From Povalibacter uvarum (lineage in GTDB: Bacteria > Pseudomonadota > Gammaproteobacteria > Steroidobacterales > Steroidobacteraceae): a stretch of DNA of 64,000 nucleotides. Positions 1 to 64,000 of the stretch are shown one piece after another. The stretch is taken from positions 1,054,001-1,118,000 of the forward strand of contig NZ_JACHHZ010000003.1 of assembly GCF_014202975.1 (NCBI RefSeq), given 5' to 3'. The number at the start of each line of letters is the position of its first letter. Positions within the stretch are counted from its first letter, which is position 1. Under the pieces are notes generated by a model that was given only the letters and a program-made list of their open reading frames with translations, made no database searches and was not told where the DNA came from. The position numbers and the translations under genes are program-made.

Positions 1-1
1 T

Positions 2-385
2 TGCTATACCTGCCACGGCAACGTTCCAGAGAACCACGCTGAGAAACGAGGCACCGCGCTGCTGTCGCGTGCGCGGGAGAGCAATGCCGCCGAGATCAGC
101 GCGATCTGCGGCTCCTGCCATCTTCGTGGCGGTAGATCGCAATCCTCAGGCTTGCCGTATCCCAACGGGTTCGTTCCCGGCGCCGACCTCTTCAAGGACT
201 TCAAGGTCGATCTCAGCCGCGACCTGAAGAATCTGGACGACAACGACCGCCACGTTTACGAAACCACTAGAGCCGTTCTCGAAGGCAAATCAGAAGACAC
301 CTGCGTGGATTGCCACAGGGTGCACACGACGCCTGAGAAGCACGAAGGGAAGCGCAGGCGGTTCAGTGAGGTGTGTGGGTATTAG
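2..385 (+). CDS. multiheme c-type cytochrome, C-terminal part (partial)
   Basis: The reading frame is open from the window edge, so the start lies outside. The 127 visible residues hold three CxxCH haem-attachment motifs: CYTCH at 2-16, CGSCH at 107-121 and CVDCH at 302-316. This makes it a periplasmic multihaem cytochrome, probably of the cytochrome c554/nitrite-reductase-like superfamily. The tail after the last haem is short and basic (KHEGKRRR). The gene converges on glmS with 11 bp between stop codons. Total haem number, electron partner and exact family cannot be judged from this fragment. Confidence 0.75.
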   Translation, partial: CYTCHGNVPENHAEKRGTALLSRARESNAAEISAICGSCHLRGGRSQSSGLPYPNGFVPGADLFKDFKVDLSRDLKNLDDNDRHVYETTRAVLEGKSEDTCVDCHRVHTTPEKHEGKRRRFSEVCGY

Positions 386-396
386 CTGCTTCTCCC

Positions 397-2217
397 TCAC
401 TCCACCGTCACCGACTTCGCCAAATTCCGTGGCTGATCGATATTGCGATCGCGGGCGAGTGCCACGTGATACGCGAGCAGCTGCAACGGAATGTTGAGCA
501 GCAGCGGATCCAGGGCGGGTTCGGACTTCGGGACTTCGATGACGGCGTCCACCGCGACGGGCAGCGGATCGCCTGGTTGGGTCACGACGAACGTGAGGCC
601 GTTGCGGGCGCGGATCTCCTCGATGGTCGAGACATTCTTCGCGAACAGGTCGTCGCGCGGCATTACGATGACCGTCGGCGTCTGTGGGCTGATCAACGCA
701 AGCGGGCCGTGTTTCAGCTCGGAAGCTGGGTAAGCTTCGGCATGTAAGTAGCTGATCTCCTTAAGCTTCAAGGCGCCTTCCATCGCGATGGGATAGCCTG
801 CGGCCCGACCGACGAAATATGCGTTCTCATGCTTCGCGATGGTCTGGGCGAGCGTGGCAATTCGCGCTTCCTGGTGGAGGATGGTTTCGATCTGGCCGGG
901 CAGAGCTTCGAGAGCGGCGAGGAGTCGTGCGCCCTGGGCGGTCGACAGGTCGTGCAGTCGTCCGAGGTGAATCGCCAGCAGCGCGAATGCAACGACGGTG
1001 CACGTGAACGTCTTGGTTGCGACTACGGCGATCTCCGGGCCGGCGTGAACGTAGATGCCGCGTCCACATTCGCGGGCAATCGTGCTGCCCACTACGTTGA
1101 CGATGCCAAGCACGCGGCCCCCCTTGCGTTTGACTTCCTGCACCGCGGCGAGCGTGTCGAACGTTTCGCCGGACTGACTGACGGCGATGTAGAGCGTGTC
1201 CTGTTCGATCACCGGATTGCGATATCGGAACTCGGATGCAGGTTCCGCGCTGGCCGGCACACGAGCCAGCTGCTCGATCAGATGAGCGCCCAGCGCCCCC
1301 GCAATGAATGCGGAGCCGCAGCCAAGGATTTTCACGCGCTTCACTTCAAGCAGCTCGCGTGCAGCCATTTCCAGGCCGCCAATATGCGTCGTCTGGAACC
1401 GCGACTCGAGGCGGCCGCTCAGAGTGCGGCGAATCGCTTCGGGCTGCTCGGCAATCTCCTTGCGCATGTAGTGCGAGAACTCACCCTTGTCGAACGACTC
1501 GTGAGTCCACGTGAGGGTCAGCGGCGTCTTGGCAGTCGGGCCGCCTTCGAGCGTTGCGGTTTCATAGCCATCGGCGCGCACTACGGCGATTTCGCCGTCG
1601 TCGAGATGAACGACACTTTGCGTATGCCGGACGAGCGCGGCGGGATCGGAGGCGACGAACATTTCGCGATCACCGATGCCGAGTACGACGGGGCTGCCGT
1701 TGCGCGCTACGACGATGGAGTCCGGCCGCAATGCATCCACGACCGCGATGCCGTAGGTGCCAGTCACAAGCCGCAAGACGGCCCGCAGGGCGTCCTCCAG
1801 TTTGTCGCCGGGCATAGCGGCAAGCAGGTGCGCGAGCACTTCGGAGTCGGTCTCCGACTTGAACGCGACACCGGAGGCTTCGAGCTTCGCGCGCAGGGAT
1901 GCCGCGTTCTCGATGATGCCGTTGTGAACGATGGCGAATCGCCCGCTCGCATCGCTGTGCGGATGCGCGTTGCGATCGCTCGGCTCGCCATGCGTCGCCC
2001 ACCGCGTGTGAGCGATGCCCGTCGTGCCTTTGAGGCGCTCGGGCAGGATGCGCTCGAGATCGCGAACCTTGCCCTTGGTCTTCACGATCGTGAGCTTCTC
2101 ATTGCGTGCGATGGCGAGGCCCGCGGAGTCGTAGCCGCGATACTCGAGCCGATGCAGGCCTTCCATGAGGATTGGAGCCGAGTCACGTTTGCCGATGTAG
2201 CCGACGATGCCGCACAT
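397..2217 (-). CDS. glmS: glutamine--fructose-6-phosphate aminotransferase (isomerizing)
   Basis: GlmS makes glucosamine-6-phosphate from fructose-6-phosphate and glutamine, the first step towards UDP-GlcNAc for peptidoglycan and LPS. The protein is 606 aa, the usual length. It begins MCGIVGYIG, so after Met removal Cys1 is the Ntn glutaminase nucleophile; a TTG two codons upstream is open but would bury this Cys, so the ATG at 2217 is chosen. Two SIS sugar-phosphate domains follow, with the SQSGETFDT signature, and the C-terminus is the typical PRNLAKSVTVE. The usual neighbour glmU is absent. A heptamer repeat element begins about 17 bp upstream of the start. Confidence 0.97.
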   Translation of the reverse strand: MCGIVGYIGKRDSAPILMEGLHRLEYRGYDSAGLAIARNEKLTIVKTKGKVRDLERILPERLKGTTGIAHTRWATHGEPSDRNAHPHSDASGRFAIVHNGIIENAASLRAKLEASGVAFKSETDSEVLAHLLAAMPGDKLEDALRAVLRLVTGTYGIAVVDALRPDSIVVARNGSPVVLGIGDREMFVASDPAALVRHTQSVVHLDDGEIAVVRADGYETATLEGGPTAKTPLTLTWTHESFDKGEFSHYMRKEIAEQPEAIRRTLSGRLESRFQTTHIGGLEMAARELLEVKRVKILGCGSAFIAGALGAHLIEQLARVPASAEPASEFRYRNPVIEQDTLYIAVSQSGETFDTLAAVQEVKRKGGRVLGIVNVVGSTIARECGRGIYVHAGPEIAVVATKTFTCTVVAFALLAIHLGRLHDLSTAQGARLLAALEALPGQIETILHQEARIATLAQTIAKHENAYFVGRAAGYPIAMEGALKLKEISYLHAEAYPASELKHGPLALISPQTPTVIVMPRDDLFAKNVSTIEEIRARNGLTFVVTQPGDPLPVAVDAVIEVPKSEPALDPLLLNIPLQLLAYHVALARDRNIDQPRNLAKSVTVE

Positions 2218-2233
2218 GATCAAGAAACCTCAG

Positions 2234-2370
2234 AAGAAGAATGGCTGTGAGCTGTGAGCTGTGAGCGATGAACGATGAACGATGAGCGATGAGCCAGAAG
2301 AATGGTGGTGAGCTGCGAACCGGAGGTACGGAATCTCTGGCTCATAGCTCATCGCTCGCAGCTCATTGCC
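2234..2370. repeat. GAGCGAT-type heptamer repeat with inverted second arm
   Basis: The left arm (2249-2293) is six tandem 7-mers: GAGCTGT, GAGCTGT, GAGCGAT, GAACGAT, GAACGAT, GAGCGAT, plus a partial copy. The right arm (2338-2370) is the reverse complement of the same units. AGAAGAATGG occurs at both 2234 and 2297, so part of the arm is also directly duplicated. The element fills the gap between the glmS start and the stop codon of the next gene. Confidence 0.8.
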
Positions 2371-2371
2371 T

Positions 2372-2644
2372 TCATCCGTAGATCGCTCTGCGGATCTGCC
2401 GTTCGCTGTAGTCGTCCGCTCGAAACCGCCACTGCGCCAGTTCCGCCGTGATTCGCGCGAAGATCTCGCTGTTCGCACAACCGGCGGTCTGCAGTGCCCG
2501 ATGACGCCGCCGGATGAAGTCGTCGGGGGTTTCGTCCATGAAATGCAGGATTTCGTGAACGATGCGCACGGCTTCGGCGGGGCTCAGTCGGGTCGTCCGG
2601 GTCAGGTAGGCGACGATTTCGTCGAAGTCAGTCTGATCCGGCAT
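2372..2644 (-). CDS. conserved small protein of unknown function
   Basis: A 90-aa acidic, apparently helical protein with no signal peptide, membrane segment or recognisable catalytic motif. It has one Cys, a basic stretch (DDFIRRRHRAL) in the middle and ends ERQIRRAIYG. It lies between the heptamer repeat upstream of glmS and another small gene. Codon use looks like that of its neighbours (third positions mostly G/C) and the frame is clean, which supports it being real. I do not recognise the family. Confidence 0.55.
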   Translation of the reverse strand: MPDQTDFDEIVAYLTRTTRLSPAEAVRIVHEILHFMDETPDDFIRRRHRALQTAGCANSEIFARITAELAQWRFRADDYSERQIRRAIYG

Positions 2645-2717
2645 GGGCGCGCACTCTGCCTGAGGAGGGGTGGAACTCCCAGGAGTTTGCCCGAATCCGG
2701 GCAGGAGGCAGGGGAAA

Positions 2718-2735
2718 GCGGCGCTGAGGCGCCGC
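2718..2735 (-). terminator. hairpin terminator after the small membrane protein gene
   Basis: GCGGCGC and GCGCCGC form a perfect 7-bp stem around a 4-nt loop. Read on the minus strand the hairpin begins at the TAG stop of the membrane protein gene and is followed by CTTTCCCC, a short T stretch, so it looks like a modest intrinsic terminator. Confidence 0.5.
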
Positions 2736-3097
2736 TAATCGCCGTTATGGCTCAGGTACACGTAGATGTAGCAGGTGACGAACAGGACTGTCACGGCGCA
2801 AGCGAACATGACTCCGGCGCCCGCGGCCATGACGGAAAGCAGCCCGGATGCATGAGCCGTGCGGGAATCGAAGGCCATGATGAGGCCGAAAGCGAGAGCG
2901 CAGTTGCAGAGCCACTTCAGCAGGTAGCCCGGCAAATGCACCCGCATGGTGCGGTTGTGACGGTATGCGGCGGCTCGTGTGAGTCGATCGCCGGTCGCCG
3001 CGTTCTTGAACAGCCAGAACGGCCAGAGGTAGCGGAACAGCACCAGCGACAGCGGCATATTCTCATAGGAAGCGGTGGGAACTGCGCGCTGGGTCAT
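2735..3097 (-). CDS. small inner-membrane protein of unknown function
   Basis: A 120-aa protein with three hydrophobic segments: about residues 16-31 (LVLFRYLWPFWLF), 58-77 (LKWLCNCALAFGLIMAF) and 84-116 (a long Gly/Ala/Val-rich stretch ending FVTCYIYVYLS). A basic loop after the first segment (RLTRAAAYRHNRTMR) would be cytoplasmic by the positive-inside rule. No family was recognised. It is followed by a hairpin terminator and separated by about 115 bp from the phzF-like gene. Confidence 0.55.
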   Translation of the reverse strand: MTQRAVPTASYENMPLSLVLFRYLWPFWLFKNAATGDRLTRAAAYRHNRTMRVHLPGYLLKWLCNCALAFGLIMAFDSRTAHASGLLSVMAAGAGVMFACAVTVLFVTCYIYVYLSHNGD

Positions 3098-3212
3098 GAC
3101 GTCACCGGGATCATCTCATCGCCGCGGGGCGATATTCACGAGAGAGCGACACTCACGATAGATGGATAGGAGCGCGCAATGGTTCCGTAGTTGTCCGTAC
3201 TCCGCCCGAAAG

Positions 3213-4058
3213 TCAGAGCTCGATGGTGCCGCGGCCGATCTCGATGACGTCGCCGCTGACCAGAATGCGACCATCGGCCGTCACGTCGAGGATCAGGATC
3301 GATGGACGCCCGACGTATTCGCCCTGAGAGATTTCGTATCGATGCGGCAACTTGCGCTTGGTGGCGACGAGCCAGCCGCCGAGATTTGCAGTAGCCGATC
3401 CTGTGGCGGGGTCCTCCAGCATCGCACCGGCGCTCGGGAAAAAATAGCGTGAGAGACATCGTCCCGGCGCCGTTTCGGCAAAGACGTATGCGTTGCTCTG
3501 GCCTTCCTTGTTCGCGAGCCGCGAAACGAGTCGCGCATCAGGAAGGGCGCGGCGCACGGCAGCTTCGTTCGTCAGTGGGATGACCAGTTGCTCCTTGCCG
3601 GCTTCGACCCAAAGCGGACGATCCGCGACGTCCGCGGTCTCGAGCTGAAGCATTGCGGCGATATCCGCGCGCGACGCATCGACCTCGCGCCAAGTCGGCG
3701 CGTTCGCCTGAAGCGTCCAGCGATCCCCATCGGCTTTGACGGGAATGACGCCGGCGCGCATCTCGAGAGTGAGCTCATCGCCGCCCAGTCCAAGCGATCG
3801 ACAGACGAATGCCGTGCCGAGCGTCGGGTGTCCCGCGAAGGGCATCTCGTAGTCCGGCGTGAAGATGCGTACGCGCGCTTGGGCCGTTGTGGACGGCAGG
3901 ATGAACGTCGTTTCGGAAAGGTTGAACTGCCGGGCCAGCGCCTGCATCGCCTCGTCGCTCAGGACGGAGCCGTTCTCGAATACGCCGAGCGGATTGCCTG
4001 TCAGTCGGCCGCCGTTCTGGGTAAAGACATTGACGATGCGAAAGGGCAGAGAGGGCAT
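3213..4058 (-). CDS. PhzF family isomerase/epimerase-like protein
   Basis: A PhzF/YddE fold protein of 281 aa, a typical length. The family isomerises trans-2,3-dihydro-3-hydroxyanthranilate in phenazine producers, but most members are of unknown substrate. Visible signatures are FTQNGGRLTGNPLGVFENG near the start, NLSETTFILP with the conserved Glu, the FTPDYEMPFAGHPTLGTAF block, and EDPATGSATANLGGWL near the C-terminus. The ATG at 4058 is preferred because MPSLPFRIVNVFTQ aligns with family N-termini; 18 more codons are open upstream. It lies beside the kynurenine operon on the same strand, so its substrate may be related to aromatic amines, but that is inference. No other phenazine genes are present. 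Confidence 0.88.
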   Translation of the reverse strand: MPSLPFRIVNVFTQNGGRLTGNPLGVFENGSVLSDEAMQALARQFNLSETTFILPSTTAQARVRIFTPDYEMPFAGHPTLGTAFVCRSLGLGGDELTLEMRAGVIPVKADGDRWTLQANAPTWREVDASRADIAAMLQLETADVADRPLWVEAGKEQLVIPLTNEAAVRRALPDARLVSRLANKEGQSNAYVFAETAPGRCLSRYFFPSAGAMLEDPATGSATANLGGWLVATKRKLPHRYEISQGEYVGRPSILILDVTADGRILVSGDVIEIGRGTIEL

Positions 4059-4173
4059 GGCGCAGTGCCTGACTGAGAGAGGGTGAACGCCAGTCTCATG
4101 GACCGGGCGCACGCGCGTAAATGCACAGTGAGCGTTCTCGGAGAGCGCTACAGCAAAGCGACTGTGTCCATTC

Positions 4174-5535
4174 TCAGATCGATGACAGTCGGGCTGCGAT
4201 CAGCTGTTCGGCGCGTTCGAAATCCACCTGGTCCATGGTCGCTGCATTGTGCGTCAGCGTGTCGAGAATCTCGTGCTGGATGCGGCCACGTTCCTGCGCC
4301 GTCGAGTAGGGAATGTCATCGTGGAACATCACCATCGAGTAGCGCGGCACGAAGCGATCGGGGAAGCGGCGTTCGAGCTCGAGCGACAGAACCTTCTGCA
4401 GCTGGAATTTCGGATGCCGCACCGTGTCGCGCATTTCCTGGTAGTTCTCGAGCGCCATGTCCGCAATGGCGTTGGTGTTCGGCCGGCGCGAATGTTCGAA
4501 CGCCGCGAAGGCGTCCGCCCAATCCTTGCGATCGTGCAGCAACTCGTCGAGCTCGCGGCAGTCTTCGAAGGCGCAATTCATGCCTTGTCCGTGGAAAGGC
4601 GTGATGGCGTGAGCCGCATCACCGATCAGCATCAGACGGTCGTCGAGCGCCCAGCGCTGGCACCGGACAGTTCCCATGGTGCCGGTCGGGTTCTCCGAGA
4701 ACTCCGTCGCGAGCTTCGGCATGAGCTGCGCGGCATCCGGAAAATGCCGCTGGAAGAACTCGTCGACAGCCGCTGTCGATTGCAGCGATTCGAAGCTCTC
4801 GGCGCCCTTGCGGGCCAGGAACAGGGTGACGGTGAAACTGCCGTCAAGGTTCGGCAACGCGATCAGCATGAAGCCGCCTCGCGGCCAGATATGCAGCGCG
4901 TTCTTGTGGATCAGGTGATTGCCGTACGTGTCCGGCGGCAAGGTCAGTTCCTTGTAGGCGTGCGCGAGCAGGTCTTCAGTCGCGTCGGCGCGTAGTCCCT
5001 GGACTAGTGCGTGACGAATCGGCGAGCCCGCGCCGTCCGCGGCGATTACCCGCTGCATCGGCAACTCCCATGTCGTGCCCGCTGACTCGTCGCGCATGAG
5101 GATGTGATGGGTGCGGAAATCGGCGTCGACGGAACTCTGGCGGAAGTTGAGCTCGACGCCGGCTGCTTCGGCGGCGTCGAGCAGAATGCGGTTCAGGCCC
5201 GGTCGCGAGACGGAGTAGATGACTTCGCTGTCGCCTTGTCCGTACGGTACGAATGTCAGCGCTTCGTCGGGCAGATGCAGCAATCGGCCCGGCATCGGAA
5301 TGAGGAGGGGAAGCACCTGCTGCATGACGTCGGCTCGTTCCAGTGCCGCGATGCCGCGGGCCGCCAATGCGAGGTTGATCGAACGTCCCGCCGGAATGGC
5401 TTCGCGACGCTGATCGGGCAGGCGCTCGAATACGCGCACCTTGTGGCCCCGGTGGGCGAGGAGGATCGACATCAGCGTGCCGGCGAGACCCGCGCCGATG
5501 ATCGAAACGGATTCGCTTTTCTTGTTGACTGTCAT
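4174..5535 (-). CDS. kmo: kynurenine 3-monooxygenase
   Basis: An FAD- and NADPH-dependent aromatic hydroxylase that converts L-kynurenine to 3-hydroxykynurenine. The protein is 453 aa, within the bacterial range. It starts with a Rossmann FAD motif (SIIGAGLAGTLMSILLAHRG), carries the IPAGRSINLALAARG block of KMO, and the second FAD motif GDAAHAITPFHGQGMNCAF around residue 300. The same frame stays open upstream across kynU, but MTVNKKSESVS at 5535 is the natural start: its ATGA overlaps the kynU stop by 4 bp, a sign of translational coupling. Last gene of haaO-kynU-kmo. Confidence 0.95.
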   Translation of the reverse strand: MTVNKKSESVSIIGAGLAGTLMSILLAHRGHKVRVFERLPDQRREAIPAGRSINLALAARGIAALERADVMQQVLPLLIPMPGRLLHLPDEALTFVPYGQGDSEVIYSVSRPGLNRILLDAAEAAGVELNFRQSSVDADFRTHHILMRDESAGTTWELPMQRVIAADGAGSPIRHALVQGLRADATEDLLAHAYKELTLPPDTYGNHLIHKNALHIWPRGGFMLIALPNLDGSFTVTLFLARKGAESFESLQSTAAVDEFFQRHFPDAAQLMPKLATEFSENPTGTMGTVRCQRWALDDRLMLIGDAAHAITPFHGQGMNCAFEDCRELDELLHDRKDWADAFAAFEHSRRPNTNAIADMALENYQEMRDTVRHPKFQLQKVLSLELERRFPDRFVPRYSMVMFHDDIPYSTAQERGRIQHEILDTLTHNAATMDQVDFERAEQLIAARLSSI

Positions 5536-6821
5536 GAACGCCCGTCGGAATTCAGTGCGCGCGCCAGGGCTTCCACGAAAGCGCCGACCTCGCTGAAGGT
5601 GTTGTAGAGCGGGACAGGCGCGACGCGAATCACATCGGGTTCGCGCCAGTCGCAGGTGAAGTTGGCGGTCGTCAACGCGGTGTGTACGGCACGCGCAGCA
5701 GCCGGTGGGCGATGCAGGCGCAGTGAGAGCTGACATCCGCGCTGCGCCGGATCCGCGGGAGTGAGGATCGAGACGCGATCTCGCAGGCGTTCCTGCAGCA
5801 GCGTCGACAGGCAGCCAGTCAACGCGAGGGCTTTCTTGCGTAACGCATCCATGCCCGCTCGATCGAACAGCTCGAGCGAAGCCAGCAGCGGTGCCGCGGA
5901 GAAGATCGACGGATTGGAAAGCTGCCAGCCCTCGGCGCCCGGCAGAGGCCGGAATGCTTCGGGCATCTCGAAGCGCGACGATTTGTCGTGCCCCCACCAG
6001 CCTGCGAAACGCGGCAGATCGAACGCGCGTGCGTGCCGTTCGTGAACGAAGCAGCCGCCAATCGCGCCGGGTCCGCTGTTGAGGTACTTGTAGCTGCACC
6101 ACACAGCGAAATCGGCATTGGAGTCGTGCAAGGCGAGCGGCACATTGCCGACTGCATGTGCAAGGTCGAAGCCGACGACGATGCCCTGGGCGTGCGCACA
6201 GGAGACGATCTGCTTCATGTCGAACCACTGACCGCTCAGGTACTGAACGCCGGGGAACATGACCGTCGCGATCGTCGAACCTTCGCGTTCGAGGAACTCG
6301 CAAACGTCGTCGGTGCGAATGAGGACTTCGTCTGGGCGCGGGCCCAGTTGCACGAGACACGCGGCTGGATCGAAGCCGCGTTGCGCGATCTGCGAGGCGA
6401 CAGCATAGCGGTCCGAAGGGAACGCACTCCGCTCGATGACGATGCGCGAGCGCTCCTTCGTCGGGCGATAGAAGCTCGTCAGCATCAGATGCAGGTTGAC
6501 CGTCAGCGAATTCATCGCCACGACTTCAGAAGGCAGGGCGCCTGTCAGTCGCGCCAGTCCACCGGTCAGTTGTTCGTGATAGGAGAGCCACGGGCGCCGG
6601 GGCTCGAAATGGCCTTCGACACCGTGCTTTGCCCACGTGGCGAGTTCCTCGTTGAGAATCGTCGCCGTGCGCTTCGGCTGAAGTCCGAGGGAGTGCCCGC
6701 AGAAGTACACGCTCGGTGAACCATCGGCTCGCGGCGGGATGTGAAACTCGTTGCGGAGGTTCGCGAGGGGGTCTGTCGCGTCCATCCGCGTCAGTGCATC
6801 GCGGTCGGGAGTGCCGTTCAC
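5532..6821 (-). CDS. kynU: kynureninase
   Basis: A PLP enzyme that cleaves 3-hydroxykynurenine (or kynurenine) to 3-hydroxyanthranilate and alanine. It is 429 aa. Family signatures seen: YFCGHSLGLQPK near the N-terminus, FDLAHAVGN in the middle, and the PLP lysine motif CSYKYLNSGPG, followed by FAGWWGHDKSSRF. A GTG start at 6821 is chosen because it forms a GTGA overlap with the haaO stop; an ATG at 6785 (MDATDPLANL) is the alternative. Its stop overlaps the kmo start by 4 bp. A longer open frame upstream runs through haaO and is not coding. Confidence 0.94.
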   Translation of the reverse strand: MNGTPDRDALTRMDATDPLANLRNEFHIPPRADGSPSVYFCGHSLGLQPKRTATILNEELATWAKHGVEGHFEPRRPWLSYHEQLTGGLARLTGALPSEVVAMNSLTVNLHLMLTSFYRPTKERSRIVIERSAFPSDRYAVASQIAQRGFDPAACLVQLGPRPDEVLIRTDDVCEFLEREGSTIATVMFPGVQYLSGQWFDMKQIVSCAHAQGIVVGFDLAHAVGNVPLALHDSNADFAVWCSYKYLNSGPGAIGGCFVHERHARAFDLPRFAGWWGHDKSSRFEMPEAFRPLPGAEGWQLSNPSIFSAAPLLASLELFDRAGMDALRKKALALTGCLSTLLQERLRDRVSILTPADPAQRGCQLSLRLHRPPAAARAVHTALTTANFTCDWREPDVIRVAPVPLYNTFSEVGAFVEALARALNSDGRS

Positions 6822-7330
6822 TTGGCCGGTGCCACCGTGCCGCAGGCCTGGCACGTCCGGTTCTTCAGGGAGTGATGGAACCGCTCGAAGATCGGCGGCA
6901 ACTGGTGCTCGATGTCGTTGACGTGCACGTATTCGGCATAGAGCGGGTACTGGCAGTAGCCGCAATACCAGAGGAAGCCGTCCTGTTCTTCCGGGCGTCG
7001 TTTCCGCTCGACGACCAGTCCGACCGTATTGGCGAAACGCTGCGGCGAGTGGGGCACGCGCGCCGGCAGCAGCAGGATCTCGCCCTCATTGATGGGAATA
7101 TCGACCCGGGCGCCTTCCTGCATGGTTCGCAGGATCATGTTGCCTTCGAGCTGGTAGAAGAACTCCTCACCCGGATCGTCGTGATAGTCGTCGCGCGAGT
7201 TGGGTCCGCCGACGACCATGATGATGAATTCGGACTGCTCGAACACCTGCCGGTTGCAGACGGGCGGCTTCAGGAATTCGCGATGACGGTCGATCCACTC
7301 GCGGAAATTGAAGGCTTTGAGTGCGTTCAT
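6818..7330 (-). CDS. haaO: 3-hydroxyanthranilate 3,4-dioxygenase
   Basis: A cupin-fold Fe(II) dioxygenase that opens 3-hydroxyanthranilate to the unstable precursor of quinolinate. It is 170 aa. The metal ligands can be placed by analogy with the Ralstonia enzyme at His50, Glu56 (DYHDDPGEEFFYQ) and His94 (RVPHSPQRF). A second rubredoxin-like iron site is present as two CxxC pairs (WYCGYC and RTCQAC) near the C-terminus, as in the bacterial homodimeric type. It is the first gene of haaO-kynU-kmo. The product set suggests de novo NAD synthesis from tryptophan, though tryptophan dioxygenase and kynurenine formamidase are not in this window. Confidence 0.96.
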   Translation of the reverse strand: MNALKAFNFREWIDRHREFLKPPVCNRQVFEQSEFIIMVVGGPNSRDDYHDDPGEEFFYQLEGNMILRTMQEGARVDIPINEGEILLLPARVPHSPQRFANTVGLVVERKRRPEEQDGFLWYCGYCQYPLYAEYVHVNDIEHQLPPIFERFHHSLKNRTCQACGTVAPAK

Positions 7331-7452
7331 GCAACGTCTCCGGCTTTGCGCTTAGAGTATAGCCGTCTCATGAACCCGTCGGGCGAGTCGACGGCAGTCT
7401 GTAGGGGCGTCGGAGAATTCCAGCGGCGCAGCGCCACGGAGCGAAAGCGAAC

Positions 7453-8124
7453 ATGTATGCAGTGAATCGGTTCGGTCGGTTTGTCACATTGCTGTGGCTG
7501 GCAGCCGTAATGCCGCTGGCGGCTCGATCGGCCGAACCTGCTGGTGAGCCGGCCGCCGAGTCCCGGCCCGCAATTTCGGCGGTGACCCGGTCGCAGGACA
7601 TCGACTTCTATTTCCAGAGCTTCACGACTTTCTATTCCTGCCGCAGCCTCGAGGACCGGGTGCGCCAGCTGCTGCTGGAGCTCGGTGTCGAAGCGATCAA
7701 GGTGAAAGTCAGCAGCTGTTTCGGCAACGAGATCGCGCGTTTTCCGCACGTCCGCATGCAGGTGTCCTCGCCGGTCGAGGCGACGCCTGAGATCCTGGCG
7801 GAGTTCGAGAAGACGCGCAGCACACGTGAGCTCGCTGCACGTGTGCGCGGCGAGCGGCCTGTCGAGGTGACGGAGCAATACCCGGCGTACTGGAAGCCCG
7901 TTTCGCTCTCACGAGGCAGCTTCCGGCTCGAGTCCGGCGATTGCGAACTGGTCGATCAGATCAAGCGCAAAGTGCTGCCGAAACTCGCCATCCGCGTGGT
8001 CAGGGACGACGTGAGTTGCATACCGAACCAGGTGTCGCTCGGTCAGCCGCGACTCGAAGTTGAAGCACTCACACGCGTTCCGCCGCCCGACGAGGGTAAG
8101 CCGGAAGACAAGAAGAAGGATTGA
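7453..8124 (+). CDS. secreted protein of unknown function
   Basis: A 223-aa protein with a signal peptide: basic start, hydrophobic FVTLLWLAAVMPLAA, and likely cleavage after AARSA. The mature part has four cysteines in two local settings (FYSCRSLEDR and SSCFGNE early, SGDCELVD and DVSCIPNQ late), which could form two disulfides in the periplasm. The C-terminus is low-complexity and charged (PPPDEGKPEDKKKD). The start at 7453 is the only one that keeps the signal peptide. It converges on apaH with 7 bp between stops. I do not recognise the family. Confidence 0.7.
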   Translation: MYAVNRFGRFVTLLWLAAVMPLAARSAEPAGEPAAESRPAISAVTRSQDIDFYFQSFTTFYSCRSLEDRVRQLLLELGVEAIKVKVSSCFGNEIARFPHVRMQVSSPVEATPEILAEFEKTRSTRELAARVRGERPVEVTEQYPAYWKPVSLSRGSFRLESGDCELVDQIKRKVLPKLAIRVVRDDVSCIPNQVSLGQPRLEVEALTRVPPPDEGKPEDKKKD

Positions 8125-8131
8125 AAGAGCG

Positions 8132-8974
8132 CTACTCGCCGCCGTGCGTGAGGCCCGACGAACTGCACGGGACCATGACTGGCGGTTGCTGTCGATCCAG
8201 CCGGACCGCGCACAACTGACTGCCCCACACGCAGCCGGTATCGATACTCAGTACGCCGTCGCCATCGTGATAGCCCAGCGCGGACCAGTGTCCGCAGACG
8301 ATGCGCAGATCGCGCGATTTCCGGTGCGGCGCGCGAAACCACGGATACAGGTCTGACGGCGCGTCTTGAAGCGTGCCCTTGTATTTGAGCTCCAGCTGGC
8401 CGTCGTCGCGACAGAAACGCAATCGCGTGAGGCAATTGGTCGTGAAGCGCAGCCGGTCGAGACCCGCGAGGTCCGGTGACCACCGATTGGGTTGATCGCC
8501 GTACATGTGCGCGAACAGATCCTTCGCCGTCTGGATATCGCGGAGCGCGGTTTCCAGTTCGCGTGCGCAGGATTGAGCGGTCCGCAGATCCCACTGGGGC
8601 GGCAGTCCCGCGTGAATCATCGTGTAACCCAGGCTGGCGTCGTGATGAAGCATCGGGCGATGACGCAGCCACGTAAGCAGCTCGTCGCGATCCGGCGCCT
8701 GGAGAATGTCGTCGAGTGTGTCCTTCTGCTTGATCTTCTCGTTCGGCGAAAGGACAACGGCCAGCAGATGCAGGTCGTGATTGCCGAGCACCGTGATCGC
8801 CGCATCGCCGAGCGCTTTGACCTTGCGCAGGACATCCGCGGATCGCGGGCCTCGGTTGACGAGGTCGCCGACGATCCAGAGACGATCGCGGTCGGGACTG
8901 AACTGCAGCGTGTCGAGCAGCAGCTCGAACTCATCGCAGCAGCCCTGAATGTCACCGATTGCGTACGTGGGCAT
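8132..8974 (-). CDS. apaH: symmetrical bis(5'-nucleosyl)-tetraphosphatase
   Basis: ApaH hydrolyses Ap4A to two ADP and in Enterobacteria also removes Np4 caps from RNA. The protein is 280 aa, the standard size. Metallophosphoesterase motifs are in order: GDIQGC near the start (Gln in the place of the usual His of GDxHG), GDLVNRGP, GNHDLHLL, and the later GHWSALGY. It is the last gene of the lptD-surA-pdxA-rsmA-uspA-apaG-apaH series. A degenerate CTGGC-type repeat lies just before its start. Confidence 0.95.
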   Translation of the reverse strand: MPTYAIGDIQGCCDEFELLLDTLQFSPDRDRLWIVGDLVNRGPRSADVLRKVKALGDAAITVLGNHDLHLLAVVLSPNEKIKQKDTLDDILQAPDRDELLTWLRHRPMLHHDASLGYTMIHAGLPPQWDLRTAQSCARELETALRDIQTAKDLFAHMYGDQPNRWSPDLAGLDRLRFTTNCLTRLRFCRDDGQLELKYKGTLQDAPSDLYPWFRAPHRKSRDLRIVCGHWSALGYHDGDGVLSIDTGCVWGSQLCAVRLDRQQPPVMVPCSSSGLTHGGE

Positions 8975-8983
8975 GGCGGGGAA

Positions 8984-9020
8984 GCCAGCTAGGCTGCTGG
9001 CTCGCTAACCGGCTGGCCAG
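8984..9020. repeat. degenerate CTGGC-type repeat upstream of apaH
   Basis: The 37 bp between the apaH start and the apaG stop carry GCCAGCT, GCTGCTGGCT and CGGCTGGCCAG in close order, the same building blocks as the CTGGCNN heptamer elements near mrdA and gatB, but more diverged. Part of it can pair with itself (AGCCAGC with GCTGGCT). Confidence 0.4.
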
Positions 9021-9039
9021 AACAAAAGCGGGATTAGTC

Positions 9040-9423
9040 TCAATGCAGGAGTCCGGGCATGGCCAGTCGCACTGGCGCGATTGGAGCATCGAAGTGCGCG
9101 CCATCGTCGGCGACCATCTGATAGCTGCCTTGCATGGCGCCGACGGGCGTTTCCAGCACCGCGCCGCTCGAATAGCGGAATCCCTGGCCTGGCAGCAGAT
9201 AGGGCTGCTCGCCCACCACGCCTTCGCCACGGACCTCTTTCACTTTGCCGTTGGCATCCGTGAAGACCCAATGGCGCGTCATGAGCCGCGCCGGCACGTC
9301 GCCTTCGTTGCGAATGGTGATCGTGTACGAAAAGACGTAATGGCTCTCGTCGGGTTTCGACTGGTCGTCGACGTAGTTCGTGCTGACGTCGACGCGGATC
9401 TTGTGGCGGCTCGGGTCGGTCAT
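9040..9423 (-). CDS. apaG: ApaG domain protein
   Basis: A 127-aa single ApaG (FN3-like beta-sandwich) protein of unconfirmed biochemical function. Conserved features seen are YVFSYTITIRNEG, the RHWVFTDANGKVKEV strand pair with the Trp, the glycine-rich GEGVVGEQPYLLPGQGFRYSSG, and METPVG-like LETPVGAMQGSYQMV. It sits immediately before apaH as in E. coli and relatives, where the two are co-transcribed with rsmA. Confidence 0.94.
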   Translation of the reverse strand: MTDPSRHKIRVDVSTNYVDDQSKPDESHYVFSYTITIRNEGDVPARLMTRHWVFTDANGKVKEVRGEGVVGEQPYLLPGQGFRYSSGAVLETPVGAMQGSYQMVADDGAHFDAPIAPVRLAMPGLLH

Positions 9424-9533
9424 GGTCGAGGGACAAATGGGATCGCTGCTCGATTGTAGCAGCCGTCCACAGCGCCTGATGCCCTGAAATTCGCGGGGAG
9501 TTCCGCCTTATGTCGAGCAGTGCAGGGCGGGGA

Positions 9534-9965
9534 TCAGTGCAGCCGAACCGCCAGAACGTCGCAGGGTGCCGCGTGCAGGATCGTGTCCTCCGTGAAATTC
9601 AGCAGAATGGCGAGACCATGGCGTTCGCGGCTGCCCAGCACGATCAGGTCAGCGCCCAGCCGCTGAGCGGCGCGCACGATCTCGGTCTTGATGCTTCCGG
9701 TTTCGACGAGCTGAGGACACTGCGCGAGAGACAACTGCTGCGCGAGATCGGCCAGCTTCTTGCGGGCGCGGTCGACGAGTTCGCTTTCGATCTGCACCGT
9801 CGGCAGCAACGCTTCGCCCATGGGCTCCACGGGCACGTATTCGACGACGTGCAGCAGCGTGATGTCGGACTGGTAGCAGTTGGCGATGACTTTGGCGCGT
9901 TCGCCGATGACCCGGCTGTCGTCGGAGAGATCGACGACCAGCAGTATTTTCTTGTATCCGTTCAC
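9534..9965 (-). CDS. universal stress protein, UspA type
   Basis: A single Usp domain of 143 aa. It starts YKKILLVVDLSDDS, the first strand of the fold, and ends with SRERHGLAILLNFTEDTILHAAPCDVLAVRLH. The C-terminal loop lacks a full GxxGx9GS nucleotide motif, so it resembles the non-ATP-binding UspA group; role presumably in stress resilience. Its placement is odd: it interrupts the usually adjacent rsmA and apaG, and a TATAAT box lies just upstream, so it may be transcribed separately. Confidence 0.9.
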   Translation of the reverse strand: MNGYKKILLVVDLSDDSRVIGERAKVIANCYQSDITLLHVVEYVPVEPMGEALLPTVQIESELVDRARKKLADLAQQLSLAQCPQLVETGSIKTEIVRAAQRLGADLIVLGSRERHGLAILLNFTEDTILHAAPCDVLAVRLH

Positions 9966-10004
9966 AGGGGATCTCCAGGTGGCGGGTGCGGGCTGCTTGA
10001 TCGA

Positions 10005-10035
10005 ATTATAGGTCGGAGGTCTCGCGCGGGCGCAA
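10005..10035 (-). promoter_or_regulatory. candidate sigma-70 promoter for uspA
   Basis: On the minus strand a perfect TATAAT (10010-10005) lies 39 bp before the uspA start, with TTGCGC (10035-10030) 19 bp further upstream. The spacing is longer than the ideal 17. It falls between the rsmA stop and uspA, where a local promoter would make sense. Confidence 0.4.
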
Positions 10036-10038
10036 GCG

Positions 10039-10833
10039 TCAGCCGTTCTCCGCAGGCAGGTTGGCCAGCAGCGCGAATTGCTCGGGCGTCACGACTTCGG
10101 CACGTGCTGCCGGATCAATGCCTGCGCGACGAATCTGTTCCTCGCCGGCGAGCGCCTTGATCGAATTGCGCAGCGTCTTGCGCCTCTGCGAGAACGCCGC
10201 GGCCACGAGCGCCGCAAAGCGCTGTGGGGCATCGATCGCGAAGGGCGGTGCTGCATGCGGCTTCAGGCGAAAGAACGTCGACATGACACGTGGAGGCGGG
10301 CGGAACGCGCCAGGACCGATATCGAAGAGCGGCTCGACCCGCACCCACGGCGCGAGCATCACTGACAACCGTCCGTAGGCGTCGTCGCCGGCCTTTGCGG
10401 CCATGCGGTCGACGACCTCCTTCTGCAACATGAAATGCATGTCGCGAATGTGCTGGCCCTGCTCGATCAGGCGAAACAGCAGCGGCGTCGAGATGTTGTA
10501 GGGAAGGTTGCCGACGAGACGCAGAGGTTCGTCGCCGCGCCGCAGCGTGCTGATGTCGAACTCCAATGCGTCGGCTTCGTGAATCCGCAGGATCCCGCGC
10601 CCCGCCACCGGATCCGACGTCACCTGTTTGAGATGGCGAATCGCGTCGCGATCGATCTCGATCGCATCCAGCGTCCGCAGATGGCCGAGCAGCGGCAGAG
10701 TGATTGCCCCGAGTCCCGGACCGATCTCCACCATCGGGTCATCGGCGCGAGGTGCGATGGCGGAGATGATCCGCCCGATGATTCCGGGATCATGCAGAAA
10801 ATGCTGGCCGAAGCGTTTGCGTGCGACGTGCAT
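10039..10833 (-). CDS. rsmA: 16S rRNA dimethyladenosine transferase
   Basis: RsmA (KsgA) dimethylates two adjacent adenines in the 3' hairpin of 16S rRNA late in 30S assembly. The protein is 264 aa. It begins RKRFGQHFLHDPGIIGRI, has the SAM motif VEIGPGLGAIT, the acidic DAIEIDRD, the catalytic NLPYNIS motif, and a small helical C-terminal domain (FSQRRKTLRNSIKAL). It starts 4 bp after the pdxA stop, so the two are co-transcribed. Confidence 0.97.
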   Translation of the reverse strand: MHVARKRFGQHFLHDPGIIGRIISAIAPRADDPMVEIGPGLGAITLPLLGHLRTLDAIEIDRDAIRHLKQVTSDPVAGRGILRIHEADALEFDISTLRRGDEPLRLVGNLPYNISTPLLFRLIEQGQHIRDMHFMLQKEVVDRMAAKAGDDAYGRLSVMLAPWVRVEPLFDIGPGAFRPPPRVMSTFFRLKPHAAPPFAIDAPQRFAALVAAAFSQRRKTLRNSIKALAGEEQIRRAGIDPAARAEVVTPEQFALLANLPAENG

Positions 10834-10837
10834 GTGG

Positions 10838-11815
10838 CTAGCGATTCGCAGCGAGCTCGATTGCCATCTCGAGTGCGGCGACGAGGCTTCCCGCGTCGGC
10901 CTTGCCCGAACCTGCGAGCGAAAGTGCGGTGCCGTGATCGACGGACGTGCGCACGATCGGCAGGCCGAGCGTGACGTTCACGGCGTTACCGAAGCCGGCG
11001 TACTTGAGAACGGGCAGTCCCTGGTCGTGATACATGGCGAGCACGGCATCGGCCTGGTCGAGCTGGTGCGGTGTGAACGCCGTATCCGCGGGCACAGGGC
11101 CGATCAAGTGCAAGCCATCGTTGCGCAGCGCCGAGAGTACCGGCGCGATGACTTCGATTTCTTCGCGACCCAGATGGCCCCCTTCACCGGCATGCGGGTT
11201 GAGCCCGCACACGAGAATGCGGGGCGTCGCGATCCCGAAGCGCTGCTGAAGATCGTGATGAAGAATCCGCAGCACCTGCTCGAGCAGCGAGGGTGTTATC
11301 GCAGCGCTCACGGATGCAAGCGGCAGGTGCGTAGTCGCAAGAGCGACGCGTAGTTTGTCCGCGGCAAGCATCATGACTGGGAGTCGAGCGCCTGTTCGCT
11401 CGGCCAGATATTCCGTATGCCCGGAGAAGGCAACGCCGGCATCGTTGATCACACTCTTCTGCACGGGTGCTGTCACCATCGCGTCGTACTCGCCCGACGT
11501 GCAACCGTCGCAGGCCGCATCGAGGAGATCGAGGACGTATCGCGAGTTGGCTGTGTCGAGCTGGCCGGCGCGGACAGGCTGCTTTACCGACCTGTGCAGC
11601 ACGCGCAGCGTGCCGGGCTCGTGAGCCGAGCGGTGCGAATCGACGGGGATGAAGTTGAGATGCTTGCCGAGCTGCTGTGCGCGCTGGCGAAGAAGATCTA
11701 TGTCAGCTGCGACGATGAGATCGCAAACCCACGCGCTCGCCGCGATCTCGATACAAAGATCGGGTCCGATGCCCGCAGGCTCCCCGGAGGTCAGGATGAT
11801 GCGCGGCGAAGGCAT
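10838..11815 (-). CDS. pdxA: 4-hydroxythreonine-4-phosphate dehydrogenase
   Basis: An NAD- and metal-dependent dehydrogenase of pyridoxal 5'-phosphate synthesis (DXP-dependent route). It is 325 aa. Signatures are the N-terminal [38 protein letters not shown] and the terminal [12 protein letters not shown] with [14 protein letters not shown]. The ATG at 11815 matches family N-termini; a GTG at 11845, overlapping the surA stop, is open and could also be used. Third gene of the lptD operon. Confidence 0.96.
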
Positions 11816-11841
11816 TGAGTGGGCGGAGGTCCACCCTTCCG

Positions 11842-13149
11842 TCACATTCTGTATTCGACGAAGGCTTCGTCGCGCAGCCGGCGCAACCAGAGTTCAGTCT
11901 CTTCTTCCGCCTTCGACTCGCGCAGCTGCGCATACACCTGCTCGCGCATCTTGTCGTCGGTTGCGTCGTGCTGGCGGCGGCCGAGGAGCTGGATGATGTG
12001 CCAGCCGTACTGGGTCTTGAACGGCTTGCTGATTTCGTTCTCGTTGAGCGTGTTGAGCTCCTTCTCGAACTGCGGCACGAACGTACCGGGACCGGCCCAG
12101 CCCAGATCGCCGCCATCCGGAGCGGAACCGGGGTCCTGTGAAGTCACCGCGGCGATTGCGCCGAAATCCTCGCCGTTGAGGACGCGATTGCGGATGTCGT
12201 TGAGCTTCTGTTCCAGGGTCTGGTCGTCCTCGAGGTCATTGGGCGTCAGCAGGATGTGGCGGGCATGAACCTGTGCGACGACTGACTGCTGAGTACCGCC
12301 ACGCACTTCGTTCAACCGGAACAGATGAAAGCCGCTGGGCGTGCGGATCGGTTCGGAGATCTGACCCGCCTGCATCTTGACGACCTGTTCGGAAACGATC
12401 GACGGCAGCTGCGAGCCCTTGCGCCAGCCGAGCGACCCGCCTTCGATGTTCGTGGAGCTGTCGGAGTAGGTGAGGGCGAGCTGCGCGAAGTCTTCGCCGG
12501 CCTTCGCCTTCTCGTAGGCTTCCTGCGCCCGGCGCTCACGGCTTTCGATCTGCTCCGGCGATGCCGTCACGGGTACCGAAACCAGAATGTGCGAAATGTT
12601 GTACTCGCTGTTCTGGTTCGGTGAGTTCTTGTGCCGCGCCATGGCCTGTTCCATCTCGCGCGGCGAAATGTTGATGCGACCGATCACGTCGCGCTGCCGC
12701 AGCATCTGCAGCGTCATCTGCCGGCGGATCTCGTCGCGATACGAGCGGTAATCCACACCCTGCTGCGCAAGAGCCCGGGGCAGGTCGGCGAATTCGATGT
12801 TGTTCGAGCGGGCGATGTTCGCAAGCGCGCCATTCAGCATTTCATCGGAGATCTGCAGGCCCAGCTTGTCGGCACGCTGGATCTGGATTTCCTCGACCAC
12901 GAGCCTTTCGAGGATCTGGCGGCGCAGCACGTTGCGCGGCGGCAGCTCGGTGTTCTGCTGACGCAGACGGGCGGTGATTTCCTCGGTCTGCTCGTCGAGC
13001 TGGCTGTTCAGCACCATGCCGTCGTTCACGATCGCGACGATCCGGTCGAGCGGCTCGCCGCTGGTCGACAGGTCGCGGGTCTGGGCCGAAACGATTCCCG
13101 CGGACAGCAGCAGGGAAAGGGTCAGAACGGCAGGGCGGATGATGTTCAT
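11842..13149 (-). CDS. surA: periplasmic peptidyl-prolyl isomerase/chaperone SurA
   Basis: SurA escorts unfolded outer-membrane proteins, including LptD, through the periplasm. The 435-aa protein starts with a signal peptide ([18 protein letters not shown], cleavage near VSAQ), then the N-terminal chaperone domain, and two parvulin domains: the first around [10 protein letters not shown] to [13 protein letters not shown], the second around [10 protein letters not shown] to [13 protein letters not shown]. The upstream open frame of 44 codons is ignored because it would bury the signal peptide. It follows lptD by about 135 bp. Confidence 0.97.
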
Positions 13150-13284
13150 AGGGCTCGGATCGGGCTCGTCGAATGATCTTCGTGCGGGGGCCTTCAAGCT
13201 GGGGCCTTCTACTGGACTTTCAGGCTGGACCTTCAGGGGAATCCGGGGGGATTTGCGCGGCAAATGGCGCAAACCGCGCAACTC

Positions 13285-15522
13285 TCAGTCCGAGATCCCA
13301 GGCTGGTCGAAGGAGTATCCCCGAATCGACCTTTCCAGGAAAGCATCCGCGCCCACTCCGACACTGGAGAGCCCGTTAAGTTCAAGCTGCAGCAGGAAGC
13401 TGGTGTCGACGTCGCCGTCGCGGTTGCTGACGTAGCGCCGGCCCACGAATCGCAGCCGCCAGCAGCAGGCGCGGTATTCGAGGCCGGCGAACTGGTCGAG
13501 CGTCTTCTCGTCTTCGAGCGAATAGACCACGCGTGCGTAGGCGCTCCAGCGTTCGCCTATCGGCCAGGCGACGGAGCCGTCCAGCTGTTCGATGTTGTCG
13601 CGGCGGAAGCGGTAGCCCGCGTTCACTACGCGATCGTGTTCAGGGCGGTACTGGAGATTCACGTCGCCCTTCTCGGACCGTGTGTCGCCCGGATCCCATT
13701 GAACGCCCATGCTCACGTTCCAGTTCTCGAACGCCGTCAGATCGAGTTCCGCGACGATGTCGGAAGATTCGGTGTCTTCCAGCGGCACGCCGGGGAGCGT
13801 CACTCGCGGCTCATCGAAGTAGTAAGCCTGACCAATCGTACCGGCGATGTACTGCTGTCCGGTCTCGGAGTCGAGAAGGCGCGATGTGAATCCGACGCTC
13901 ACCTGATTCGCATTGCTCAGGCGGTCGGCGCCGACATAGCGGTTCGTGCGAAACAGCTGTACTGGATTCAGGTCCGGCTCGCCCGTGTCGAAGACGGGCA
14001 GCGCATCCTGGTTGCGATAGGGCACGTACAGATACAGGAGCCGTGGCTCGAAGGTCTGCAATCGTTGTCCGTTGCGGCCCCAGTTTTTTTCGAAGCCGAT
14101 GCCGCTGTCGACGCTGAGCACGGGTGCCGATCGCGTCAGTGTGTTGTCGGAGCCCGGCGCTGTGTCGTCGAGGTCGTACGCGGTGTAGCGCCAGCTCGCG
14201 GCCGGCTCGATGTAGACACCCGCGCCTCGCAAAGGCATACGGATCTCGGGAGCGGCATCCATCCGCAGGCCGGTCACGCCGTCATCGCGCAGGAAGTTCG
14301 ACACTTCGCCGTCGAAGCCGAAAGTGAGACCGTAAGGTTGATCCGCGAAGCGCGCATGTACTGCGAGTTGCGGCAGCAGCGTGTAAGGCCGGTCGAACTC
14401 GTCGATTGTCGTGTCCAGCGTCTGGAAGTTCTGTGCGCGCATCGACGCGAGCCAGTGATCGTCGAGGTACACGAGTTGCGCCGACCGGTTGAGGTAACTG
14501 ACGCTCGTGCCTTCGGGACCGAGGCCGAAGTCTTCGAACCAGTTGTTGTCGCTGACGTCGGCGGCGTCGATGCCCATTCGCAGGCGGTCGGTGAAGTCCG
14601 ACTGGTCCACGAAGTGCACGAGCAGCCGCGAATCGTTGAACTCCTGATCATCCGGCAGATAGTCGGCCGTGAGCACGCCGCGACCGACGGGCGACAGGTA
14701 GCGGAACTCCGTGTCGAGACGCGCGCCGCGCTTCGAGTACCAGGTCGGCAGGAAGGTCGCGTCGTATTCCGGCGCGATGTTCCAGTACCAGGGAACGCCG
14801 ATCTCCGTGCCGCTGCGCGATGACGTGCCGAATGTGGGGAAGAGGAATCCCGACTTGCGCTGGTCGCTGACGGGGAACGAGATGAACGGCGTATAGAGAA
14901 TCGGGACGCCCTTGAAGTCGAGTCGCACGTTGCGGCCGGTGCCGATGCCCGTGCTCTGGCTGATGTCGATGTCGGACGCCTTCAGGATCCAGTCGTCATT
15001 GCCGACGGGGCAGGTCGTATAACGGACGCCGTCCAGATTGAGCTCGCCTTCCTTCGTCGCGTGGATACGGTCCGCCGCGCCGCGCGCTGGTTGAGCGGGC
15101 AGCTCGAACTGCGCGCCTTCGAACGTCACTCCACCTGACGGTTCGAACTCGGCTCCCGTGCCCTCGACCTTCATGGAGGGGTCCGAATAGCTGACGCCGT
15201 TCTTCGTCGAGAACCTCTGCGACTCCGGATCGTAGACCGCGTCCCTCGTCATGATCTTGCGGTCGCCCTGGGTGATCGCCACTTCGCCCTTGAGATCCCA
15301 CTGGCCGTCGCGCGTCGCCTCGAAGCTGTCCATCTCCAGCTGGATATCGCCGTTCGGGTCGGCGGCCGGGGCGCTCGTTGCCGCTCTGGCAGCCTCCAGT
15401 TCCTCGGGATCCGGGCAGTTTGCCTGCGCGTCGCCGATGCAGATCCCCGTCGCGAGCACCAATATCGGCGTCAGGCCGCGGTGCTGGCGGATTGTTGGGG
15501 TTGTTGTGAGCGGCCCTGTCAT
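13285..15522 (-). CDS. lptD: LPS-assembly protein LptD
   Basis: LptD is the outer-membrane beta-barrel that, with lipoprotein LptE, inserts LPS into the outer leaflet. The 745-aa protein has a signal peptide (cleavage near GDAQA), a periplasmic beta-jellyroll domain (about 55-200; QLEMDSFEATRDGQWDLKG), then the barrel rich in alternating aromatic residues. The four conserved cysteines are visible: one just after the signal (NCPDPEE), one in TTCPVGND, and the adjacent pair in YRACCWRL, consistent with the rearranging disulfides known from E. coli. First gene of the lptD-surA operon. Confidence 0.97.
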   Translation of the reverse strand: MTGPLTTTPTIRQHRGLTPILVLATGICIGDAQANCPDPEELEAARAATSAPAADPNGDIQLEMDSFEATRDGQWDLKGEVAITQGDRKIMTRDAVYDPESQRFSTKNGVSYSDPSMKVEGTGAEFEPSGGVTFEGAQFELPAQPARGAADRIHATKEGELNLDGVRYTTCPVGNDDWILKASDIDISQSTGIGTGRNVRLDFKGVPILYTPFISFPVSDQRKSGFLFPTFGTSSRSGTEIGVPWYWNIAPEYDATFLPTWYSKRGARLDTEFRYLSPVGRGVLTADYLPDDQEFNDSRLLVHFVDQSDFTDRLRMGIDAADVSDNNWFEDFGLGPEGTSVSYLNRSAQLVYLDDHWLASMRAQNFQTLDTTIDEFDRPYTLLPQLAVHARFADQPYGLTFGFDGEVSNFLRDDGVTGLRMDAAPEIRMPLRGAGVYIEPAASWRYTAYDLDDTAPGSDNTLTRSAPVLSVDSGIGFEKNWGRNGQRLQTFEPRLLYLYVPYRNQDALPVFDTGEPDLNPVQLFRTNRYVGADRLSNANQVSVGFTSRLLDSETGQQYIAGTIGQAYYFDEPRVTLPGVPLEDTESSDIVAELDLTAFENWNVSMGVQWDPGDTRSEKGDVNLQYRPEHDRVVNAGYRFRRDNIEQLDGSVAWPIGERWSAYARVVYSLEDEKTLDQFAGLEYRACCWRLRFVGRRYVSNRDGDVDTSFLLQLELNGLSSVGVGADAFLERSIRGYSFDQPGISD

Positions 15523-15532
15523 CGGCTGCGAT

Positions 15533-15538
15533 TATAAT
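15533..15538 (+). promoter_or_regulatory. TATAAT box between lptD and amgK
   Basis: A perfect TATAAT lies in the 111-bp divergent gap. Because the sequence is ATTATAATTA, TATAAT reads on both strands (15533-15538 plus, 15536-15531 minus). No good -35 box is at the right distance on either strand. The plus reading gives amgK a leader of about 90 nt and is the more sensible; the minus reading would leave lptD almost leaderless. Confidence 0.35.
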
Positions 15539-15633
15539 TACGCGCAGTACGCGAGACCCGACTAATTTGCGCCGGCTTCGGCAATCGTTACGCTCGCGTC
15601 GTCCAAATCACCTTCGTTACCGAGCACAACCGA

Positions 15634-16701
15634 GTGTCACTTTCCACGACAGAAACATCAGCAGGCCATGCCGACGAACGACTCGAGCAGCTGCGGCAAT
15701 GGGTGTCGGTGTTGTTCGGATCGACCGACTTCACGCTCGCCCCGGCGTCGGCGGATGCGAGCTTTCGTCGGTATTTCAGGGTCACGCGCAACGGCCAGAC
15801 ATGGATCGCGATGGATGCGCCGCCCGAGAAGGAGAACATCGAGCCTTACGTACGCATCGCGAACATGCTCGTCGCGGTCGGTGTGAACGCTCCCCACATC
15901 CTCGAAACGAATCTCGAGCAGGGATTCCTGCTGAATTCGGACCTGGGGAGCCGGACCTATCTGAACGAGATCGATGGGGGCGGCGATGCGGACCGCCTTT
16001 ATCACGACGCCATGGATGCGCTGGTGCAGATCCAGGCAAACGGACAATCCCACGCCGCGCAGCTGCCGCCGTACGACGAAGCGCTGCTCCAGCGGGAAAT
16101 GACATTGTTCCCGGAGTGGTTCTGCGGCCGTCACCTTGGCCTGACGTTGTCGGATGACGACATCGCCGGGTTGCGCGATACGTTCGACGCACTCGCGCGA
16201 GAGGCGCTCGCTCAACCCCGGGTGTTCGTGCATCGCGACTACCACTCGCGCAACCTGATGGTGGGTGGCGGCCGGTTCGGGCCCAATCCGGGCATCCTGG
16301 ATTTTCAGGACGCGGTCCATGGGGCAGTTACCTACGACCTCGTTTCGCTGCTGCGCGACTGCTATGTCGCGTGGCCAATCGAGCGCGTTCACGGATGGGT
16401 GGCCAGGTTCCGCGAGGTGGCGAGGGCCGCTGGCGTCGACACGGGGCCGGATCAGAAAACATTCCTGCGCTGGTTCGACCTCATGGGCGTGCAACGTCAT
16501 CTGAAAGCGATCGGGATCTTCGCGCGCCTCTGGCATCGCGATGGCAAACCCGGCTACCTCAAGGACATTCCGCGCACCCTGAACTACGTGCGGGTCGTGA
16601 GCGCCTGCTATCCCGAATTGCAGTACCTGAGAACACTCATCGACACACGCGTGATGCCGGCGCTCAACCAGGCGGCGGCGGCAGCGAAGCAGGGCAGTTG
16701 A
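15634..16701 (+). CDS. amgK: N-acetylmuramate/N-acetylglucosamine kinase
   Basis: An aminoglycoside phosphotransferase-fold kinase. With MurU it forms the shortcut recycling route in which MurNAc is phosphorylated at the anomeric carbon and turned into UDP-MurNAc, by-passing de novo synthesis and its fosfomycin-sensitive step. The 355-aa protein has DASFRRYFRV near the start, the catalytic loop FVHRDYHSRNLMV, and the metal-binding GILDFQDAVHGAVTYDLVSLLRD. The start is a GTG at 15634 with no strong Shine-Dalgarno, so it is a little uncertain. It overlaps murU by one base (TGATG) and is divergent from lptD, as in pseudomonads. Confidence 0.92.
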   Translation: MSLSTTETSAGHADERLEQLRQWVSVLFGSTDFTLAPASADASFRRYFRVTRNGQTWIAMDAPPEKENIEPYVRIANMLVAVGVNAPHILETNLEQGFLLNSDLGSRTYLNEIDGGGDADRLYHDAMDALVQIQANGQSHAAQLPPYDEALLQREMTLFPEWFCGRHLGLTLSDDDIAGLRDTFDALAREALAQPRVFVHRDYHSRNLMVGGGRFGPNPGILDFQDAVHGAVTYDLVSLLRDCYVAWPIERVHGWVARFREVARAAGVDTGPDQKTFLRWFDLMGVQRHLKAIGIFARLWHRDGKPGYLKDIPRTLNYVRVVSACYPELQYLRTLIDTRVMPALNQAAAAAKQGS

Positions 16702-17369
16702 TGAAGGCGATGATCCTGGCGGCCGGTCGCGGTGAGCGCATGAAGCCGCTCACCGACGAGACTGCAAAGCCGCTCCTGTCCGTCGGCGGCAAGTCGCTCA
16801 TTCAGTACCACCTGGAGAATCTCGCTGCGATCGGCATCCGCGAGATCGTGATCAATCTCGCCTGGAAGGGCGCACTGATCCGCGATGCGCTGGGGGATGG
16901 CGGACGATTCGGCGTTCGCATCACCTACAGCGATGAAGGCGATGCGGCGCTGGAAACGGGTGGCGGTGTCTTCAAGGCGCTGCCGCTGCTTGGGCCGGGT
17001 CCCTTCGTGGTCATCAGCGGCGACGTATGGACGGACTATCCGCTCGAACGATTGACCCGCGTACCGCAGGACCGCGATGTTGCGCATTTCGTCGTTGTTC
17101 CGAATCCGGATTTTCATACGCGCGGCGATTTCGCGCTGGCGGATGGCCGACTCGTGCGCGATGGGGAGAAATTTACGTACGGGAATCTCGGTGTATTCCG
17201 TCCCGAGTTCTTCGAGGCGTGCGCGCCGGGTCGCTTTGCCCTCGCGCCGATCATGTTCGACTGGATCGATCGGGGCCGGGTGAGCGGCGAGCTGTACGAG
17301 GGCCGCTGGCACAACGTTGGAACGCCGGCGCAACTCGCTGAGCTCGATGCCCAGCTACGGTCGGTCTAG
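16701..17369 (+). CDS. murU: N-acetylmuramate alpha-1-phosphate uridylyltransferase
   Basis: A nucleotidyltransferase that makes UDP-MurNAc from MurNAc-1-phosphate and UTP in peptidoglycan recycling. The 222-aa protein starts with the NTP-binding signature MILAAGRGERMKPLTDETAKPLL and has the acidic metal site VVISGDVWTDYP, GNLGVFRPEFF and the terminal WHNVGTPAQLAELD. The ATG at 16701 shares its A with the amgK stop, so the two are translationally coupled. Confidence 0.95.
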   Translation: MKAMILAAGRGERMKPLTDETAKPLLSVGGKSLIQYHLENLAAIGIREIVINLAWKGALIRDALGDGGRFGVRITYSDEGDAALETGGGVFKALPLLGPGPFVVISGDVWTDYPLERLTRVPQDRDVAHFVVVPNPDFHTRGDFALADGRLVRDGEKFTYGNLGVFRPEFFEACAPGRFALAPIMFDWIDRGRVSGELYEGRWHNVGTPAQLAELDAQLRSV

Positions 17370-17410
17370 CGTGGAAGTGGCCCGATAAGCCCCGAGCAAT
17401 TATTGCGACT

Positions 17411-18091
17411 TCACACCTCGGCCCATCGCCGCAGCAGGTTGTGATAGACGCCGGTGAGCTGCACGGTGCTCGGATGGTCGGGAACGTCACGATTCAGGCG
17501 CTGGATGGCGAGATCGAGATCGAACAGCATGGCCCGCTCCGCATCACCGCGCACCATGCTCTGAATCCAGAAGAACGATGCTACGCGCGCGCCTCGGGTA
17601 ATCGCCTGAACCTTGTGAAGGCTGCTCGCCGGGTACAGCACCATGTGACCTGCCGGTAGTTTGATCGACTGCGGACCGTAAGTGTCCTCGACGATCAGTT
17701 CGCCGCCGTCGTATTCCTCGGGCCCTGACAGAAACAACGTTGCCGACAGGTCCGTGCGAACCCGATGCGCTGTGCCGCGCACCATCCGAATCGCATTGTC
17801 GACGTGCAGTCCGAATGCGTGACCAGCCTGATACCGGTTGAAGAGAGGAGGGAAGATCTTCGAGGGCAGCGCCGCGGAGACGAACAGCGGACTGCGTTCG
17901 AGCGCGGCGACGACGTTTTCGGAAAGCTTGCGTGCAACCGGTGAGTCTTCCGGGAGCTGCTGGTTCTCCTTCACGCGCGCTGACTGGTGTCCCGCGGTGA
18001 TCCGGCCATCGGCCCAGTCGGCGGCGTCGAGCAGACGGCGGGCTTCAGTGACTTGTTCGATCGACAGGACGTTCGGGATTGCGATGATCAT
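17411..18091 (-). CDS. Fe(II)/2-oxoglutarate-dependent PKHD-type hydroxylase (PiuC/YbiX family)
   Basis: A 226-aa dioxygenase with the double-stranded beta-helix iron site: HVDN in [13 protein letters not shown] gives the HxD pair, SSLHKVQAI the distal His, and [10 protein letters not shown] the Arg that binds 2-oxoglutarate. PiuC-type genes are usually next to a catecholate siderophore receptor (PiuA/Fiu) and are iron-repressed. Here it lies 119 bp downstream of such a receptor on the same strand, separated by a strong hairpin. The biochemical substrate of the family is not known to me. Confidence 0.93.
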
Positions 18092-18170
18092 GGGCGCGAA
18101 TCAGACGAGGGCCGTGCACGGCGACGATGCCCAACGATAACACCGCCTCGCGTGATCGCTCATGCCTGTC

Positions 18171-18198
18171 GGGTCCGGGTGCGGTAGCACCCGGACCC
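18171..18198. terminator. strong hairpin between the siderophore receptor and piuC-like gene
   Basis: GGGTCCGGGTGC and GCACCCGGACCC form a perfect 12-bp stem with a GGTA loop. There is no U-tract on either side, so it may be an attenuator, an mRNA stabiliser or a member of the GGGTCCGG repeat family seen at 39.3 and 42.5 kb, not a classical terminator. Confidence 0.55.
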
Positions 18199-18209
18199 TG
18201 GGGCGCAGC

Positions 18210-20525
18210 TCAGAAGCTGTAGTTGGCAGACAGCACGAACGACCTTGCTTCGCCCGGTGTGGCCCAGGCGATTTCCTGGGTGCGCACGCGGGTGAGGTAT
18301 TCCTTGTCGAGGATGTTGTTCACGTTGAGCTGGAGGTCGAGCTTGCGCGTGACGCCGTAGCTCACCATCGCGCGGTGAACGACGTAGCTCGGCGCAGTGT
18401 TCAACGGACCGTTGAGGTTCGTCGCGCTGTGCTGGCTAACGTACACCTCATCCTGGTACGTGATGCCGTAGCCAACCTGGATGCGATACGGCAGGTCGTA
18501 GGCGGTCCAGAAATTGAATGCGTTCTCCGGGACGTTCATCAGCGGATCGCCACGCGTGTAATCCTGGCCAATCGAAGAGACATACTGCGAGGCACCCTGG
18601 ATCACTTCGCTGTCCAGATAGGTGTAGTTCGCGATGGCAGCCCATTTGTCGGTGATCTTGCCGCTGATGCCGAGCAGAATGCCATCGACGCGCGCTTCCC
18701 CGTCGAGCTGCTGAATGCCGCTCGGGTTGTCGGGATTGCCAGGATCGTTGACGCGATAGTTCGTCCGCTCGTTGCGGAAGATCGACGCTGTCGCGAGCAG
18801 ACGGCTGTCGAACAGCTCCCACTTCGCGCCCAGTTCGTAGATGACTCCTTCTTCGGGATCGAGGTTGCAGTTGGAGTTGGCGGTGCCGGTCGCGACGCAG
18901 TTGCCATTGACGCTGGCTTGCGACGGCGTTTCGGAGTTGCCGTAGGCGAGATAGATCGAGCCATTCTCTACAGGCTTGTAGACCAGCCCGGCGCGGTACG
19001 ACACGAGCTTGTCCGTGTTCTCTGCCGGAGCGCCCGTTGTCACTGCGCCACCCGCTGCGGGCGTCGCATAGTTGAACAGCGTGCTCTTTGCCTCGTTGTT
19101 CTCGTAGCGCACGCCGCCGTTGAATTCCCACTGCTCGCTGAACTTCAGCGCGTCGAAGACATAGACGGCCTGGTTGTCCAGTTCGCCCTGGCGCCGCTGC
19201 GTGCGCACGTAGTTGACGGGACCGCCGTAGAGAGAATCGGGATTCGCGATGCTCATCAACGGCAGCACGGGATTCGGGGTTGTGCCGCCAGGGTTGCGCA
19301 GTACATTGCCGGAATCGAGGTCGTACGATTCGTGCGTGACTGCGAAACCGGCGACGAGCGTGTGCTCGATGCCGCCGGTGCTGAAGACTTTGGTGAAGTC
19401 GGTCTGGTTGACGATCAGTGTGTTTTTCGTGTCGCGCAGATTGCCGCGCGGGCCGGAAGGTTGATACATGCCCGCGGGGATGCCAGCTGCGCATGCCGTT
19501 CCCGCTGGCGCAGTGTTCGATTCCAGACAGAAAGTTCCCTGCGGCGGATCGACGATCAGGAACTGGTCGACTTCCTGCCAGCGCGTGAGATTGCGAACGG
19601 AGAACGTGTCGTCAAAACGGTGATCGAGGACCGCCGTGAAGCTGTCGACATCGATCTCCTGGGTGTCGACATTGTGATAGCCGTAGTAGTTGCTGTACGC
19701 GGCACCGGGCATCAATCGGCCGCGGTAGGTGGGCACGCCGTACTGCGGGATGTTCTCGTCTTCCTGATGCAGGTAGCTCAGGGAGAGCGATGTGTCGGTG
19801 CCCAGTCCGAAGGCGATCGAAGGCGCGACGCCCCAGCGCTCAGCCGTTTCGTAGTCGCGGCCGGGCACATCGCTCTGATGTGCCATGACGTTGACGCGCA
19901 CAGCCGTAGTCTCGCCGATGGTCTGATTCACGTCGCCGACCACGCGTCCGTAGTCATCCGTGCCGGCGCTTACGCCGATCCTGTTGAAGGAAGCGAGCCG
20001 GGCTGCCTTGTTCACGAGATTGACCGTGCCCCCGATCGCGCCGGCACCCGAGTAGACGGAGTTCGAGCCGTTGATGACTTCGACCTGCTCGAGATTGAAA
20101 GTGTCGGATCGCGTGTACTGCGCGCTGTCGCGGATGCCATCGGTCGTGACGTCGTTGCTGCCTGCGAAGCCGCGCAGCGTGAGACTGTCACCGTAGCCGC
20201 CGCCACCTTCGCCCGCACCGAACGTGATACCGGGCACTGTGCTCAGCACATCACGCAGTGAAAGCAGTTGCTGGTCGTCGATGACCTGTCGCGTGACTAC
20301 CTGGATGTTCTGAGGTGTGTCGAGGATCGGCTCCGCGTACTTCGGAGACGACATGAGATCGCGCTTATAGGAGGTGGCTTCTTCCTCTGCTTCGGCTTTC
20401 ACCGAGATCTTCGGAAGCTGCTGGGCATCGCCTTCGGCTGCGTGGGCCTGCATTGCTGCTGCCTGAAGCGTTGCGAGAATGGCGGCCACGAGCGGCGTCG
20501 GCCGCGACACATTGCTGATGCGCAT
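18210..20525 (-). CDS. TonB-dependent catecholate siderophore receptor (Fiu/PiuA-like)
   Basis: An outer-membrane receptor of 771 aa, close to Fiu. The signal peptide (MRISNVSRPTPLVAAILATL, cleavage after AHA) is followed by a TonB-box-like LPKISVKA, the plug domain (DTPQNIQVVTRQVIDDQQLLS, then TLRGFAG and GGTVNLVNKAA) to about residue 220, and a 22-strand barrel ending in the typical terminal Phe (LSANYSF). The ATG at 20525 is chosen since 23 upstream codons would precede the signal. A Fur-like box lies 82 bp upstream in the divergent region shared with tonB. The piuC-like gene downstream supports uptake of a catechol siderophore; the ligand itself cannot be read from the sequence. Confidence 0.95.
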   Translation of the reverse strand: MRISNVSRPTPLVAAILATLQAAAMQAHAAEGDAQQLPKISVKAEAEEEATSYKRDLMSSPKYAEPILDTPQNIQVVTRQVIDDQQLLSLRDVLSTVPGITFGAGEGGGGYGDSLTLRGFAGSNDVTTDGIRDSAQYTRSDTFNLEQVEVINGSNSVYSGAGAIGGTVNLVNKAARLASFNRIGVSAGTDDYGRVVGDVNQTIGETTAVRVNVMAHQSDVPGRDYETAERWGVAPSIAFGLGTDTSLSLSYLHQEDENIPQYGVPTYRGRLMPGAAYSNYYGYHNVDTQEIDVDSFTAVLDHRFDDTFSVRNLTRWQEVDQFLIVDPPQGTFCLESNTAPAGTACAAGIPAGMYQPSGPRGNLRDTKNTLIVNQTDFTKVFSTGGIEHTLVAGFAVTHESYDLDSGNVLRNPGGTTPNPVLPLMSIANPDSLYGGPVNYVRTQRRQGELDNQAVYVFDALKFSEQWEFNGGVRYENNEAKSTLFNYATPAAGGAVTTGAPAENTDKLVSYRAGLVYKPVENGSIYLAYGNSETPSQASVNGNCVATGTANSNCNLDPEEGVIYELGAKWELFDSRLLATASIFRNERTNYRVNDPGNPDNPSGIQQLDGEARVDGILLGISGKITDKWAAIANYTYLDSEVIQGASQYVSSIGQDYTRGDPLMNVPENAFNFWTAYDLPYRIQVGYGITYQDEVYVSQHSATNLNGPLNTAPSYVVHRAMVSYGVTRKLDLQLNVNNILDKEYLTRVRTQEIAWATPGEARSFVLSANYSF

Positions 20526-20606
20526 CGGAAAGAAAGCTCCCTGGAGTAGACGTTGACGGCCAGCCGCGTCTCGGTCTTCTTGCGGCCATGGCAATGCGAC
20601 TATAAG

Positions 20607-20621
20607 TGAGAAGCGTTCTCA
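20607..20621. promoter_or_regulatory. Fur-box-like palindrome
   Basis: TGAGAAGCGTTCTCA has perfect 6-bp arms (TGAGAA/TTCTCA) around 3 bp, similar to the TGAGAAT-type arms of many proteobacterial Fur boxes. It sits between the divergent receptor gene (start 20525) and the tonB-like gene (start 20675), so one site could repress both when iron is plentiful. Confidence 0.65.
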
Positions 20622-20674
20622 TTTGCAACGCAACGAGGGAGGGTGCATCATTCGCGCGCCACACCCTTTAGTAG

Positions 20675-21304
20675 ATGAGTGCCCGCGTGTTTACCCCCGA
20701 CAGGTCCCGCCACATGGTTGTTGCTGCGACGATCCTGGTCGCTCACGCGGTGGCGGTTTTCGTGCTCCTGTCGATCGGGCCACGGATCCAGGCAGCGGTA
20801 GAGCATCCGCCCGTCGAAATCCGGTTCGTATCCGAGCCGCCGCCATCCAAGCGCTGGCAACCCCCCGAAGTGAAGACCGTGGCGCCGCAGATCGTTGCGC
20901 CAATGCCGGATGTACCGTTCATAGAAATCCCGGTTCTGCCTGCATCCGAGCGAGCAATCGCGGTACCGGTGCAAGCAGCACTTGTTGCGCCGACGCCGCC
21001 ATCCGACTCCGCCCCACGTTTGATTTCAGTCATCGAGTACCTGCGCGAACCTTCGCTTCGTTACCCGCCGCAGTCGCGTCGGCTGCGAGAGCAGGGGCTC
21101 GTCGTACTGCGCGTACTGATCGACGAGAAGGGGGTGGCGTCGAGCATCGAGATCGAAACATCGAGCGGCTTCTCGCGGCTCGATCACGCGGCACGCGAAG
21201 CTGTGTCACGCGCGGCCTTCCGGCCTTATGTGGAAGGCGGCGCGCCCCGGCGTGCTTTTGTGCTTATTCCTATAGAGTTTTCGTTGAATCGAAGCGCTGC
21301 CTGA
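20675..21304 (+). CDS. TonB-family energy transducer (first copy)
   Basis: A 209-aa protein with one N-terminal membrane anchor (HMVVAATILVAHAVAVFVLLSI, about 13-34), a moderately proline-rich periplasmic linker, and a C-terminal TonB domain (about 120-205: LRYPPQSRRLREQGLVVLRVLIDEKG, then SSGFSRLDHAAREAVSRAAFRPY). It delivers proton-motive energy from ExbB/ExbD to outer-membrane receptors. Position opposite the siderophore receptor and beside the Fur box suggests it is dedicated to iron uptake. It has no exbBD directly downstream and may share those at 22.5-24.2 kb. Confidence 0.9.
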   Translation: MSARVFTPDRSRHMVVAATILVAHAVAVFVLLSIGPRIQAAVEHPPVEIRFVSEPPPSKRWQPPEVKTVAPQIVAPMPDVPFIEIPVLPASERAIAVPVQAALVAPTPPSDSAPRLISVIEYLREPSLRYPPQSRRLREQGLVVLRVLIDEKGVASSIEIETSSGFSRLDHAAREAVSRAAFRPYVEGGAPRRAFVLIPIEFSLNRSAA

Positions 21305-21485
21305 GCCGCTTGCCGATGCGCCGTTGCGAGATTTTTGCGCGGTGCGGTAAGAAGTCGCAGCGACGAGTCCCGCGCGGGGTGACGGCAGGCGTGGGAACCA
21401 AAAAGCGCGAATAGCCGTCTTACTGGATCAGTAACGCGAGACCGGCCTGTGACCAGGTTGCCGGTGGACAAGTCTTCGGCAAAAT

Positions 21486-21514
21486 TTGTGACCGTCAAAA
21501 TGCCAGTTTGTAAT
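21486..21514 (+). promoter_or_regulatory. candidate sigma-70 promoter upstream of tonB-exbB
   Basis: TTGTGA (21486-21491) and TGTAAT (21509-21514) are separated by exactly 17 bp. It would start transcription near 21521, almost 300 nt before the tonB start codon. Confidence 0.45.
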
Positions 21515-21643
21515 GCGCATGCAGTCGATGTTGTTGCCAAAGCAGTGCATCGATTTTGCCGCGCACATAATCATGGCTAGGAGTGCTTGCCTTCCAAGCC
21601 GAAACTTTATACCTTGCGCGGCGTTCTGCGGTCTGTGTGGACT

Positions 21644-21729
21644 GTAATGTCAATTCCAACGCTGGAATCCGCGACATTACGTCGACCCGTTCGAACCGGG
21701 GAACGGGGATGTATGCGCATGACGCATAC
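21644..21729 (+). ncRNA. candidate structured RNA: three consecutive perfect hairpins
   Basis: Hairpin 1: GTAATGTC (21644-21651) pairs with GACATTAC (21673-21680), and inside it ATTCCA (21653-21658) pairs with TGGAAT (21663-21668) around ACGC. Hairpin 2: CCCGTTC (21686-21692) with GAACGGG (21701-21707). Hairpin 3: GTATGCG (21711-21717) with CGCATAC (21723-21729). All arms are perfect and lie 86-170 bp before the tonB start. No known riboswitch class was recognised. Confidence 0.4.
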
Positions 21730-21814
21730 GCGGGCGACACCAAGATCACGGTTACGCATTTAGTAGAAGCACGGGGCTGATTCAGACTCCGTATTTACAC
21801 CCGAGCGGCACAGC

Positions 21815-22453
21815 ATGGCCTACGCACCAGCATCGTCTTCTTTCTTTACGCGACGCGGAATTGTTTTTCTCGCCATCGTAGCCTTGCACGGGGCGTTCTT
21901 CTGGGCACTGGCAACCGGTATGTCGCACCGGGTTGTCGAAGCAGTGCTGGGTCCCATCGAGACCCGAATCATCGAAGAAGCACCGAAGCCCGAAGACAAA
22001 CCACCGCCCCCGCCGCCGAAGATCGAAACTCCTCCTCCGTTCGTACCGCCGCCTGAAGTGGCGATTGAGATCCCGATGGATGCCGCGCCGACCACGGCGA
22101 TCCGTCAGACCACTCAGCAGGCTCCGGTCGCTCAGCCGCCGCCGGCTCCGGTCGCCGCGCCGGTAGCACGCACCGCGCCGAAGTCCGACGCGCGTCGCCC
22201 GCTGACCCAGCCTGAATATCCGCCTTCGTCGCGCCGTGCTGGCGAGACGGGCACCGTGATCCTCGAGGTGTATGTGCTCGAGAACGGCCGCGCAGGTGAC
22301 GTGCGAGTCAAGACGTCGAGCGGCTTCCCGAAGCTCGATGAAGCAGCAGTGCGTGAGGTCAAGCGGTCCTGGCGCCTGGTACCCGGAACCGAGAACGGCA
22401 AGCCCGTTCCGATGTGGGGGCAGTTCGCCGTCACGTTCAAGCTCACGGATTGA
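21815..22453 (+). CDS. tonB: TonB energy transducer (second copy, with exbB-exbD1-exbD2)
   Basis: A 212-aa TonB with an N-terminal anchor (GIVFLAIVALHGAFFWALA, about 15-33), a strongly proline-rich spacer (EDKPPPPPPKIETPPPF and VAQPPPAPVAAPVA), and a C-terminal domain from about 130 (PEYPPSSRRAGETGTVILEVYV, SSGFPKLDEAAVREVKRSW). It spans the periplasm to contact TonB boxes of receptors. It is followed at 75 bp by exbB and two exbD genes, the arrangement known from Xanthomonas. Confidence 0.95.
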   Translation: MAYAPASSSFFTRRGIVFLAIVALHGAFFWALATGMSHRVVEAVLGPIETRIIEEAPKPEDKPPPPPPKIETPPPFVPPPEVAIEIPMDAAPTTAIRQTTQQAPVAQPPPAPVAAPVARTAPKSDARRPLTQPEYPPSSRRAGETGTVILEVYVLENGRAGDVRVKTSSGFPKLDEAAVREVKRSWRLVPGTENGKPVPMWGQFAVTFKLTD

Positions 22454-22527
22454 CGCAGAAACTTAAGCACTCTAACTACGATCGATCATTCTTCAGATAC
22501 AGGCTCCCAAGTAGAGGACATTGCTCC

Positions 22528-23274
22528 ATGGCTCCCGAAACAGTTCAAGAGAATCCATTTGGTCTTGAGGCGTTCTACCGTCAGCTGGACACGGTCGGCA
22601 CGGGCGTGTTGTACCTCCTGGTCATCATGTCGCTGGCATCGTGGTACGTCATCCTGACGAAGTTGTGGGACCAGCGCCGTCTGCGCAAAGACTACGTTGA
22701 AGTTCACAAAGGTTTCTGGACGGCCGGCAACCTCCGTGACGGCATCAACAAGCTGAGCAAGGACAACGCGTTCAAGATGGTTGCTGAAGACGGCGTCCGC
22801 GCTGCCCAGCACCACGAGGGTCGCCTGACGGACCAGATTCCGCTCCACGAGTGGATCACGGTCTCCCTCTACCGCTCGGTCGACAGCATCACGAGCCGCA
22901 TGCAGAACGGCCTGTCGCTGCTCGCGACGGTCGGTTCAACCGCTCCGTTCGTCGGTCTGTTCGGCACGGTGTGGGGCATCTATAACGCGCTGATCTCGAT
23001 CAGCTTGGCCGGCCAGGCCTCGCTCGACAAGATCGCCGGCCCGATCGGTGAAGCGCTGATCATGACCGCGCTCGGTCTGTTCGTCGCCGTGCCGGCGGTC
23101 ATGGGCTACAACTGGCTCCTGCGTCGTAACAAGGACATCTCCGAGAAGCTCAAGTACTTCACGGCGGACCTGCACTCGTACCTCGTGAGCGGTGCTCGCG
23201 TGGAAGGCGCTGCTCCGACCGCTGCAGCTCGTCCGGCTGCTGGTGCTGCGGCCGGCGCCGCTGTCCGGAAGTAA
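22528..23274 (+). CDS. exbB: biopolymer transport protein ExbB (MotA/TolQ/ExbB family)
   Basis: The proton-channel scaffold of the TonB complex, 248 aa with three membrane segments: about 24-42 (TGVLYLLVIMSLASWYVIL), 130-150 (LLATVGSTAPFVGLFGTVWG) and 170-195 (GEALIMTALGLFVAVPAVMGYNW). The conserved VGSTAPFVGLFGTVWGIYNAL block is intact. The ATG at 22528 is chosen because AGAGGA lies about 10 bp before it; upstream codons in frame overlap the tonB end. The C-terminus is Ala-rich (AAPTAAARPAAGAAAG). Confidence 0.96.
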   Translation: MAPETVQENPFGLEAFYRQLDTVGTGVLYLLVIMSLASWYVILTKLWDQRRLRKDYVEVHKGFWTAGNLRDGINKLSKDNAFKMVAEDGVRAAQHHEGRLTDQIPLHEWITVSLYRSVDSITSRMQNGLSLLATVGSTAPFVGLFGTVWGIYNALISISLAGQASLDKIAGPIGEALIMTALGLFVAVPAVMGYNWLLRRNKDISEKLKYFTADLHSYLVSGARVEGAAPTAAARPAAGAAAGAAVRK

Positions 23275-23311
23275 CAGTTCCGCGCACTCCTGCAACTTTC
23301 GGAGCTGAACG

Positions 23312-23755
23312 ATGAGCAATGCATTTACCGCATTGAATACTTCCGATCAGGAAGACGAGCGGCCGATGAATGAAATCAACACGACGCCGCTCGTGGACGT
23401 CATGTTGGTGTTGCTCATCGTGTTCATGATCACGATTCCCGTGATCACGCACACTGTGCCGCTGGACCTGCCGCAAATCCGGAATCAGGCGACACAGACG
23501 AAGCCCGAGAACATCAACCTGTCCGTCAACAAGGACGGACAGGTGTTCTGGGGCACGACCGTGCTCTCCGGGAACCAGGAATTGCTGGATCGCCTCAAGG
23601 AAGTGGCCACGTTGCAGCCTCAGCCCGAAGTCCACATTCGCGCTGACCAGCAGACCAAGTATGAGTACGTCGGCCGTGTGATTCTCGACGCGCAGCGCGC
23701 CGGGATGCTCAAGGTCGGCTTCATCACCGAACCGGAGCCGGGCATCGCTCGCTGA
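23312..23755 (+). CDS. exbD: biopolymer transport protein ExbD, first copy
   Basis: A 147-aa TolR/ExbD protein: short cytoplasmic start, one membrane helix (TTPLVDVMLVLLIVFMITIPVIT, about 29-51) that contains the conserved proton-relay Asp in LVDVML, and a periplasmic domain ending in QAE/RADQQTKYEYVGRVI. It works with ExbB to harness proton flow. SD-like GGAGC is just before the start. It is followed by a second exbD. Confidence 0.95.
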   Translation: MSNAFTALNTSDQEDERPMNEINTTPLVDVMLVLLIVFMITIPVITHTVPLDLPQIRNQATQTKPENINLSVNKDGQVFWGTTVLSGNQELLDRLKEVATLQPQPEVHIRADQQTKYEYVGRVILDAQRAGMLKVGFITEPEPGIAR

Positions 23756-23792
23756 GCTGCCCGATCCTCCAACCGACTTGAGGTAACGACTC

Positions 23793-24218
23793 ATGGCAAT
23801 GAGTGTAGGCAGCGCCGGTGAAGGCGAGCCGATGATGGAAATCAACACGACGCCGCTCATCGACGTCATGTTGGTGCTCCTGATCATGTTCATCATCACA
23901 CTGCCCGTGATGACGCACGCGGTGAAGCTGGACATGCCCCGGCCGAACTCGAATCCGACTCCGCCCAACGAGATCATCGAGCCGATCCGTCTCGACATCG
24001 ACTGGGACGGCGCGATCATCTGGAACGGAACGATGGTTCAGCTCGACACGCTGGAAGGCTACTTCCGCGTCGAGGCTGCGAAGAGCCCGCAGCCCGAGCT
24101 CCATGTCCGGCCGGATCGTCGTGCGAACTACGACACCGTCGCAAAGGTGTTGGCGCTCGCACAGCGAAATGGCATGCAGCGCATCGGTTTCGTAGGCAAC
24201 GAACAATTCCTGGAATAA
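23793..24218 (+). CDS. exbD2: biopolymer transport protein ExbD, second copy
   Basis: A 141-aa ExbD paralogue: MEINTTPLIDVMLVLLIMFIITLPVMT forms the single helix with the conserved Asp, followed by a periplasmic domain with RPDRRANYDTVAKVL. It starts 37 bp after the first exbD. In Xanthomonas campestris a second ExbD in the same order is needed for some functions but not for iron uptake. The two copies differ much in the periplasmic part, so they are probably not redundant. Confidence 0.94.
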   Translation: MAMSVGSAGEGEPMMEINTTPLIDVMLVLLIMFIITLPVMTHAVKLDMPRPNSNPTPPNEIIEPIRLDIDWDGAIIWNGTMVQLDTLEGYFRVEAAKSPQPELHVRPDRRANYDTVAKVLALAQRNGMQRIGFVGNEQFLE

Positions 24219-24351
24219 GTTGCCTGACTTTCCCGACGGGGTGAACTTCTTCACCCCGTTGTTCGTTTCAGGGCGTGTTCAGTATCGAAACGCGAGGATG
24301 GAATCGCGTTCGAAGCAAGACGCCGGATCCAAGACCTTTTTGGGAACCTCT

Positions 24352-25605
24352 ATGACCCGAGTTAGAAGCATTGCAGTAGCACTGAGCGTCGCGATCGGCA
24401 TGGCCTCGACTGCTGCCGTCCTCGCGCCGGCCACGGTTGTTGCGGCCGAACCAGCCAAGCCGAAGATGAGCAAAGCCGTGGCGGTACCGCTGCAGGCTGC
24501 CCAGAAGGCAATGGCTGCAAAGCAGTGGGACGCTGCAATGGCCGAGATCAAGAAGGCCCAGGCCGTGCCGACCCGGACGCCGGCCGAGGACTACCAGATC
24601 GACGAATTCCTCGGCTACATCCTCGTGCAACAGAAGAAGTACGCACAGGCTGCGCCGGTGTTCGAACGCATGCTGAATTCGGGACTCGTTCCCGCGGACC
24701 AGGTCGACGACCGCACGAAGGCCGTTGCCCAGATGTACTTCCAGGAGAAGGAATACAGGAAGTCCGCTGAGTGGGCCAAGAAGTGGCTCGCCACGCATCC
24801 GGGCCAGGAAGACATGTCCGTGCTGCTCGGCCAGGCGAACTACCTGCTCGAAGACTACAAGGGCGCTGCCAGCGTCATGTCCGGTGTCGTCACCAATGCC
24901 GAGAAGGCAGGCCAGACGCCGAAGGAAAACTACATCCAGATCGTGCTCAGCTCGCAGTTCAAGCTGGACAACAAGGACGGTGTGGCGGAAGCACTCAAGA
25001 AGATGGTCCGCTACTACCCGAAGCCGGAGTACTGGGACAATCTCACGGATATCTATCGTCGCAAGCAGAACAGCGACCGCGTGACGCTCGGCTTCTACCG
25101 CCTGATGAGCGACGTGGGCATTCTGAAAGACAAGGGCGACTACATGGAGATGTCGCAGCTCGCCATCGAGGCGGGCGTTCCGGGCGAAGCCGAGCAGACG
25201 ATGCAGAAGGGCATCGACAACGGCACGCTGAAGAGCGACGACAAGACCGAACAGGGCCGCTATACGCGTCTCCTGGAAGCCGCCAAGAAGCAGGCTGCCG
25301 CAGACCGTGCCTCCCTGGCCCAGCAGGCCAAGGACGCCGAGAAGGCGACTCAGGGCCAGGCCAGCGTGGGTCTCGGCCAGGCTTATCTCAGCTACGGCAT
25401 GTATGACGAAGCGATCGCCGCGCTCCAGGCGGGCCTGAAGAAGGGTGGTGTCACGGACGCCGATGAAGCCCAGATCAGCCTCGGCCTCGCCCAGATGAAG
25501 AAGGGCCAGAAGGACGCTGCCCGCCAGACGTTCAAGGCGGTCAAGGCAGACAGCAAGTGGGCCGACCTCGCCGGCCTGTGGTCGATCCGGACCTACCAGT
25601 CCTGA
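24352..25605 (+). CDS. periplasmic TPR protein of the TonB-ExbBD operon
   Basis: A 417-aa exported TPR protein. The ATG at 24352 begins a signal peptide (MTRVRSIAVALSVAIGMAST, cleavage near VVAAEPA); the frame is open upstream but that part is not coding-like. Helical repeats include AMAAKQWDAAMAEIKKAQ (about 47-64), QQKKYAQAAPVFERML, EKEYRKSAEWAKKWL and, near the end, SYGMYDEAIAALQAGLKKG and KKGQKDAARQTFKAV. The middle is Lys-rich. TPR proteins accompany several TonB2-type clusters in marine gammaproteobacteria; a scaffold role in the energy complex is inference. A strong terminator follows. Confidence 0.8.
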   Translation: MTRVRSIAVALSVAIGMASTAAVLAPATVVAAEPAKPKMSKAVAVPLQAAQKAMAAKQWDAAMAEIKKAQAVPTRTPAEDYQIDEFLGYILVQQKKYAQAAPVFERMLNSGLVPADQVDDRTKAVAQMYFQEKEYRKSAEWAKKWLATHPGQEDMSVLLGQANYLLEDYKGAASVMSGVVTNAEKAGQTPKENYIQIVLSSQFKLDNKDGVAEALKKMVRYYPKPEYWDNLTDIYRRKQNSDRVTLGFYRLMSDVGILKDKGDYMEMSQLAIEAGVPGEAEQTMQKGIDNGTLKSDDKTEQGRYTRLLEAAKKQAAADRASLAQQAKDAEKATQGQASVGLGQAYLSYGMYDEAIAALQAGLKKGGVTDADEAQISLGLAQMKKGQKDAARQTFKAVKADSKWADLAGLWSIRTYQS

Positions 25606-25630
25606 TCTCCAGTCCGGGACGATCGATCGA

Positions 25631-25658
25631 GAAAAGCCCGGCAATCGCCGGGCTTTTC
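25631..25658 (+). terminator. intrinsic terminator of the tonB-exbBD-TPR operon
   Basis: GAAAAGCCCGGC and GCCGGGCTTTTC form a perfect 12-bp stem with an AATC loop and an A-tract/T-tract pair, 26 bp after the TPR stop codon. The T-rich half is then repeated once more downstream (see the tandem repeat entry). Confidence 0.9.
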
Positions 25659-25683
25659 ATTTGGGGCCGGGCTTTTCATTGGG
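25647..25683. repeat. tandem duplication of the terminator 3' half
   Basis: GCCGGGCTTTTCATTTGGG (25647-25665) is followed directly by GCCGGGCTTTTCATTGGG (25666-25683), differing only by one T. The second copy can also pair with the terminator 5' arm, giving two mutually exclusive hairpins. Confidence 0.8.
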
Positions 25684-25741
25684 AAGCGCACCCCCATCTC
25701 GCTAAAATGCGAGCCTTCCAGGTCCCGGTATTCCCGCTGCA

Positions 25742-26803
25742 GTGAACCAGTTCAAAGGCATTCCCATCGTCCCAGGCGCCGAACCGTCGGTTCGCCCCGA
25801 CTCGCCGGCTGCCCGCAGCGGCGAGAAATATCGGACGCCGCAGGGTTTCTCAGCGATCAAGGACGGCATCAAGGCGTCGGCTGGCGCCGATCCCATGGTG
25901 CTCGGCCGGAAGCCGCAGTGGCTGCGCGCTCCGATGCCCGCGGGTTCGAAGTTCGACGGCGTACGGGCGCTCGTGAAGGAGCACCGACTCGCGACCGTCT
26001 GTGAGGAAGCCAAGTGTCCCAACATCGGCGAATGCTGGAATGCCGGCACCGCGACTTTGATGCTGATGGGAGCAGTGTGCACTCGTGCCTGCCGGTTCTG
26101 TTCCGTCGACACCGGTAATCCACGAGGCTGGCTCGATCATGACGAACCCGCCAACAGCGCGCGCACTGTGCAGCTCATGCGATTGAAGTACGTGGTGCTG
26201 ACTTCCGTGAATCGCGACGATCTCGCCGATGGCGGTGCTGCGCACTTCGCAGCCTGCGTTCGTGAGATCAAGCAGCTCAATCCGTCGACCGCGGTCGAGG
26301 CACTCACGCCCGATTTTCAGGGCAATCTCGCCGACGTCGAAACCGTCGTCGGCAGCGGTCTCGAAGTTTTCGCGCAGAATGTCGAGACGGTGCGTCGACT
26401 GACGCATCCAGTGCGCGATCCGCGCGCGAGCTACGAACAGACACTGACCGTTCTGGCACACGCCAAGAAATTCCGTGCGGACGTGCTCACGAAGACGAGC
26501 CTCATGCTCGGCCTCGGAGAAACCGACGAGGAAATCGCCACCGCGATGGACGACATGCGAGCGGCAGGGGTCGACATCCTGACGCTCGGTCAGTATCTGC
26601 GGCCGACTCCGAATCACCTGCCGATCGAGCGCTGGGTGACGCCCGAGGAATTCAACACCTATCGCGAATGGGCGCTTGCGAAGGGATTCCTCGAATGCGT
26701 TTCCGGGCCACTAGTGCGTTCGAGCTATCGCGCGGAGCGCGCCCTCGAGCGCAACAACGCCGGGCTGAGCGGCGGCCGGCGGAGTCCAGACGCAGCGCCG
26801 TGA
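25742..26803 (+). CDS. lipA: lipoyl synthase
   Basis: A radical SAM enzyme that inserts two sulfurs into protein-bound octanoyl groups to make lipoate on PDH, OGDH and GcvH. The 353-aa protein has the auxiliary cluster ligands [12 protein letters not shown], the radical SAM motif [10 protein letters not shown], and the C-terminal RSSYRAE serine ligand. The start is a GTG at 25742. It has a longer N-terminal extension than E. coli LipA. lipB follows, the reverse of the E. coli order. Confidence 0.97.
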
Positions 26804-26842
26804 TCGCCTGCAGTGTGGGCCGGCCCCCTCTCTGACACTGGC

Positions 26843-27517
26843 ATGACCATCGCAGCATCAAAGATCGACGCTTCTTCCGCCGCAGCCGGTGGGCCGGCGT
26901 TGCGTTGGCTCGGGCGCGTCGACTACGAACCCACCTGGGACGGGATGCGCGCGTTCACTGATTCGCGCACCGCCGAAGATCGAGATCAGATCTGGTTTCT
27001 CGAACATCCCGCCGTTTTCACGCTGGGCATGAATGGCAAGCGCGAACACGTGCTGGCACCCGCGGATATTCCCGTCGTGCAGATCGATCGCGGCGGGCAG
27101 GTGACGTACCACGGACCGGGACAGCTCGTGGTCTATCCACTGATCGACGTGCGACGACTAGGTATCGGTGTTCGCCAACTCGTCGTCGCGCTAGAGAATG
27201 CCGTCATCGCCCTCGCTGCAGAACAGGCCGTCGTCGCCGCCGGACGTCGCGACGCGCCCGGTGTCTATGTCAACGAACGAAAACTTGCCAGCATCGGCCT
27301 GCGCATCCGGCGCGGCTGCAGCTATCATGGCCTCGCGCTGAACGTGAGCATGGATCTTGAGCCGTTCGGACGCATCAATCCCTGTGGTTATGCGGGTCTG
27401 CAAGTGACGGATCTGAAATCACTGGGAACGGATCTGAGCGTGGAAGCTGCCGCACATCGGCTCGCGCCGCACCTCCTGCGGTCGCTGTCGTTGCCCGATC
27501 AACCCGTGTGGTCGTAG
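26843..27517 (+). CDS. lipB: octanoyl-(acyl-carrier protein)-protein N-octanoyltransferase
   Basis: LipB transfers octanoate from ACP to lipoyl domains, the substrate for LipA. The 224-aa protein has GGQVTYHGPGQLVVYPL, the conserved Lys in VNERKLASIGLRIRRG, and the catalytic Cys in INPCGYAGLQVTDL. The ATG at 26843 is preferred; a GTG at 26813 is 10 codons upstream. It is 39 bp after lipA. Confidence 0.96.
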   Translation: MTIAASKIDASSAAAGGPALRWLGRVDYEPTWDGMRAFTDSRTAEDRDQIWFLEHPAVFTLGMNGKREHVLAPADIPVVQIDRGGQVTYHGPGQLVVYPLIDVRRLGIGVRQLVVALENAVIALAAEQAVVAAGRRDAPGVYVNERKLASIGLRIRRGCSYHGLALNVSMDLEPFGRINPCGYAGLQVTDLKSLGTDLSVEAAAHRLAPHLLRSLSLPDQPVWS

Positions 27518-27557
27518 CTGCGTTCGGGATTACTCCTCGCTGACGTACGGGATTTCT

Positions 27558-28544
27558 ATGCGCGCTGTCGTTCTTCGTAGTTACGGTCCTCCATCGCAGC
27601 TCGGTGTCGAGGACGTCCCGGCGCCGCAATTGAAGCCGGGGCACGTGAAGCTCCGCGTGCATGCCGTCGGTTTCGGTTTTCCGGATGCGCTGACGGTGGC
27701 TGGCAAATACCAGGTGAAGCCCGAAGTTCCTTTCACGCCCGGCAGCGAAGTGGCCGGTGTAGTGACTGAAGTCGCTTCGGATGTGCTGCACATTGAGCCC
27801 GGCGCGCGCGTGCTTGCGATGACGGGGCAGGGCGGACTGGCGGAGGAATGCATCGCTCCCGCGGACAAACTGATCCTGTTGCCCGACTCGATGAGCATGG
27901 CAGCGGCAGCGGGTTTCCTCGTGAACTACGGCACGACGTATCACGCGCTCGTACAGCGCGCGAATCTGCAGGCCGGTGAAACGTTGCTCGTGCTTGGCGC
28001 TGCAGGCGGCGTGGGCCTCACTGCGATCGAGATCGGCAAAGCACTCGGCGCGAGGGTTCTTGCGGCAGCCAGCACTGACGAAAAGCTCGCGCTGGCAAAG
28101 CAGCACGGCGCCGACGACGTCTTCAACTACACGAAGGACACGATCAAGGCGAAGGTCATGGAATTCACGGCGGAGCGCGGCATCGACGTCGCTTACGATC
28201 CCGTCGGCGGCGACTTCGCCGAGCAGTGCGTGCGCAGCATGGCCTGGAACGGTCGCTATCTCGTCATTGGCTTCGCGGCAGGCAAGATTCCGGCGATTCC
28301 GCTGAATCTCGCGCTTCTAAAGGGATGCTCGCTCGTCGGTGTCTTCTGGGGTACGCACACTCGTCGCGAACCCGAAGTGCATGCGGCCAATCTCAAGGCG
28401 CTGTTCAAGCTCTTCGAGGAAGGCAAGATCAAGCCCCATGTGACCGAGATGGACGGGCTCGATCGCTTCACGGAGGCGCTGGAAGTGCTGAACGGACGCA
28501 AGGCCACCGGCAAGGTGGTCATTCGCGTGGCTCGCGAGAGCTGA
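27558..28544 (+). CDS. zinc-free NADPH:quinone oxidoreductase (medium-chain dehydrogenase family)
   Basis: A 328-aa MDR-family reductase. It starts MRAVVLRSYGPPSQLGVEDV, has the cofactor-domain entry PFTPGSEVAGVV, and the NADPH motif VLGAAGGVGLTAIEIGKALGA (about 145-165); the cysteine cluster of a structural zinc is absent, as in quinone reductase-type members. Such enzymes reduce quinones or enoyl compounds; the substrate is not evident. It lies between lipB and ybeD, converging on the latter with 14 bp between stops. Confidence 0.88.
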   Translation: MRAVVLRSYGPPSQLGVEDVPAPQLKPGHVKLRVHAVGFGFPDALTVAGKYQVKPEVPFTPGSEVAGVVTEVASDVLHIEPGARVLAMTGQGGLAEECIAPADKLILLPDSMSMAAAAGFLVNYGTTYHALVQRANLQAGETLLVLGAAGGVGLTAIEIGKALGARVLAAASTDEKLALAKQHGADDVFNYTKDTIKAKVMEFTAERGIDVAYDPVGGDFAEQCVRSMAWNGRYLVIGFAAGKIPAIPLNLALLKGCSLVGVFWGTHTRREPEVHAANLKALFKLFEEGKIKPHVTEMDGLDRFTEALEVLNGRKATGKVVIRVARES

Positions 28545-28558
28545 ACCGTCCCCGAGGA

Positions 28559-28828
28559 TCAGAGCGCTACGAGCACACGCTCACACGACGTGAGCTCGCG
28601 ATAGATCGCATCCAGCTGCGCCTTGCTCTGCGCGTGAATCGTGCAGGTGACGCTGAGGTACTTGCCGTTCTCGCTCGGGCGCTCGACGATCCGATCCGGC
28701 GTGATCGGCCCCACGTGCTTCTGCACGATCCCCACGACGAGACTGCGAAAGTCGTCGGTGCGGACGCCCATCACCTTCAGCGGAAAGTCGCAGGGAAACT
28801 CGAAGAGGGTGTCTTTCGGATCTGACAT
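28559..28828 (-). CDS. ybeD: DUF493 family protein, YbeD-like
   Basis: An 89-aa ACT-like DUF493 protein: LFEFPCDFPLKVMGV at the start, FRSLVVGIVQKHVGP in the middle and the beta-strand KYLSVTCTIHAQSKAQLDAIYREL. E. coli ybeD lies between dacA and lipB; here the order dacA-dat-ybeD is kept but lipB is on the other strand beyond a quinone reductase gene. A link with lipoate metabolism has been suggested from this neighbourhood only. Confidence 0.93.
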   Translation of the reverse strand: MSDPKDTLFEFPCDFPLKVMGVRTDDFRSLVVGIVQKHVGPITPDRIVERPSENGKYLSVTCTIHAQSKAQLDAIYRELTSCERVLVAL

Positions 28829-28849
28829 GGCGGATCTGACAATGGTCCT

Positions 28850-29716
28850 CTAGAGCGCCGGAGTGCCTTCGAGGCGCTTGCGCAAGTCTGCGAACGCTGC
28901 TTCGAGCTTCTGCCAATACGGGCCCGGCTTCCCGGTGCCGACCGGTTTGCTATCGATGCGCGTGATGGGCACGACATCGCGTGTCGCCGCCGAGATCCAT
29001 ACTTCGTCGGCCGCTTGCAGTTCGGCAAGACGGATCGAGCGCACTTCGACCGGCATCACGCCTGTGGCCAGTTCGAGTCCAACGTCGCGTGTCGTCCCAG
29101 GAAGGATGCGGTTGCTGTTCGCAGGCGTGGCGACGACGCCATTCCTGATCACGAAGATGCTGGTGGACGAACCTTCGAGCACATCGTCGCCGCGAATGAA
29201 GATTGCCTCATGCGCGCCCGCATCGGCGGCCTGCTGCTTCGCGAGCACGTTTGCGAGCAGGGCGGTCGACTTGATGTCGCAGCGGCCCCAGCGGAAGTCC
29301 TCGACGGTAATCGCGGTCAGTCCGGTTGCACGCAGTTCCGGCGTCAGTGTCGGGAGCTGGGACGCCAGTGCGAAAACGCTCGGCTTCGCGCCGGCCGGAA
29401 ACGTGTGATTGCGACCGAACTCCATCCCGCGCGTCACCTGCACGTAGACGTACATCGTTCCGCCGCCGTTGCGACGAATCAGCTCCTCCAGCAGCGCCAG
29501 CCACTCTTCGTGCGTATGCGGTGACTCGATGCGGATCTCTCTCAAGCTCCTCGCGAGGCGGTCGAAGTGTTCGCGGAACCGGAACATGCGGCCATCGAAG
29601 ACGGGCAGCACTTCATAGACGCTGTCCGCGAACAGGAAGCCGCGATCGAGCGGAGAGATGCGCGCCTCCGCAAGCGGCTGGAACTCTCCGTTCAGATAGC
29701 AGATGGCGTAGGGCAT
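28850..29716 (-). CDS. dat: D-amino acid aminotransferase (class IV PLP)
   Basis: A fold-type IV aminotransferase of 288 aa, probably making D-glutamate/D-alanine for peptidoglycan. It starts ICYLNGEFQPLAEARISPLDRGFLFADSVYEV; the PLP lysine is in WGRCDIKSTALLANVLAKQ, and EGSSTSIFVI with PGTTRDVGLEL complete the cofactor site. Branched-chain aminotransferase or aminodeoxychorismate lyase are related alternatives, but length and the LDRGFLFADSVYEV motif fit Dat. It lies between dacA and ybeD, 6 bp after the dacA stop. Confidence 0.88.
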   Translation of the reverse strand: MPYAICYLNGEFQPLAEARISPLDRGFLFADSVYEVLPVFDGRMFRFREHFDRLARSLREIRIESPHTHEEWLALLEELIRRNGGGTMYVYVQVTRGMEFGRNHTFPAGAKPSVFALASQLPTLTPELRATGLTAITVEDFRWGRCDIKSTALLANVLAKQQAADAGAHEAIFIRGDDVLEGSSTSIFVIRNGVVATPANSNRILPGTTRDVGLELATGVMPVEVRSIRLAELQAADEVWISAATRDVVPITRIDSKPVGTGKPGPYWQKLEAAFADLRKRLEGTPAL

Positions 29717-29722
29717 TGCGGT

Positions 29723-30967
29723 CTAGTTCAGCCAGAGTTTGACGTCGTCGATCATCCGGCTGAAGAAGCCGGCTTCGGGCGTCTCGGCAAGTGGATACAG
29801 AGCGTAGGTGCCGACCGGTTGACCGGCGCGCAGCACGCGAAGTTTTCCGGCGGCACGCGATGGTGACAGCGGCGCGAGCAGCGGATCAGCCACATCGGCA
29901 GCAGCGGAAAGCGTGTTCTCCTGACCGCGCGGGAAGGTGACGTAGATGTCCTCGTTCACTCCGAGGCTGGCTTCTTCTGCTTCGCCTTTCCAAACGCGTA
30001 CCGGAACGATGGCCTCACCCGCGGCGAACAGGCGTCGAGTTTCGAAGAAACGGAAGCCGTAGTTGAGGAGCGCCGAGCTCGCGTCTTCGCGAGCTCGGAT
30101 GCTCGGCGAGCCCATGACGACCGACACGATCCGCATGCGCTCGCGCTTTGCCGAGGACACGAGGCAATAGCCGGCCGATTCGGTGTGGCCGGTCTTCAGT
30201 CCGTCGACCGTCGGATCACGATCGAGCAGTCCATTGCGATTGGGCTGCGTGATCTTGTTCCAGGTGAACTCGCGCTGCGAGTACCACTTGTAGTACTCGG
30301 GGTACTGACGGATGAGCGCGGCGGACAGCGTGCCCATGTCGCGCGCGGTCGAGTAATGATTCGGGTCGGGCATGCCGGCGGCATTCGTGAAGTGAGTGGT
30401 CGCCATTCCCAGTTGCTGCGCGTACTGGTTCATCAGATCGACGAACACCGGCTCGCTGCCCGCGACGTGCTCGGCGAGCGCGACAGTCGCATCGTTGCCG
30501 GACTGCACGATCATGCCCTGGATCAGGTTCTCCACGCTGACCTGCGTTCCGACGTCGACGAACATCCGCGAGCCGTCCTGAGCGCGCGCATGGCGGCTGA
30601 TCGTAACCATGTCGGTGAGATTGATCCGGCCATCCTTCAGCGCGTGGAAAACGGCGTACGCCGTCATCAGCTTCGTCAGGCTGGCGGGCTCGAGACGTTC
30701 GTCTTCCTTCATCGCTGCCAGCACCTGGCCGCTCACGTAATCCATCAGGAAGTAGCCTCTGGCCTGCACTTGCGGCGGCGCCGGAATCGGCGGCGGCTCG
30801 GTAGCACCGGCCTGAGGGGCGACCACATTGGGAATCGACGCAGGAATGCTGGTCGTCTGCGACGGTGTCGCGGAGTCTGAGCACGCAGTCAGGAGCGAGG
30901 CCAGGGAGATGGACAGGAGGGCGAGCAGGGTGCGTGGCAGGAGTCCGGGCATTTTCGATATCACCAT
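29723..30967 (-). CDS. dacA: D-alanyl-D-alanine carboxypeptidase (PBP5/6 family), predicted lipoprotein
   Basis: A low-molecular-mass PBP that trims the terminal D-Ala of stem peptides. The 414-aa protein has the three active-site motifs: SLTK (EPASLTKLMTAY), SGN (VQSGNDATVALAEHVAG) and KTG (DGLKTGHTESAGYC), then the C-terminal beta domain and an amphipathic anchor helix (FFSRMIDDVKLWLN). Unusually, the signal sequence ends in a lipobox-like LLTAC followed by SDSA, so the mature enzyme may be lipidated as well as C-terminally anchored. It lies downstream of rlpA-mltB-rodA-mrdA on the same strand. Confidence 0.94.
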   Translation of the reverse strand: MVISKMPGLLPRTLLALLSISLASLLTACSDSATPSQTTSIPASIPNVVAPQAGATEPPPIPAPPQVQARGYFLMDYVSGQVLAAMKEDERLEPASLTKLMTAYAVFHALKDGRINLTDMVTISRHARAQDGSRMFVDVGTQVSVENLIQGMIVQSGNDATVALAEHVAGSEPVFVDLMNQYAQQLGMATTHFTNAAGMPDPNHYSTARDMGTLSAALIRQYPEYYKWYSQREFTWNKITQPNRNGLLDRDPTVDGLKTGHTESAGYCLVSSAKRERMRIVSVVMGSPSIRAREDASSALLNYGFRFFETRRLFAAGEAIVPVRVWKGEAEEASLGVNEDIYVTFPRGQENTLSAAADVADPLLAPLSPSRAAGKLRVLRAGQPVGTYALYPLAETPEAGFFSRMIDDVKLWLN

Positions 30968-31074
30968 TGCGAGGGGCGCCTTAGCGACGGCGGGCGAATT
31001 TTAACCACCAGCGTGCGCCGAATGTAGACAAATGATGGCCGCGCGATGGCGTCGCAGCGGCAAAAAAAGGCGTG

Positions 31075-31962
31075 TCAGTCGAGGGCCAGCCGGGCGTCCT
31101 GAACTCCGAGCGCCTTCAGTCTGGAGACCACCCGATCGAACTCGGGCACGGAGGGAATCGGTCCGACACGAACACGATACATCGGCTTGCCGTTGACGGT
31201 GTCCTCGCGCACGAAGCCCTTCTGGACGCCTCGCGCCTTGAGGTCGGCAAGCAGTTTCTCGGCATTGGCCTGTGAGCTGAATGCTCCCGCCTGAACGAAG
31301 AGTGCCGACGGCGGCGGCGCTTCTGATTCGGTATCGCCGGGAATCAGCGCCCGCACCTCCACGAACGCAGTGCCCGCCTTCAGGATGCCGAGCTTGGAGG
31401 CTGCCGTGTAGGACAGATCGATGATGCGTCCGTCCTTGAAGGGGCCACGATCGTTCACGCGCAGCGTCACCGTGCGGCCGTTGCTGAGGTTGGTGACCTG
31501 AACGTAGGAGGGCAGCGGCAAAGTCTTGTGGGCCGCCGACATCGCATACATGTCGTAGGGTTCGCCGTTCGACGTGCGCGCTTCGTGAAATCCCGGTCCG
31601 TACCAGGATGCGACTCCGCGTTCGAGATACCCCTCCGCGGTGTTCAGCACGAAGTATCGTTTGCCGAGAACATCGTAGAAGGGAGGATTGCCCTTCGCTG
31701 ACCGGGGCTCGGCCCGGGGAACGACATCGGGAATGCCTGAAATATCAGGTGGCGGCGGCAGCGTGGGATGCGGCGTTGGCATCGGCAGTTTCGGCGGCTG
31801 CGGCGCCGGCATCGGTCCCGGTTGTGGCCGGGGACCTGGCGATGTACAGCCGGCGACGATGAATGCAGCAAGAGTCAGGAGCGCCGGAAGTGCGCGGAGC
31901 ACTGATCCTGAATCTGCCTGCGGGCGATCCTGCCACTGCTTGTTGGCGGGTCGCGTGAGCAT
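31075..31962 (-). CDS. rlpA: rare lipoprotein A, septal-ring lytic transglycosylase
   Basis: RlpA cleaves denuded glycan strands at division sites. The 295-aa protein has a lipoprotein signal (LLTLAAFIVAGC, lipobox VAGC), a Pro-rich linker (PGPRPQPGPMPAPQPPKLP), the DPBB catalytic domain (GVASWYGPGFHEARTSNGE to LRVNDRGPFKDGRIIDLS) and a C-terminal SPOR domain (about 220-290, LFVQAGAFSSQANAEKL) that binds denuded peptidoglycan. It directly abuts mltB (stop and start adjacent). Confidence 0.95.
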   Translation of the reverse strand: MLTRPANKQWQDRPQADSGSVLRALPALLTLAAFIVAGCTSPGPRPQPGPMPAPQPPKLPMPTPHPTLPPPPDISGIPDVVPRAEPRSAKGNPPFYDVLGKRYFVLNTAEGYLERGVASWYGPGFHEARTSNGEPYDMYAMSAAHKTLPLPSYVQVTNLSNGRTVTLRVNDRGPFKDGRIIDLSYTAASKLGILKAGTAFVEVRALIPGDTESEAPPPSALFVQAGAFSSQANAEKLLADLKARGVQKGFVREDTVNGKPMYRVRVGPIPSVPEFDRVVSRLKALGVQDARLALD

Positions 31963-32946
31963 TTACGGCGACGTCTCCGTGGCGGCGACTGCCTGGCCCA
32001 GATCGTAGACTGCCATCGAGTACATCGAGCTGCGGTTGTATCGCGTGATCGTGTAGAAGTTGCTGAAGCCCACGCGATATTCAGGGCCTTCCTTGCCGGC
32101 CGCGACGATGAGCATTGCCGGAGCATCGGCGGGCGCGGTGGTTTCGAACTTCACGCCCTTGTCGCGCAACGACTGCACGGTCTCATTGAGCTCAATCTTG
32201 CCCATGTTGAAGCGGGACATATCGCCGTCGGTGAGCGTTGCCGGCACGACGACCGGTCCGCCTGCCTGCCATCCGAAGGCACGCAGGTAGGCAGCCACGC
32301 TGCCGATCACGTCGTCCCAGTTGGACCACAGATCGCGCCGGCCATCGCCATCGGCATCGACGGAGTATTTGCGATAGCTGCTCGCGATGAATTGCGGCGA
32401 GCCCATCGCGCCGGCGTAGGAGCCGAGTGCGGTAAGCGGATCGACTGCTTCCTCGCGTGTCAGAAGCAGGAACTGTCGCAGCTCATCGCGAAAGAACTCG
32501 GCCCGCGGCGGATAGTGGAAGGCGAGTGTCGTCAGTGCATCGATGACACGAAATTTCCCCGTGATGCGCCCGTAGAACGTCTCCACACCGAGAATGCCGA
32601 CGACGGCGTTGGCGAGATCCGCATCGCCGATCGCAACCAGCCGATCCTTGTGCGCATTCCTGAAATCGACGCCTTCGCGGATACGGCGCTCCGTCGTGAA
32701 CTGCTGTCGATACTCGTGCCACGGGACCACGCGCTCGGCCGGGCGGCTGATCGCATCGAGGATGCTTTGCTTGACCTCTGCCTTGGCGAGCAGCTTGCGC
32801 AGCTGATCGGGATCGAATTCGTAGTCGCGATGCATCTCGTCGATGAATTCGCGCAGGTCGTCGGAGACGGCGTCGTTCGCTGAGACGGGCACGCTCAGTG
32901 AAAAAAGAAACAGTGCGGCGATGGCGATGGGCAGTAGTTGAATCAC
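31963..32946 (-). CDS. mltB: lytic murein transglycosylase B
   Basis: A 327-aa lytic transglycosylase of the MltB family. The catalytic Glu is in VVGILGVETFYGRITG, followed by YAGAMGSPQFIASSYRKYSVDADGDGRRDLW, both typical. A GTG start at 32946 gives a classical signal peptide (VIQLLPIAIAALFLFSLSVPVSA) with no lipobox Cys, unlike E. coli MltB, so it may be soluble in the periplasm. The longer open frame upstream runs through rodA and is not coding. Part of mreBCD-mrdA-rodA-mltB-rlpA-dacA. Confidence 0.92.
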   Translation of the reverse strand: MIQLLPIAIAALFLFSLSVPVSANDAVSDDLREFIDEMHRDYEFDPDQLRKLLAKAEVKQSILDAISRPAERVVPWHEYRQQFTTERRIREGVDFRNAHKDRLVAIGDADLANAVVGILGVETFYGRITGKFRVIDALTTLAFHYPPRAEFFRDELRQFLLLTREEAVDPLTALGSYAGAMGSPQFIASSYRKYSVDADGDGRRDLWSNWDDVIGSVAAYLRAFGWQAGGPVVVPATLTDGDMSRFNMGKIELNETVQSLRDKGVKFETTAPADAPAMLIVAAGKEGPEYRVGFSNFYTITRYNRSSMYSMAVYDLGQAVAATETSP

Positions 32947-32984
32947 GTCGTTCGGACAGTGTTGAGGGCCAAAAGGTTCAGGTC

Positions 32985-34124
32985 TCAACGACCCACGAGT
33001 TTCCGCTTCGCGCAGAGCGACATGAGAATACCGAAACCGGCCATGAGGGTCACCATCGAGGTACCGCCGTAGCTGATCAGCGGCAGCGGGACGCCGACGA
33101 CGGGCAGCAGGCCAGTGACCATGCCTGTGTTCACGAACACGTACACAGCGAATGTGAGCGCGAGGCTTCCCGAGGCGAGCCTGGAGAAAGTGTCCTGCGA
33201 AGATGCGGCGAGATACAGCGCTCGACCGATGACGAACACATACAGCCCCATCACGGTCGCAAGACCGATGAGTCCCCATTCTTCGCCGATCACCGCGAAG
33301 ATGAAGTCGGTCGAGCGTTCCGGGAGAAATTCGAGCTGCGCCTGGCTGCCGTTCAGATAGCCCTTGCCGAAGACGCCGCCCGACCCGATCGCGATCTGCG
33401 ATTGAATGATGTGATAGCCCGAGCCCAGCGGATCGGCCTGCGGATCGAGGAACGTCAGCACGCGCTGCCTCTGATAATCGTGCAGCAGGAACTGCCACGC
33501 GACATAGGCAGTCGGAATCAGCAGCGCGATCACACCAGCGATCAGCTTGCCGGAGAGCCCGGCCAGCAGGATCACCATCGCGCCCGCGGCCGCTACCAGC
33601 AACGCTGTTCCGAGATCAGGCTGCTCCGCGATGATGATCGTGGGAACCAGGATCGCGGCGCCCACGATGGCCACGGAGGTGAAGCTCGGCGGCAGAGGGC
33701 GGTCGTTCAGATACCACGCGCACGCGAGCGGGACTGCGATCTTCAGGATCTCGGACGGCTGGAACCGGATGAATCCGAGATCGAGCCAGCGTTGCGCGCC
33801 CATCGCGATATCGCCGGTCAGCATCACGACCAGCAGCAGAATGATGCCGAGGCCATAGACCCATGGAGTCGCACCCCGAATCAGTCGCGGCGGGATCTGA
33901 GCGAGCATCACCATCGCGATGACGGCGAGCGCGAAACGGACGAGCTGCGCCTCCAGCATGAAGAGGCTGCGACCCGACGCGCTGAAGCCGACGATGATCC
34001 CGATCGACGCGACGAGACACAGGCCAATGAACAGTGGGCCGTCGAGATGCAGCGCGAGCAACAGGCGCGCCGATCCGCTGAGCGTGCGCTGTGTTCGTGA
34101 GCTGTCGAGAGAACCCATGTCCAT
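32985..34124 (-). CDS. rodA: rod-shape determining peptidoglycan glycosyltransferase RodA
   Basis: A SEDS-family polymerase that extends glycan chains in the elongasome with PBP2. The 379-aa protein has about ten hydrophobic segments, starting DGPLFIGLCLVASIGIIVGF, and SEDS signatures: AQRWLDLGFIRFQPSEILKI, PDLGTALLV, QSQIAIGSGGVFGKGYLNGSQ with LEFLPERSTDFIFAVIGEE, and PLPLISYGGTSMVTLM. It starts 11 bp after the mrdA stop. Confidence 0.97.
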   Translation of the reverse strand: MDMGSLDSSRTQRTLSGSARLLLALHLDGPLFIGLCLVASIGIIVGFSASGRSLFMLEAQLVRFALAVIAMVMLAQIPPRLIRGATPWVYGLGIILLLVVMLTGDIAMGAQRWLDLGFIRFQPSEILKIAVPLACAWYLNDRPLPPSFTSVAIVGAAILVPTIIIAEQPDLGTALLVAAAGAMVILLAGLSGKLIAGVIALLIPTAYVAWQFLLHDYQRQRVLTFLDPQADPLGSGYHIIQSQIAIGSGGVFGKGYLNGSQAQLEFLPERSTDFIFAVIGEEWGLIGLATVMGLYVFVIGRALYLAASSQDTFSRLASGSLALTFAVYVFVNTGMVTGLLPVVGVPLPLISYGGTSMVTLMAGFGILMSLCAKRKLVGR

Positions 34125-34135
34125 GATGAAGCCTG

Positions 34136-36151
34136 TCAGTGCGTATGGACGTCAGTCGGGGTCGGGGTGGGGGCCGCGGTCGCCGGCCGATTGGCGGCAC
34201 GTTGAGCCGCTGCGGCTGCCGCGGCGTTTCTCTTCGCTTCCGCTTCTTGCCACTGTTCCGGTGTCATTACATACGAGTCGATGATTCGCCGAGCGATCGG
34301 GCCGGCGAAGGCGCCACCGCCCTGTGGTGCGTTTTCCACGACGACGGCGACTGCGATTTTCGGTATCGCTGCATCAGCGGGCGCGAACGCGATGAACAAA
34401 GCGTGATCGCGGAGGTGCTCCTGGAGCTCGGCCGATTTGCGGACGCGTTCGTTCGATGCGGCCTTGAAAACCTGGGCCGTCCCGCTCTTGCCTGCGATCA
34501 AGTAGGGCAGGTTGACGCTGAGTGCGCGTGCAGTGCCGTACGGTGCGTTGGTCACGTCGATCATGCCTTTGACTGCTACATCCCAGGCGCGGGGATCTTT
34601 CGCTTTGACGGACGGCAGCGGCTTCGGGGGCAGCTCGCGAACCTGGCCCGTCGTGACGTCGCGCACTGCTCTGACCAGCCTGGGTTCGAAGCGCGCGCCG
34701 CGCGCCGCAAGCGTTGCCGCGAAATGAGCGATCTGCAGCGGTGTCGCCGACATGTAGCCCTGCCCGATGCCGACGCTGATCGTGTCGCCCGGATACCAGA
34801 CCTTCATCTCAGGATTTCTGAAGGCGTTCCGTTTCCAGTTCGTCGACGGAAGGATGCCGGTCTTCTCGCCGGGAATGTCGATGCCGGTATTCGCGCCCAT
34901 CCCGAACTGCGCGAGGAAGTCGTGGATGCGATCTATGCCGAGCAGGTTGGCCATGTCATAGAAGTACACGTCGCATGAAGTGGCGATCGCCTTCTCCATG
35001 TTCACGGTGCCGTGACCACCCTTGTCGAAGTTCCAGTCGCGCCAGGGTCTGCTGACGCGCGGCAAACGGAAGAGGCCGCGGCAGTACTCCGTATGCTCGG
35101 GCGTTACGACGCCGTACTCGAGTGCTGCCATCGCCATCATCGGCTTGACGGTCGAGCCGGGCGGATAAACGCCGCGCAGCGCACGGTCGTACATCGGCCG
35201 ATCCGGATCGTCGGTGAGCGCGACGTACTGGGCTCGCGTCAATCCGCGGGCGAACAGGTTCGGGTCGAACGCGGGCGTGCTGACGAAGGCGATCACATCG
35301 CCGTTGGCCGGATCGATGGCGACTGCCGACGCTCGCTGCCCGCGCAACGCTTCTTCCGCGATCTGCTGCACGTGCTCGTCGATGGTGAGGAACAGGTCGT
35401 TGCCGGCGACGGGTTCACGGCGAACCAGGTCGACAGGGGCCCGGCCGATGCGTTCGACGCTGCGGCCCTGTGCATTCACCAGGAGCTGTTGCAGCCCCGC
35501 GGCGCCATGCAGTTCCTTTTCATACTGCTTCTCGACACCGGACTTGCCGGTCAGTGTCGTGCCCGCGTAGTCGTCCATGTTCAGCGTCTTCTTGTCGTCT
35601 TCGCTGATCGCGCCGACATAGCCGATCGCGTGGACGCTGCTGACACCGAGCGGGTAGTAGCGTGTCAGTCGCGGCTTGATGTCGACGCCCGGGAAGTCGT
35701 AGCGCCGTGCCGCGAATTTCGCAAGCTCGATCTCGTTGAGCTGCAGCTTGACCGGCACCGCATCGAAAATACGGCGGCCGCGGATGTCCTTCTTGATTGC
35801 CGGGATGTCGTCCGCTTCCAGCAGTCCGATCTCGGCAAGCCGGGCGAGCGTGGAATCGAGGTCGGGCACCTGCTCGCGACGCAACTCGAGCTGATATGAC
35901 GGCGCGTTGGTCGCCAGCGGCAGTCCGTTGCGATCGAGGATGAGCCCGCGATTCGGCGGAATCGGTTCGATCTTGATCCGGTTGCCCTGCGACAGGTCGA
36001 CGAAGTAGTCGTATTTGACCACCTGCAGCCAGACCAGACGCGCAAGCACCCCGATGATCGCGAGCGTGATCAGGACCGCAGCGACGAGGGCGCGCTGGTC
36101 AAACAGCCGCTGCTCGGCGTGGTGATCTTTGATGCGGACGGAGCGGGACAT
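34136..36151 (-). CDS. mrdA: penicillin-binding protein 2 (elongasome transpeptidase)
   Basis: A class B PBP of 671 aa: cytoplasmic start, one membrane anchor (about 21-42), dimerisation domain (PPNRGLILDRNGLPLATN), and transpeptidase domain with SxxK as STVKP, SxN as SCD in ATSCDVYFYDM, and KSGTAQ. The C-terminus is an Ala/Pro/Thr-rich tail. The ATG at 36151 has no Shine-Dalgarno: a CTGGC-type repeat fills the sequence immediately upstream. Works with RodA, MreC and MreD. Confidence 0.97.
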   Translation of the reverse strand: MSRSVRIKDHHAEQRLFDQRALVAAVLITLAIIGVLARLVWLQVVKYDYFVDLSQGNRIKIEPIPPNRGLILDRNGLPLATNAPSYQLELRREQVPDLDSTLARLAEIGLLEADDIPAIKKDIRGRRIFDAVPVKLQLNEIELAKFAARRYDFPGVDIKPRLTRYYPLGVSSVHAIGYVGAISEDDKKTLNMDDYAGTTLTGKSGVEKQYEKELHGAAGLQQLLVNAQGRSVERIGRAPVDLVRREPVAGNDLFLTIDEHVQQIAEEALRGQRASAVAIDPANGDVIAFVSTPAFDPNLFARGLTRAQYVALTDDPDRPMYDRALRGVYPPGSTVKPMMAMAALEYGVVTPEHTEYCRGLFRLPRVSRPWRDWNFDKGGHGTVNMEKAIATSCDVYFYDMANLLGIDRIHDFLAQFGMGANTGIDIPGEKTGILPSTNWKRNAFRNPEMKVWYPGDTISVGIGQGYMSATPLQIAHFAATLAARGARFEPRLVRAVRDVTTGQVRELPPKPLPSVKAKDPRAWDVAVKGMIDVTNAPYGTARALSVNLPYLIAGKSGTAQVFKAASNERVRKSAELQEHLRDHALFIAFAPADAAIPKIAVAVVVENAPQGGGAFAGPIARRIIDSYVMTPEQWQEAEAKRNAAAAAAAQRAANRPATAAPTPTPTDVHTH

Positions 36152-36253
36152 GACTGGCTACTGGCGACTGGCCACTGGCGGCTGGCCAGACGCGAGGTGC
36201 CTGGCGCTCCTGCTGTTCTGGCCAGTCGCCAGCCGCCAATGGCCAGTCGCCAT
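36152..36253. repeat. CTGGC-type heptamer repeat with two inverted arms, mrdA-mreD
   Basis: Left arm 36152-36189 is five exact 7-mers of the form NNCTGGC (GA, TA, GA, CA, GG). Right arm 36218-36253 is the reverse complement (GCCAGTC, GCCAGCC, GCCAATG, GCCAGTC). The element begins one base from the mrdA start codon and ends two bases from the mreD stop, so it is the entire intergenic region and can form a long hairpin in the mRNA. Confidence 0.9.
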
Positions 36254-36255
36254 CT

Positions 36256-36735
36256 TCATCTGCGGGCCCTGTTCCACGTATCGAGCGTCGCCACGACGAC
36301 GGGCCACAGCAGCGTGCTCGTGAGCACCGGCAGCCAGCGCAGCCAGGTGGTGACGGCCGGGCCGATGATGCCATCGATCCAGAACACGACGAATTCGTAG
36401 ATGACGAGCAGCACCAGCACCCACATCGTCTGCTGGTAGATCGGAAAGATGCGCAGGCGGAGCTGGAACTTGTGGGTCAGGTACGCCACGAGCAGGTAAG
36501 CCGCCGCGTGCTGGCCGAAGACCGGTCCCTTGATCACGTCGATCGCAAAGCCGCAGAGCCAGGCGAACATGAGGCCGGCGATACGCGGCGAGCTCAACGA
36601 CCAGTAGATCACGAACAGCAGCAACAGATGCGGCCGCGCCGCATTCATGAAGTCGGGCAATTCGATGATCGCGAAGATCAGCGCGAAGATGACCGAAATG
36701 GCGATGCGCAGTCCGCTCGAGCGTCCATCAGCCAT
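36256..36735 (-). CDS. mreD: rod-shape determining protein MreD
   Basis: A 159-aa inner-membrane protein with about five hydrophobic segments (ISVIFALIFAIIELPDF, HLLLLFVIYWSLS, GLMFAWLCGFAIDVIKG, WVLVLLVIYEFVVFWIDGI, LPVLTSTLLWPVVVATL). GFAIDVIKGPVFGQHAAAYLLVAYL is the conserved MreD block. It bridges MreC and the PBP2-RodA pair. It lies 45 bp downstream of mreC. Confidence 0.94.
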   Translation of the reverse strand: MADGRSSGLRIAISVIFALIFAIIELPDFMNAARPHLLLLFVIYWSLSSPRIAGLMFAWLCGFAIDVIKGPVFGQHAAAYLLVAYLTHKFQLRLRIFPIYQQTMWVLVLLVIYEFVVFWIDGIIGPAVTTWLRWLPVLTSTLLWPVVVATLDTWNRARR

Positions 36736-36780
36736 GGCAGTGCTCCGCGATATCCTGACCAGCGGTAAGAGTGCGCAGCA

Positions 36781-37746
36781 TCATTGGCGGGGTTGAGCCG
36801 GTGGAGGCGCCGGCGTTCCCTGTGCGGTCGGTGCTGTCGGGGCCGGGGTCCCTGGTGTCGTCGTAGGGATGGCTTCCGGGATGACTTCCACGGGCTGTTC
36901 CGCCCGCTGGTCGACCCACAGCAGCAGCACCTCGCGCGAGCGATCCAGCTGGGCAAGCGGACGCGCTTCGACCACGGCGAATGTCTCCGCCGGATCGCGC
37001 TCCACTTTCGTGATGATTCCGACCGGATAGCCGGCCGGGAAGATGCCGTCGAGACCCGACGATACGAGCAGGTCGTCCGGCTTCACATCCGACTCGATGG
37101 TGAGGAAGGGCAGGCTGAGCCGATGGATGTCGCCCGTGCCCATCGCGATCGACCGGATGCCGTTGCGATTCACCTGAATCGGTACCGAGTGCTCGTTGTC
37201 GCTGATCAGGATGATCTCGGCGCCCTTGCGATCGACGCTCGTCACCTGGCCGACGATGCCGAAGGCATCGAGCACCGGCTGGTTCTTGAAGACGCCATCG
37301 TCACTGCCCTTGTTGATGCGCACGCGATGCCGGTAAGGATCGACGTCGATGCGCACGATCTCCGCGATCAGCGTGCGCTCGCCGATGCCTTGCGACGCGT
37401 TGCGGATGGCACGCAGACGGCGGTTCTCTTCGGTCAGGGCATCGAAGCGCAGCAGCTTCACCCGGGCGGTACGCAGCTCTTCCGAGAGCTGTGTGTTCTC
37501 GGTCCGCAGGCGATCGCGGTCCGAGAACGTGCCCGTGATCCAGTCCCAGAGCTGGAAGGGCGACTGCACGACGGCATAGAGAGGGCTCACCGCCGTTTGC
37601 AGCCAGGAGCGCGTGGCTTCGAGGTAGCCGCCGCGATGATCGAGGACCATGAGCGTGATGGACGCTACGGCCAGAACGAAGAAGCGGGCTCCGAGCGGCG
37701 GCCCCCGGCCGATGATCGGACGACTGTCGGAGCTTAGGGTGACCAC
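36781..37746 (-). CDS. mreC: rod-shape determining protein MreC
   Basis: A 321-aa bitopic protein: one membrane segment (ARFFVLAVASITLMVLD, about 20-36), a coiled coil (RDRLRTENTQLSEELRTARVKLLR, about 76-105), then the two beta-barrel domains with VRINKGSDDGVFKNQPV and a final Pro/Thr-rich tail (TTTPGTPAPTAPTAQGTPAP). MreC activates PBP2-RodA. The start is a GTG at 37746, without a clear Shine-Dalgarno; a CTGGC repeat lies a few bases upstream. Confidence 0.95.
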   Translation of the reverse strand: MVTLSSDSRPIIGRGPPLGARFFVLAVASITLMVLDHRGGYLEATRSWLQTAVSPLYAVVQSPFQLWDWITGTFSDRDRLRTENTQLSEELRTARVKLLRFDALTEENRRLRAIRNASQGIGERTLIAEIVRIDVDPYRHRVRINKGSDDGVFKNQPVLDAFGIVGQVTSVDRKGAEIILISDNEHSVPIQVNRNGIRSIAMGTGDIHRLSLPFLTIESDVKPDDLLVSSGLDGIFPAGYPVGIITKVERDPAETFAVVEARPLAQLDRSREVLLLWVDQRAEQPVEVIPEAIPTTTPGTPAPTAPTAQGTPAPPPAQPRQ

Positions 37747-37756
37747 GGACGGAGTG

Positions 37757-37786
37757 CTGGCGACTGGCTACTGGCCGCTGGCCAGA
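37757..37786. repeat. CTGGC-type heptamer repeat, single arm, mreC-mreB
   Basis: Four 7-mers CTGGCGA, CTGGCTA, CTGGCCG, CTGGCCA followed by GA, located 10 bp before the mreC start. No complementary second arm is present between here and mreB. Confidence 0.8.
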
Positions 37787-37856
37787 AAAAGAGGAAGCAA
37801 GGCGGCGGCGGATGAGTGCCTTGCTGGCTGAATCACGCGAAGGTTGCTGTCCGCGA

Positions 37857-39041
<1,185 letters not shown>

Positions 39042-39044
39042 TCA

Positions 39045-39335
39045 ATGAGCCTTACCCGTAAAGACGTCGAGAACATCGCTCATCTTGCGAGGCTTGCGAT
39101 CACGGAAGACGAGATGCCCGTGTACGTGAACAACCTGTCGAAGATCGTCAGCTTCGTCGATGAGCTCAATACCGCCGACACCGCGGCCATCGAACCGATG
39201 GCGCATCCGTTGAAGGGTCAAGTCCAGCGCCTGCGCCCGGACGAGATCGCCGATCGCGATCAGCACGAGAAATACCAGCGCAACGCTGCCCGGGTCGAGG
39301 CCGGCCTCTACCTGGTGCCGAAGGTCATCGAGTGA
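39045..39335 (+). CDS. gatC: Asp-tRNA(Asn)/Glu-tRNA(Gln) amidotransferase subunit C
   Basis: A 96-aa stabilising subunit of GatCAB that wraps between GatA and GatB. It starts SLTRKDVENIAHLARLAITEDE and has the usual FVDELNTADTAAIEPMAHPL and a terminal GLYLVPKVIE. The ATG at 39045 is chosen over upstream codons that are not family-like. It is divergent from mreB and precedes gatA by about 100 bp, which hold a GGTCCGG-type repeat. Confidence 0.95.
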   Translation: MSLTRKDVENIAHLARLAITEDEMPVYVNNLSKIVSFVDELNTADTAAIEPMAHPLKGQVQRLRPDEIADRDQHEKYQRNAARVEAGLYLVPKVIE

Positions 39336-39352
39336 GACCCAGTCGGCAGTTT

Positions 39353-39412
39353 GGCGGATCCGGCTGCAGCCCGACGCCATAGCAAGAGTCCGGCAGAAGC
39401 CGGACCCACAGA
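39353..39412. repeat. GGTCCGGC-type inverted repeat, gatC-gatA
   Basis: Left arm around GGATCCGGCTGCAGCCCGAC (39356-39375) and right arm AGTCCGGCAGAAGCCGGACC (39387-39406) are imperfect reverse complements. The right arm, read on the minus strand, is GTGGGTCCGGCTTCTGCC, the same family as the outer arms of the composite element at 42.5 kb. Confidence 0.7.
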
Positions 39413-39436
39413 AGATCATCCGAACCGCATCAGACC

Positions 39437-40900
39437 ATGACTGAACTCCATCATCAGACGCTTGCTGAACTCGCCGCGGGCCTGCGTGCGCGCCGCTTTT
39501 CCAGCGTCGAGCTGGCCAGGCACTTTCTTGCCCGCATCGAGCGCTCGAACCCCGAACTCAATGCCCTGGTAACCGTGACCGCCGATCAGGCGCTGGCTGC
39601 CGCGGCACGTGCCGATGAGCGGATCGCGTCGGGCTCCGCCGGACCGCTCACGGGTCTGCCGATCGTGCACAAGGACATCTTCTGCACGGACGGCGTTCTC
39701 ACGACGTGCGGTTCGCGGATGCTTTCGAACTTCGTTGCCCCCTACGACGCGACGGTCGTCGAGCGACTGTCGCAAGCTGGCGTCATCACGCTCGGTAAGG
39801 CGAACATGGACGAGTTCGCGATGGGCTCCTCCAATGAAACGAGCTGGTACGGTCCGGTGAAGAACCCCTGGGACCTGAAGAAGGTCCCGGGCGGGTCGTC
39901 GGGCGGATCGGCAGCTGCGGTAGCCGCTCGCATCGCGCCGGCTGCAACGGGCACGGATACGGGCGGCTCGATCCGGCAGCCGGCGGCACTTACGTCGCTG
40001 ACGGGCATCAAGCCGACCTATGGTCGCGTGTCGCGATACGGAATGATCGCCTTCGCATCGAGCCTCGACCAGGCCGGCACGCTCACGCTGACGGCTGAGG
40101 ATTCAGCGATGCTGCTCGGCGCCATGGCTGGCTTCGACCCGCGCGATTCGACCAGTGTCGATGCTCCGGTGCCTGATTACGTTGCGACGCTCGACCAGCC
40201 GCTCGCAGGCCTCCGCATCGGTCTGTTGAAGGAGTTCTTCGAGAAGGGGCTGGACGAGGCGAACGGCAAGCTCGTCCGCGATGCGCTCAAGGTCTTCGAG
40301 GCGATGGGCGCAAAGCTCGTCGAAGTCAGCCTGCCGAACCTGCCGCTCTCGGTGCCTACCTATTACGTGGTGGCGCCGGCGGAGTGTTCGTCGAACCTGT
40401 CGCGCTTCGACGGCGTGCGCTTCGGCTATCGCTGCGAGAACCCGGTCAATCTGATCGACCTGTACAAGCGCTCGCGCGGCGAAGGATTCGGTGCCGAAGT
40501 GAAGCGCCGCATCATGACGGGCACGTATGTGCTGTCGGCGGGCTACTACGACGCCTACTACCTGCAGGCCCAGAAGATCCGGCGCCTGATCGCGGACGAT
40601 TTCGAAGCCGCCTTCAAGGAAGTGGATGTGCTGATGGGGCCTACGTCGCCGACGACGGCATTCGACATCGGCGCGAAGGTCGACGACCCGATCACGATGT
40701 ACCTCAACGACATCTATACCATCGGCGCGAATCTCGCCGGTCTGCCCGCGATGTCGATCCCGTGCGGCTTCCTCGGCGGCCTGCCGGTTGGACTGCAGGT
40801 CATCGGCCCCCATTTCGCGGAAGGAAAGCTGCTCAACGTCGCGCATCGCTATCAGCAGGAGACGCAGTGGCACAAAGAGATTCCCGCGAACTACAAGTAG
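39437..40900 (+). CDS. gatA: Asp-tRNA(Asn)/Glu-tRNA(Gln) amidotransferase subunit A
   Basis: An amidase-signature enzyme, 487 aa, that frees ammonia from glutamine and feeds it to GatB. The Ser-cisSer-Lys triad is visible: Lys in [13 protein letters not shown], cis-Ser in [14 protein letters not shown], and the nucleophile in [36 protein letters not shown] follows. With GatC and GatB it makes correctly charged Gln- and/or Asn-tRNA, which implies that at least one of glutaminyl- or asparaginyl-tRNA synthetase is missing or non-discriminating partners exist. Confidence 0.97.
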
Positions 40901-41020
40901 TTCGCGGGTGGGCTGCTGGCCGCTGGACTGCTGGCCAGACCCGCGCGTGATGCAGCTCGAGTTGAATTGATCGGTGTTGTTTTCGGCTCTGGCCAGCAGC
41001 CAGCAGCCAGTAGCCAGGTC
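40901..41020. repeat. CTGGC-type heptamer repeat with two arms, gatA-gatB
   Basis: Left arm (40911-40939) is built of CTGCTGG, CCGCTGG, CTGCTGG and CCAG; right arm (40988-41017) is CTGGCCAGCA, then GCCAGCA, GCCAGTA and GCCAGG, its reverse complement. Shorter flanking pairing exists between GCGGGT (40904) and ACCCGCG (40939). The element fills the 129 bp between gatA and gatB. Confidence 0.8.
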
Positions 41021-41029
41021 CCAGAACGT

Positions 41030-42466
41030 ATGCCTTTCGAAACCGTCATCGGCCTTGAAATCCACGCGCAGCTCGCGACGAAGACCAAGATCTTCTCGAC
41101 TGCATCGACTGCATTCGGCGCGGCGCCCAACTCGCAGGCGAACCTCGTGGACCTCGGCTATCCGGGCGTCCTGCCCGTGCTGAATCTCGAAGCAGTCCGC
41201 ATGGCGGCCAAGTTCGGCCTCGCCATTGGCGCGACGGTGTCGCAGCGCTCCGTGTTCGCTCGCAAGAACTACTTCTATCCGGACCTGCCGAAGGGCTACC
41301 AGATCAGCCAGTACGAGAAGCCCATCGTCGAGAAGGGGCGCATGGACATCCTGCTCGAGGACGGCAGCGTCAAGACGATCGGGATCACGCGCGCCCACCT
41401 CGAAGAGGACGCGGGCAAGTCGCTGCACGAGGACTTCCAGGGCTCGAGCGGTATCGATTTAAATCGTGCAGGCACTCCGCTGCTCGAGATCGTGTCGGAA
41501 CCCGACATGCGCTCGGCGAAGGAGGCGATCGCGTACCTGAAGAAGATCCACACGCTCGTGCGCTATCTCGAGATCTGCGACGGCAACATGCAGGAAGGCT
41601 CTTTCCGCTGCGACGCGAACGTGTCGGTGCGCCCCGTGGGTCAGGAGAAGTTCGGCACGCGCTGCGAGATCAAGAACCTCAACTCGTTCCGCTTCATCGA
41701 GAAGGCGATCAACTACGAAGTGGCGCGCCAGATCGAAGAGATCGAGGCCGGCCGCAAGATCGTGCAGGAAACCCGGCTCTACGATCCCGACAAGGGCGAG
41801 ACACGCGCGCTGCGGTCCAAGGAAGAAGCGAACGACTATCGCTACTTCCCGGATCCGGACCTGCTGCCGGTCGTGATCGAGACGGCGTTCATCGATACCG
41901 TGCGCGGCACGCTGCCCGAATTGCCCGATCAGAAAGCCGCTCGCTACGCCGAGAAGTTCGGACTGTCCGCCTACGACGCGAGCGTCCTCACGGCCAGCCG
42001 CGAGATGGCTGACTTCTACGAAGCCGTGCTCAAGGAGCTGGGCGGCAACGAGAAGCTCGCCGCGAACTGGGTGATGGGCGAGTTGTCCGGCGCGCTCAAC
42101 AAGGACAGCGTCGAAGTCACCGAATCGCGCGTCAATGCGAATCGTCTCGCGGGTCTGCTCAAGCGCATCGTCGACGAAACGATCTCCGGCAAGATAGCGA
42201 AGGAAGTCTTCGAACAGATGTGGAGCGAAGGCGCCGATGCCGACGCGATCATCGAAGCGAAGGGGCTCAAGCAGATCACGGACACGAGCGCGATCGAGAA
42301 AGTCATCGACGACATCATGGCCGCGAATCCGAAGCAGCTCGCGGACTATCGCTCCGGCAAGGACAAGCTCTTCGGCTTCTTCGTGGGCCAGGTCATGAAG
42401 TCGACGGGCGGCAAGGCGAACCCGGGCCAGGTGAACGACCTGCTGAAGGCGAAGCTTGCGGGCTAG
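41030..42466 (+). CDS. gatB: Asp-tRNA(Asn)/Glu-tRNA(Gln) amidotransferase subunit B
   Basis: The 478-aa kinase/transamidase subunit that phosphorylates misacylated Asp/Glu on tRNA and amidates it. It starts [22 protein letters not shown], has [21 protein letters not shown], the [12 protein letters not shown] region, and the C-terminal YqeY-like tail domain (about 330-478) that binds the tRNA elbow. The ATG at 41030 matches the family; upstream in-frame codons are repeat sequence. No obvious Shine-Dalgarno: the CTGGC repeat ends 13 bp before the start. Confidence 0.97.
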
Positions 42467-42491
42467 TTGCCAGGGGGAAGCGGGGTTCAGG

Positions 42492-42663
42492 CTGTGAATC
42501 CGGCTTCAGCCTGTGGGTCCGGCTTCAGCCGGACGTCATCGCCGCAGGCGAGGCCCGTCATTCCCGCGAAAGCGGGAATCCATCCGGAAAAGCATGGATT
42601 CCCGCTTTCGCGGGAATGACCGAAGGCGCTTCGCGCTGACGTCCGGCTGAAGTCGGACCCACA
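42492..42663. repeat. composite nested inverted repeat downstream of gatB
   Basis: Outer arms TGTGGGTCCGGCTTCAGCC... (42512-42538) and its reverse complement (42637-42663) match at 26 of 27 positions. Inside, a second pair of perfect 27-bp arms (42557-42583 and 42594-42620) carries the ATTCCCGCGAAAGCGGGAAT palindrome twice. A partial extra copy of the outer arm (GTGAATCCGGCTTCAGCC) precedes at 42494-42511. No ORF is inside. Confidence 0.9.
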
Positions 42664-42741
42664 GCGGCAGTTCGACCTCACTGACCTTCGTGTAAAACTT
42701 CGACTCTTTAAACTCGCCCGGATCGCCTCCATCTTTGGGCG

Positions 42742-43707
42742 ATGCTTGACCTCACATCGCACATTCCCGCCATTCCCATGCACGATCGCGACTGCCTGCA
42801 CCGATTCCTCTTCGAGCACTATCCGGTTCGCGGTCATATCGTGCATCTCGACGCCGCCTGGCGTGCATTGCTCGAGCATCGCGACTATCCCCCGTCCATC
42901 CGCAAAGTACTGGGTGAGGCGGTCGCCGCGGCTGTGCTCCTTTCGGCGACACTGAAATTCGAGGGAACGCTGAGCCTGCAGGTCCAGGGGCAGGGGCCAA
43001 TGCATCTGCTGCTCGCGCAGTGTTCGAACGAACTGGGCGTTCGCGCGGTGGCGCGCTATCGAGACTTGCCGCGGGAGATGGAGGCGGCGGCCGACCTGTC
43101 GACGCTTTCCGGCGCCGGACGGCTGACAGTCACGCTCGAAAACGATGATCTGTCGCAGCGCTATCAGGGCATCGTGCCGATCGAAGGCAACGGGCTCGCG
43201 GAGTCCCTGCAGGGCTACTTCCTGAACTCGGAGCAGCTGCCGACCCGCTTGTGGCTGCATGCGGATGAGAACGGCGTGTCCGCGATGCTCCTGCAGCGGC
43301 TCTCCGACGACAGCGTTGCTTCGCGATCCGGCGGTAAGGTGGAAAGTGAGGCGCGGCCGGATTTCGATGACGCTTGGAACCGTCTGCAGCTGCTCGCCGA
43401 TACGCTGAAGCCGGAAGAGCTCCGCAAGCTGAGCGATCGCGAGATCCTCCGGCGTCTTTTCGTCGAAGACGATGTCCGTATCTTCGAATCGTCACCCGTG
43501 TTCTTCCGGTGCCGCTGCTCGCGGGAGCGGGTGGTCGGCATGCTTCGCGGCGTCGGCGCCGAGGAGATCCGCTCGGTACTGGCGGAGCGGGGGAGCGTCG
43601 AGGTCCGATGCGACTTCTGCAATCGCGCCTACCAGTTCGATCCGGTCGATGTGGAGCAGATCTTCGCGGCTCCCCATGCGCCGGATGCCGGCGGCACGGT
43701 TCACTGA
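42742..43707 (+). CDS. hslO: 33 kDa chaperonin, redox-regulated Hsp33
   Basis: A holdase chaperone activated by oxidation in the cytoplasm. The 321-aa protein has a folding core (DRDCLHRFLFEHYPVRGHIVHL, then AVLLSATLKFEGTLSLQVQG) and the C-terminal redox switch with the zinc ligands CRC in FFRCRCSRERV and CDFC in EVRCDFCNRAY. The start is uncertain: 42742 or 42778 (MHDRDC) both fit; neither has a good Shine-Dalgarno. It is followed by a GC hairpin at 43786-43803. Confidence 0.95.
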   Translation: MLDLTSHIPAIPMHDRDCLHRFLFEHYPVRGHIVHLDAAWRALLEHRDYPPSIRKVLGEAVAAAVLLSATLKFEGTLSLQVQGQGPMHLLLAQCSNELGVRAVARYRDLPREMEAAADLSTLSGAGRLTVTLENDDLSQRYQGIVPIEGNGLAESLQGYFLNSEQLPTRLWLHADENGVSAMLLQRLSDDSVASRSGGKVESEARPDFDDAWNRLQLLADTLKPEELRKLSDREILRRLFVEDDVRIFESSPVFFRCRCSRERVVGMLRGVGAEEIRSVLAERGSVEVRCDFCNRAYQFDPVDVEQIFAAPHAPDAGGTVH

Positions 43708-43785
43708 GCAAAATCATAAGCTTGTACGGATCTCCTCCGTCCGGCGGCAGCTCCGTATTTCCCATTGAGCAATGACGTGTGCACC

Positions 43786-43803
43786 GCCGGGCGCTTGCCC
43801 GGC
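43786..43803 (+). terminator. GC hairpin after hslO
   Basis: GCCGGGC and GCCCGGC form a perfect 7-bp stem with a GCTT loop, 79 bp after hslO. There is no T-run, so it is a weak terminator candidate at most. Confidence 0.35.
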
Positions 43804-43830
43804 AAGTGCCCGTGGCCTATCTTTCCCGCT

Positions 43831-43850
43831 ACATAAACATTTCCTTATGT
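43831..43850. promoter_or_regulatory. inverted repeat before the ArsR/methyltransferase gene, candidate operator
   Basis: ACATAA (43831-43836) and TTATGT (43845-43850) are perfect reverse complements separated by 8 bp, ending 10 bp before the start codon. The A/T-rich arms stand out in GC-rich DNA. ArsR-type regulators bind such short AT-rich palindromes, so this is a candidate autoregulatory site also controlling metF-metH. Confidence 0.5.
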
Positions 43851-43860
43851 CCTTAAGCGG

Positions 43861-45722
<1,862 letters not shown>

Positions 45723-45735
45723 TCATCCGACTCTT

Positions 45736-45752
45736 GCCAGTAGCCAGTAGCC
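45736..45752. repeat. short CTGGC-type heptamer repeat, metF-metH
   Basis: GCCAGTA, GCCAGTA and GCC: about 2.4 copies of the 7-mer in the right-arm orientation. It lies between the metF stop (45722) and the metH ATG (45758) and leaves no room for a normal Shine-Dalgarno. Confidence 0.65.
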
Positions 45753-45757
45753 CTCTT

Positions 45758-48700
45758 ATGACCCGCAACGAACGCATTGCCGCCTTCCGCCGCATTCTCA
45801 CCGAACGCATCCTGGTGATCGACGGAGCGATGGGCACGATGATCCAGGGCCGCAAGCTGACGGAAGCGGACTATCGCGCCGAACGCTTCAAGGACTGGAA
45901 GTGCGACCTCAAAGGCAACAGCGACATTCTCGTGCTGACCCGCCCGGAAGTGATCGGCTCCATTCACACGGCGTATCTCGAAGCCGGCGCCGACATCATC
46001 GAGACGAACACGTTTACCGCGAACTACTCGTCGCAGGCTGACTACGGCATGGAAGATCTCGTTGCCGAGATCAACCTCGCCGGCGCACAAGTTGCCCGCA
46101 AAGCGGCGGATGACTACTTCGCGAAGACAGGTCAGCTGAAGTTCGTCGCGGGCGCGCTCGGGCCCACGAACCGCACCGCATCGTTGTCTCCCAGCGTCAC
46201 GGATCCGGCGTTCCGCAACATCGATTTCGATCAGCTGTCGGCGACGTACCTGATTGCCGCGCGCAACCTCATCGAAGGCGGCGCGGATCTGTTCCTCATC
46301 GAGACCATCTTCGACACGCTGAACGCAAAAGCCGCCGTCTTCGCGGTGCGCCAGGCGATGGACGAAACGGGCGTCGAGCTGCCGGTCATCATTTCGGGAA
46401 CGATCACGGACGCCTCGGGCCGTACGCTGTCGGGCCAGACGACCGAAGCGTTCTGGAATTCCGTCCGTCACGCCAGGCCGATCGCGATCGGACTGAACTG
46501 CGCGCTCGGCGCCAAGCAGTTGCGCCCCTACGTCGAAGAGCTTTCGCGCATCGCTGATACCTATGTGTGTGCCTATCCGAACGCCGGACTGCCGAACGCG
46601 TTCGGCGAGTACGATGAGACAGCCTGCGAAACGGGTGATCTGATCCAGGATTTCGCGAAGAGCGGATTCGTGAACATCGTCGGCGGCTGCTGCGGTACGA
46701 CGCCCGATCACATTCATCACATCCGCGAAGCGATCGAAGGCGTCGCTCCGCGCAAGCCGCCAGTGCTCGAGCCGCGCTGCCGGTTGTCGGGCCTCGAGCC
46801 GTTCACCATCGGTCCCGACAGCCTGTTCGTGAACGTCGGCGAACGCACGAACGTCACCGGGTCGGCCAAGTTCCGCAAGCTGATCGAAGCGGACGACTAC
46901 AACGCCGCGCTCGATGTCGCACGCCAGCAGGTCGCAAGCGGCGCGCAGATGATCGACATCAACATGGACGAGGGCATGCTCGACTCGGAAGCGGCGATGG
47001 TCCGCTTCCTGAATCTCGTGGCTTCGGAGCCGGACATCTCGCGCGTGCCGATCATGATCGACTCGTCCAAATGGACGGTCATCGAAGCAGGACTGAAGCG
47101 CATCCAGGGCAAGGGTGTGGTGAATTCCATCAGCCTGAAGGAAGGCGAAGAGCTTTTCCTGGAGCACGCGCGCAAGGTGCGTGCTTACGGTGCGGCCGTG
47201 GTCGTCATGGCGTTCGACGAGAAGGGTCAGGCCGATACGGTCGAGCGCAAGGTGGAGATCTGCAAGCGCTCCTACGAAGTGCTGACGCAGAAGGCGGGAT
47301 TCCCGCCCGAAGACATCATCTTCGATCCGAACATCTTCGCCGTCGCGACCGGCATCGAAGAGCACAACAACTACTCGGTGGATTTCATCCAGGCGACCGA
47401 GCGCATCCGCAAGGAGTGTCCGCACGCTCACATCAGCGGCGGCGTGAGCAACGTTTCGTTCTCCTTCCGCGGCAATGAGCCGGTGCGCGAAGCGATGCAC
47501 TCGGTGTTCCTCTATCACGCCATCAAGGCAGGCATGACGATGGGTATCGTCAACGCGGGGCAGCTCGCGATCTACGAGAACATCGACGCCGAGCTGCGCG
47601 AGCGGGTCGAAGACGTGATCCTGAACCGTCGCGCCGACTCGACCGAGCGGTTGCTGGAGATCGCCGGGCGCTTCAAGGGCGAAGCCGGCATGAAGAAGGG
47701 TGAGGACCTGGCGTGGCGCAGTCTCCCGGTTACCAAGCGGCTCGAACATGCGCTGGTCAAAGGGATCGATGAGTTCGTCGTGGAAGACACGGAAGAAGCA
47801 CGCAAGGAGTTCGCTCGCCCGCTGCAGGTGATCGAAGGCCCGCTGATGGACGGCATGAACGTCGTCGGCGATCTCTTCGGTTCGGGCAAGATGTTCCTGC
47901 CGCAGGTCGTGAAGTCCGCACGCGTGATGAAGAAAGCGGTGGCCCACCTGATCCCGTTCATCGAGCAGGAGAAGGCTGCCAGCGGCGCCGTTGCCCGCTC
48001 GAACGGCAAGATCGTGATGGCGACGGTGAAGGGCGACGTTCACGACATCGGCAAGAACATCGTCGGCGTCGTACTCCAGTGCAACAATTTCGAAGTGATC
48101 GACCTCGGCGTCATGGTGCCGTGCGATCGCATTCTCGAGACGGCTCGTCGCGAGGGTGCCGACATGATCGGTCTGTCGGGCCTCATCACGCCATCACTCG
48201 ATGAGATGGTGTACGTCGCTCGCGAAATGCAGCGCCAGGGGTTCGACAAGCCGCTGCTGATTGGCGGTGCAACGACATCGCCGGCGCATACATCGGTCAA
48301 GATCGATCCGCAATACACCGGCGCTGTTGTGTATGTAAAGGACGCATCGCGGTCGGTCGGCGTGTGCCAGCAGCTGATGACGGAGAACTCGAAGTCCGAT
48401 TTCGTCACCAGGCTCAAGGAAGATCACGCGACGCGACGCGAGCAGCACCAGGGCCGCAAGGTGAAGGCTCCCCAGTTCACCATCGCCCAGGCGCGCGCGA
48501 ACAAGTTCAAGGCAGGCTGGGACACTTACGAGCCTCCCATTCCGAAGTTCCTCGGCATCCGCACGTTCGAGGACTATTCGCTCGAAGACCTGACGCGCTA
48601 CATCGACTGGATGCCGTTCTTCAATGCGTGGGAGTTCGCGGGCAAGTTCCCGGACATTCTCACGGATCCGGTGGTCGGCGAGCAGGCGAGCAACCTGTAC

Positions 48701-49477
48701 GCGGACGCCCGCAAGATGATGAAGCAGATCATCCGTGAACGCTGGCTGACGGCACGGGCAGTGTTCGGCCTGTTCCCCGCGAACAGTGTCGATGACGACG
48801 ATGTCGAAATCTACACGGATGAATCGCGGACCCACGTGCTGCACCGGCTGCACTTCCTGCGTCAGCAGAAGGGCAAGCCGGATGGACAGTCACATGATTG
48901 CCTCGCGGACTTCGTTGCTCCCAAGGAGTCAGGTCGTCGCGACTACATCGGCGCCTTCGCGGTAACCGGAGGCATCGGGATCGAGCCGCATCTGGCCAGA
49001 TTCGAAGCGGCCCACGACGACTACTCGAGCATCATGCTGAAGGCACTCGCCGATCGCTTTGCCGAAGCGTTCGCTGAGCGGTTGCACGAGCGCGTGCGCC
49101 GGGAGTTCTGGGGCTATGCGCCGGAGGAGCGGCTCACGAACGACAACCTGATTCGCGAAGAGTATCGGGGCATCCGCCCGGCGCCGGGCTATCCGGCCTG
49201 CCCGGATCACACCGAGAAGGCGACGTTGTGGAAGCTGATCGATCCGCAGACCAATGCCGGCATGCGGATCACGGAGTCGTTCGCGATGTATCCGACGGCC
49301 GCCGTGAGCGGCTGGTACTTTGCGCATCCGCAGTCGCGCTACTTCCAGGTGGGCAAGATCGATCTCGACCAGGTCCGCAATTACGCGGCCCGGAAGAAGA
49401 TCAGCCTGGAAGAAGCCCAGCGCTGGCTGTCGCCGAACCTGGGGTACGACCCGGATGCGAAGTCCGACGCGGCGTAA
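45758..49477 (+). CDS. metH: cobalamin-dependent methionine synthase
   Basis: MetH transfers the methyl of 5-methyl-THF to homocysteine through cobalamin. The 1239-aa protein has all four modules: homocysteine domain (about 1-340, zinc cysteines in GLNCALGA and [10 protein letters not shown]), pterin domain ([13 protein letters not shown] onward), cap and B12 domain with the lower-ligand His in [13 protein letters not shown] and [11 protein letters not shown], and the C-terminal SAM reactivation domain with [15 protein letters not shown]. The ATG at 45758 is chosen; upstream codons are repeat sequence. Needs cobalamin, but I saw no cobalamin riboswitch in the region. Confidence 0.98.
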
Positions 49478-49488
49478 GGAGTCCGGAG

Positions 49489-49581
49489 TTTCACACGGAG
49501 ATCACGGAGTGCACGGAGATCAGATGGAGGAGAACCTATCAGAGTTTCTTTGCTCCGTGATCTCCGTGAACTCCGTGTGAA
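49489..49581. repeat. CACGGAGAT nonamer inverted repeat
   Basis: Left arm (49489-49520) is TTCACACGGAG plus 9-mers CACGGAGTG and CACGGAGAT; right arm (49552-49581) is the reverse complement ending CTCCGTGTGAA. The arms match closely over about 30 bp with a 31-bp spacer, and lie between metH and the convergent thioesterase gene. No ORF inside. Confidence 0.85.
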
Positions 49582-49593
49582 CTCTTAGGTTCC

Positions 49594-50025
49594 TCAGAGC
49601 TTCTCCAGAGCCGAGCGGATGACCGGCGGGATCGGCACCGGCCGCCGCGTCTTCGCGTCCACATAGACGTGCACGAAGCGGCCGATCGCGGACGCTTCCG
49701 TGTCCGCGCCGCGAAAGACAGCGAGCTCGTAGATCACGCTGCTGTTGCCCAGCTTCTCCAGCCTCAGGCCGATATGCAGCAGGTCGGGGAAGCTGATCTC
49801 CTTGACGAACCGGCACGAGGTTTCCGCCACGATGCCGATGGCCGACAGCTCGCGGGTGTCCGAGCTCGTCGCCTCCATCAAGTACCCATTGACGGCCGAA
49901 TCGAAGTACGAGTAATAGGCCACGTTGTTGACGTGGCCATAGTGGTCGTTGTCCATCCAGCGGGTCTGCATGGGGCGCAGGACCTTGAAATCGGCGCGTT
50001 GAACGACGGGGGAGCGGGATGACAT
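49594..50025 (-). CDS. acyl-CoA thioesterase, 4HBT hotdog family
   Basis: A 143-aa single hotdog-domain thioesterase of the YbgC/FadM type. The signature RWMDNDHYGHVNNVAYYSYFD contains the conserved Asp and HxHVNN motif; CRFVKEISFPDLLHIGLRLEKLG forms the central beta strands. The ATG at 50025 is chosen because GGAAGGAAG lies about 8 bp upstream; an ATG nine codons earlier is also open. The natural acyl group is unknown. Confidence 0.9.
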   Translation of the reverse strand: MSSRSPVVQRADFKVLRPMQTRWMDNDHYGHVNNVAYYSYFDSAVNGYLMEATSSDTRELSAIGIVAETSCRFVKEISFPDLLHIGLRLEKLGNSSVIYELAVFRGADTEASAIGRFVHVYVDAKTRRPVPIPPVIRSALEKL

Positions 50026-50201
50026 CGCTGGACTTCCTTCCTCTTGATTCACAAAGGCCTTCCTGGCGGCCTCATCGGGTTTGCACGGATTCGCGTATTC
50101 TGCCAGCGGTTCGTCGCAGGCGGGAGCTGCGCGGCGGCCCGCCGCCGGGTATAATTCAGCAACTGATGAATTAATGATGGATCAACACGGGGGAAGGCCG
50201 C

Positions 50202-50915
50202 ATGACCGGTTCTGCGTCGAAAGTGTATGCGAACGCGCGCGAGGCCCTCGCCGGGGTCGTCCGCGACGATCTCACGATCATGTCCGGCGGCTTCGGGCTC
50301 TGCGGGATTCCTGAGAATCTGATCCTTGCGCTGCGCGACTGCGGCGCGCGCGGTCTGACCGTCATTTCCAACAACGCGGGCGTCGACGAGTTCGGCCTGG
50401 GGCTGCTGCTCAAGACGCGGCAGATCCGCAAGATGATTTCCTCGTACGTCGGCGAGAACAAGGAATTCGAGCGCCAGTATCTGTCGGGCGAATTGCAGCT
50501 CGAGTTCAACCCGCAAGGGACTCTGGCAGAACGCATTCGCGCGGGAGGCGCGGGGATCTTCGGCTTCTACACGCGCACTGGTGCCGGCACGCTCGTCGCG
50601 GAAGGCAAGGAACAGCGAGTCGTGAACGGTGAGACGTTCGTGCTTGAAACGGGCCTGACCTCGGATCTGTCGCTCGTCAAGGCGTGGAAGGGCGACACCG
50701 AGGGCAACCTGGTCTATCGCAAGACCGCGAGGAATTTCAATCCGATGATGGCGACAGCCGGGCGCGTCACGATCGCCGAAGTCGAAGAGCTGGTGGAAGC
50801 CGGCGAGCTCGATCCCGACCAGATTCACACACCGGGCATCTTCGTGCAGCGCATTTTCAAGGGCACGGACTATGTGAAGCCGATCGAGCAGAGAACGGTC
50901 CGCAAAAAGAAGTAG
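50202..50915 (+). CDS. scoA: 3-oxoacid CoA-transferase subunit A
   Basis: The alpha subunit of succinyl-CoA:3-ketoacid CoA transferase, which activates acetoacetate with CoA from succinyl-CoA. The 237-aa protein has LTIMSGGFGLCGIPENLI, ISNNAGVDEFGLGLLLKTRQIRKMISSYVGEN, FNPQGTLAERIRAGGAGI and GNLVYRKTARNFNPMMATAG. It is followed by scoB after a 63-bp gap that includes a GGATGGC repeat. Confidence 0.95.
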   Translation: MTGSASKVYANAREALAGVVRDDLTIMSGGFGLCGIPENLILALRDCGARGLTVISNNAGVDEFGLGLLLKTRQIRKMISSYVGENKEFERQYLSGELQLEFNPQGTLAERIRAGGAGIFGFYTRTGAGTLVAEGKEQRVVNGETFVLETGLTSDLSLVKAWKGDTEGNLVYRKTARNFNPMMATAGRVTIAEVEELVEAGELDPDQIHTPGIFVQRIFKGTDYVKPIEQRTVRKKK

Positions 50916-50934
50916 ATAGCGGATGGCGGATGGT
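50914..50934. repeat. GGATGGC-type heptamer repeat, scoA-scoB
   Basis: AGATAGC, GGATGGC, GGATGGT: three consecutive 7-mers followed by CAGAAA, the same downstream extension as the element at 58.4 kb. It overlaps the last bases of the scoA stop codon. Confidence 0.75.
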
Positions 50935-50978
50935 CAGAAACGGAAACCGACAAAGCTCACTGCAAAGAGACAACTCCC

Positions 50979-51614
50979 ATGGCCTGGACTCGCGATGAAA
51001 TGGCGGCGCGCGCGGCGCGTGAACTGAAGGACGGCTTTTACGTCAATCTCGGCATCGGCATTCCGACGCTGGTGGCGAACTACATTCCGCAGGGAATGAA
51101 GGTCGTGCTGCAGTCGGAGAACGGCATGCTGGGCATGGGTCCCTTCCCGCTCGAAGGGGAAGAGGATCCCGATCTGATCAACGCCGGCAAGCAGACGATC
51201 ACACAGCTGCCCATCTCTTCGTATTTCTCGTCGTCGGACAGCTTCGGCATGATCCGCGGCGGACATATCGACCTGTCGATTCTCGGCGGGATGGAAGTGA
51301 GCGAGAACGGTGATCTCGCCAACTGGATGGTGCCGGGCAAGATGGTGAAGGGCATGGGCGGCGCGATGGACCTGGTCGCGGGCGTGAAGCGGGTCGTCGT
51401 CGTGATGGAGCACAACTCAAAGGATGGGGCCGCGAAGTTCAAGTCGCGCTGTGAGCTGCCGCTGACAGGCGCAAACGTGGTCGACATGGTCATCAGCGAT
51501 CTCGCGGTATTCGCGCGGCCGGACCGCAAATCGCCTTTCAAGCTCCTGGAGCTTGCACCCGGCGTGACCGCGGATGAACTGAAGAGCAGAACATCCGCCA
51601 GCTATCAGGTGTGA
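50979..51614 (+). CDS. scoB: 3-oxoacid CoA-transferase subunit B
   Basis: The beta subunit of SCOT, 211 aa. It starts MAWTRDEMAARAARELKDG, has YVNLGIGIPTLVANYIP, the catalytic Glu in the SENGMLGMGP motif, and GGHIDLSILGGMEVSENGDLANWMVPGK. Together with scoA and the acetoacetyl-CoA synthetase at 59.7 kb it gives two routes to acetoacetyl-CoA. Confidence 0.96.
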   Translation: MAWTRDEMAARAARELKDGFYVNLGIGIPTLVANYIPQGMKVVLQSENGMLGMGPFPLEGEEDPDLINAGKQTITQLPISSYFSSSDSFGMIRGGHIDLSILGGMEVSENGDLANWMVPGKMVKGMGGAMDLVAGVKRVVVVMEHNSKDGAAKFKSRCELPLTGANVVDMVISDLAVFARPDRKSPFKLLELAPGVTADELKSRTSASYQV

Positions 51615-51661
51615 CGTCGCAAGCCGGACGACTCAGCGCGCTGGTCATTGTCGGGATCCGC

Positions 51662-51719
51662 AACGAAAGCGTTGTATAGTCGGCTGCCGGCTTCGGCCGG
51701 TATCCCAATCGCTTTCGTT
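51662..51719. repeat. inverted repeat with internal hairpin upstream of the alcohol dehydrogenase
   Basis: AACGAAAGCG (51662-51671) and CGCTTTCGTT (51710-51719) are perfect 10-bp arms around 38 bp that contain GCCGGCTTCGGCCGG, itself self-complementary. A TATAGT (51675-51680) inside could be a -10 box. It ends 14 bp before the alcohol dehydrogenase start and looks like a folded leader or operator. Confidence 0.6.
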
Positions 51720-51733
51720 ACGTCATCCGGCTC

Positions 51734-52858
51734 ATGAAGACACGCGCAGCAGTTCTCAAGGAAACGAACCTGCCGCGGCCCTATGCGCAAAGCAGGCCGT
51801 TGCAGATCGTCGAAGTCGATCTCGATCCTCCGGGCCCCCGTGAAGTCCTGGTGCGGATACGCGCCGCAGGGCTATGTCACTCCGACCTGTCGGTGATCAA
51901 CGGAGATCGCCCGCGGCCGTTGCCGATGGCCATCGGTCACGAGGGCGCCGGCGAAGTTCTCGAGGCAGGCAGCGGAGTGAAGGATCTCAAGCCGGGCGAT
52001 CATGTGGTCGCGGCTTTCGTTCCCTGCTGCGGCGCCTGTGAGCCTTGCACCAGCGGTCGTCCCGCATTGTGTGAGCCTGGCTTTCGCGCCAACAGCGCAG
52101 GAACGCTGCTGAGCGGCGATCGCCGCCTGCATCAGGGGCTGACCGACATCAATCATCATCTCGGTGTATCGGCTTTCGCCGAGTACGCCGTCGTTGCGCG
52201 TGAATCGCTCGTCAAGGTCGATCCGACGTTGCCCTTCGACGAAGCAGCGGTGTTCGGCTGTGCGGTGATGACGGGCGTCGGTGCGGTGACCAACACCGTG
52301 CAGCCGTCGCCGGGTTCTTTCATTGCCGTCGTCGGCCTCGGTGGTGTTGGTCTCGCAGCATTGCTCGGTGCGCGGCTCGTCGATGCGGCGGTGATCATTG
52401 CATGCGACCTGAGCGAATCGAAGCTGGCGCTGGCGCGGCAACTCGGTGCGACGCACACGATCAACGCAGCCGATGCGGATGCGACAGACAAGATTCGCGA
52501 GATCACGCGCGGTGGCGTCCATTTCGCTTTCGAGATGGCCGGATCGGTCAAGGCGATGGAATTCAGTTACCGCATCACCCGGCGCGGCGGCACGACAGTC
52601 ACCGCCGGTCTGTCGAACCCACAGCATCTGTTCTCGATTCCGCATGTGGGCATCGTCGCCGAGGAGCGCACGATCAAGGGCAGCTATCTCGGGAGCTGCG
52701 ATCCGGCGCGTGACATTCCCCGCTACATCCAGATGTATCGTCAGGGACATCTGCCAGTCGACAAGTTGCTGAGCGAACGCCTGTCGCTGGAGGACATCAA
52801 CGCCGCGTTCGACCGCCTGGCGGACGGGCAGAGCGTGCGGCAGGTCGTCGTGCTCTGA
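51734..52858 (+). CDS. zinc-dependent alcohol dehydrogenase (class III type)
   Basis: A 374-aa medium-chain dehydrogenase. Catalytic zinc ligands are in RAAGLCHSDL and GHEGAGEVLEAGSG; structural zinc cysteines are in FVPCCGACEPCTSGRPALC; the NAD motif is VVGLGGVGLAALLG. Likely oxidises primary alcohols, but the substrate is not identifiable; formaldehyde dehydrogenase-like activity is possible. It lies after scoAB with its own upstream inverted repeat, so it may be transcribed separately. Confidence 0.88.
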   Translation: MKTRAAVLKETNLPRPYAQSRPLQIVEVDLDPPGPREVLVRIRAAGLCHSDLSVINGDRPRPLPMAIGHEGAGEVLEAGSGVKDLKPGDHVVAAFVPCCGACEPCTSGRPALCEPGFRANSAGTLLSGDRRLHQGLTDINHHLGVSAFAEYAVVARESLVKVDPTLPFDEAAVFGCAVMTGVGAVTNTVQPSPGSFIAVVGLGGVGLAALLGARLVDAAVIIACDLSESKLALARQLGATHTINAADADATDKIREITRGGVHFAFEMAGSVKAMEFSYRITRRGGTTVTAGLSNPQHLFSIPHVGIVAEERTIKGSYLGSCDPARDIPRYIQMYRQGHLPVDKLLSERLSLEDINAAFDRLADGQSVRQVVVL

Positions 52859-52871
52859 AGCTGCGCAGGTT

Positions 52872-55800
52872 TCAGGCCTGCAGCGCGGCGACCTTCGCGA
52901 GCGCTTCGTCGATCGCGGGCAACTCGAGGTAGAGGTTCAGGCGCCGACAAGTCGCGTCGAGTTCCTGCAGCGAGCGGGTCGTGTCAGCCGTGATGCGCCC
53001 CGCGCCGATATCCGCGAGTGTCTTGCCGCGGCGAATGACGAGCTCGGTCCAGGCGAGCGGTTCGGCGCGCGTGTACTCGGCAAGTGCGTCGGCGTAGCGA
53101 TAGGCTTCGACCCAGTCGCCGTCGCGCAGACGTACCTCGATGGCGTGATGATAGAACTCGAAGTAGCTGTGGCTCACGCAGCCTTCGGCCAGCAGGCTTT
53201 CCGCCTCTTCGAGGGCGATTTCGCGTTCTTCTTCGTGCTGCGTGATTCGCGCGAGAATGCCCAGCAGCACGGGACCGCAGTAATTCATGCCGGTGAGGCG
53301 CGCCAGCTCCAGGCCTTCCGTGATGTAGGGCAGGGCTTCTTCGCGCGCTCCCCGCTGCAGGCTGCTTGATCCCAGCAGGCACAGTGCCTCAGCCTGGAAG
53401 CGCCTCGCACCGAGCTGCGTCGACAGCATGTTCCCCTGTCGGGCGTGCTCCGCACTCGTCTCGAACTGTCCGCGCATCAGCATGCTGCTCGCCATCACGA
53501 GCTGCACCAGCATTTCGCTGCGTGCGTCGCTGGCGTTGCGTGCAAGCTCGAGGCCCTGTCGCAGATGGATGTCCGCGGACTGAAGATCGCCGCAGTACAT
53601 GCTCGTGACCGCGAGCATCGGCAAGTTCGCGATGCGTACACCGGGCAGATTGTGCGTTTGGCCGGCTTCGATGCAGCGGCCGAAATAGTCTCGAGCTGTG
53701 TGCATCCGTCCGCGCTGATACCAGGCGTCGCCCAGGCCGCCGTAAGCGCGTGCAAGATCGATGGGAGAGTTGGCCTGCGTCGCATGACGCAACGCTTCTT
53801 CATGCGCGTCCAGGCAGGCTTCGAGCCTCCCGATGGGGAAACACAGGTTGCCGTAGAGCGTCATCATGCGTGCTTTGGTGCGGGCATCGGCAAGCTCGCC
53901 CCAGGACTTCTGTGCGTGTTCGAGCGCAGCGATCGCTTCGTGGTAGCGATCCATGATGCGCAGGACTGAAGCCACGCCGAGCCATGCCTCCCCCTGTCCG
54001 CGCGGGTCGGTGGCGAAGTCGATCGCTTCCCGGTACGCCGTCAGCGCGTCGTGAGTTCGCCCGAGAACGAGCGACAGTTCGCCGATCAGGCAGTTGATCT
54101 GGTTCAGAACGACAGGATCGCGCGCCGCGGCATTCGCCTTGTTGACCAGTACCAACGCACGCTCGAAGCGCAGGGCAGCCTGCTCAGCGCGAGCTGCGTC
54201 GAGATAAGCGGCGGCAGCAGCCGGATCTTCCGCGGCAGCAAGATGATCTGCCTGGAGCGTCAGGTCATGCAATGCGAACCACGCCGCTGCCCTGCGATGC
54301 AGGTCGCGCCGTCGCGAACGCAACGTCGATTCGTAGATCGAGTCGCGAAAGAGCGCATGTGCGAATTCCAGCTCGGCGTCGTTCCCATGCAGCAAGCCGG
54401 TATCGACGATCGGCGCGGCATCGTAGTCGTCGTCGACGAGCTGGCGCAGCGCAGTCAGTGCGAAGCGGTGACCGAGGACGGCCGCGCATTCGAGAGCCTG
54501 CCGATCGCGGGACGGCAAGCCGTTCGCACGCGCTACAACGAGGGTCCGTATCGATCCTGGCAGGCTTTCGAGTCCGGTCCGCGCAGCGCGCAGCAATTGA
54601 TCGAGGAACAGCGGATTGCCTTCGGCGCGCCGGATGCACGCTTCGATGGCCGTTGCGGGAAGTTCAGGGTAAAGCGCGCCCAGTTCCTGTGCTTCGTCAT
54701 CGCCCAGCGGCGCCAGATCGATCGTCGTCACGGGACAGCCACGGGCACGGGCGCGCCAGCTTGCGCCGATCGGATCGCCTTCGGGTCGCGTCGTCATCAG
54801 CAGCAGGGCGGAGCACTGCGCGACGACTGCGGCGATTTCACCGAAACGCGCGAGCTCTTCGGGATCCGCCCAGTGCACATCTTCGATCACGAGGAGCAGC
54901 GGTGCTCGTTGTGCCGCTGATTCGATCAGCTCGGACAAAGCCAGTGAACGACCGCGTTGGCGGGTCGCGGTATCCATGGCGTTCTCCAGCGCCGACAGTT
55001 CGGCGCTGAGCGGCGCATCGATGAGATCACTCAGGAAAATGCGCCGATCGATGCCGGCCTGCGAGCTGGCGACTTTGCGAGCGACGGCTTCAGTTCGCTC
55101 GGAGAGCGGCGCCACCGGACTGACATCGAGCAAGCTGAGCGCAAGCGTCGTTACTGGCCGATGACCGAGCGATTGTCCGAAATCGAGCGTCACGGACGAA
55201 TGCGTGCGGATGCCGGCCTGCAATGCGGCTGCGCGGATCGCATTGACCATGGATGTCTTGCCGATGCCTGCATCACCGCGGATCACGATCGCGCGGCCGC
55301 GCTGGCTGGTTCGGCAGCGTTCGAGGACAGTGAGCAACATGGCCAGTTCGGGTCGACGACCAACGAACTGCTGTCCGTCGGCTGCGCTCTCGGAGCGGAA
55401 TCCCTGCACGCTCCAGGCGTTCGCGCCCGCCGACAGCGCTTTGACATTGATGCGTCCGGCGAGGGCGTTGCGGACTTCGTCCGCGACACAGACGCCTTCG
55501 TTGGCGGCATCAGCGGCGAGCGCATGCGCCGCGTGAGTAGGCCGGCCCGTCAGCGGGAAGAGATCGCGGTCGACGAGAATCTGGCCCTGAGCGACACCGA
55601 CGCGCAGGCGCAGGTCTCGGGAGAGCTTCCACGATCCGTCGGTCACCGACTGCTGCAAGAGCAAAGCAGCGCGAACGGTGCGTTCCGCTTCATTGCCACG
55701 AACCTCGGCCGCGCCGAAGACCGCGAGCACGGTGGCGCCGACGCGTCGGTCCGTACAACCCCCGCACTGATCGACGACGCGACGCACGTTGCTCTGAAAT

Positions 55801-56729
55801 TCGGTGCTCAGTGCATGGGCTTCTTCGGGATCGAGCGTCGCTTCCAGTTCGAGCAATCCGTCGAGCCTCGCGACGAGCACAACGGCATCGCGCAGATTCG
55901 GCGGAAGATCTTTCGGCGCGGCCGCGGCCGGCGCGACGGGCGCGGGACTTTCCACTTCTGTTTCGGCGCCGTTGCCGCCATTGGCAGTTGCAGCGGCCCG
56001 GCGTTTGCGCATGAGATCGCGGTACAACTGCTCGGTCGCCGGTTCAGGCGCGACATCGAGCTCGCGTCGCAGGATGTCGCGGCAGATCTGGTACTGGCGC
56101 AGCGCGTCCGCATAGGCGTTGCGACGGGCATGCAGCTCCATGAGCGTCCGATGGGCAGCCTCGTTGAGCGGTTCGAGCGAAACGAATCGCGCACAAGCGA
56201 CCAGGGCGCCATCGATATCGTCCTGGGCCGCGCACAAGGCGCCGAGTTTCTGGGAGGCATCGGCGATGCGGCGTCGCAAGGACTGCCGCTCCTGGCTCAA
56301 CCATTCTTCATAGGCCGTCGAGCGGGCATCGAGGCCTTCGAGCAGGTCGCCCCGATGCAGCGCTATCGCGTCCTGCAACGACGTTCGCGTGCCGAGGGTC
56401 AGGGCGCGATTGAGCTCGAGGATGTCGGTCGTCACCAGGTTGGGGTCGACCCGCAGCGAATCGGTGTCCGCGATCAAGGCGGCATGGGCGGATTCAGGCA
56501 GGCACTTGCGGATGGCGGCCAGCGCCTGCCGAAGGCTGGTTCTTGCCAGTTCTTCGTCGGCCTCTTCCCACAGGAGCGAGGCGAGCCGGTCCCGGGTCTG
56601 GCTCTCGCCGGCTCTCACGGCGAGATAGGCGAGCAAAGCGCGGCCCTTGCGTGACGCAACGCGTATTTCGGCGCCAGCGGCATCCTGAATGCCGAAGCCC
56701 CCCAGCAGTCGCAGCACCAATTGCGTCAA
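52872..56729 (-). CDS. SARP-type regulator with BTAD, degenerate cyclase, ATPase and TPR domains
   Basis: A 1285-aa, apparently cytoplasmic, multidomain signal-transduction protein. Domains in order: OmpR-like DNA-binding domain (about 1-95, LRLLGGFGIQDAAGAEI), bacterial transcriptional activation domain (about 100-240), a Pro/Ala linker, a class III cyclase-like domain (about 282-445), an STAND/AAA-type ATPase (Walker A GDAGIGKTS at 485-493, Walker B LLLVIEDVHWAD near 611-622), and C-terminal helical repeats to the end. The cyclase domain lacks both metal-binding Asp residues (R288 and A332 in their place), so it is a pseudo-cyclase. The TTG start at 56729 is supported by GAGG about 8 bp upstream. 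It is divergent from a TTC38-like gene, its likely target. It is not near antibiotic-biosynthesis genes. Confidence 0.85.
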   Translation of the reverse strand: MTQLVLRLLGGFGIQDAAGAEIRVASRKGRALLAYLAVRAGESQTRDRLASLLWEEADEELARTSLRQALAAIRKCLPESAHAALIADTDSLRVDPNLVTTDILELNRALTLGTRTSLQDAIALHRGDLLEGLDARSTAYEEWLSQERQSLRRRIADASQKLGALCAAQDDIDGALVACARFVSLEPLNEAAHRTLMELHARRNAYADALRQYQICRDILRRELDVAPEPATEQLYRDLMRKRRAAATANGGNGAETEVESPAPVAPAAAAPKDLPPNLRDAVVLVARLDGLLELEATLDPEEAHALSTEFQSNVRRVVDQCGGCTDRRVGATVLAVFGAAEVRGNEAERTVRAALLLQQSVTDGSWKLSRDLRLRVGVAQGQILVDRDLFPLTGRPTHAAHALAADAANEGVCVADEVRNALAGRINVKALSAGANAWSVQGFRSESAADGQQFVGRRPELAMLLTVLERCRTSQRGRAIVIRGDAGIGKTSMVNAIRAAALQAGIRTHSSVTLDFGQSLGHRPVTTLALSLLDVSPVAPLSERTEAVARKVASSQAGIDRRIFLSDLIDAPLSAELSALENAMDTATRQRGRSLALSELIESAAQRAPLLLVIEDVHWADPEELARFGEIAAVVAQCSALLLMTTRPEGDPIGASWRARARGCPVTTIDLAPLGDDEAQELGALYPELPATAIEACIRRAEGNPLFLDQLLRAARTGLESLPGSIRTLVVARANGLPSRDRQALECAAVLGHRFALTALRQLVDDDYDAAPIVDTGLLHGNDAELEFAHALFRDSIYESTLRSRRRDLHRRAAAWFALHDLTLQADHLAAAEDPAAAAAYLDAARAEQAALRFERALVLVNKANAAARDPVVLNQINCLIGELSLVLGRTHDALTAYREAIDFATDPRGQGEAWLGVASVLRIMDRYHEAIAALEHAQKSWGELADARTKARMMTLYGNLCFPIGRLEACLDAHEEALRHATQANSPIDLARAYGGLGDAWYQRGRMHTARDYFGRCIEAGQTHNLPGVRIANLPMLAVTSMYCGDLQSADIHLRQGLELARNASDARSEMLVQLVMASSMLMRGQFETSAEHARQGNMLSTQLGARRFQAEALCLLGSSSLQRGAREEALPYITEGLELARLTGMNYCGPVLLGILARITQHEEEREIALEEAESLLAEGCVSHSYFEFYHHAIEVRLRDGDWVEAYRYADALAEYTRAEPLAWTELVIRRGKTLADIGAGRITADTTRSLQELDATCRRLNLYLELPAIDEALAKVAALQA

Positions 56730-57030
56730 AGCATGTTCCCTCGGCCGCTATTTTCATCGTCGCCAGCAGGGTTGGCCGCTGCGCTTCGCTGTCAGTGCAC
56801 CCTGACTTTCGTCAGGGATCCGCACCGACAAAGCGCAGTCGCGCCGCTCTTATGAAAAACGGCGCCCGTCGTGCCGGGTGACGATGGCGGCGGGGCTACC
56901 CCCGCCGGCAGCCCTCCGCGGGGCCATTTTCACGCTTTTTTCACGCCTGTCGAGACTGTCGCCTCACGCGAGGGGTCTACAAATGTACCCACGAGGCCGG
57001 CAGGGGTTGCCGGTGTGGAGGACTCATCCA
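56730..57030. promoter_or_regulatory. divergent regulatory region of the SARP and TTC38-like genes
   Basis: A 301-bp gap. It holds a perfect 7-bp hairpin CCCTGAC-TTTC-GTCAGGG (56800-56817) and, towards the TTC38-like gene, TTTTCACGC at 56927-56935 and again at 56938-56946, exactly 11 bp apart, with a shorter TCACGC at 56964-56969. TACAAA (56978-56983) 8 bp after the last copy could be a -10 box. SARP proteins are known to bind direct repeats spaced by one or two helical turns just upstream of -10, so this is a candidate target. Confidence 0.5.
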
Positions 57031-58425
57031 ATGGCTCTTACCGATTGCCGCGGCGTTTCCGTTTCGACGCACAGCCGCGATGCGCTGCATCACTACGAGC
57101 AGGCTGTTGAATTGTCAGCCGGCTATTACGCGGATCCCATGACGACGATCCGCGTGGCGATCGATACCGACCCGGACTTCGCGATGGGCCATTGCCTCCA
57201 GGCCGCCCTCATCGTGACGTCGACCGATCCGACGCTCGTGCCGATGCTGCGGTCGAGCATCGAGGCGGTCGAGGCTGTGGGCCGTCGGGCCAACGAGCGT
57301 GAGCGCGCCCATGCGGCGGCGGCTCGCAAGTGGCTGCATGGCGACTTCGCCGGTTCGATCCGCGCTTATGGCGACATCCTCCTGGACTATCCGCGTGATC
57401 TGCTGGCACTTCAGGTCGCTCACGTCGGAGACTTCCTGCTGGGACATTCATCGATGCTGCGGGATCGCGTTGCGCATGTCCTGCCGCACTGGGACTCGAC
57501 GGTACCGGGCTATGGTTATGTGCTCGGCATGCACGCCTTCGGACTCGAAGAGTGCGGTGCGTACTCGCAGGCCGAGGACACCGGCCGGCGCGCACTCGAC
57601 CTCAATCCTCGCGATCCCTGGGCAGTGCACGCGGTCGCGCACGTCATGGAAATGACCGGACGCGTGCGAGACGGCATCGATTGGCTGACTCGTCGCGAAC
57701 GGGACTGGGCGCCCGAGAACGGCTTTGCGTTCCACAACTGGTGGCACCTCGCGCTCTATCACCTCGACACGGGCGATGTGCCGGCAGTCCTGCAGCTGTA
57801 CGACCGCAAGGTGCGTCCGGTGGCGTCGCAAGTGCCGCTCGAAATGATCGACGCGTCTGCGTTGCTGTGGCGCCTGCATTTGCGCGGAGTCGATGTCGGA
57901 TCGCGCTGGCAGGCACTCGCGGCGTCCTGGGCACCGCTGATCGATCATGGCTACTACGCCTTCAACGACGTTCACGCTGTGATGTCGTTCATCGGCGCTC
58001 AGCGTCTCGATCTCGTCGCCCGCACGATCGCAACGCTGGAGCGCAAAGCGCTCGGCAACGACACGAACGCGATGATGTCGCGCGACGTCGGGTTGCCGAT
58101 GGCGCAGGCGCTGCTGGCCTTCGGCGCCGGGTACTACAACGATGTAGTCGAGCTGTTGCTGCCGGTGCGCACGATCGCGAACCGGTTCGGCGGCAGCAAC
58201 GCACAGCGGGACATCGTGCATCAGACACTCGTCGAAGCCGCGCTGCGTGCCGGCAATGCGAGCCTTTCGCGGGCGCTGGCATCGGAGCGCACTCATCTCA
58301 AGCCGACCAGTCCTTTCAACTGGCAGCTGACGGCGCGGGCGCTGGATCTGGCCGGTGATCAGGCCGGTGCGTCGTACGCGAGCGAGAAGGCCGAGGTGAG
58401 GCGCAAAGTCCAGAAGGTGGCGTGA
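57031..58425 (+). CDS. TTC38-like tetratricopeptide protein
   Basis: A 464-aa cytosolic protein that resembles the TTC38 family (human TTC38 is about the same length), of unknown biochemical role. The characteristic segments are AVHAVAHVMEMTGRVRDGIDWL and GFAFHNWWHLALYHLDTGDVPAVLQLYD. TPR-like helices run along the whole length. The ATG at 57031 is chosen because GGAGG lies about 10 bp upstream; codons further upstream are in frame but not family-like. Divergent from the SARP-type regulator. Confidence 0.75.
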   Translation: MALTDCRGVSVSTHSRDALHHYEQAVELSAGYYADPMTTIRVAIDTDPDFAMGHCLQAALIVTSTDPTLVPMLRSSIEAVEAVGRRANERERAHAAAARKWLHGDFAGSIRAYGDILLDYPRDLLALQVAHVGDFLLGHSSMLRDRVAHVLPHWDSTVPGYGYVLGMHAFGLEECGAYSQAEDTGRRALDLNPRDPWAVHAVAHVMEMTGRVRDGIDWLTRRERDWAPENGFAFHNWWHLALYHLDTGDVPAVLQLYDRKVRPVASQVPLEMIDASALLWRLHLRGVDVGSRWQALAASWAPLIDHGYYAFNDVHAVMSFIGAQRLDLVARTIATLERKALGNDTNAMMSRDVGLPMAQALLAFGAGYYNDVVELLLPVRTIANRFGGSNAQRDIVHQTLVEAALRAGNASLSRALASERTHLKPTSPFNWQLTARALDLAGDQAGASYASEKAEVRRKVQKVA

Positions 58426-58434
58426 TAAGGAAGG

Positions 58435-58608
58435 GGATGGCGGATAGCGATGGTGAATGGTCAGAATCTGCACTCACGGTCATCCCCGCACAGGCGGGGA
58501 TCCATCTTGTCGGAAGACCTTGGAGTCCCGCCTGCACGGGAGTGACGCGTCAGAATTCGTGCTGTCTTTCTCGAACCATCCGCCATCCGCTATCCGCTGT
58601 CCCCCTTC
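58435..58608. repeat. GGATGGC heptamer element with an internal ATCCCCGC palindrome
   Basis: Outer arms: GGATGGC, GGATAGC, GATGGTG, AATGGTC (58435-58462) and, on the far side, the reverse complement at 58573-58608 (GAACCATCC, GCCATCC, GCTATCC, GCTGTCC). Between them sits a second inverted repeat: TCATCCCCGC-ACAG-GCGGGGAT (58479-58500) and GTCCCGCCTGCACGGGAGTGA (58526-58545). The element fills most of the 186 bp between the TTC38-like gene and zapE. Confidence 0.85.
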
Positions 58609-58611
58609 GTC

Positions 58612-59697
58612 TTACGGCCGATGCGGCCGCGACAGATACTCCTGCGACTGCATCTCAATGAGCCGGCTCGACGTCCGCTCGAACTCGAACGCGAGCTTCG
58701 AGCCGCGATAGATCTGTGTCACCGGCGCGACGGTCGAAACGATCAGCTTCACTCCACGATCGTAGAACTCATCGACCAGGGTGACGAAGCGCCGGGCCTG
58801 GTTCTCCGACTCGGTCGTCAGCACCGGAATATCGCTCAGCATCACGGTGTGGAAGCAGCGCGCGATTTCGATGTAGTCGGCCTGGCCACGCGGTCCGTCG
58901 CAGAGTTCCTTGAAGTCGAACCACACGACATCCTCTGCGAGCCGCTTCGGATGCAGGCGCCGGTGATTCAGCGTCAGCGTCGCATTCGGCGTGCCGGCTT
59001 CGCCTGCAACCTGCTCGAAGAGTTGTGTCATCGAACCTGGGGTCCCGGCGTCGCCCGCAGCAAAAGCCGTGGGTGCGCTTTCGAGCGCGCGCAGGCGGAA
59101 GTCGACGCCCTTGTCGATCTGCACTACCTGGGTGTGCTCCTTCAGCAACTTGATCGCCGGTATGAAGCGCGCTCGTTGCAGGCCATCCTTGTAGAGATCG
59201 TCGGGCGGCACGTTGGAGGTCGCGACGAGCGTCACGCCCCGATCGAAGAGACCGCGGAAAAGATTCGCCAGCAGCATGGCATCGCCGATGTCGGCAACGA
59301 AGAGCTCGTCGAAGCACAATACCCGCGTCTTCTTAGCGATCTTCTCGGCGACGAGCTCGAGCGGATCGGCCTGATCCTTGTGCTTCTTCAGTTCGTCATG
59401 CACGGACTGCATGAACCGGTGGAAGTGACTGCGCTGCTTGTCCTTGAAGGGCAGGCTATGGAAGAACAGGTCCATCATCCACGTCTTGCCGCGGCCTACG
59501 CCGCCCCAGATGTACAGACCCTTTTCGAGCTCGCGCTGCTTGCCGTTGAACAATCCTTTCAGCAGGCCGGCGGAGCGCGGCTTGATGAGCCTCAGGCGCA
59601 ACTCGTCGAGCAGCGCAACGATGCGCTCCTGGGCAGCGTCCCGTTGATAGCCGAGGCGTGCGCATTCGCGCTGGTAGTGGGCGCTGACGTTGTCCAT
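58612..59697 (-). CDS. zapE: cell division ATPase ZapE (AFG1 family)
   Basis: A 361-aa AFG1-like P-loop ATPase that associates with the Z-ring and is also linked to respiratory stress. Walker A is GLYIWGGVGRGKTWMMD (about 60-76), Walker B RVLCFDELFVADIGDAM, and sensor VTLVATSNVPPDDLY. The C-terminus (RRFVTLVDEFYDRGVKLIVS) is typical. The ATG at 59697 overlaps the acetoacetyl-CoA synthetase stop (TGATG), so the two are co-translated. Pairing with that gene is unusual. Confidence 0.94.
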   Translation of the reverse strand: MDNVSAHYQRECARLGYQRDAAQERIVALLDELRLRLIKPRSAGLLKGLFNGKQRELEKGLYIWGGVGRGKTWMMDLFFHSLPFKDKQRSHFHRFMQSVHDELKKHKDQADPLELVAEKIAKKTRVLCFDELFVADIGDAMLLANLFRGLFDRGVTLVATSNVPPDDLYKDGLQRARFIPAIKLLKEHTQVVQIDKGVDFRLRALESAPTAFAAGDAGTPGSMTQLFEQVAGEAGTPNATLTLNHRRLHPKRLAEDVVWFDFKELCDGPRGQADYIEIARCFHTVMLSDIPVLTTESENQARRFVTLVDEFYDRGVKLIVSTVAPVTQIYRGSKLAFEFERTSSRLIEMQSQEYLSRPHRP

Positions 59698-61640
59698 CAA
59701 CGCTGCAGCTCGGGCAGATCGCGGAAGAACTCGAGCACCTGCGGGTTCGCAAGCGCATCGGTGTTGCGAACAGGGCGGCCGTGGACCGCCTCACGCACCG
59801 CCAGCTCAGTCAGCTTGCCGTTGAGCGTGCGCGGCAGGTCCGGCGCCTGAATGATCTTTGCCGGCACGTGCCGTGGCGTCGTGTTGCGGCCGATGGTGTC
59901 GCGAATCTTTCGTTGCAGTTCGTCGGTAAGCGTCAACCCGTCGAGTAGTCTCACGAAGAGCACGACGCGGACGTCGTTCTGCCAGCTCTGTGCGATCGCC
60001 ACTGATTCAGCGACTTCGGACACCTTCTCGACCTGGCGATAGATCTCCGCGGTGCCGATCCTCACGCCGCCGGGATTGAGTACGGCGTCAGAGCGGCCAT
60101 GAACGATCAGGCCGCCGCGCGACGTGACTGTGGCGAAGTCGCCGTGCCACCAGACGTTCGGATAGCGGGCAAAATAAGTCGCGTGAAAGCGTGAGCCATC
60201 GGTGTCGGACCAGAAGCCGATGGGCACTGAAGGGAAGGGCGCGGAGCAGACAAGTTCGCCCTGCGTGTCGACGACCGGCTTGCCGTTCTCGTCGAACACC
60301 TCGACCTTCATGCCAAGACCAAGGCATTGCATCTCGGTCTCGTAGACCGGCAACAGCGGGCAACCGAGCGCAAATGCACCGAGGATGTCCGTGCCGCCTG
60401 AGATGGACGCCAGCTGCACGTCCTGCTTCACGTCGCGATACACGTAGCGCACGCTCTCCGGGCTCAACGGTGCGCCTGTCGAAATGATCGTGCGCAGCGC
60501 GCTTAGGTCAAACTCGGTGCCAGGCCTTACGCCGGCCTGCTGACAGGCGGTGAGGAAACGCGGACTCGTGCCGAAGAATGCGAGTTTCTCCTCGGCGGCC
60601 ATGCGCCAGAGGATGCGGGGATCGGGCTGCACTGGTGAGCCGTCGAAGAGCACGACCGTCGCACCGGCGACGAGCGCACCGGCGAGGGCGTTCCACATCA
60701 CCCAACCGCAGGTGGTGTAGTAAAAGTAGCGGTCGCCTGTCCGCAGATCCGAATGCAGCACATGCTCTTTGATGTGCTGCAGGAGAGCGCCGCCGCCGCT
60801 GTGGGTAATGCACTTCGGCACACCCGTCGTTCCCGAGGAATAGAGAATGTAGACGGGATGAGCAAACGGCAATTGCGCGAACGAGAGCTTCGCGTCGGCG
60901 GAGCCGAAATCAGGGAACAGCACGGCGTCCGGAATGTCCGCGATCGCCGGCTTTTCGCTGAGGTACGGCACGATCACGACACGCTCGATGCTCGCAATCG
61001 TCTGCTTGACCGACTTCACGGTCGCGAGGCAATCGAGAGTCTTGCCGGCGTACGGATACGCGTCGGCGGCGATGAGTACCTTGGGAGAGATCTGGCCGAA
61101 CCGATCGCATACTCCGCTCACACCGAAGTCGGGTGAACACGAGGACCAGATCGCGCCCAGGCTGGCCGTTGCCAGCATCGCGATCATCGCTTCCGGCAGA
61201 TTGGGCAGGTAGCCCGCGACGCGATCGCCTTCCTTCACGCCGGCTTGCCGCAATCCGTCGGCGATCCGGGCGACTTCAGTGCGCAGCTGCCGCCACGACA
61301 ATTCGCGGCGAACGCCGCGCTCGTTGCGGAAGATGATCGCGGGGGAGTCGTCGTCGAGCTTCAGGAGGTTCGCGGCGAAATTGAGCTTCGCGCCGACAAA
61401 CCACTGCGCGCCGGGCATCTTGTTGCCGTCGACGAGTACGCGGTCGGCCTTGCGCTCGGCCCGTACCTCGGCAAAGTCCCATAGGGCGCTCCAGAAGTTT
61501 TCCGGATACTCGACCGACCAGCGATGCAGAGCAGCGTAGTCAGCGAGGGGCGCCTGATGGCGTTCACGCGCAAAGCGCATGAATCGCGTCATGTGCGCAT
61601 CGGCGATGCGCTCGGGGGGAGGCGACCAGATGGGATTCAT
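59697..61640 (-). CDS. acetoacetyl-CoA synthetase
   Basis: An ANL-superfamily ligase, 647 aa, that makes acetoacetyl-CoA from acetoacetate, ATP and CoA. The N-terminal NPIWSPPPERIADAHMTRFMRF and WSVEYPENFWSALWDF are typical of AacS. The P-loop is YILYSSGTTGVPKCI, later come YYTTCGWVMWNALAGAL and the C-terminal catalytic Lys in PRTLNGKLTELAVR. The start has no Shine-Dalgarno; a GGATGGC heptamer repeat abuts it. Related short-chain acyl-CoA synthetases are the only real alternative. Confidence 0.93.
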   Translation of the reverse strand: MNPIWSPPPERIADAHMTRFMRFARERHQAPLADYAALHRWSVEYPENFWSALWDFAEVRAERKADRVLVDGNKMPGAQWFVGAKLNFAANLLKLDDDSPAIIFRNERGVRRELSWRQLRTEVARIADGLRQAGVKEGDRVAGYLPNLPEAMIAMLATASLGAIWSSCSPDFGVSGVCDRFGQISPKVLIAADAYPYAGKTLDCLATVKSVKQTIASIERVVIVPYLSEKPAIADIPDAVLFPDFGSADAKLSFAQLPFAHPVYILYSSGTTGVPKCITHSGGGALLQHIKEHVLHSDLRTGDRYFYYTTCGWVMWNALAGALVAGATVVLFDGSPVQPDPRILWRMAAEEKLAFFGTSPRFLTACQQAGVRPGTEFDLSALRTIISTGAPLSPESVRYVYRDVKQDVQLASISGGTDILGAFALGCPLLPVYETEMQCLGLGMKVEVFDENGKPVVDTQGELVCSAPFPSVPIGFWSDTDGSRFHATYFARYPNVWWHGDFATVTSRGGLIVHGRSDAVLNPGGVRIGTAEIYRQVEKVSEVAESVAIAQSWQNDVRVVLFVRLLDGLTLTDELQRKIRDTIGRNTTPRHVPAKIIQAPDLPRTLNGKLTELAVREAVHGRPVRNTDALANPQVLEFFRDLPELQR

Positions 61641-61645
61641 GAAGG

Positions 61646-61673
61646 GGATGGCGGATAGCGGATGGCGGATGGT
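61646..61673. repeat. GGATGGC-type heptamer repeat, single arm, before acetoacetyl-CoA synthetase
   Basis: GGATGGC, GGATAGC, GGATGGC, GGATGGT (four exact 7-mers) followed by AAGAAC. It starts 6 bp upstream of the acetoacetyl-CoA synthetase start codon. No complementary arm is seen before the ETF-QO stop. Confidence 0.8.
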
Positions 61674-61742
61674 AAGAACGCCGGATGAGCACTCAATACC
61701 GTTCCGCCCCGGCGCTTGTCTACCGCAATCCGCTTCGCTGCT

Positions 61743-63365
61743 TCACAGATTCTGGTAGTTGGGTCCTGAGCCGCCCTCCGGCGTGGTCCAGGTGATGATC
61801 TCGTAGGGATCCTTGATGTCGCAGGCCTTGCAGTGCACGCAGTTCGCCGCGTTGATCTGCAGGCGCTTGCCCTTGTCGCCGTCGGGGACCATCTCATAGA
61901 CGCCGGCCGGGCAGAAGTTCTCGCAAGGGTTGCCGTACTCGACAACGCAGCGCGTGGCGCAGATGTTCGTGTCGGCGACCTTGAGGTGGATCGGCTGTGC
62001 TTCGTCGTGCACGTTGCCGGCAAAGAACACTGACGCGAGCCGGTCGCGCGGCGGCAGCGAGCGATCGATCCATTGGCGATCCGGCGACTGGTAGTCGGCG
62101 AGCTTTTCGAGTGCCGACCAGTCCGCGGTGTTGCGCATCGTCCAGGGCGTCTTGCCCTTCAGCACGGCCTCGATACCCGCGTTGATCATCGCGAAATACA
62201 GGCCCTTCTTGAACGCGGGTTTGAAATTGCGGACGGAGTGCAGTTCCTTGTGGCCTTCGGATGCGCGCCAGCGGGCGTCGAATCCGGCCGACTTTCCTTC
62301 GGCTGCCAGATGCTCCGCCGCGAGCGCGCCCGAGCGAATCGCCTGGTGAATGCCCTTGATCTTGAAGACGTTCAGCGTGCCTCCGGCATCGCCGATGATG
62401 AGCGCGCCGGGCATGTCGAGCTTCGGCAGCGACTGATAGCCGCCCGCCGCAATCGTGCGCGCGCCAGCCGAGAGAATTTCGCCGCCTTCGAGCAGCGGCT
62501 TGATGCGCGGATGGTTCTTGAATTGCTGAAACGCCTCGAACGGTTTCAGTCGCGGATCTTCATAGTTGAGGCCGACGACGTACCCCACGTACACGCGATC
62601 GTTGTCGAGGTGATAAAGGAAGCTGCCGCCATACGTGTTGACGTCCAGCGGCCAGCCGAACGCATGTTCGATACGACCCGGCTTCACCCGGCCCGGCGGC
62701 AGTTGCCACAGCTCCTTGAATCCGAGACCGAAGGTCGGCGGATCGCAGTGTTCGCGCAGGTTGAATTTCTTGATGAGCTGCTTCGCGATCGAACCGCGTG
62801 AGCCTTCCGCGATGATCGTCGTGCCGGCGTGGATCTCGATACCCGGTGTGAAGTTCGGGCCGGGCTCGCCATTGCGCTCGACACCCATGTCGCCGATGCG
62901 AACGCCTTTGACGGCGCCTTGCTCATCGAAGAGTGCTTCCGCGGCCGAGTAGCCGGGGAAGATGTCGACGCCGAGCTTCTCCGCCTGCTGTGCCAGCCAC
63001 GGAGTGAGCTGTCCCAGCGACACGATGAAGTTGCCGTGGTTGTTCATCGGCGTAAGGTTCACTGCCCAGTTCGGCAGTTTGAACGAGCCGGTCTTGGTCA
63101 TGAGTCGCACATCGTCTTCGACCGCGGGCACTTTCATTCCCGTGTATTCGGTGCTCCAGTTGGGCAGCAGCTTCTCCAGTGCGGCGGGCTCGAGGACTGC
63201 ACCGGAAAGCGAGTGCGCCCCGACCGCGGAGCCTTTCTCCAGCACGCAGATGTTCAGGTCGGGCTTCAGCTGCTTCAGGCGGATCGCACAGGCGAGGCCG
63301 GCGGGACCTGCGCCGACAATCACCAGGTCGTACTCCATGACTTCGCGTTCGATGGCTTCGCTCAT
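61743..63365 (-). CDS. electron transfer flavoprotein-ubiquinone oxidoreductase
   Basis: A membrane-associated FAD/4Fe-4S enzyme that passes electrons from ETF (acyl-CoA and related dehydrogenases) to ubiquinone. The 540-aa protein has the FAD motif LVIVGAGPAGLACAIRL, PNWAVNLTPMNNHGNFI, the GDAGGTLNVFKIKGIHQAI loop, and the C-terminal cluster ligands in NPCENFCPAGVYEM and CVHCKACDIKDP. The ATG at 63365 starts MSEAIEREVMEYD. etfAB are not in the window. About 100 bp separates it from the acetoacetyl-CoA synthetase gene, including a repeat. Confidence 0.97.
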   Translation of the reverse strand: MSEAIEREVMEYDLVIVGAGPAGLACAIRLKQLKPDLNICVLEKGSAVGAHSLSGAVLEPAALEKLLPNWSTEYTGMKVPAVEDDVRLMTKTGSFKLPNWAVNLTPMNNHGNFIVSLGQLTPWLAQQAEKLGVDIFPGYSAAEALFDEQGAVKGVRIGDMGVERNGEPGPNFTPGIEIHAGTTIIAEGSRGSIAKQLIKKFNLREHCDPPTFGLGFKELWQLPPGRVKPGRIEHAFGWPLDVNTYGGSFLYHLDNDRVYVGYVVGLNYEDPRLKPFEAFQQFKNHPRIKPLLEGGEILSAGARTIAAGGYQSLPKLDMPGALIIGDAGGTLNVFKIKGIHQAIRSGALAAEHLAAEGKSAGFDARWRASEGHKELHSVRNFKPAFKKGLYFAMINAGIEAVLKGKTPWTMRNTADWSALEKLADYQSPDRQWIDRSLPPRDRLASVFFAGNVHDEAQPIHLKVADTNICATRCVVEYGNPCENFCPAGVYEMVPDGDKGKRLQINAANCVHCKACDIKDPYEIITWTTPEGGSGPNYQNL

Positions 63366-63397
63366 ACGTTCGTTATGACTTTGGTTAAGCGTGGCTT

Positions 63398-64000
63398 CTA
63401 GGGTTTGGCAATCGCATCGCGCAGCGGCGCGATGGCTTCGATCTGTGGCTTCACTGTCGCGAGGTCGCCGACGATGACGACCGACATCTGCGTCGGGTCG
63501 AGATGGTCACGAGCGGCCTGCGTGATCTGCGCGGGCGTCACGGCATAGAGCCGGTCGACGAAGGTGGTCAGCCAGTTCGAGGGCAGGCCCTGCAGGTTCA
63601 TGAAGGCGAGCTGGCCGATCAGTCCGCCGCGTGTGCTCGTCGACATGACGAAGATGCCGTTGCGATAGTTCTTGATGGAAGTGAGCTCGGGCTCCGTCGG
63701 TGCCTCTGAGCGCAGCAGATCGATCTCCTTGAAGATCTCGCTGACCGAGGGGCCGGTCTGGGCCGACTTTACGTCGGCGTTCTCGAGCCACGTCGCCTGG
63801 TGGTACTGCGTGGCGATGCCGCTGCCGGGCGAGTAGGCCCAGCCTTTCGCCTCCCGCAGATTCATCGTGATGCGAGAGGTCAGAACGCCGCCGAGCATCG
63901 TGTTCGCTACGGAAAGCGGCATGAAGTTCGGTTGCGTGGGATCGATGACCCGCTTGCCGATTCGCAATGTCGACTGCGGTGCGCCCGGTCGATCGAGCAG
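63398..64000 (-). CDS. M16 family peptidase, C-terminal part (partial)
   Basis: The frame is open to the window edge, so the N-terminus lies outside. The visible 200 residues are the C-terminal half of an M16 (insulinase/pitrilysin-like) domain: LLDRPGAPQSTLRIG, PLSVANTMLGGVLTSRITMNLREAKGWAYSPGS with the conserved Arg and Tyr, and the final MSVVIVGDLATVKPQI. No HxxEH zinc motif is in this half; M16 proteins often come as active and inactive pairs, so activity cannot be judged. Confidence 0.9.
   Translation of the reverse strand: MLDRPGAPQSTLRIGKRVIDPTQPNFMPLSVANTMLGGVLTSRITMNLREAKGWAYSPGSGIATQYHQATWLENADVKSAQTGPSVSEIFKEIDLLRSEAPTEPELTSIKNYRNGIFVMSTSTRGGLIGQLAFMNLQGLPSNWLTTFVDRLYAVTPAQITQAARDHLDPTQMSVVIVGDLATVKPQIEAIAPLRDAIAKP

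Follow-up and report, generated by a model that had tools for sequence, protein, structure and literature searches.

How do several unrelated words come to share one unit length and one layout in the gaps between the genes of a single bacterium? This question is raised by a 64,000-nucleotide stretch of DNA (the window) from Povalibacter uvarum, a relative of Steroidobacter, where tandem heptamers of differing sequence lie between genes (Table 1). For the dominance of heptamers among long bacterial simple repeats, the usual answer is polymerase slippage; PMC4679880 and PMC4692102 credit the idea for period 7 to Mrazek et al. (2007). For the window, the initial annotation had suggested one generating process acting on different seed words. 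Several words with one architecture, a two-arm hairpin in the larger elements and intergenic placement were all supported by our analysis, and one shared process is probable. Independent seed words were not supported by comparison with relatives, as described below.

Table 1. Heptamer arms and a period-9 array in the window (position 1 is the first nucleotide of the window)
Positions	Strand	Feature
2244..2294	.	Left arm of a two-arm element lying between co-directional genes; about 7 units of GAGCNNY/GCTGTGA words
2336..2369	.	Right arm pairing with 2244-2294; loop starts with CCAGAA and ends with TCTGG
8984..9022	.	Degenerate CTGGCNN-like arm in gap 8975-9039
36153..36190	.	CTGGCNN arm between mreD and the gene of a PBP2-type transpeptidase
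36217..36252	.	Partner of arm 36153..36190 in the CTGGCNN element
37757..37787	.	Single CTGGCNN arm; orthologue in G002
40911..40943	.	Left arm of a two-arm CTGGCNN element
40984..41017	.	Right arm of the 40.9-kb CTGGCNN element; the orthologous G002 element keeps the word
45736..45752	.	Short CTGGCNN arm, single; G002 has this word too
49490-49581		Array of the period-9 family CACGGAGNN/CTCCGTGNN
50915..50933	.	Short GCGGATR arm, single, located at a stop codon; absent from G002
58433..58449	.	Left GCGGATR arm of an element in a convergent gap
58576..58602	.	Right GCGGATR arm, partner of 58433..58449
61646..61672	.	GCGGATR arm
61723..61734	.	Weak second arm paired with 61646-61672

Results

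Heptamer arrays between genes

Every repeat site listed in the initial annotation exists. The word it gave as GGATGGC is GCGGATR read in a different register. The 9.0-kb site falls under the array threshold and was recognised through its counterpart in the sister species (genome G002), where the matching gap holds a two-arm GCCTGTA element. The loop of the element at 58433-58602 contains an inverted pair of REP-like palindromes. At least two further words, GCGGTTR and GAGGCNY, occur in the genome beyond the three noticed earlier. GCGGTTR is a large family, with 44 exact-word arrays in 1.424 Mb (such counts include non-intergenic DNA and are inflated for loose words such as GAGCNNY), and no array of it was found within the window.

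A lag-7 scan of the window gave 6 arrays, whereas periods 4-6, 8-13 and 15 gave 0-1 arrays each; three of the four period-14 rows were period-7 arrays again. When 1.264 Mb (20% of the 6.32-Mb genome) was scanned, 55 intergenic and 8 coding arrays of period 7 were counted. Period 9 gave 14 and 8, respectively, and every other period from 4 to 15 gave at most 10 intergenic arrays. Dinucleotide shuffles of the gaps (n = 5) yielded a mean of 0.0 arrays at period 7 and at most 0.4 at the remaining periods. The repeats are, therefore, neither limited to a few sites nor lacking an excess of period 7, the two outcomes named beforehand as speaking against a common process. A period of exactly 7 in all families of this layout had also been proposed. 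Period 7 is dominant, but the period-9 family CACGGAGNN/CTCCGTGNN, which also has two arms, makes up 12 of the 14 intergenic period-9 arrays.

Arrays occupied 46 of 462 co-directional, 5 of 97 convergent and 4 of 154 divergent gaps in the same 1.264 Mb (co-directional compared to divergent, p = 0.003; co-directional compared to convergent, p = 0.17). Paired arms converge with the G/purine-rich strand toward the loop, as seen in 57 of 58 neighbouring array pairs.

Known heptamer repeats

In their excess of unit length 7, their intergenic placement among aligned ORFs with few in divergent gaps, and their convergent inverted pairs, these arrays are of a kind known from Xanthomonas. The GGGNATC heptamers described there (Rehm et al. 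2015) likewise combine conserved with free positions in a 7-nt unit, lie mostly in intergenic DNA with aligned ORFs and rarely in divergent gaps, occur as convergent pairs (70 in one species and 75 in another), and show no general linkage to mobile elements (PMC4692102). The difference is that Xanthomonas has one G-rich word, read as a G-quadruplex, whereas several words occur here and GGG is absent from GCGGTTR, GCGGATR, GAGCNNY, GAGGCNY and CTGGCNN. A GGGNATC word with quadruplex-capable G-tracts is not found here; GGGAATC x3 had no match in 274 genomes of the class, the present one included, in a sample that may lack Xanthomonas. A G-quadruplex was also rejected as the trait common to all elements because one gap holds words with and without GGG, depending on the species.

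Marine Beggiatoaceae carry TAACTGA heptamers (MacGregor 2015, PMC4679880), which are described as one word repeated directly, apart from a single inverted case, without the convergent two-arm layout. With the Xanthomonas pairs, they correct the earlier statement that no description of such a set was known from gammaproteobacteria. Nostoc has GGGGA(C/T)T heptamers and Calothrix three tandem heptanucleotides, as told in PMC4692102. They share the heptamer unit with the present arrays, and Calothrix shows that a single cyanobacterium can hold several heptanucleotides. Nostoc has few paired repeats, and the passages of that paper on Nostoc and Calothrix do not mention word replacement at orthologous gaps. 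Compared to the open-licence PMC literature, what is new here is common gaps with different words in sister species, sister-specific words and elements of mixed words.

Different words at common gaps in relatives

Words are amplified species by species. Overlapping matches to GCGGTTR x3 numbered 217 here, 160 in G012 and 64 in G011, with 0 in the sister G002 and 0 in G001; 7 of 118 genomes had matches, every one from the host genus. (The reversed GCGGTTR pattern nearly equals its own rotation and was, therefore, unusable as a control.) GGCNACA x3 gave 111 matches in G002, 6 in G004 and 0 here, and occurred in 2 of 14 genomes. Thus, two of the three words counted genome-wide are abundant in one sister and missing in the other, which argues against independent local seeds and suggests that words spread between loci. 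CTGGCNN, unlike these two, is common to the host and G002 (54 and 141 overlapping x3 matches).

The same gaps were compared in relatives, as the initial annotation had suggested. Among 151 gene pairs conserved with G002, arrays were present in both species at 11, here only at 13, in G002 only at 7 and in neither at 120 (Fisher p = 2.6e-6); at one of these 11, the G002 gap measures 1.4 kb and is possibly another site. The sister species have elements in many common gaps, mostly with other words. One gap in a flagellar operon has five words in five species. (The gene at locus L019 is FlhA by Pfam.) Two sites with alignable flanks show the change in place: the outer units of the 37.8-kb arm are GCCCAGC in G002, and those of the 36.2-kb element are GCCTGTC there while the inner unit is still GGCCAGC. 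One hybrid element, at about 885 kb on contig C3 of the present genome, has GCGGTTA in its left arm and GCGGATR in its right, and another has the words of the two arms reversed (L038 13715), so arms within one element can carry different words. The same kind of hairpin in common gaps with a different word points to genome-wide copying over local stuttering.

Recent gains were seen in G011, where 4 of 7 sites with an element have none in any of four relatives; flanks of these empty sites are 92-97% identical in G001. Native look-alikes of heptamers at the new sites were noticed by eye only. A heptamer hairpin in some relatives corresponds to an ordinary hairpin in others both at nusG/rplK and at one of the G011 sites.

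Unit order within arms

If replication slipped locally at chance seeds, with a polymerase that favours period 7, neighbouring units should be alike. In six of seven word sets, neighbours were alike no more often than after shuffling: GCGGTTR (32/67 identical, 33.6 expected), GCGGATR (6/24, 12.2), GAGCNNY (10/87, 8.7), GAGGCNY (1/10, 1.7) and CTGGCNN both here (2/22, 4.0) and in G002 (14/40, 12.0). In G011, they were less alike than chance (28/99, 37.4 expected; 40 arms among the 100 of 105 matches listed, with one short end arm omitted). The exception is GGCNACA in G002, which looks slipped (34/50, 20.2 expected). Slippage is, therefore, not the main generator. The dominance of period 7, the GGCNACA set and two long, nearly pure arrays at L084 would all fit it, but a stuttering polymerase does not explain words that are plentiful in one sister and missing in the other, and we consider it unlikely as the source of the elements. 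The GGCNACA set and the L084 arrays also count against the ectopic copying favoured below.

The core is uniform and the seventh letter is loose. At 12 G011 loci, 5 of 594 core letters and 45 of 99 seventh letters deviated from the commonest (units with fewer than 4 of 6 core letters were omitted). Runs of three units were not shared between G011 loci (59, 67.1 expected), and runs of four were shared only marginally (10, 5.1 expected; 31 of 1000 shuffles). Copying of one arm from the other, or quasipalindrome correction, was rejected since unit order was not mirrored in 11 elements (219 compared to 221 +- 5) and the mean common run at 17 two-arm G011 loci, one of which has arms about 480 nt apart, was 1.71 compared to 1.65. 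The 36.2-kb element differs from this general result: its three variable dinucleotides follow one another identically in the two arms (96% over 25 nt).

Another possible explanation, drawn by analogy, is templated repeat writing by an enzyme that would add a fixed core and a loose letter at both 3' ends of a break, which would leave two facing G-rich arms. Telomerase is known to seed interstitial telomere repeats. The G-rich strand running into the loop, the independent unit order of the two arms in the 11 elements and 17 G011 loci, the mixed seventh letter in G011 with its several recently gained elements, and the hybrid arms would suit such an enzyme. Nevertheless, the word at 36.2 and 37.8 kb changed in the outer units, away from the loop, and the matching arms at 36.2 kb do not fit. 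A reverse transcriptase was rejected as the writer since RVT_1 was not found in the present genome, the one richest in GCGGTTR, where a divergent one could escape detection. Overall, we regard this enzyme as highly improbable. A related reading, a bacterial analogue of telomere-repeat addition between genes, is very unlikely: a word-specific activity would lay heptamers of six fixed letters and one loose letter from both sides of the gap, and mutation of its template would give every species different words at common places.

Loops, transposases and RNA pairing

The elements resemble REP/REPIN sequences with their RAYT enzymes in being short intergenic palindromes of high copy (PMC3116915, PMC2817692, PMC3733652). 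A palindrome moved whole by a transposase, of REP/REPIN or MITE type, could account for the recent gains in G011, for the recurrence of CAGA..TCTG as an inner motif (found in 20 and 24 of 42 elements, about 4.5 in shuffles; the set contains at least one member of the 9-mer family, L027 3881), and for similar adaptors that adjoin the arms within one family. However, whole-element conserved copies are not found, as 34 loops had only two short 11-mer matches in common. At new sites, the spacer is replaced, and no target duplication was seen by eye at seven sites. The Y1 transposase (PF01797) exceeded the cut-off in G000, G002, G006, G009 and G012, but not in 8 of 13 genomes, some of them incomplete drafts, including the carriers G003, G004, G007 and G011; the RAYT enzyme expected of REP/REPIN is thus not detected in several carriers. 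None of the known heptamer words was found near six Y1 loci. (Of these loci, L206 carries one period-7 array with a different word, and L204 contains a run of N.) Loops are mostly unalignable at shared sites, which fits rewriting in place or re-insertion at a favoured gap alike, and this counts against ectopic copying. Transposition of whole palindromes is, in our judgement, doubtful.

Selection for RNA pairing, with the hairpins acting as mRNA stabilisers, processing sites or terminators, would suit the preference for co-directional over divergent gaps, the tight placement (34 elements begin a median of 6 nt past the stop and finish 12 nt ahead of the next start) and the ordinary hairpins that take the place of heptamer hairpins in some relatives. 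The mismatches between arms suggest otherwise: 29 co-directional elements had 30 G.U and 31 A.C (G.U share, 95% interval 0.36-0.62), and, without an excess of G.U, pairing of the RNA is not the selected trait. A T run after the hairpin, as in intrinsic terminators, is not the rule, with TTTT after 1 of 39 elements. The inner motif is not biased to one strand (of 34 elements, 5 had it in sense only, 7 in antisense only and 13 in both), and close relatives do without the elements. These data make RNA selection an unlikely cause. No Rfam family matched above the gathering score within the window.

Two RNA functions were considered and rejected. One was a split ribosome-binding site, in which the hairpin would bring a purine-rich GGAG ahead of the left arm close to the start; outer GAAG/GGAG showed only a mild enrichment (26/42, 16.6 expected; CTTC/CTCC 19, 13.8 expected). 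A CsrA-type GGA in the loop was too weak, with GGAG near the loop start in 9 of 34 sense and 4 of 34 antisense cases.

Discussion

Our favoured explanation, to which we give a probability of roughly 0.4, is that heptamer units are copied ectopically from locus to locus throughout the genome. Uniform cores, species-by-species amplification, replaced words at conserved gaps, hybrid arms and recent gains were observed, and neither a slippage signature in most sets nor a signature of RNA pairing was found; the copying itself and the part played by core matching are what we infer. The sites are members of a genome-wide heptamer population whose convergent arms lie in gaps. During replication or repair, a strand with a heptamer at its end, or with a short native sequence resembling one, may anneal to units elsewhere and copy one or a few of them from the other locus. 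Since unit order is hardly shared between G011 loci, copying would be limited to one or two units at once. Arms could grow, be rewritten and switch word in this manner, through ectopic template switching or gene conversion. Units with a core like that of the current majority would participate most, which would keep the core uniform and leave the other letters free, and a new word would sweep through the genome as an allele does through a population. Slippage would afterwards mainly trim the arms. The hairpin would be a by-product of facing arms with one word, and selection on RNA would be unneeded.

Close genomes of the host genus provide occupied as well as empty sites, several words within a single genome, words that replace each other in place and units whose core is invariant and one letter free. 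This material can be used to test slippage, transposition, RNA selection and copying in trans against each other. If words do spread between loci, the heptamers would be a self-homogenising intergenic repeat population, like the satellites of eukaryotes, at a scale of seven bases.

Results

The initial annotation had described several intergenic repeat families with an exact 7-bp period, suggesting one generating process. The excess of this period over its neighbors was borne out. A lag scan of the window returned 6 period-7 arrays and no more than one array for any of periods 4-6, 8-13 and 15, and 800 kb outside it in the same genome held 38 compared to at most 16 at periods 4-6 and 8-13; period 14 gave 31 rows there, or 7 once multiples were removed. 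Intergenic arrays were counted in 1.264 Mb of the 6.32-Mb, 11-contig genome using a purpose-built gene caller (90% coding). Period 7 accounted for 55, compared to 14 for period 9, 10 for period 14, 4 for period 8 and at most 2 for each remaining period up to 15, including 5 and 6; shuffled gaps gave a mean of 0.0 period-7 arrays (n = 5). Twelve of the 14 period-9 arrays belong to the CACGGAGNN/CTCCGTGNN family, which has the heptamer layout with a different unit length. In the same 1.264 Mb, arrays occupied 46/462 co-directional, 5/97 convergent and 4/154 divergent gaps (co-directional versus divergent, p 0.003; versus convergent, p 0.17).

Exact-word arrays of two or more units, counted with coding DNA included (1.424 Mb), comprised GAGCNNY (69), GCGGTTR (44), GCGGATR (33), CTGGCNN (23), GAGGCNY (14) and others (3). 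An inverted repeat overlapped the array in 42 of 75 array-bearing gaps (gaps under about 700 nt), and the others carried single or decayed arms. The G/purine-rich strand runs into the loop from both sides in 45/46 array pairs lying within 200 nt here and in 12/12 in the sister genome, G002. In the main families, CAGA often stands inward of the arms and TCTG closes (20 and 24 of 42, versus about 4.5 in shuffles). Co-directional elements (n = 34) begin a median of 6 nt after the stop codon and end 12 nt before the next start. Their sites are ordinary operons: mreD/PBP2, tuf to rpoB (tuf, nusG, L11 and rpoB named from Pfam, the remaining genes from order and size) and the flagellar operon with flhA. 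The best match of the PBP2-type protein, 87% identical, is among records labelled uncultured Steroidobacter. In the tuf-secE gap of relative G012 (locus L167, C98), two-arm GGGGATA hairpins flank a putative tRNA-Trp gene (anticodon read by eye) on both sides. Other repeat kinds also occur, as seen in the table; at one site, a repeat of one kind seems to have entered another. Palindromes similar to GGCCGGCTTC/GTCAGGCTTCAGCCTGAC occupy other G002 gaps.

Repeat features and their positions (window, C3:1054001-1118000)
Feature	Position	Sequence or arrangement
Period-9 two-arm element	window 49490-49581	CACGGAGNN/CTCCGTGNN
Nested palindromes, REP-like by look	window 42511-42664	CTGTGGGTCCGGCTTCAGCCGGAC arms enclosing a perfect 27-bp GTCATTCCCGCGAAAGCGGGAATCCAT pair
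REP-like pair	window 58480-58547	within the loop of a heptamer element
Heptamer arm	window 50916-50978	
Sister counterpart of that arm	G002 C17:271305-271442	GGCCGGCTTC/GTCAGGCTTCAGCCTGAC palindrome instead
Heptamer element	L217 1323-1458 (relative G011)	immediately upstream of a mutL-type mismatch repair gene
Long near-pure arrays, in contrast to short mixed arms elsewhere	locus L084, 11654-11918 and 16518-16666	TTGCTCA, about 8 units; CGGTTGA, more than 10 units

Next to the same genes, relatives mostly carry different words. The mreD/PBP2 gap holds an element of CTGGCNN here, of CTGGGCK in G007 and, in G002, of GCCTGTC outside with older GGCCAGC adjoining the loop; G004 and G013 have degenerate remnants, judged by eye. 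No array was found there in the 8 other genus members read (G005 left out) or in 17/17 loci of other genera. After flhA, five words occur (GAGCNNY here, GGCGACA in G002, ACGGGCN in G004, GGGGCRT in G007, GGGGATA in G012), and five relatives (G001, G006, G008, G009, G010) have a gap of 11-23 nt only. Comparison of 284 kb here with 537 kb of G002 gave 151 conserved gene pairs, with arrays in both at 11, here only at 13, in G002 only at 7 and in neither at 120 (co-occurrence, p 2.6e-6). The words differ at most shared sites; both genomes have CTGGCNN in three gaps, two of them those at 40.9 and 45.7 kb. Since flanks and loop align, change of the word in place is secure at 37.8 and 36.2 kb, and at the other shared sites either such a change or re-insertion would fit.

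The words are patchily distributed. Of 118 genomes, 7 contain GCGGTTR x3 (three tandem units), and each of these belongs to this genus. Overlapping matches number 217 here, 160 in G012, 64 in G011 and 21, 12, 10 and 1 in four others. It had no match in G002 or in G001, the sister of G011 (one-protein tree, support 98/98). Among 14 genomes, GGCNACA x3 was found in G002 (111) and G004 (6) only; CTGGCNN x3 numbered 54 here, 141 in G002 and 1-2 in three others. For seven of 11 G011 sites, the counterparts in G001, G003, G010 and G008 were examined (flanks 81-98% identical). Four had the element in none of these relatives, one had an ordinary hairpin in two and nothing in two, and one showed an apparent decayed heptamer hairpin in G003. 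At the site upstream of the mutL-type gene, G001 shows GGTTAGTGAAG at the position of the arm-loop junction, and the other three show variants of it; this sequence resembles the inner adaptor of elements. Part of the spacer was replaced at G011 insertions, and no target duplication was seen by eye.

Each word combines nearly invariant letters with free ones. Among GCGGTTR units with exact neighbors (n = 66), the six core letters were fixed and the seventh was G in 41 and A in 25. Leaving out units with fewer than 4/6 core letters, 2 of 786 core letters deviated in 131 units counted without the neighbor condition, and in 12 G011 loci 5/594 core letters versus 45/99 seventh letters differed from the commonest. 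The seventh-letter mix in G011 was probably present from the start because several of those elements are recent gains. Per-base core divergence, calculated from units carrying no more than a single core change, was 0.4% for GCGGTTR, 1.0% for GCGGATR and 2-5% for CTGGCNN, GAGCNNY, GAGGCNY and CAGGCNA (GAGCNNY in G002, 0.9%).

Discussion

Slippage alone fails to account for the spread of words between loci. It also fails on the likeness of adjacent units, which exceeded that of shuffled units in one of seven word sets only, GGCNACA (= CAGGCNA) in G002. Movement of whole elements also fails: the loops do not fit it, and no common enzyme was found, with Y1 over the cut-off in 5/13 genomes. The two arms of an element have their word in common, apart from two cases here, and the order of variants was not shared between arms in 11 elements here or 17 G011 loci among the matches listed; the 36.2-kb element is a counter-example.

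Selection on an RNA hairpin could also keep arms alike. In the nusG/rplK gap, two heptamer elements fold with z -8.3 here and -12.8 in G011, and the ordinary hairpin of six relatives is weaker (z -1.6 to -3.4). However, such selection fails on two counts: elements are missing in close relatives, and arm mismatches on the transcribed strand were balanced (30 G.U, 31 A.C and 34 others; 851 pairs, 29 co-directional elements). From these mismatches, arm likeness stems from one common word and not from selection for RNA pairing. A reverse-transcriptase writer was likewise rejected, as no such enzyme was seen in the source genome.

With these explanations failing, copying of single heptamer units between loci remains. 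We tentatively favor ectopic template switching or gene conversion among units, with slippage acting as a trimmer, at a probability of about 0.4; the copying step itself is one that we infer.

The initial annotation knew of no description of such a multi-family, hairpin-forming set in gammaproteobacteria. The GGGNATC heptamers of Xanthomonas (Rehm et al., PMC4692102) match the present repeats in unit length (7), in having some positions free, in convergent pairing and in the gaps that they prefer, so this kind of repeat was already known in the class. As far as open-licence papers show, the tests that came out negative for slippage and for RNA pairing are new, as are several words per genome in one layout, hybrid arms and the replacement of words at fixed gaps between sister genomes.
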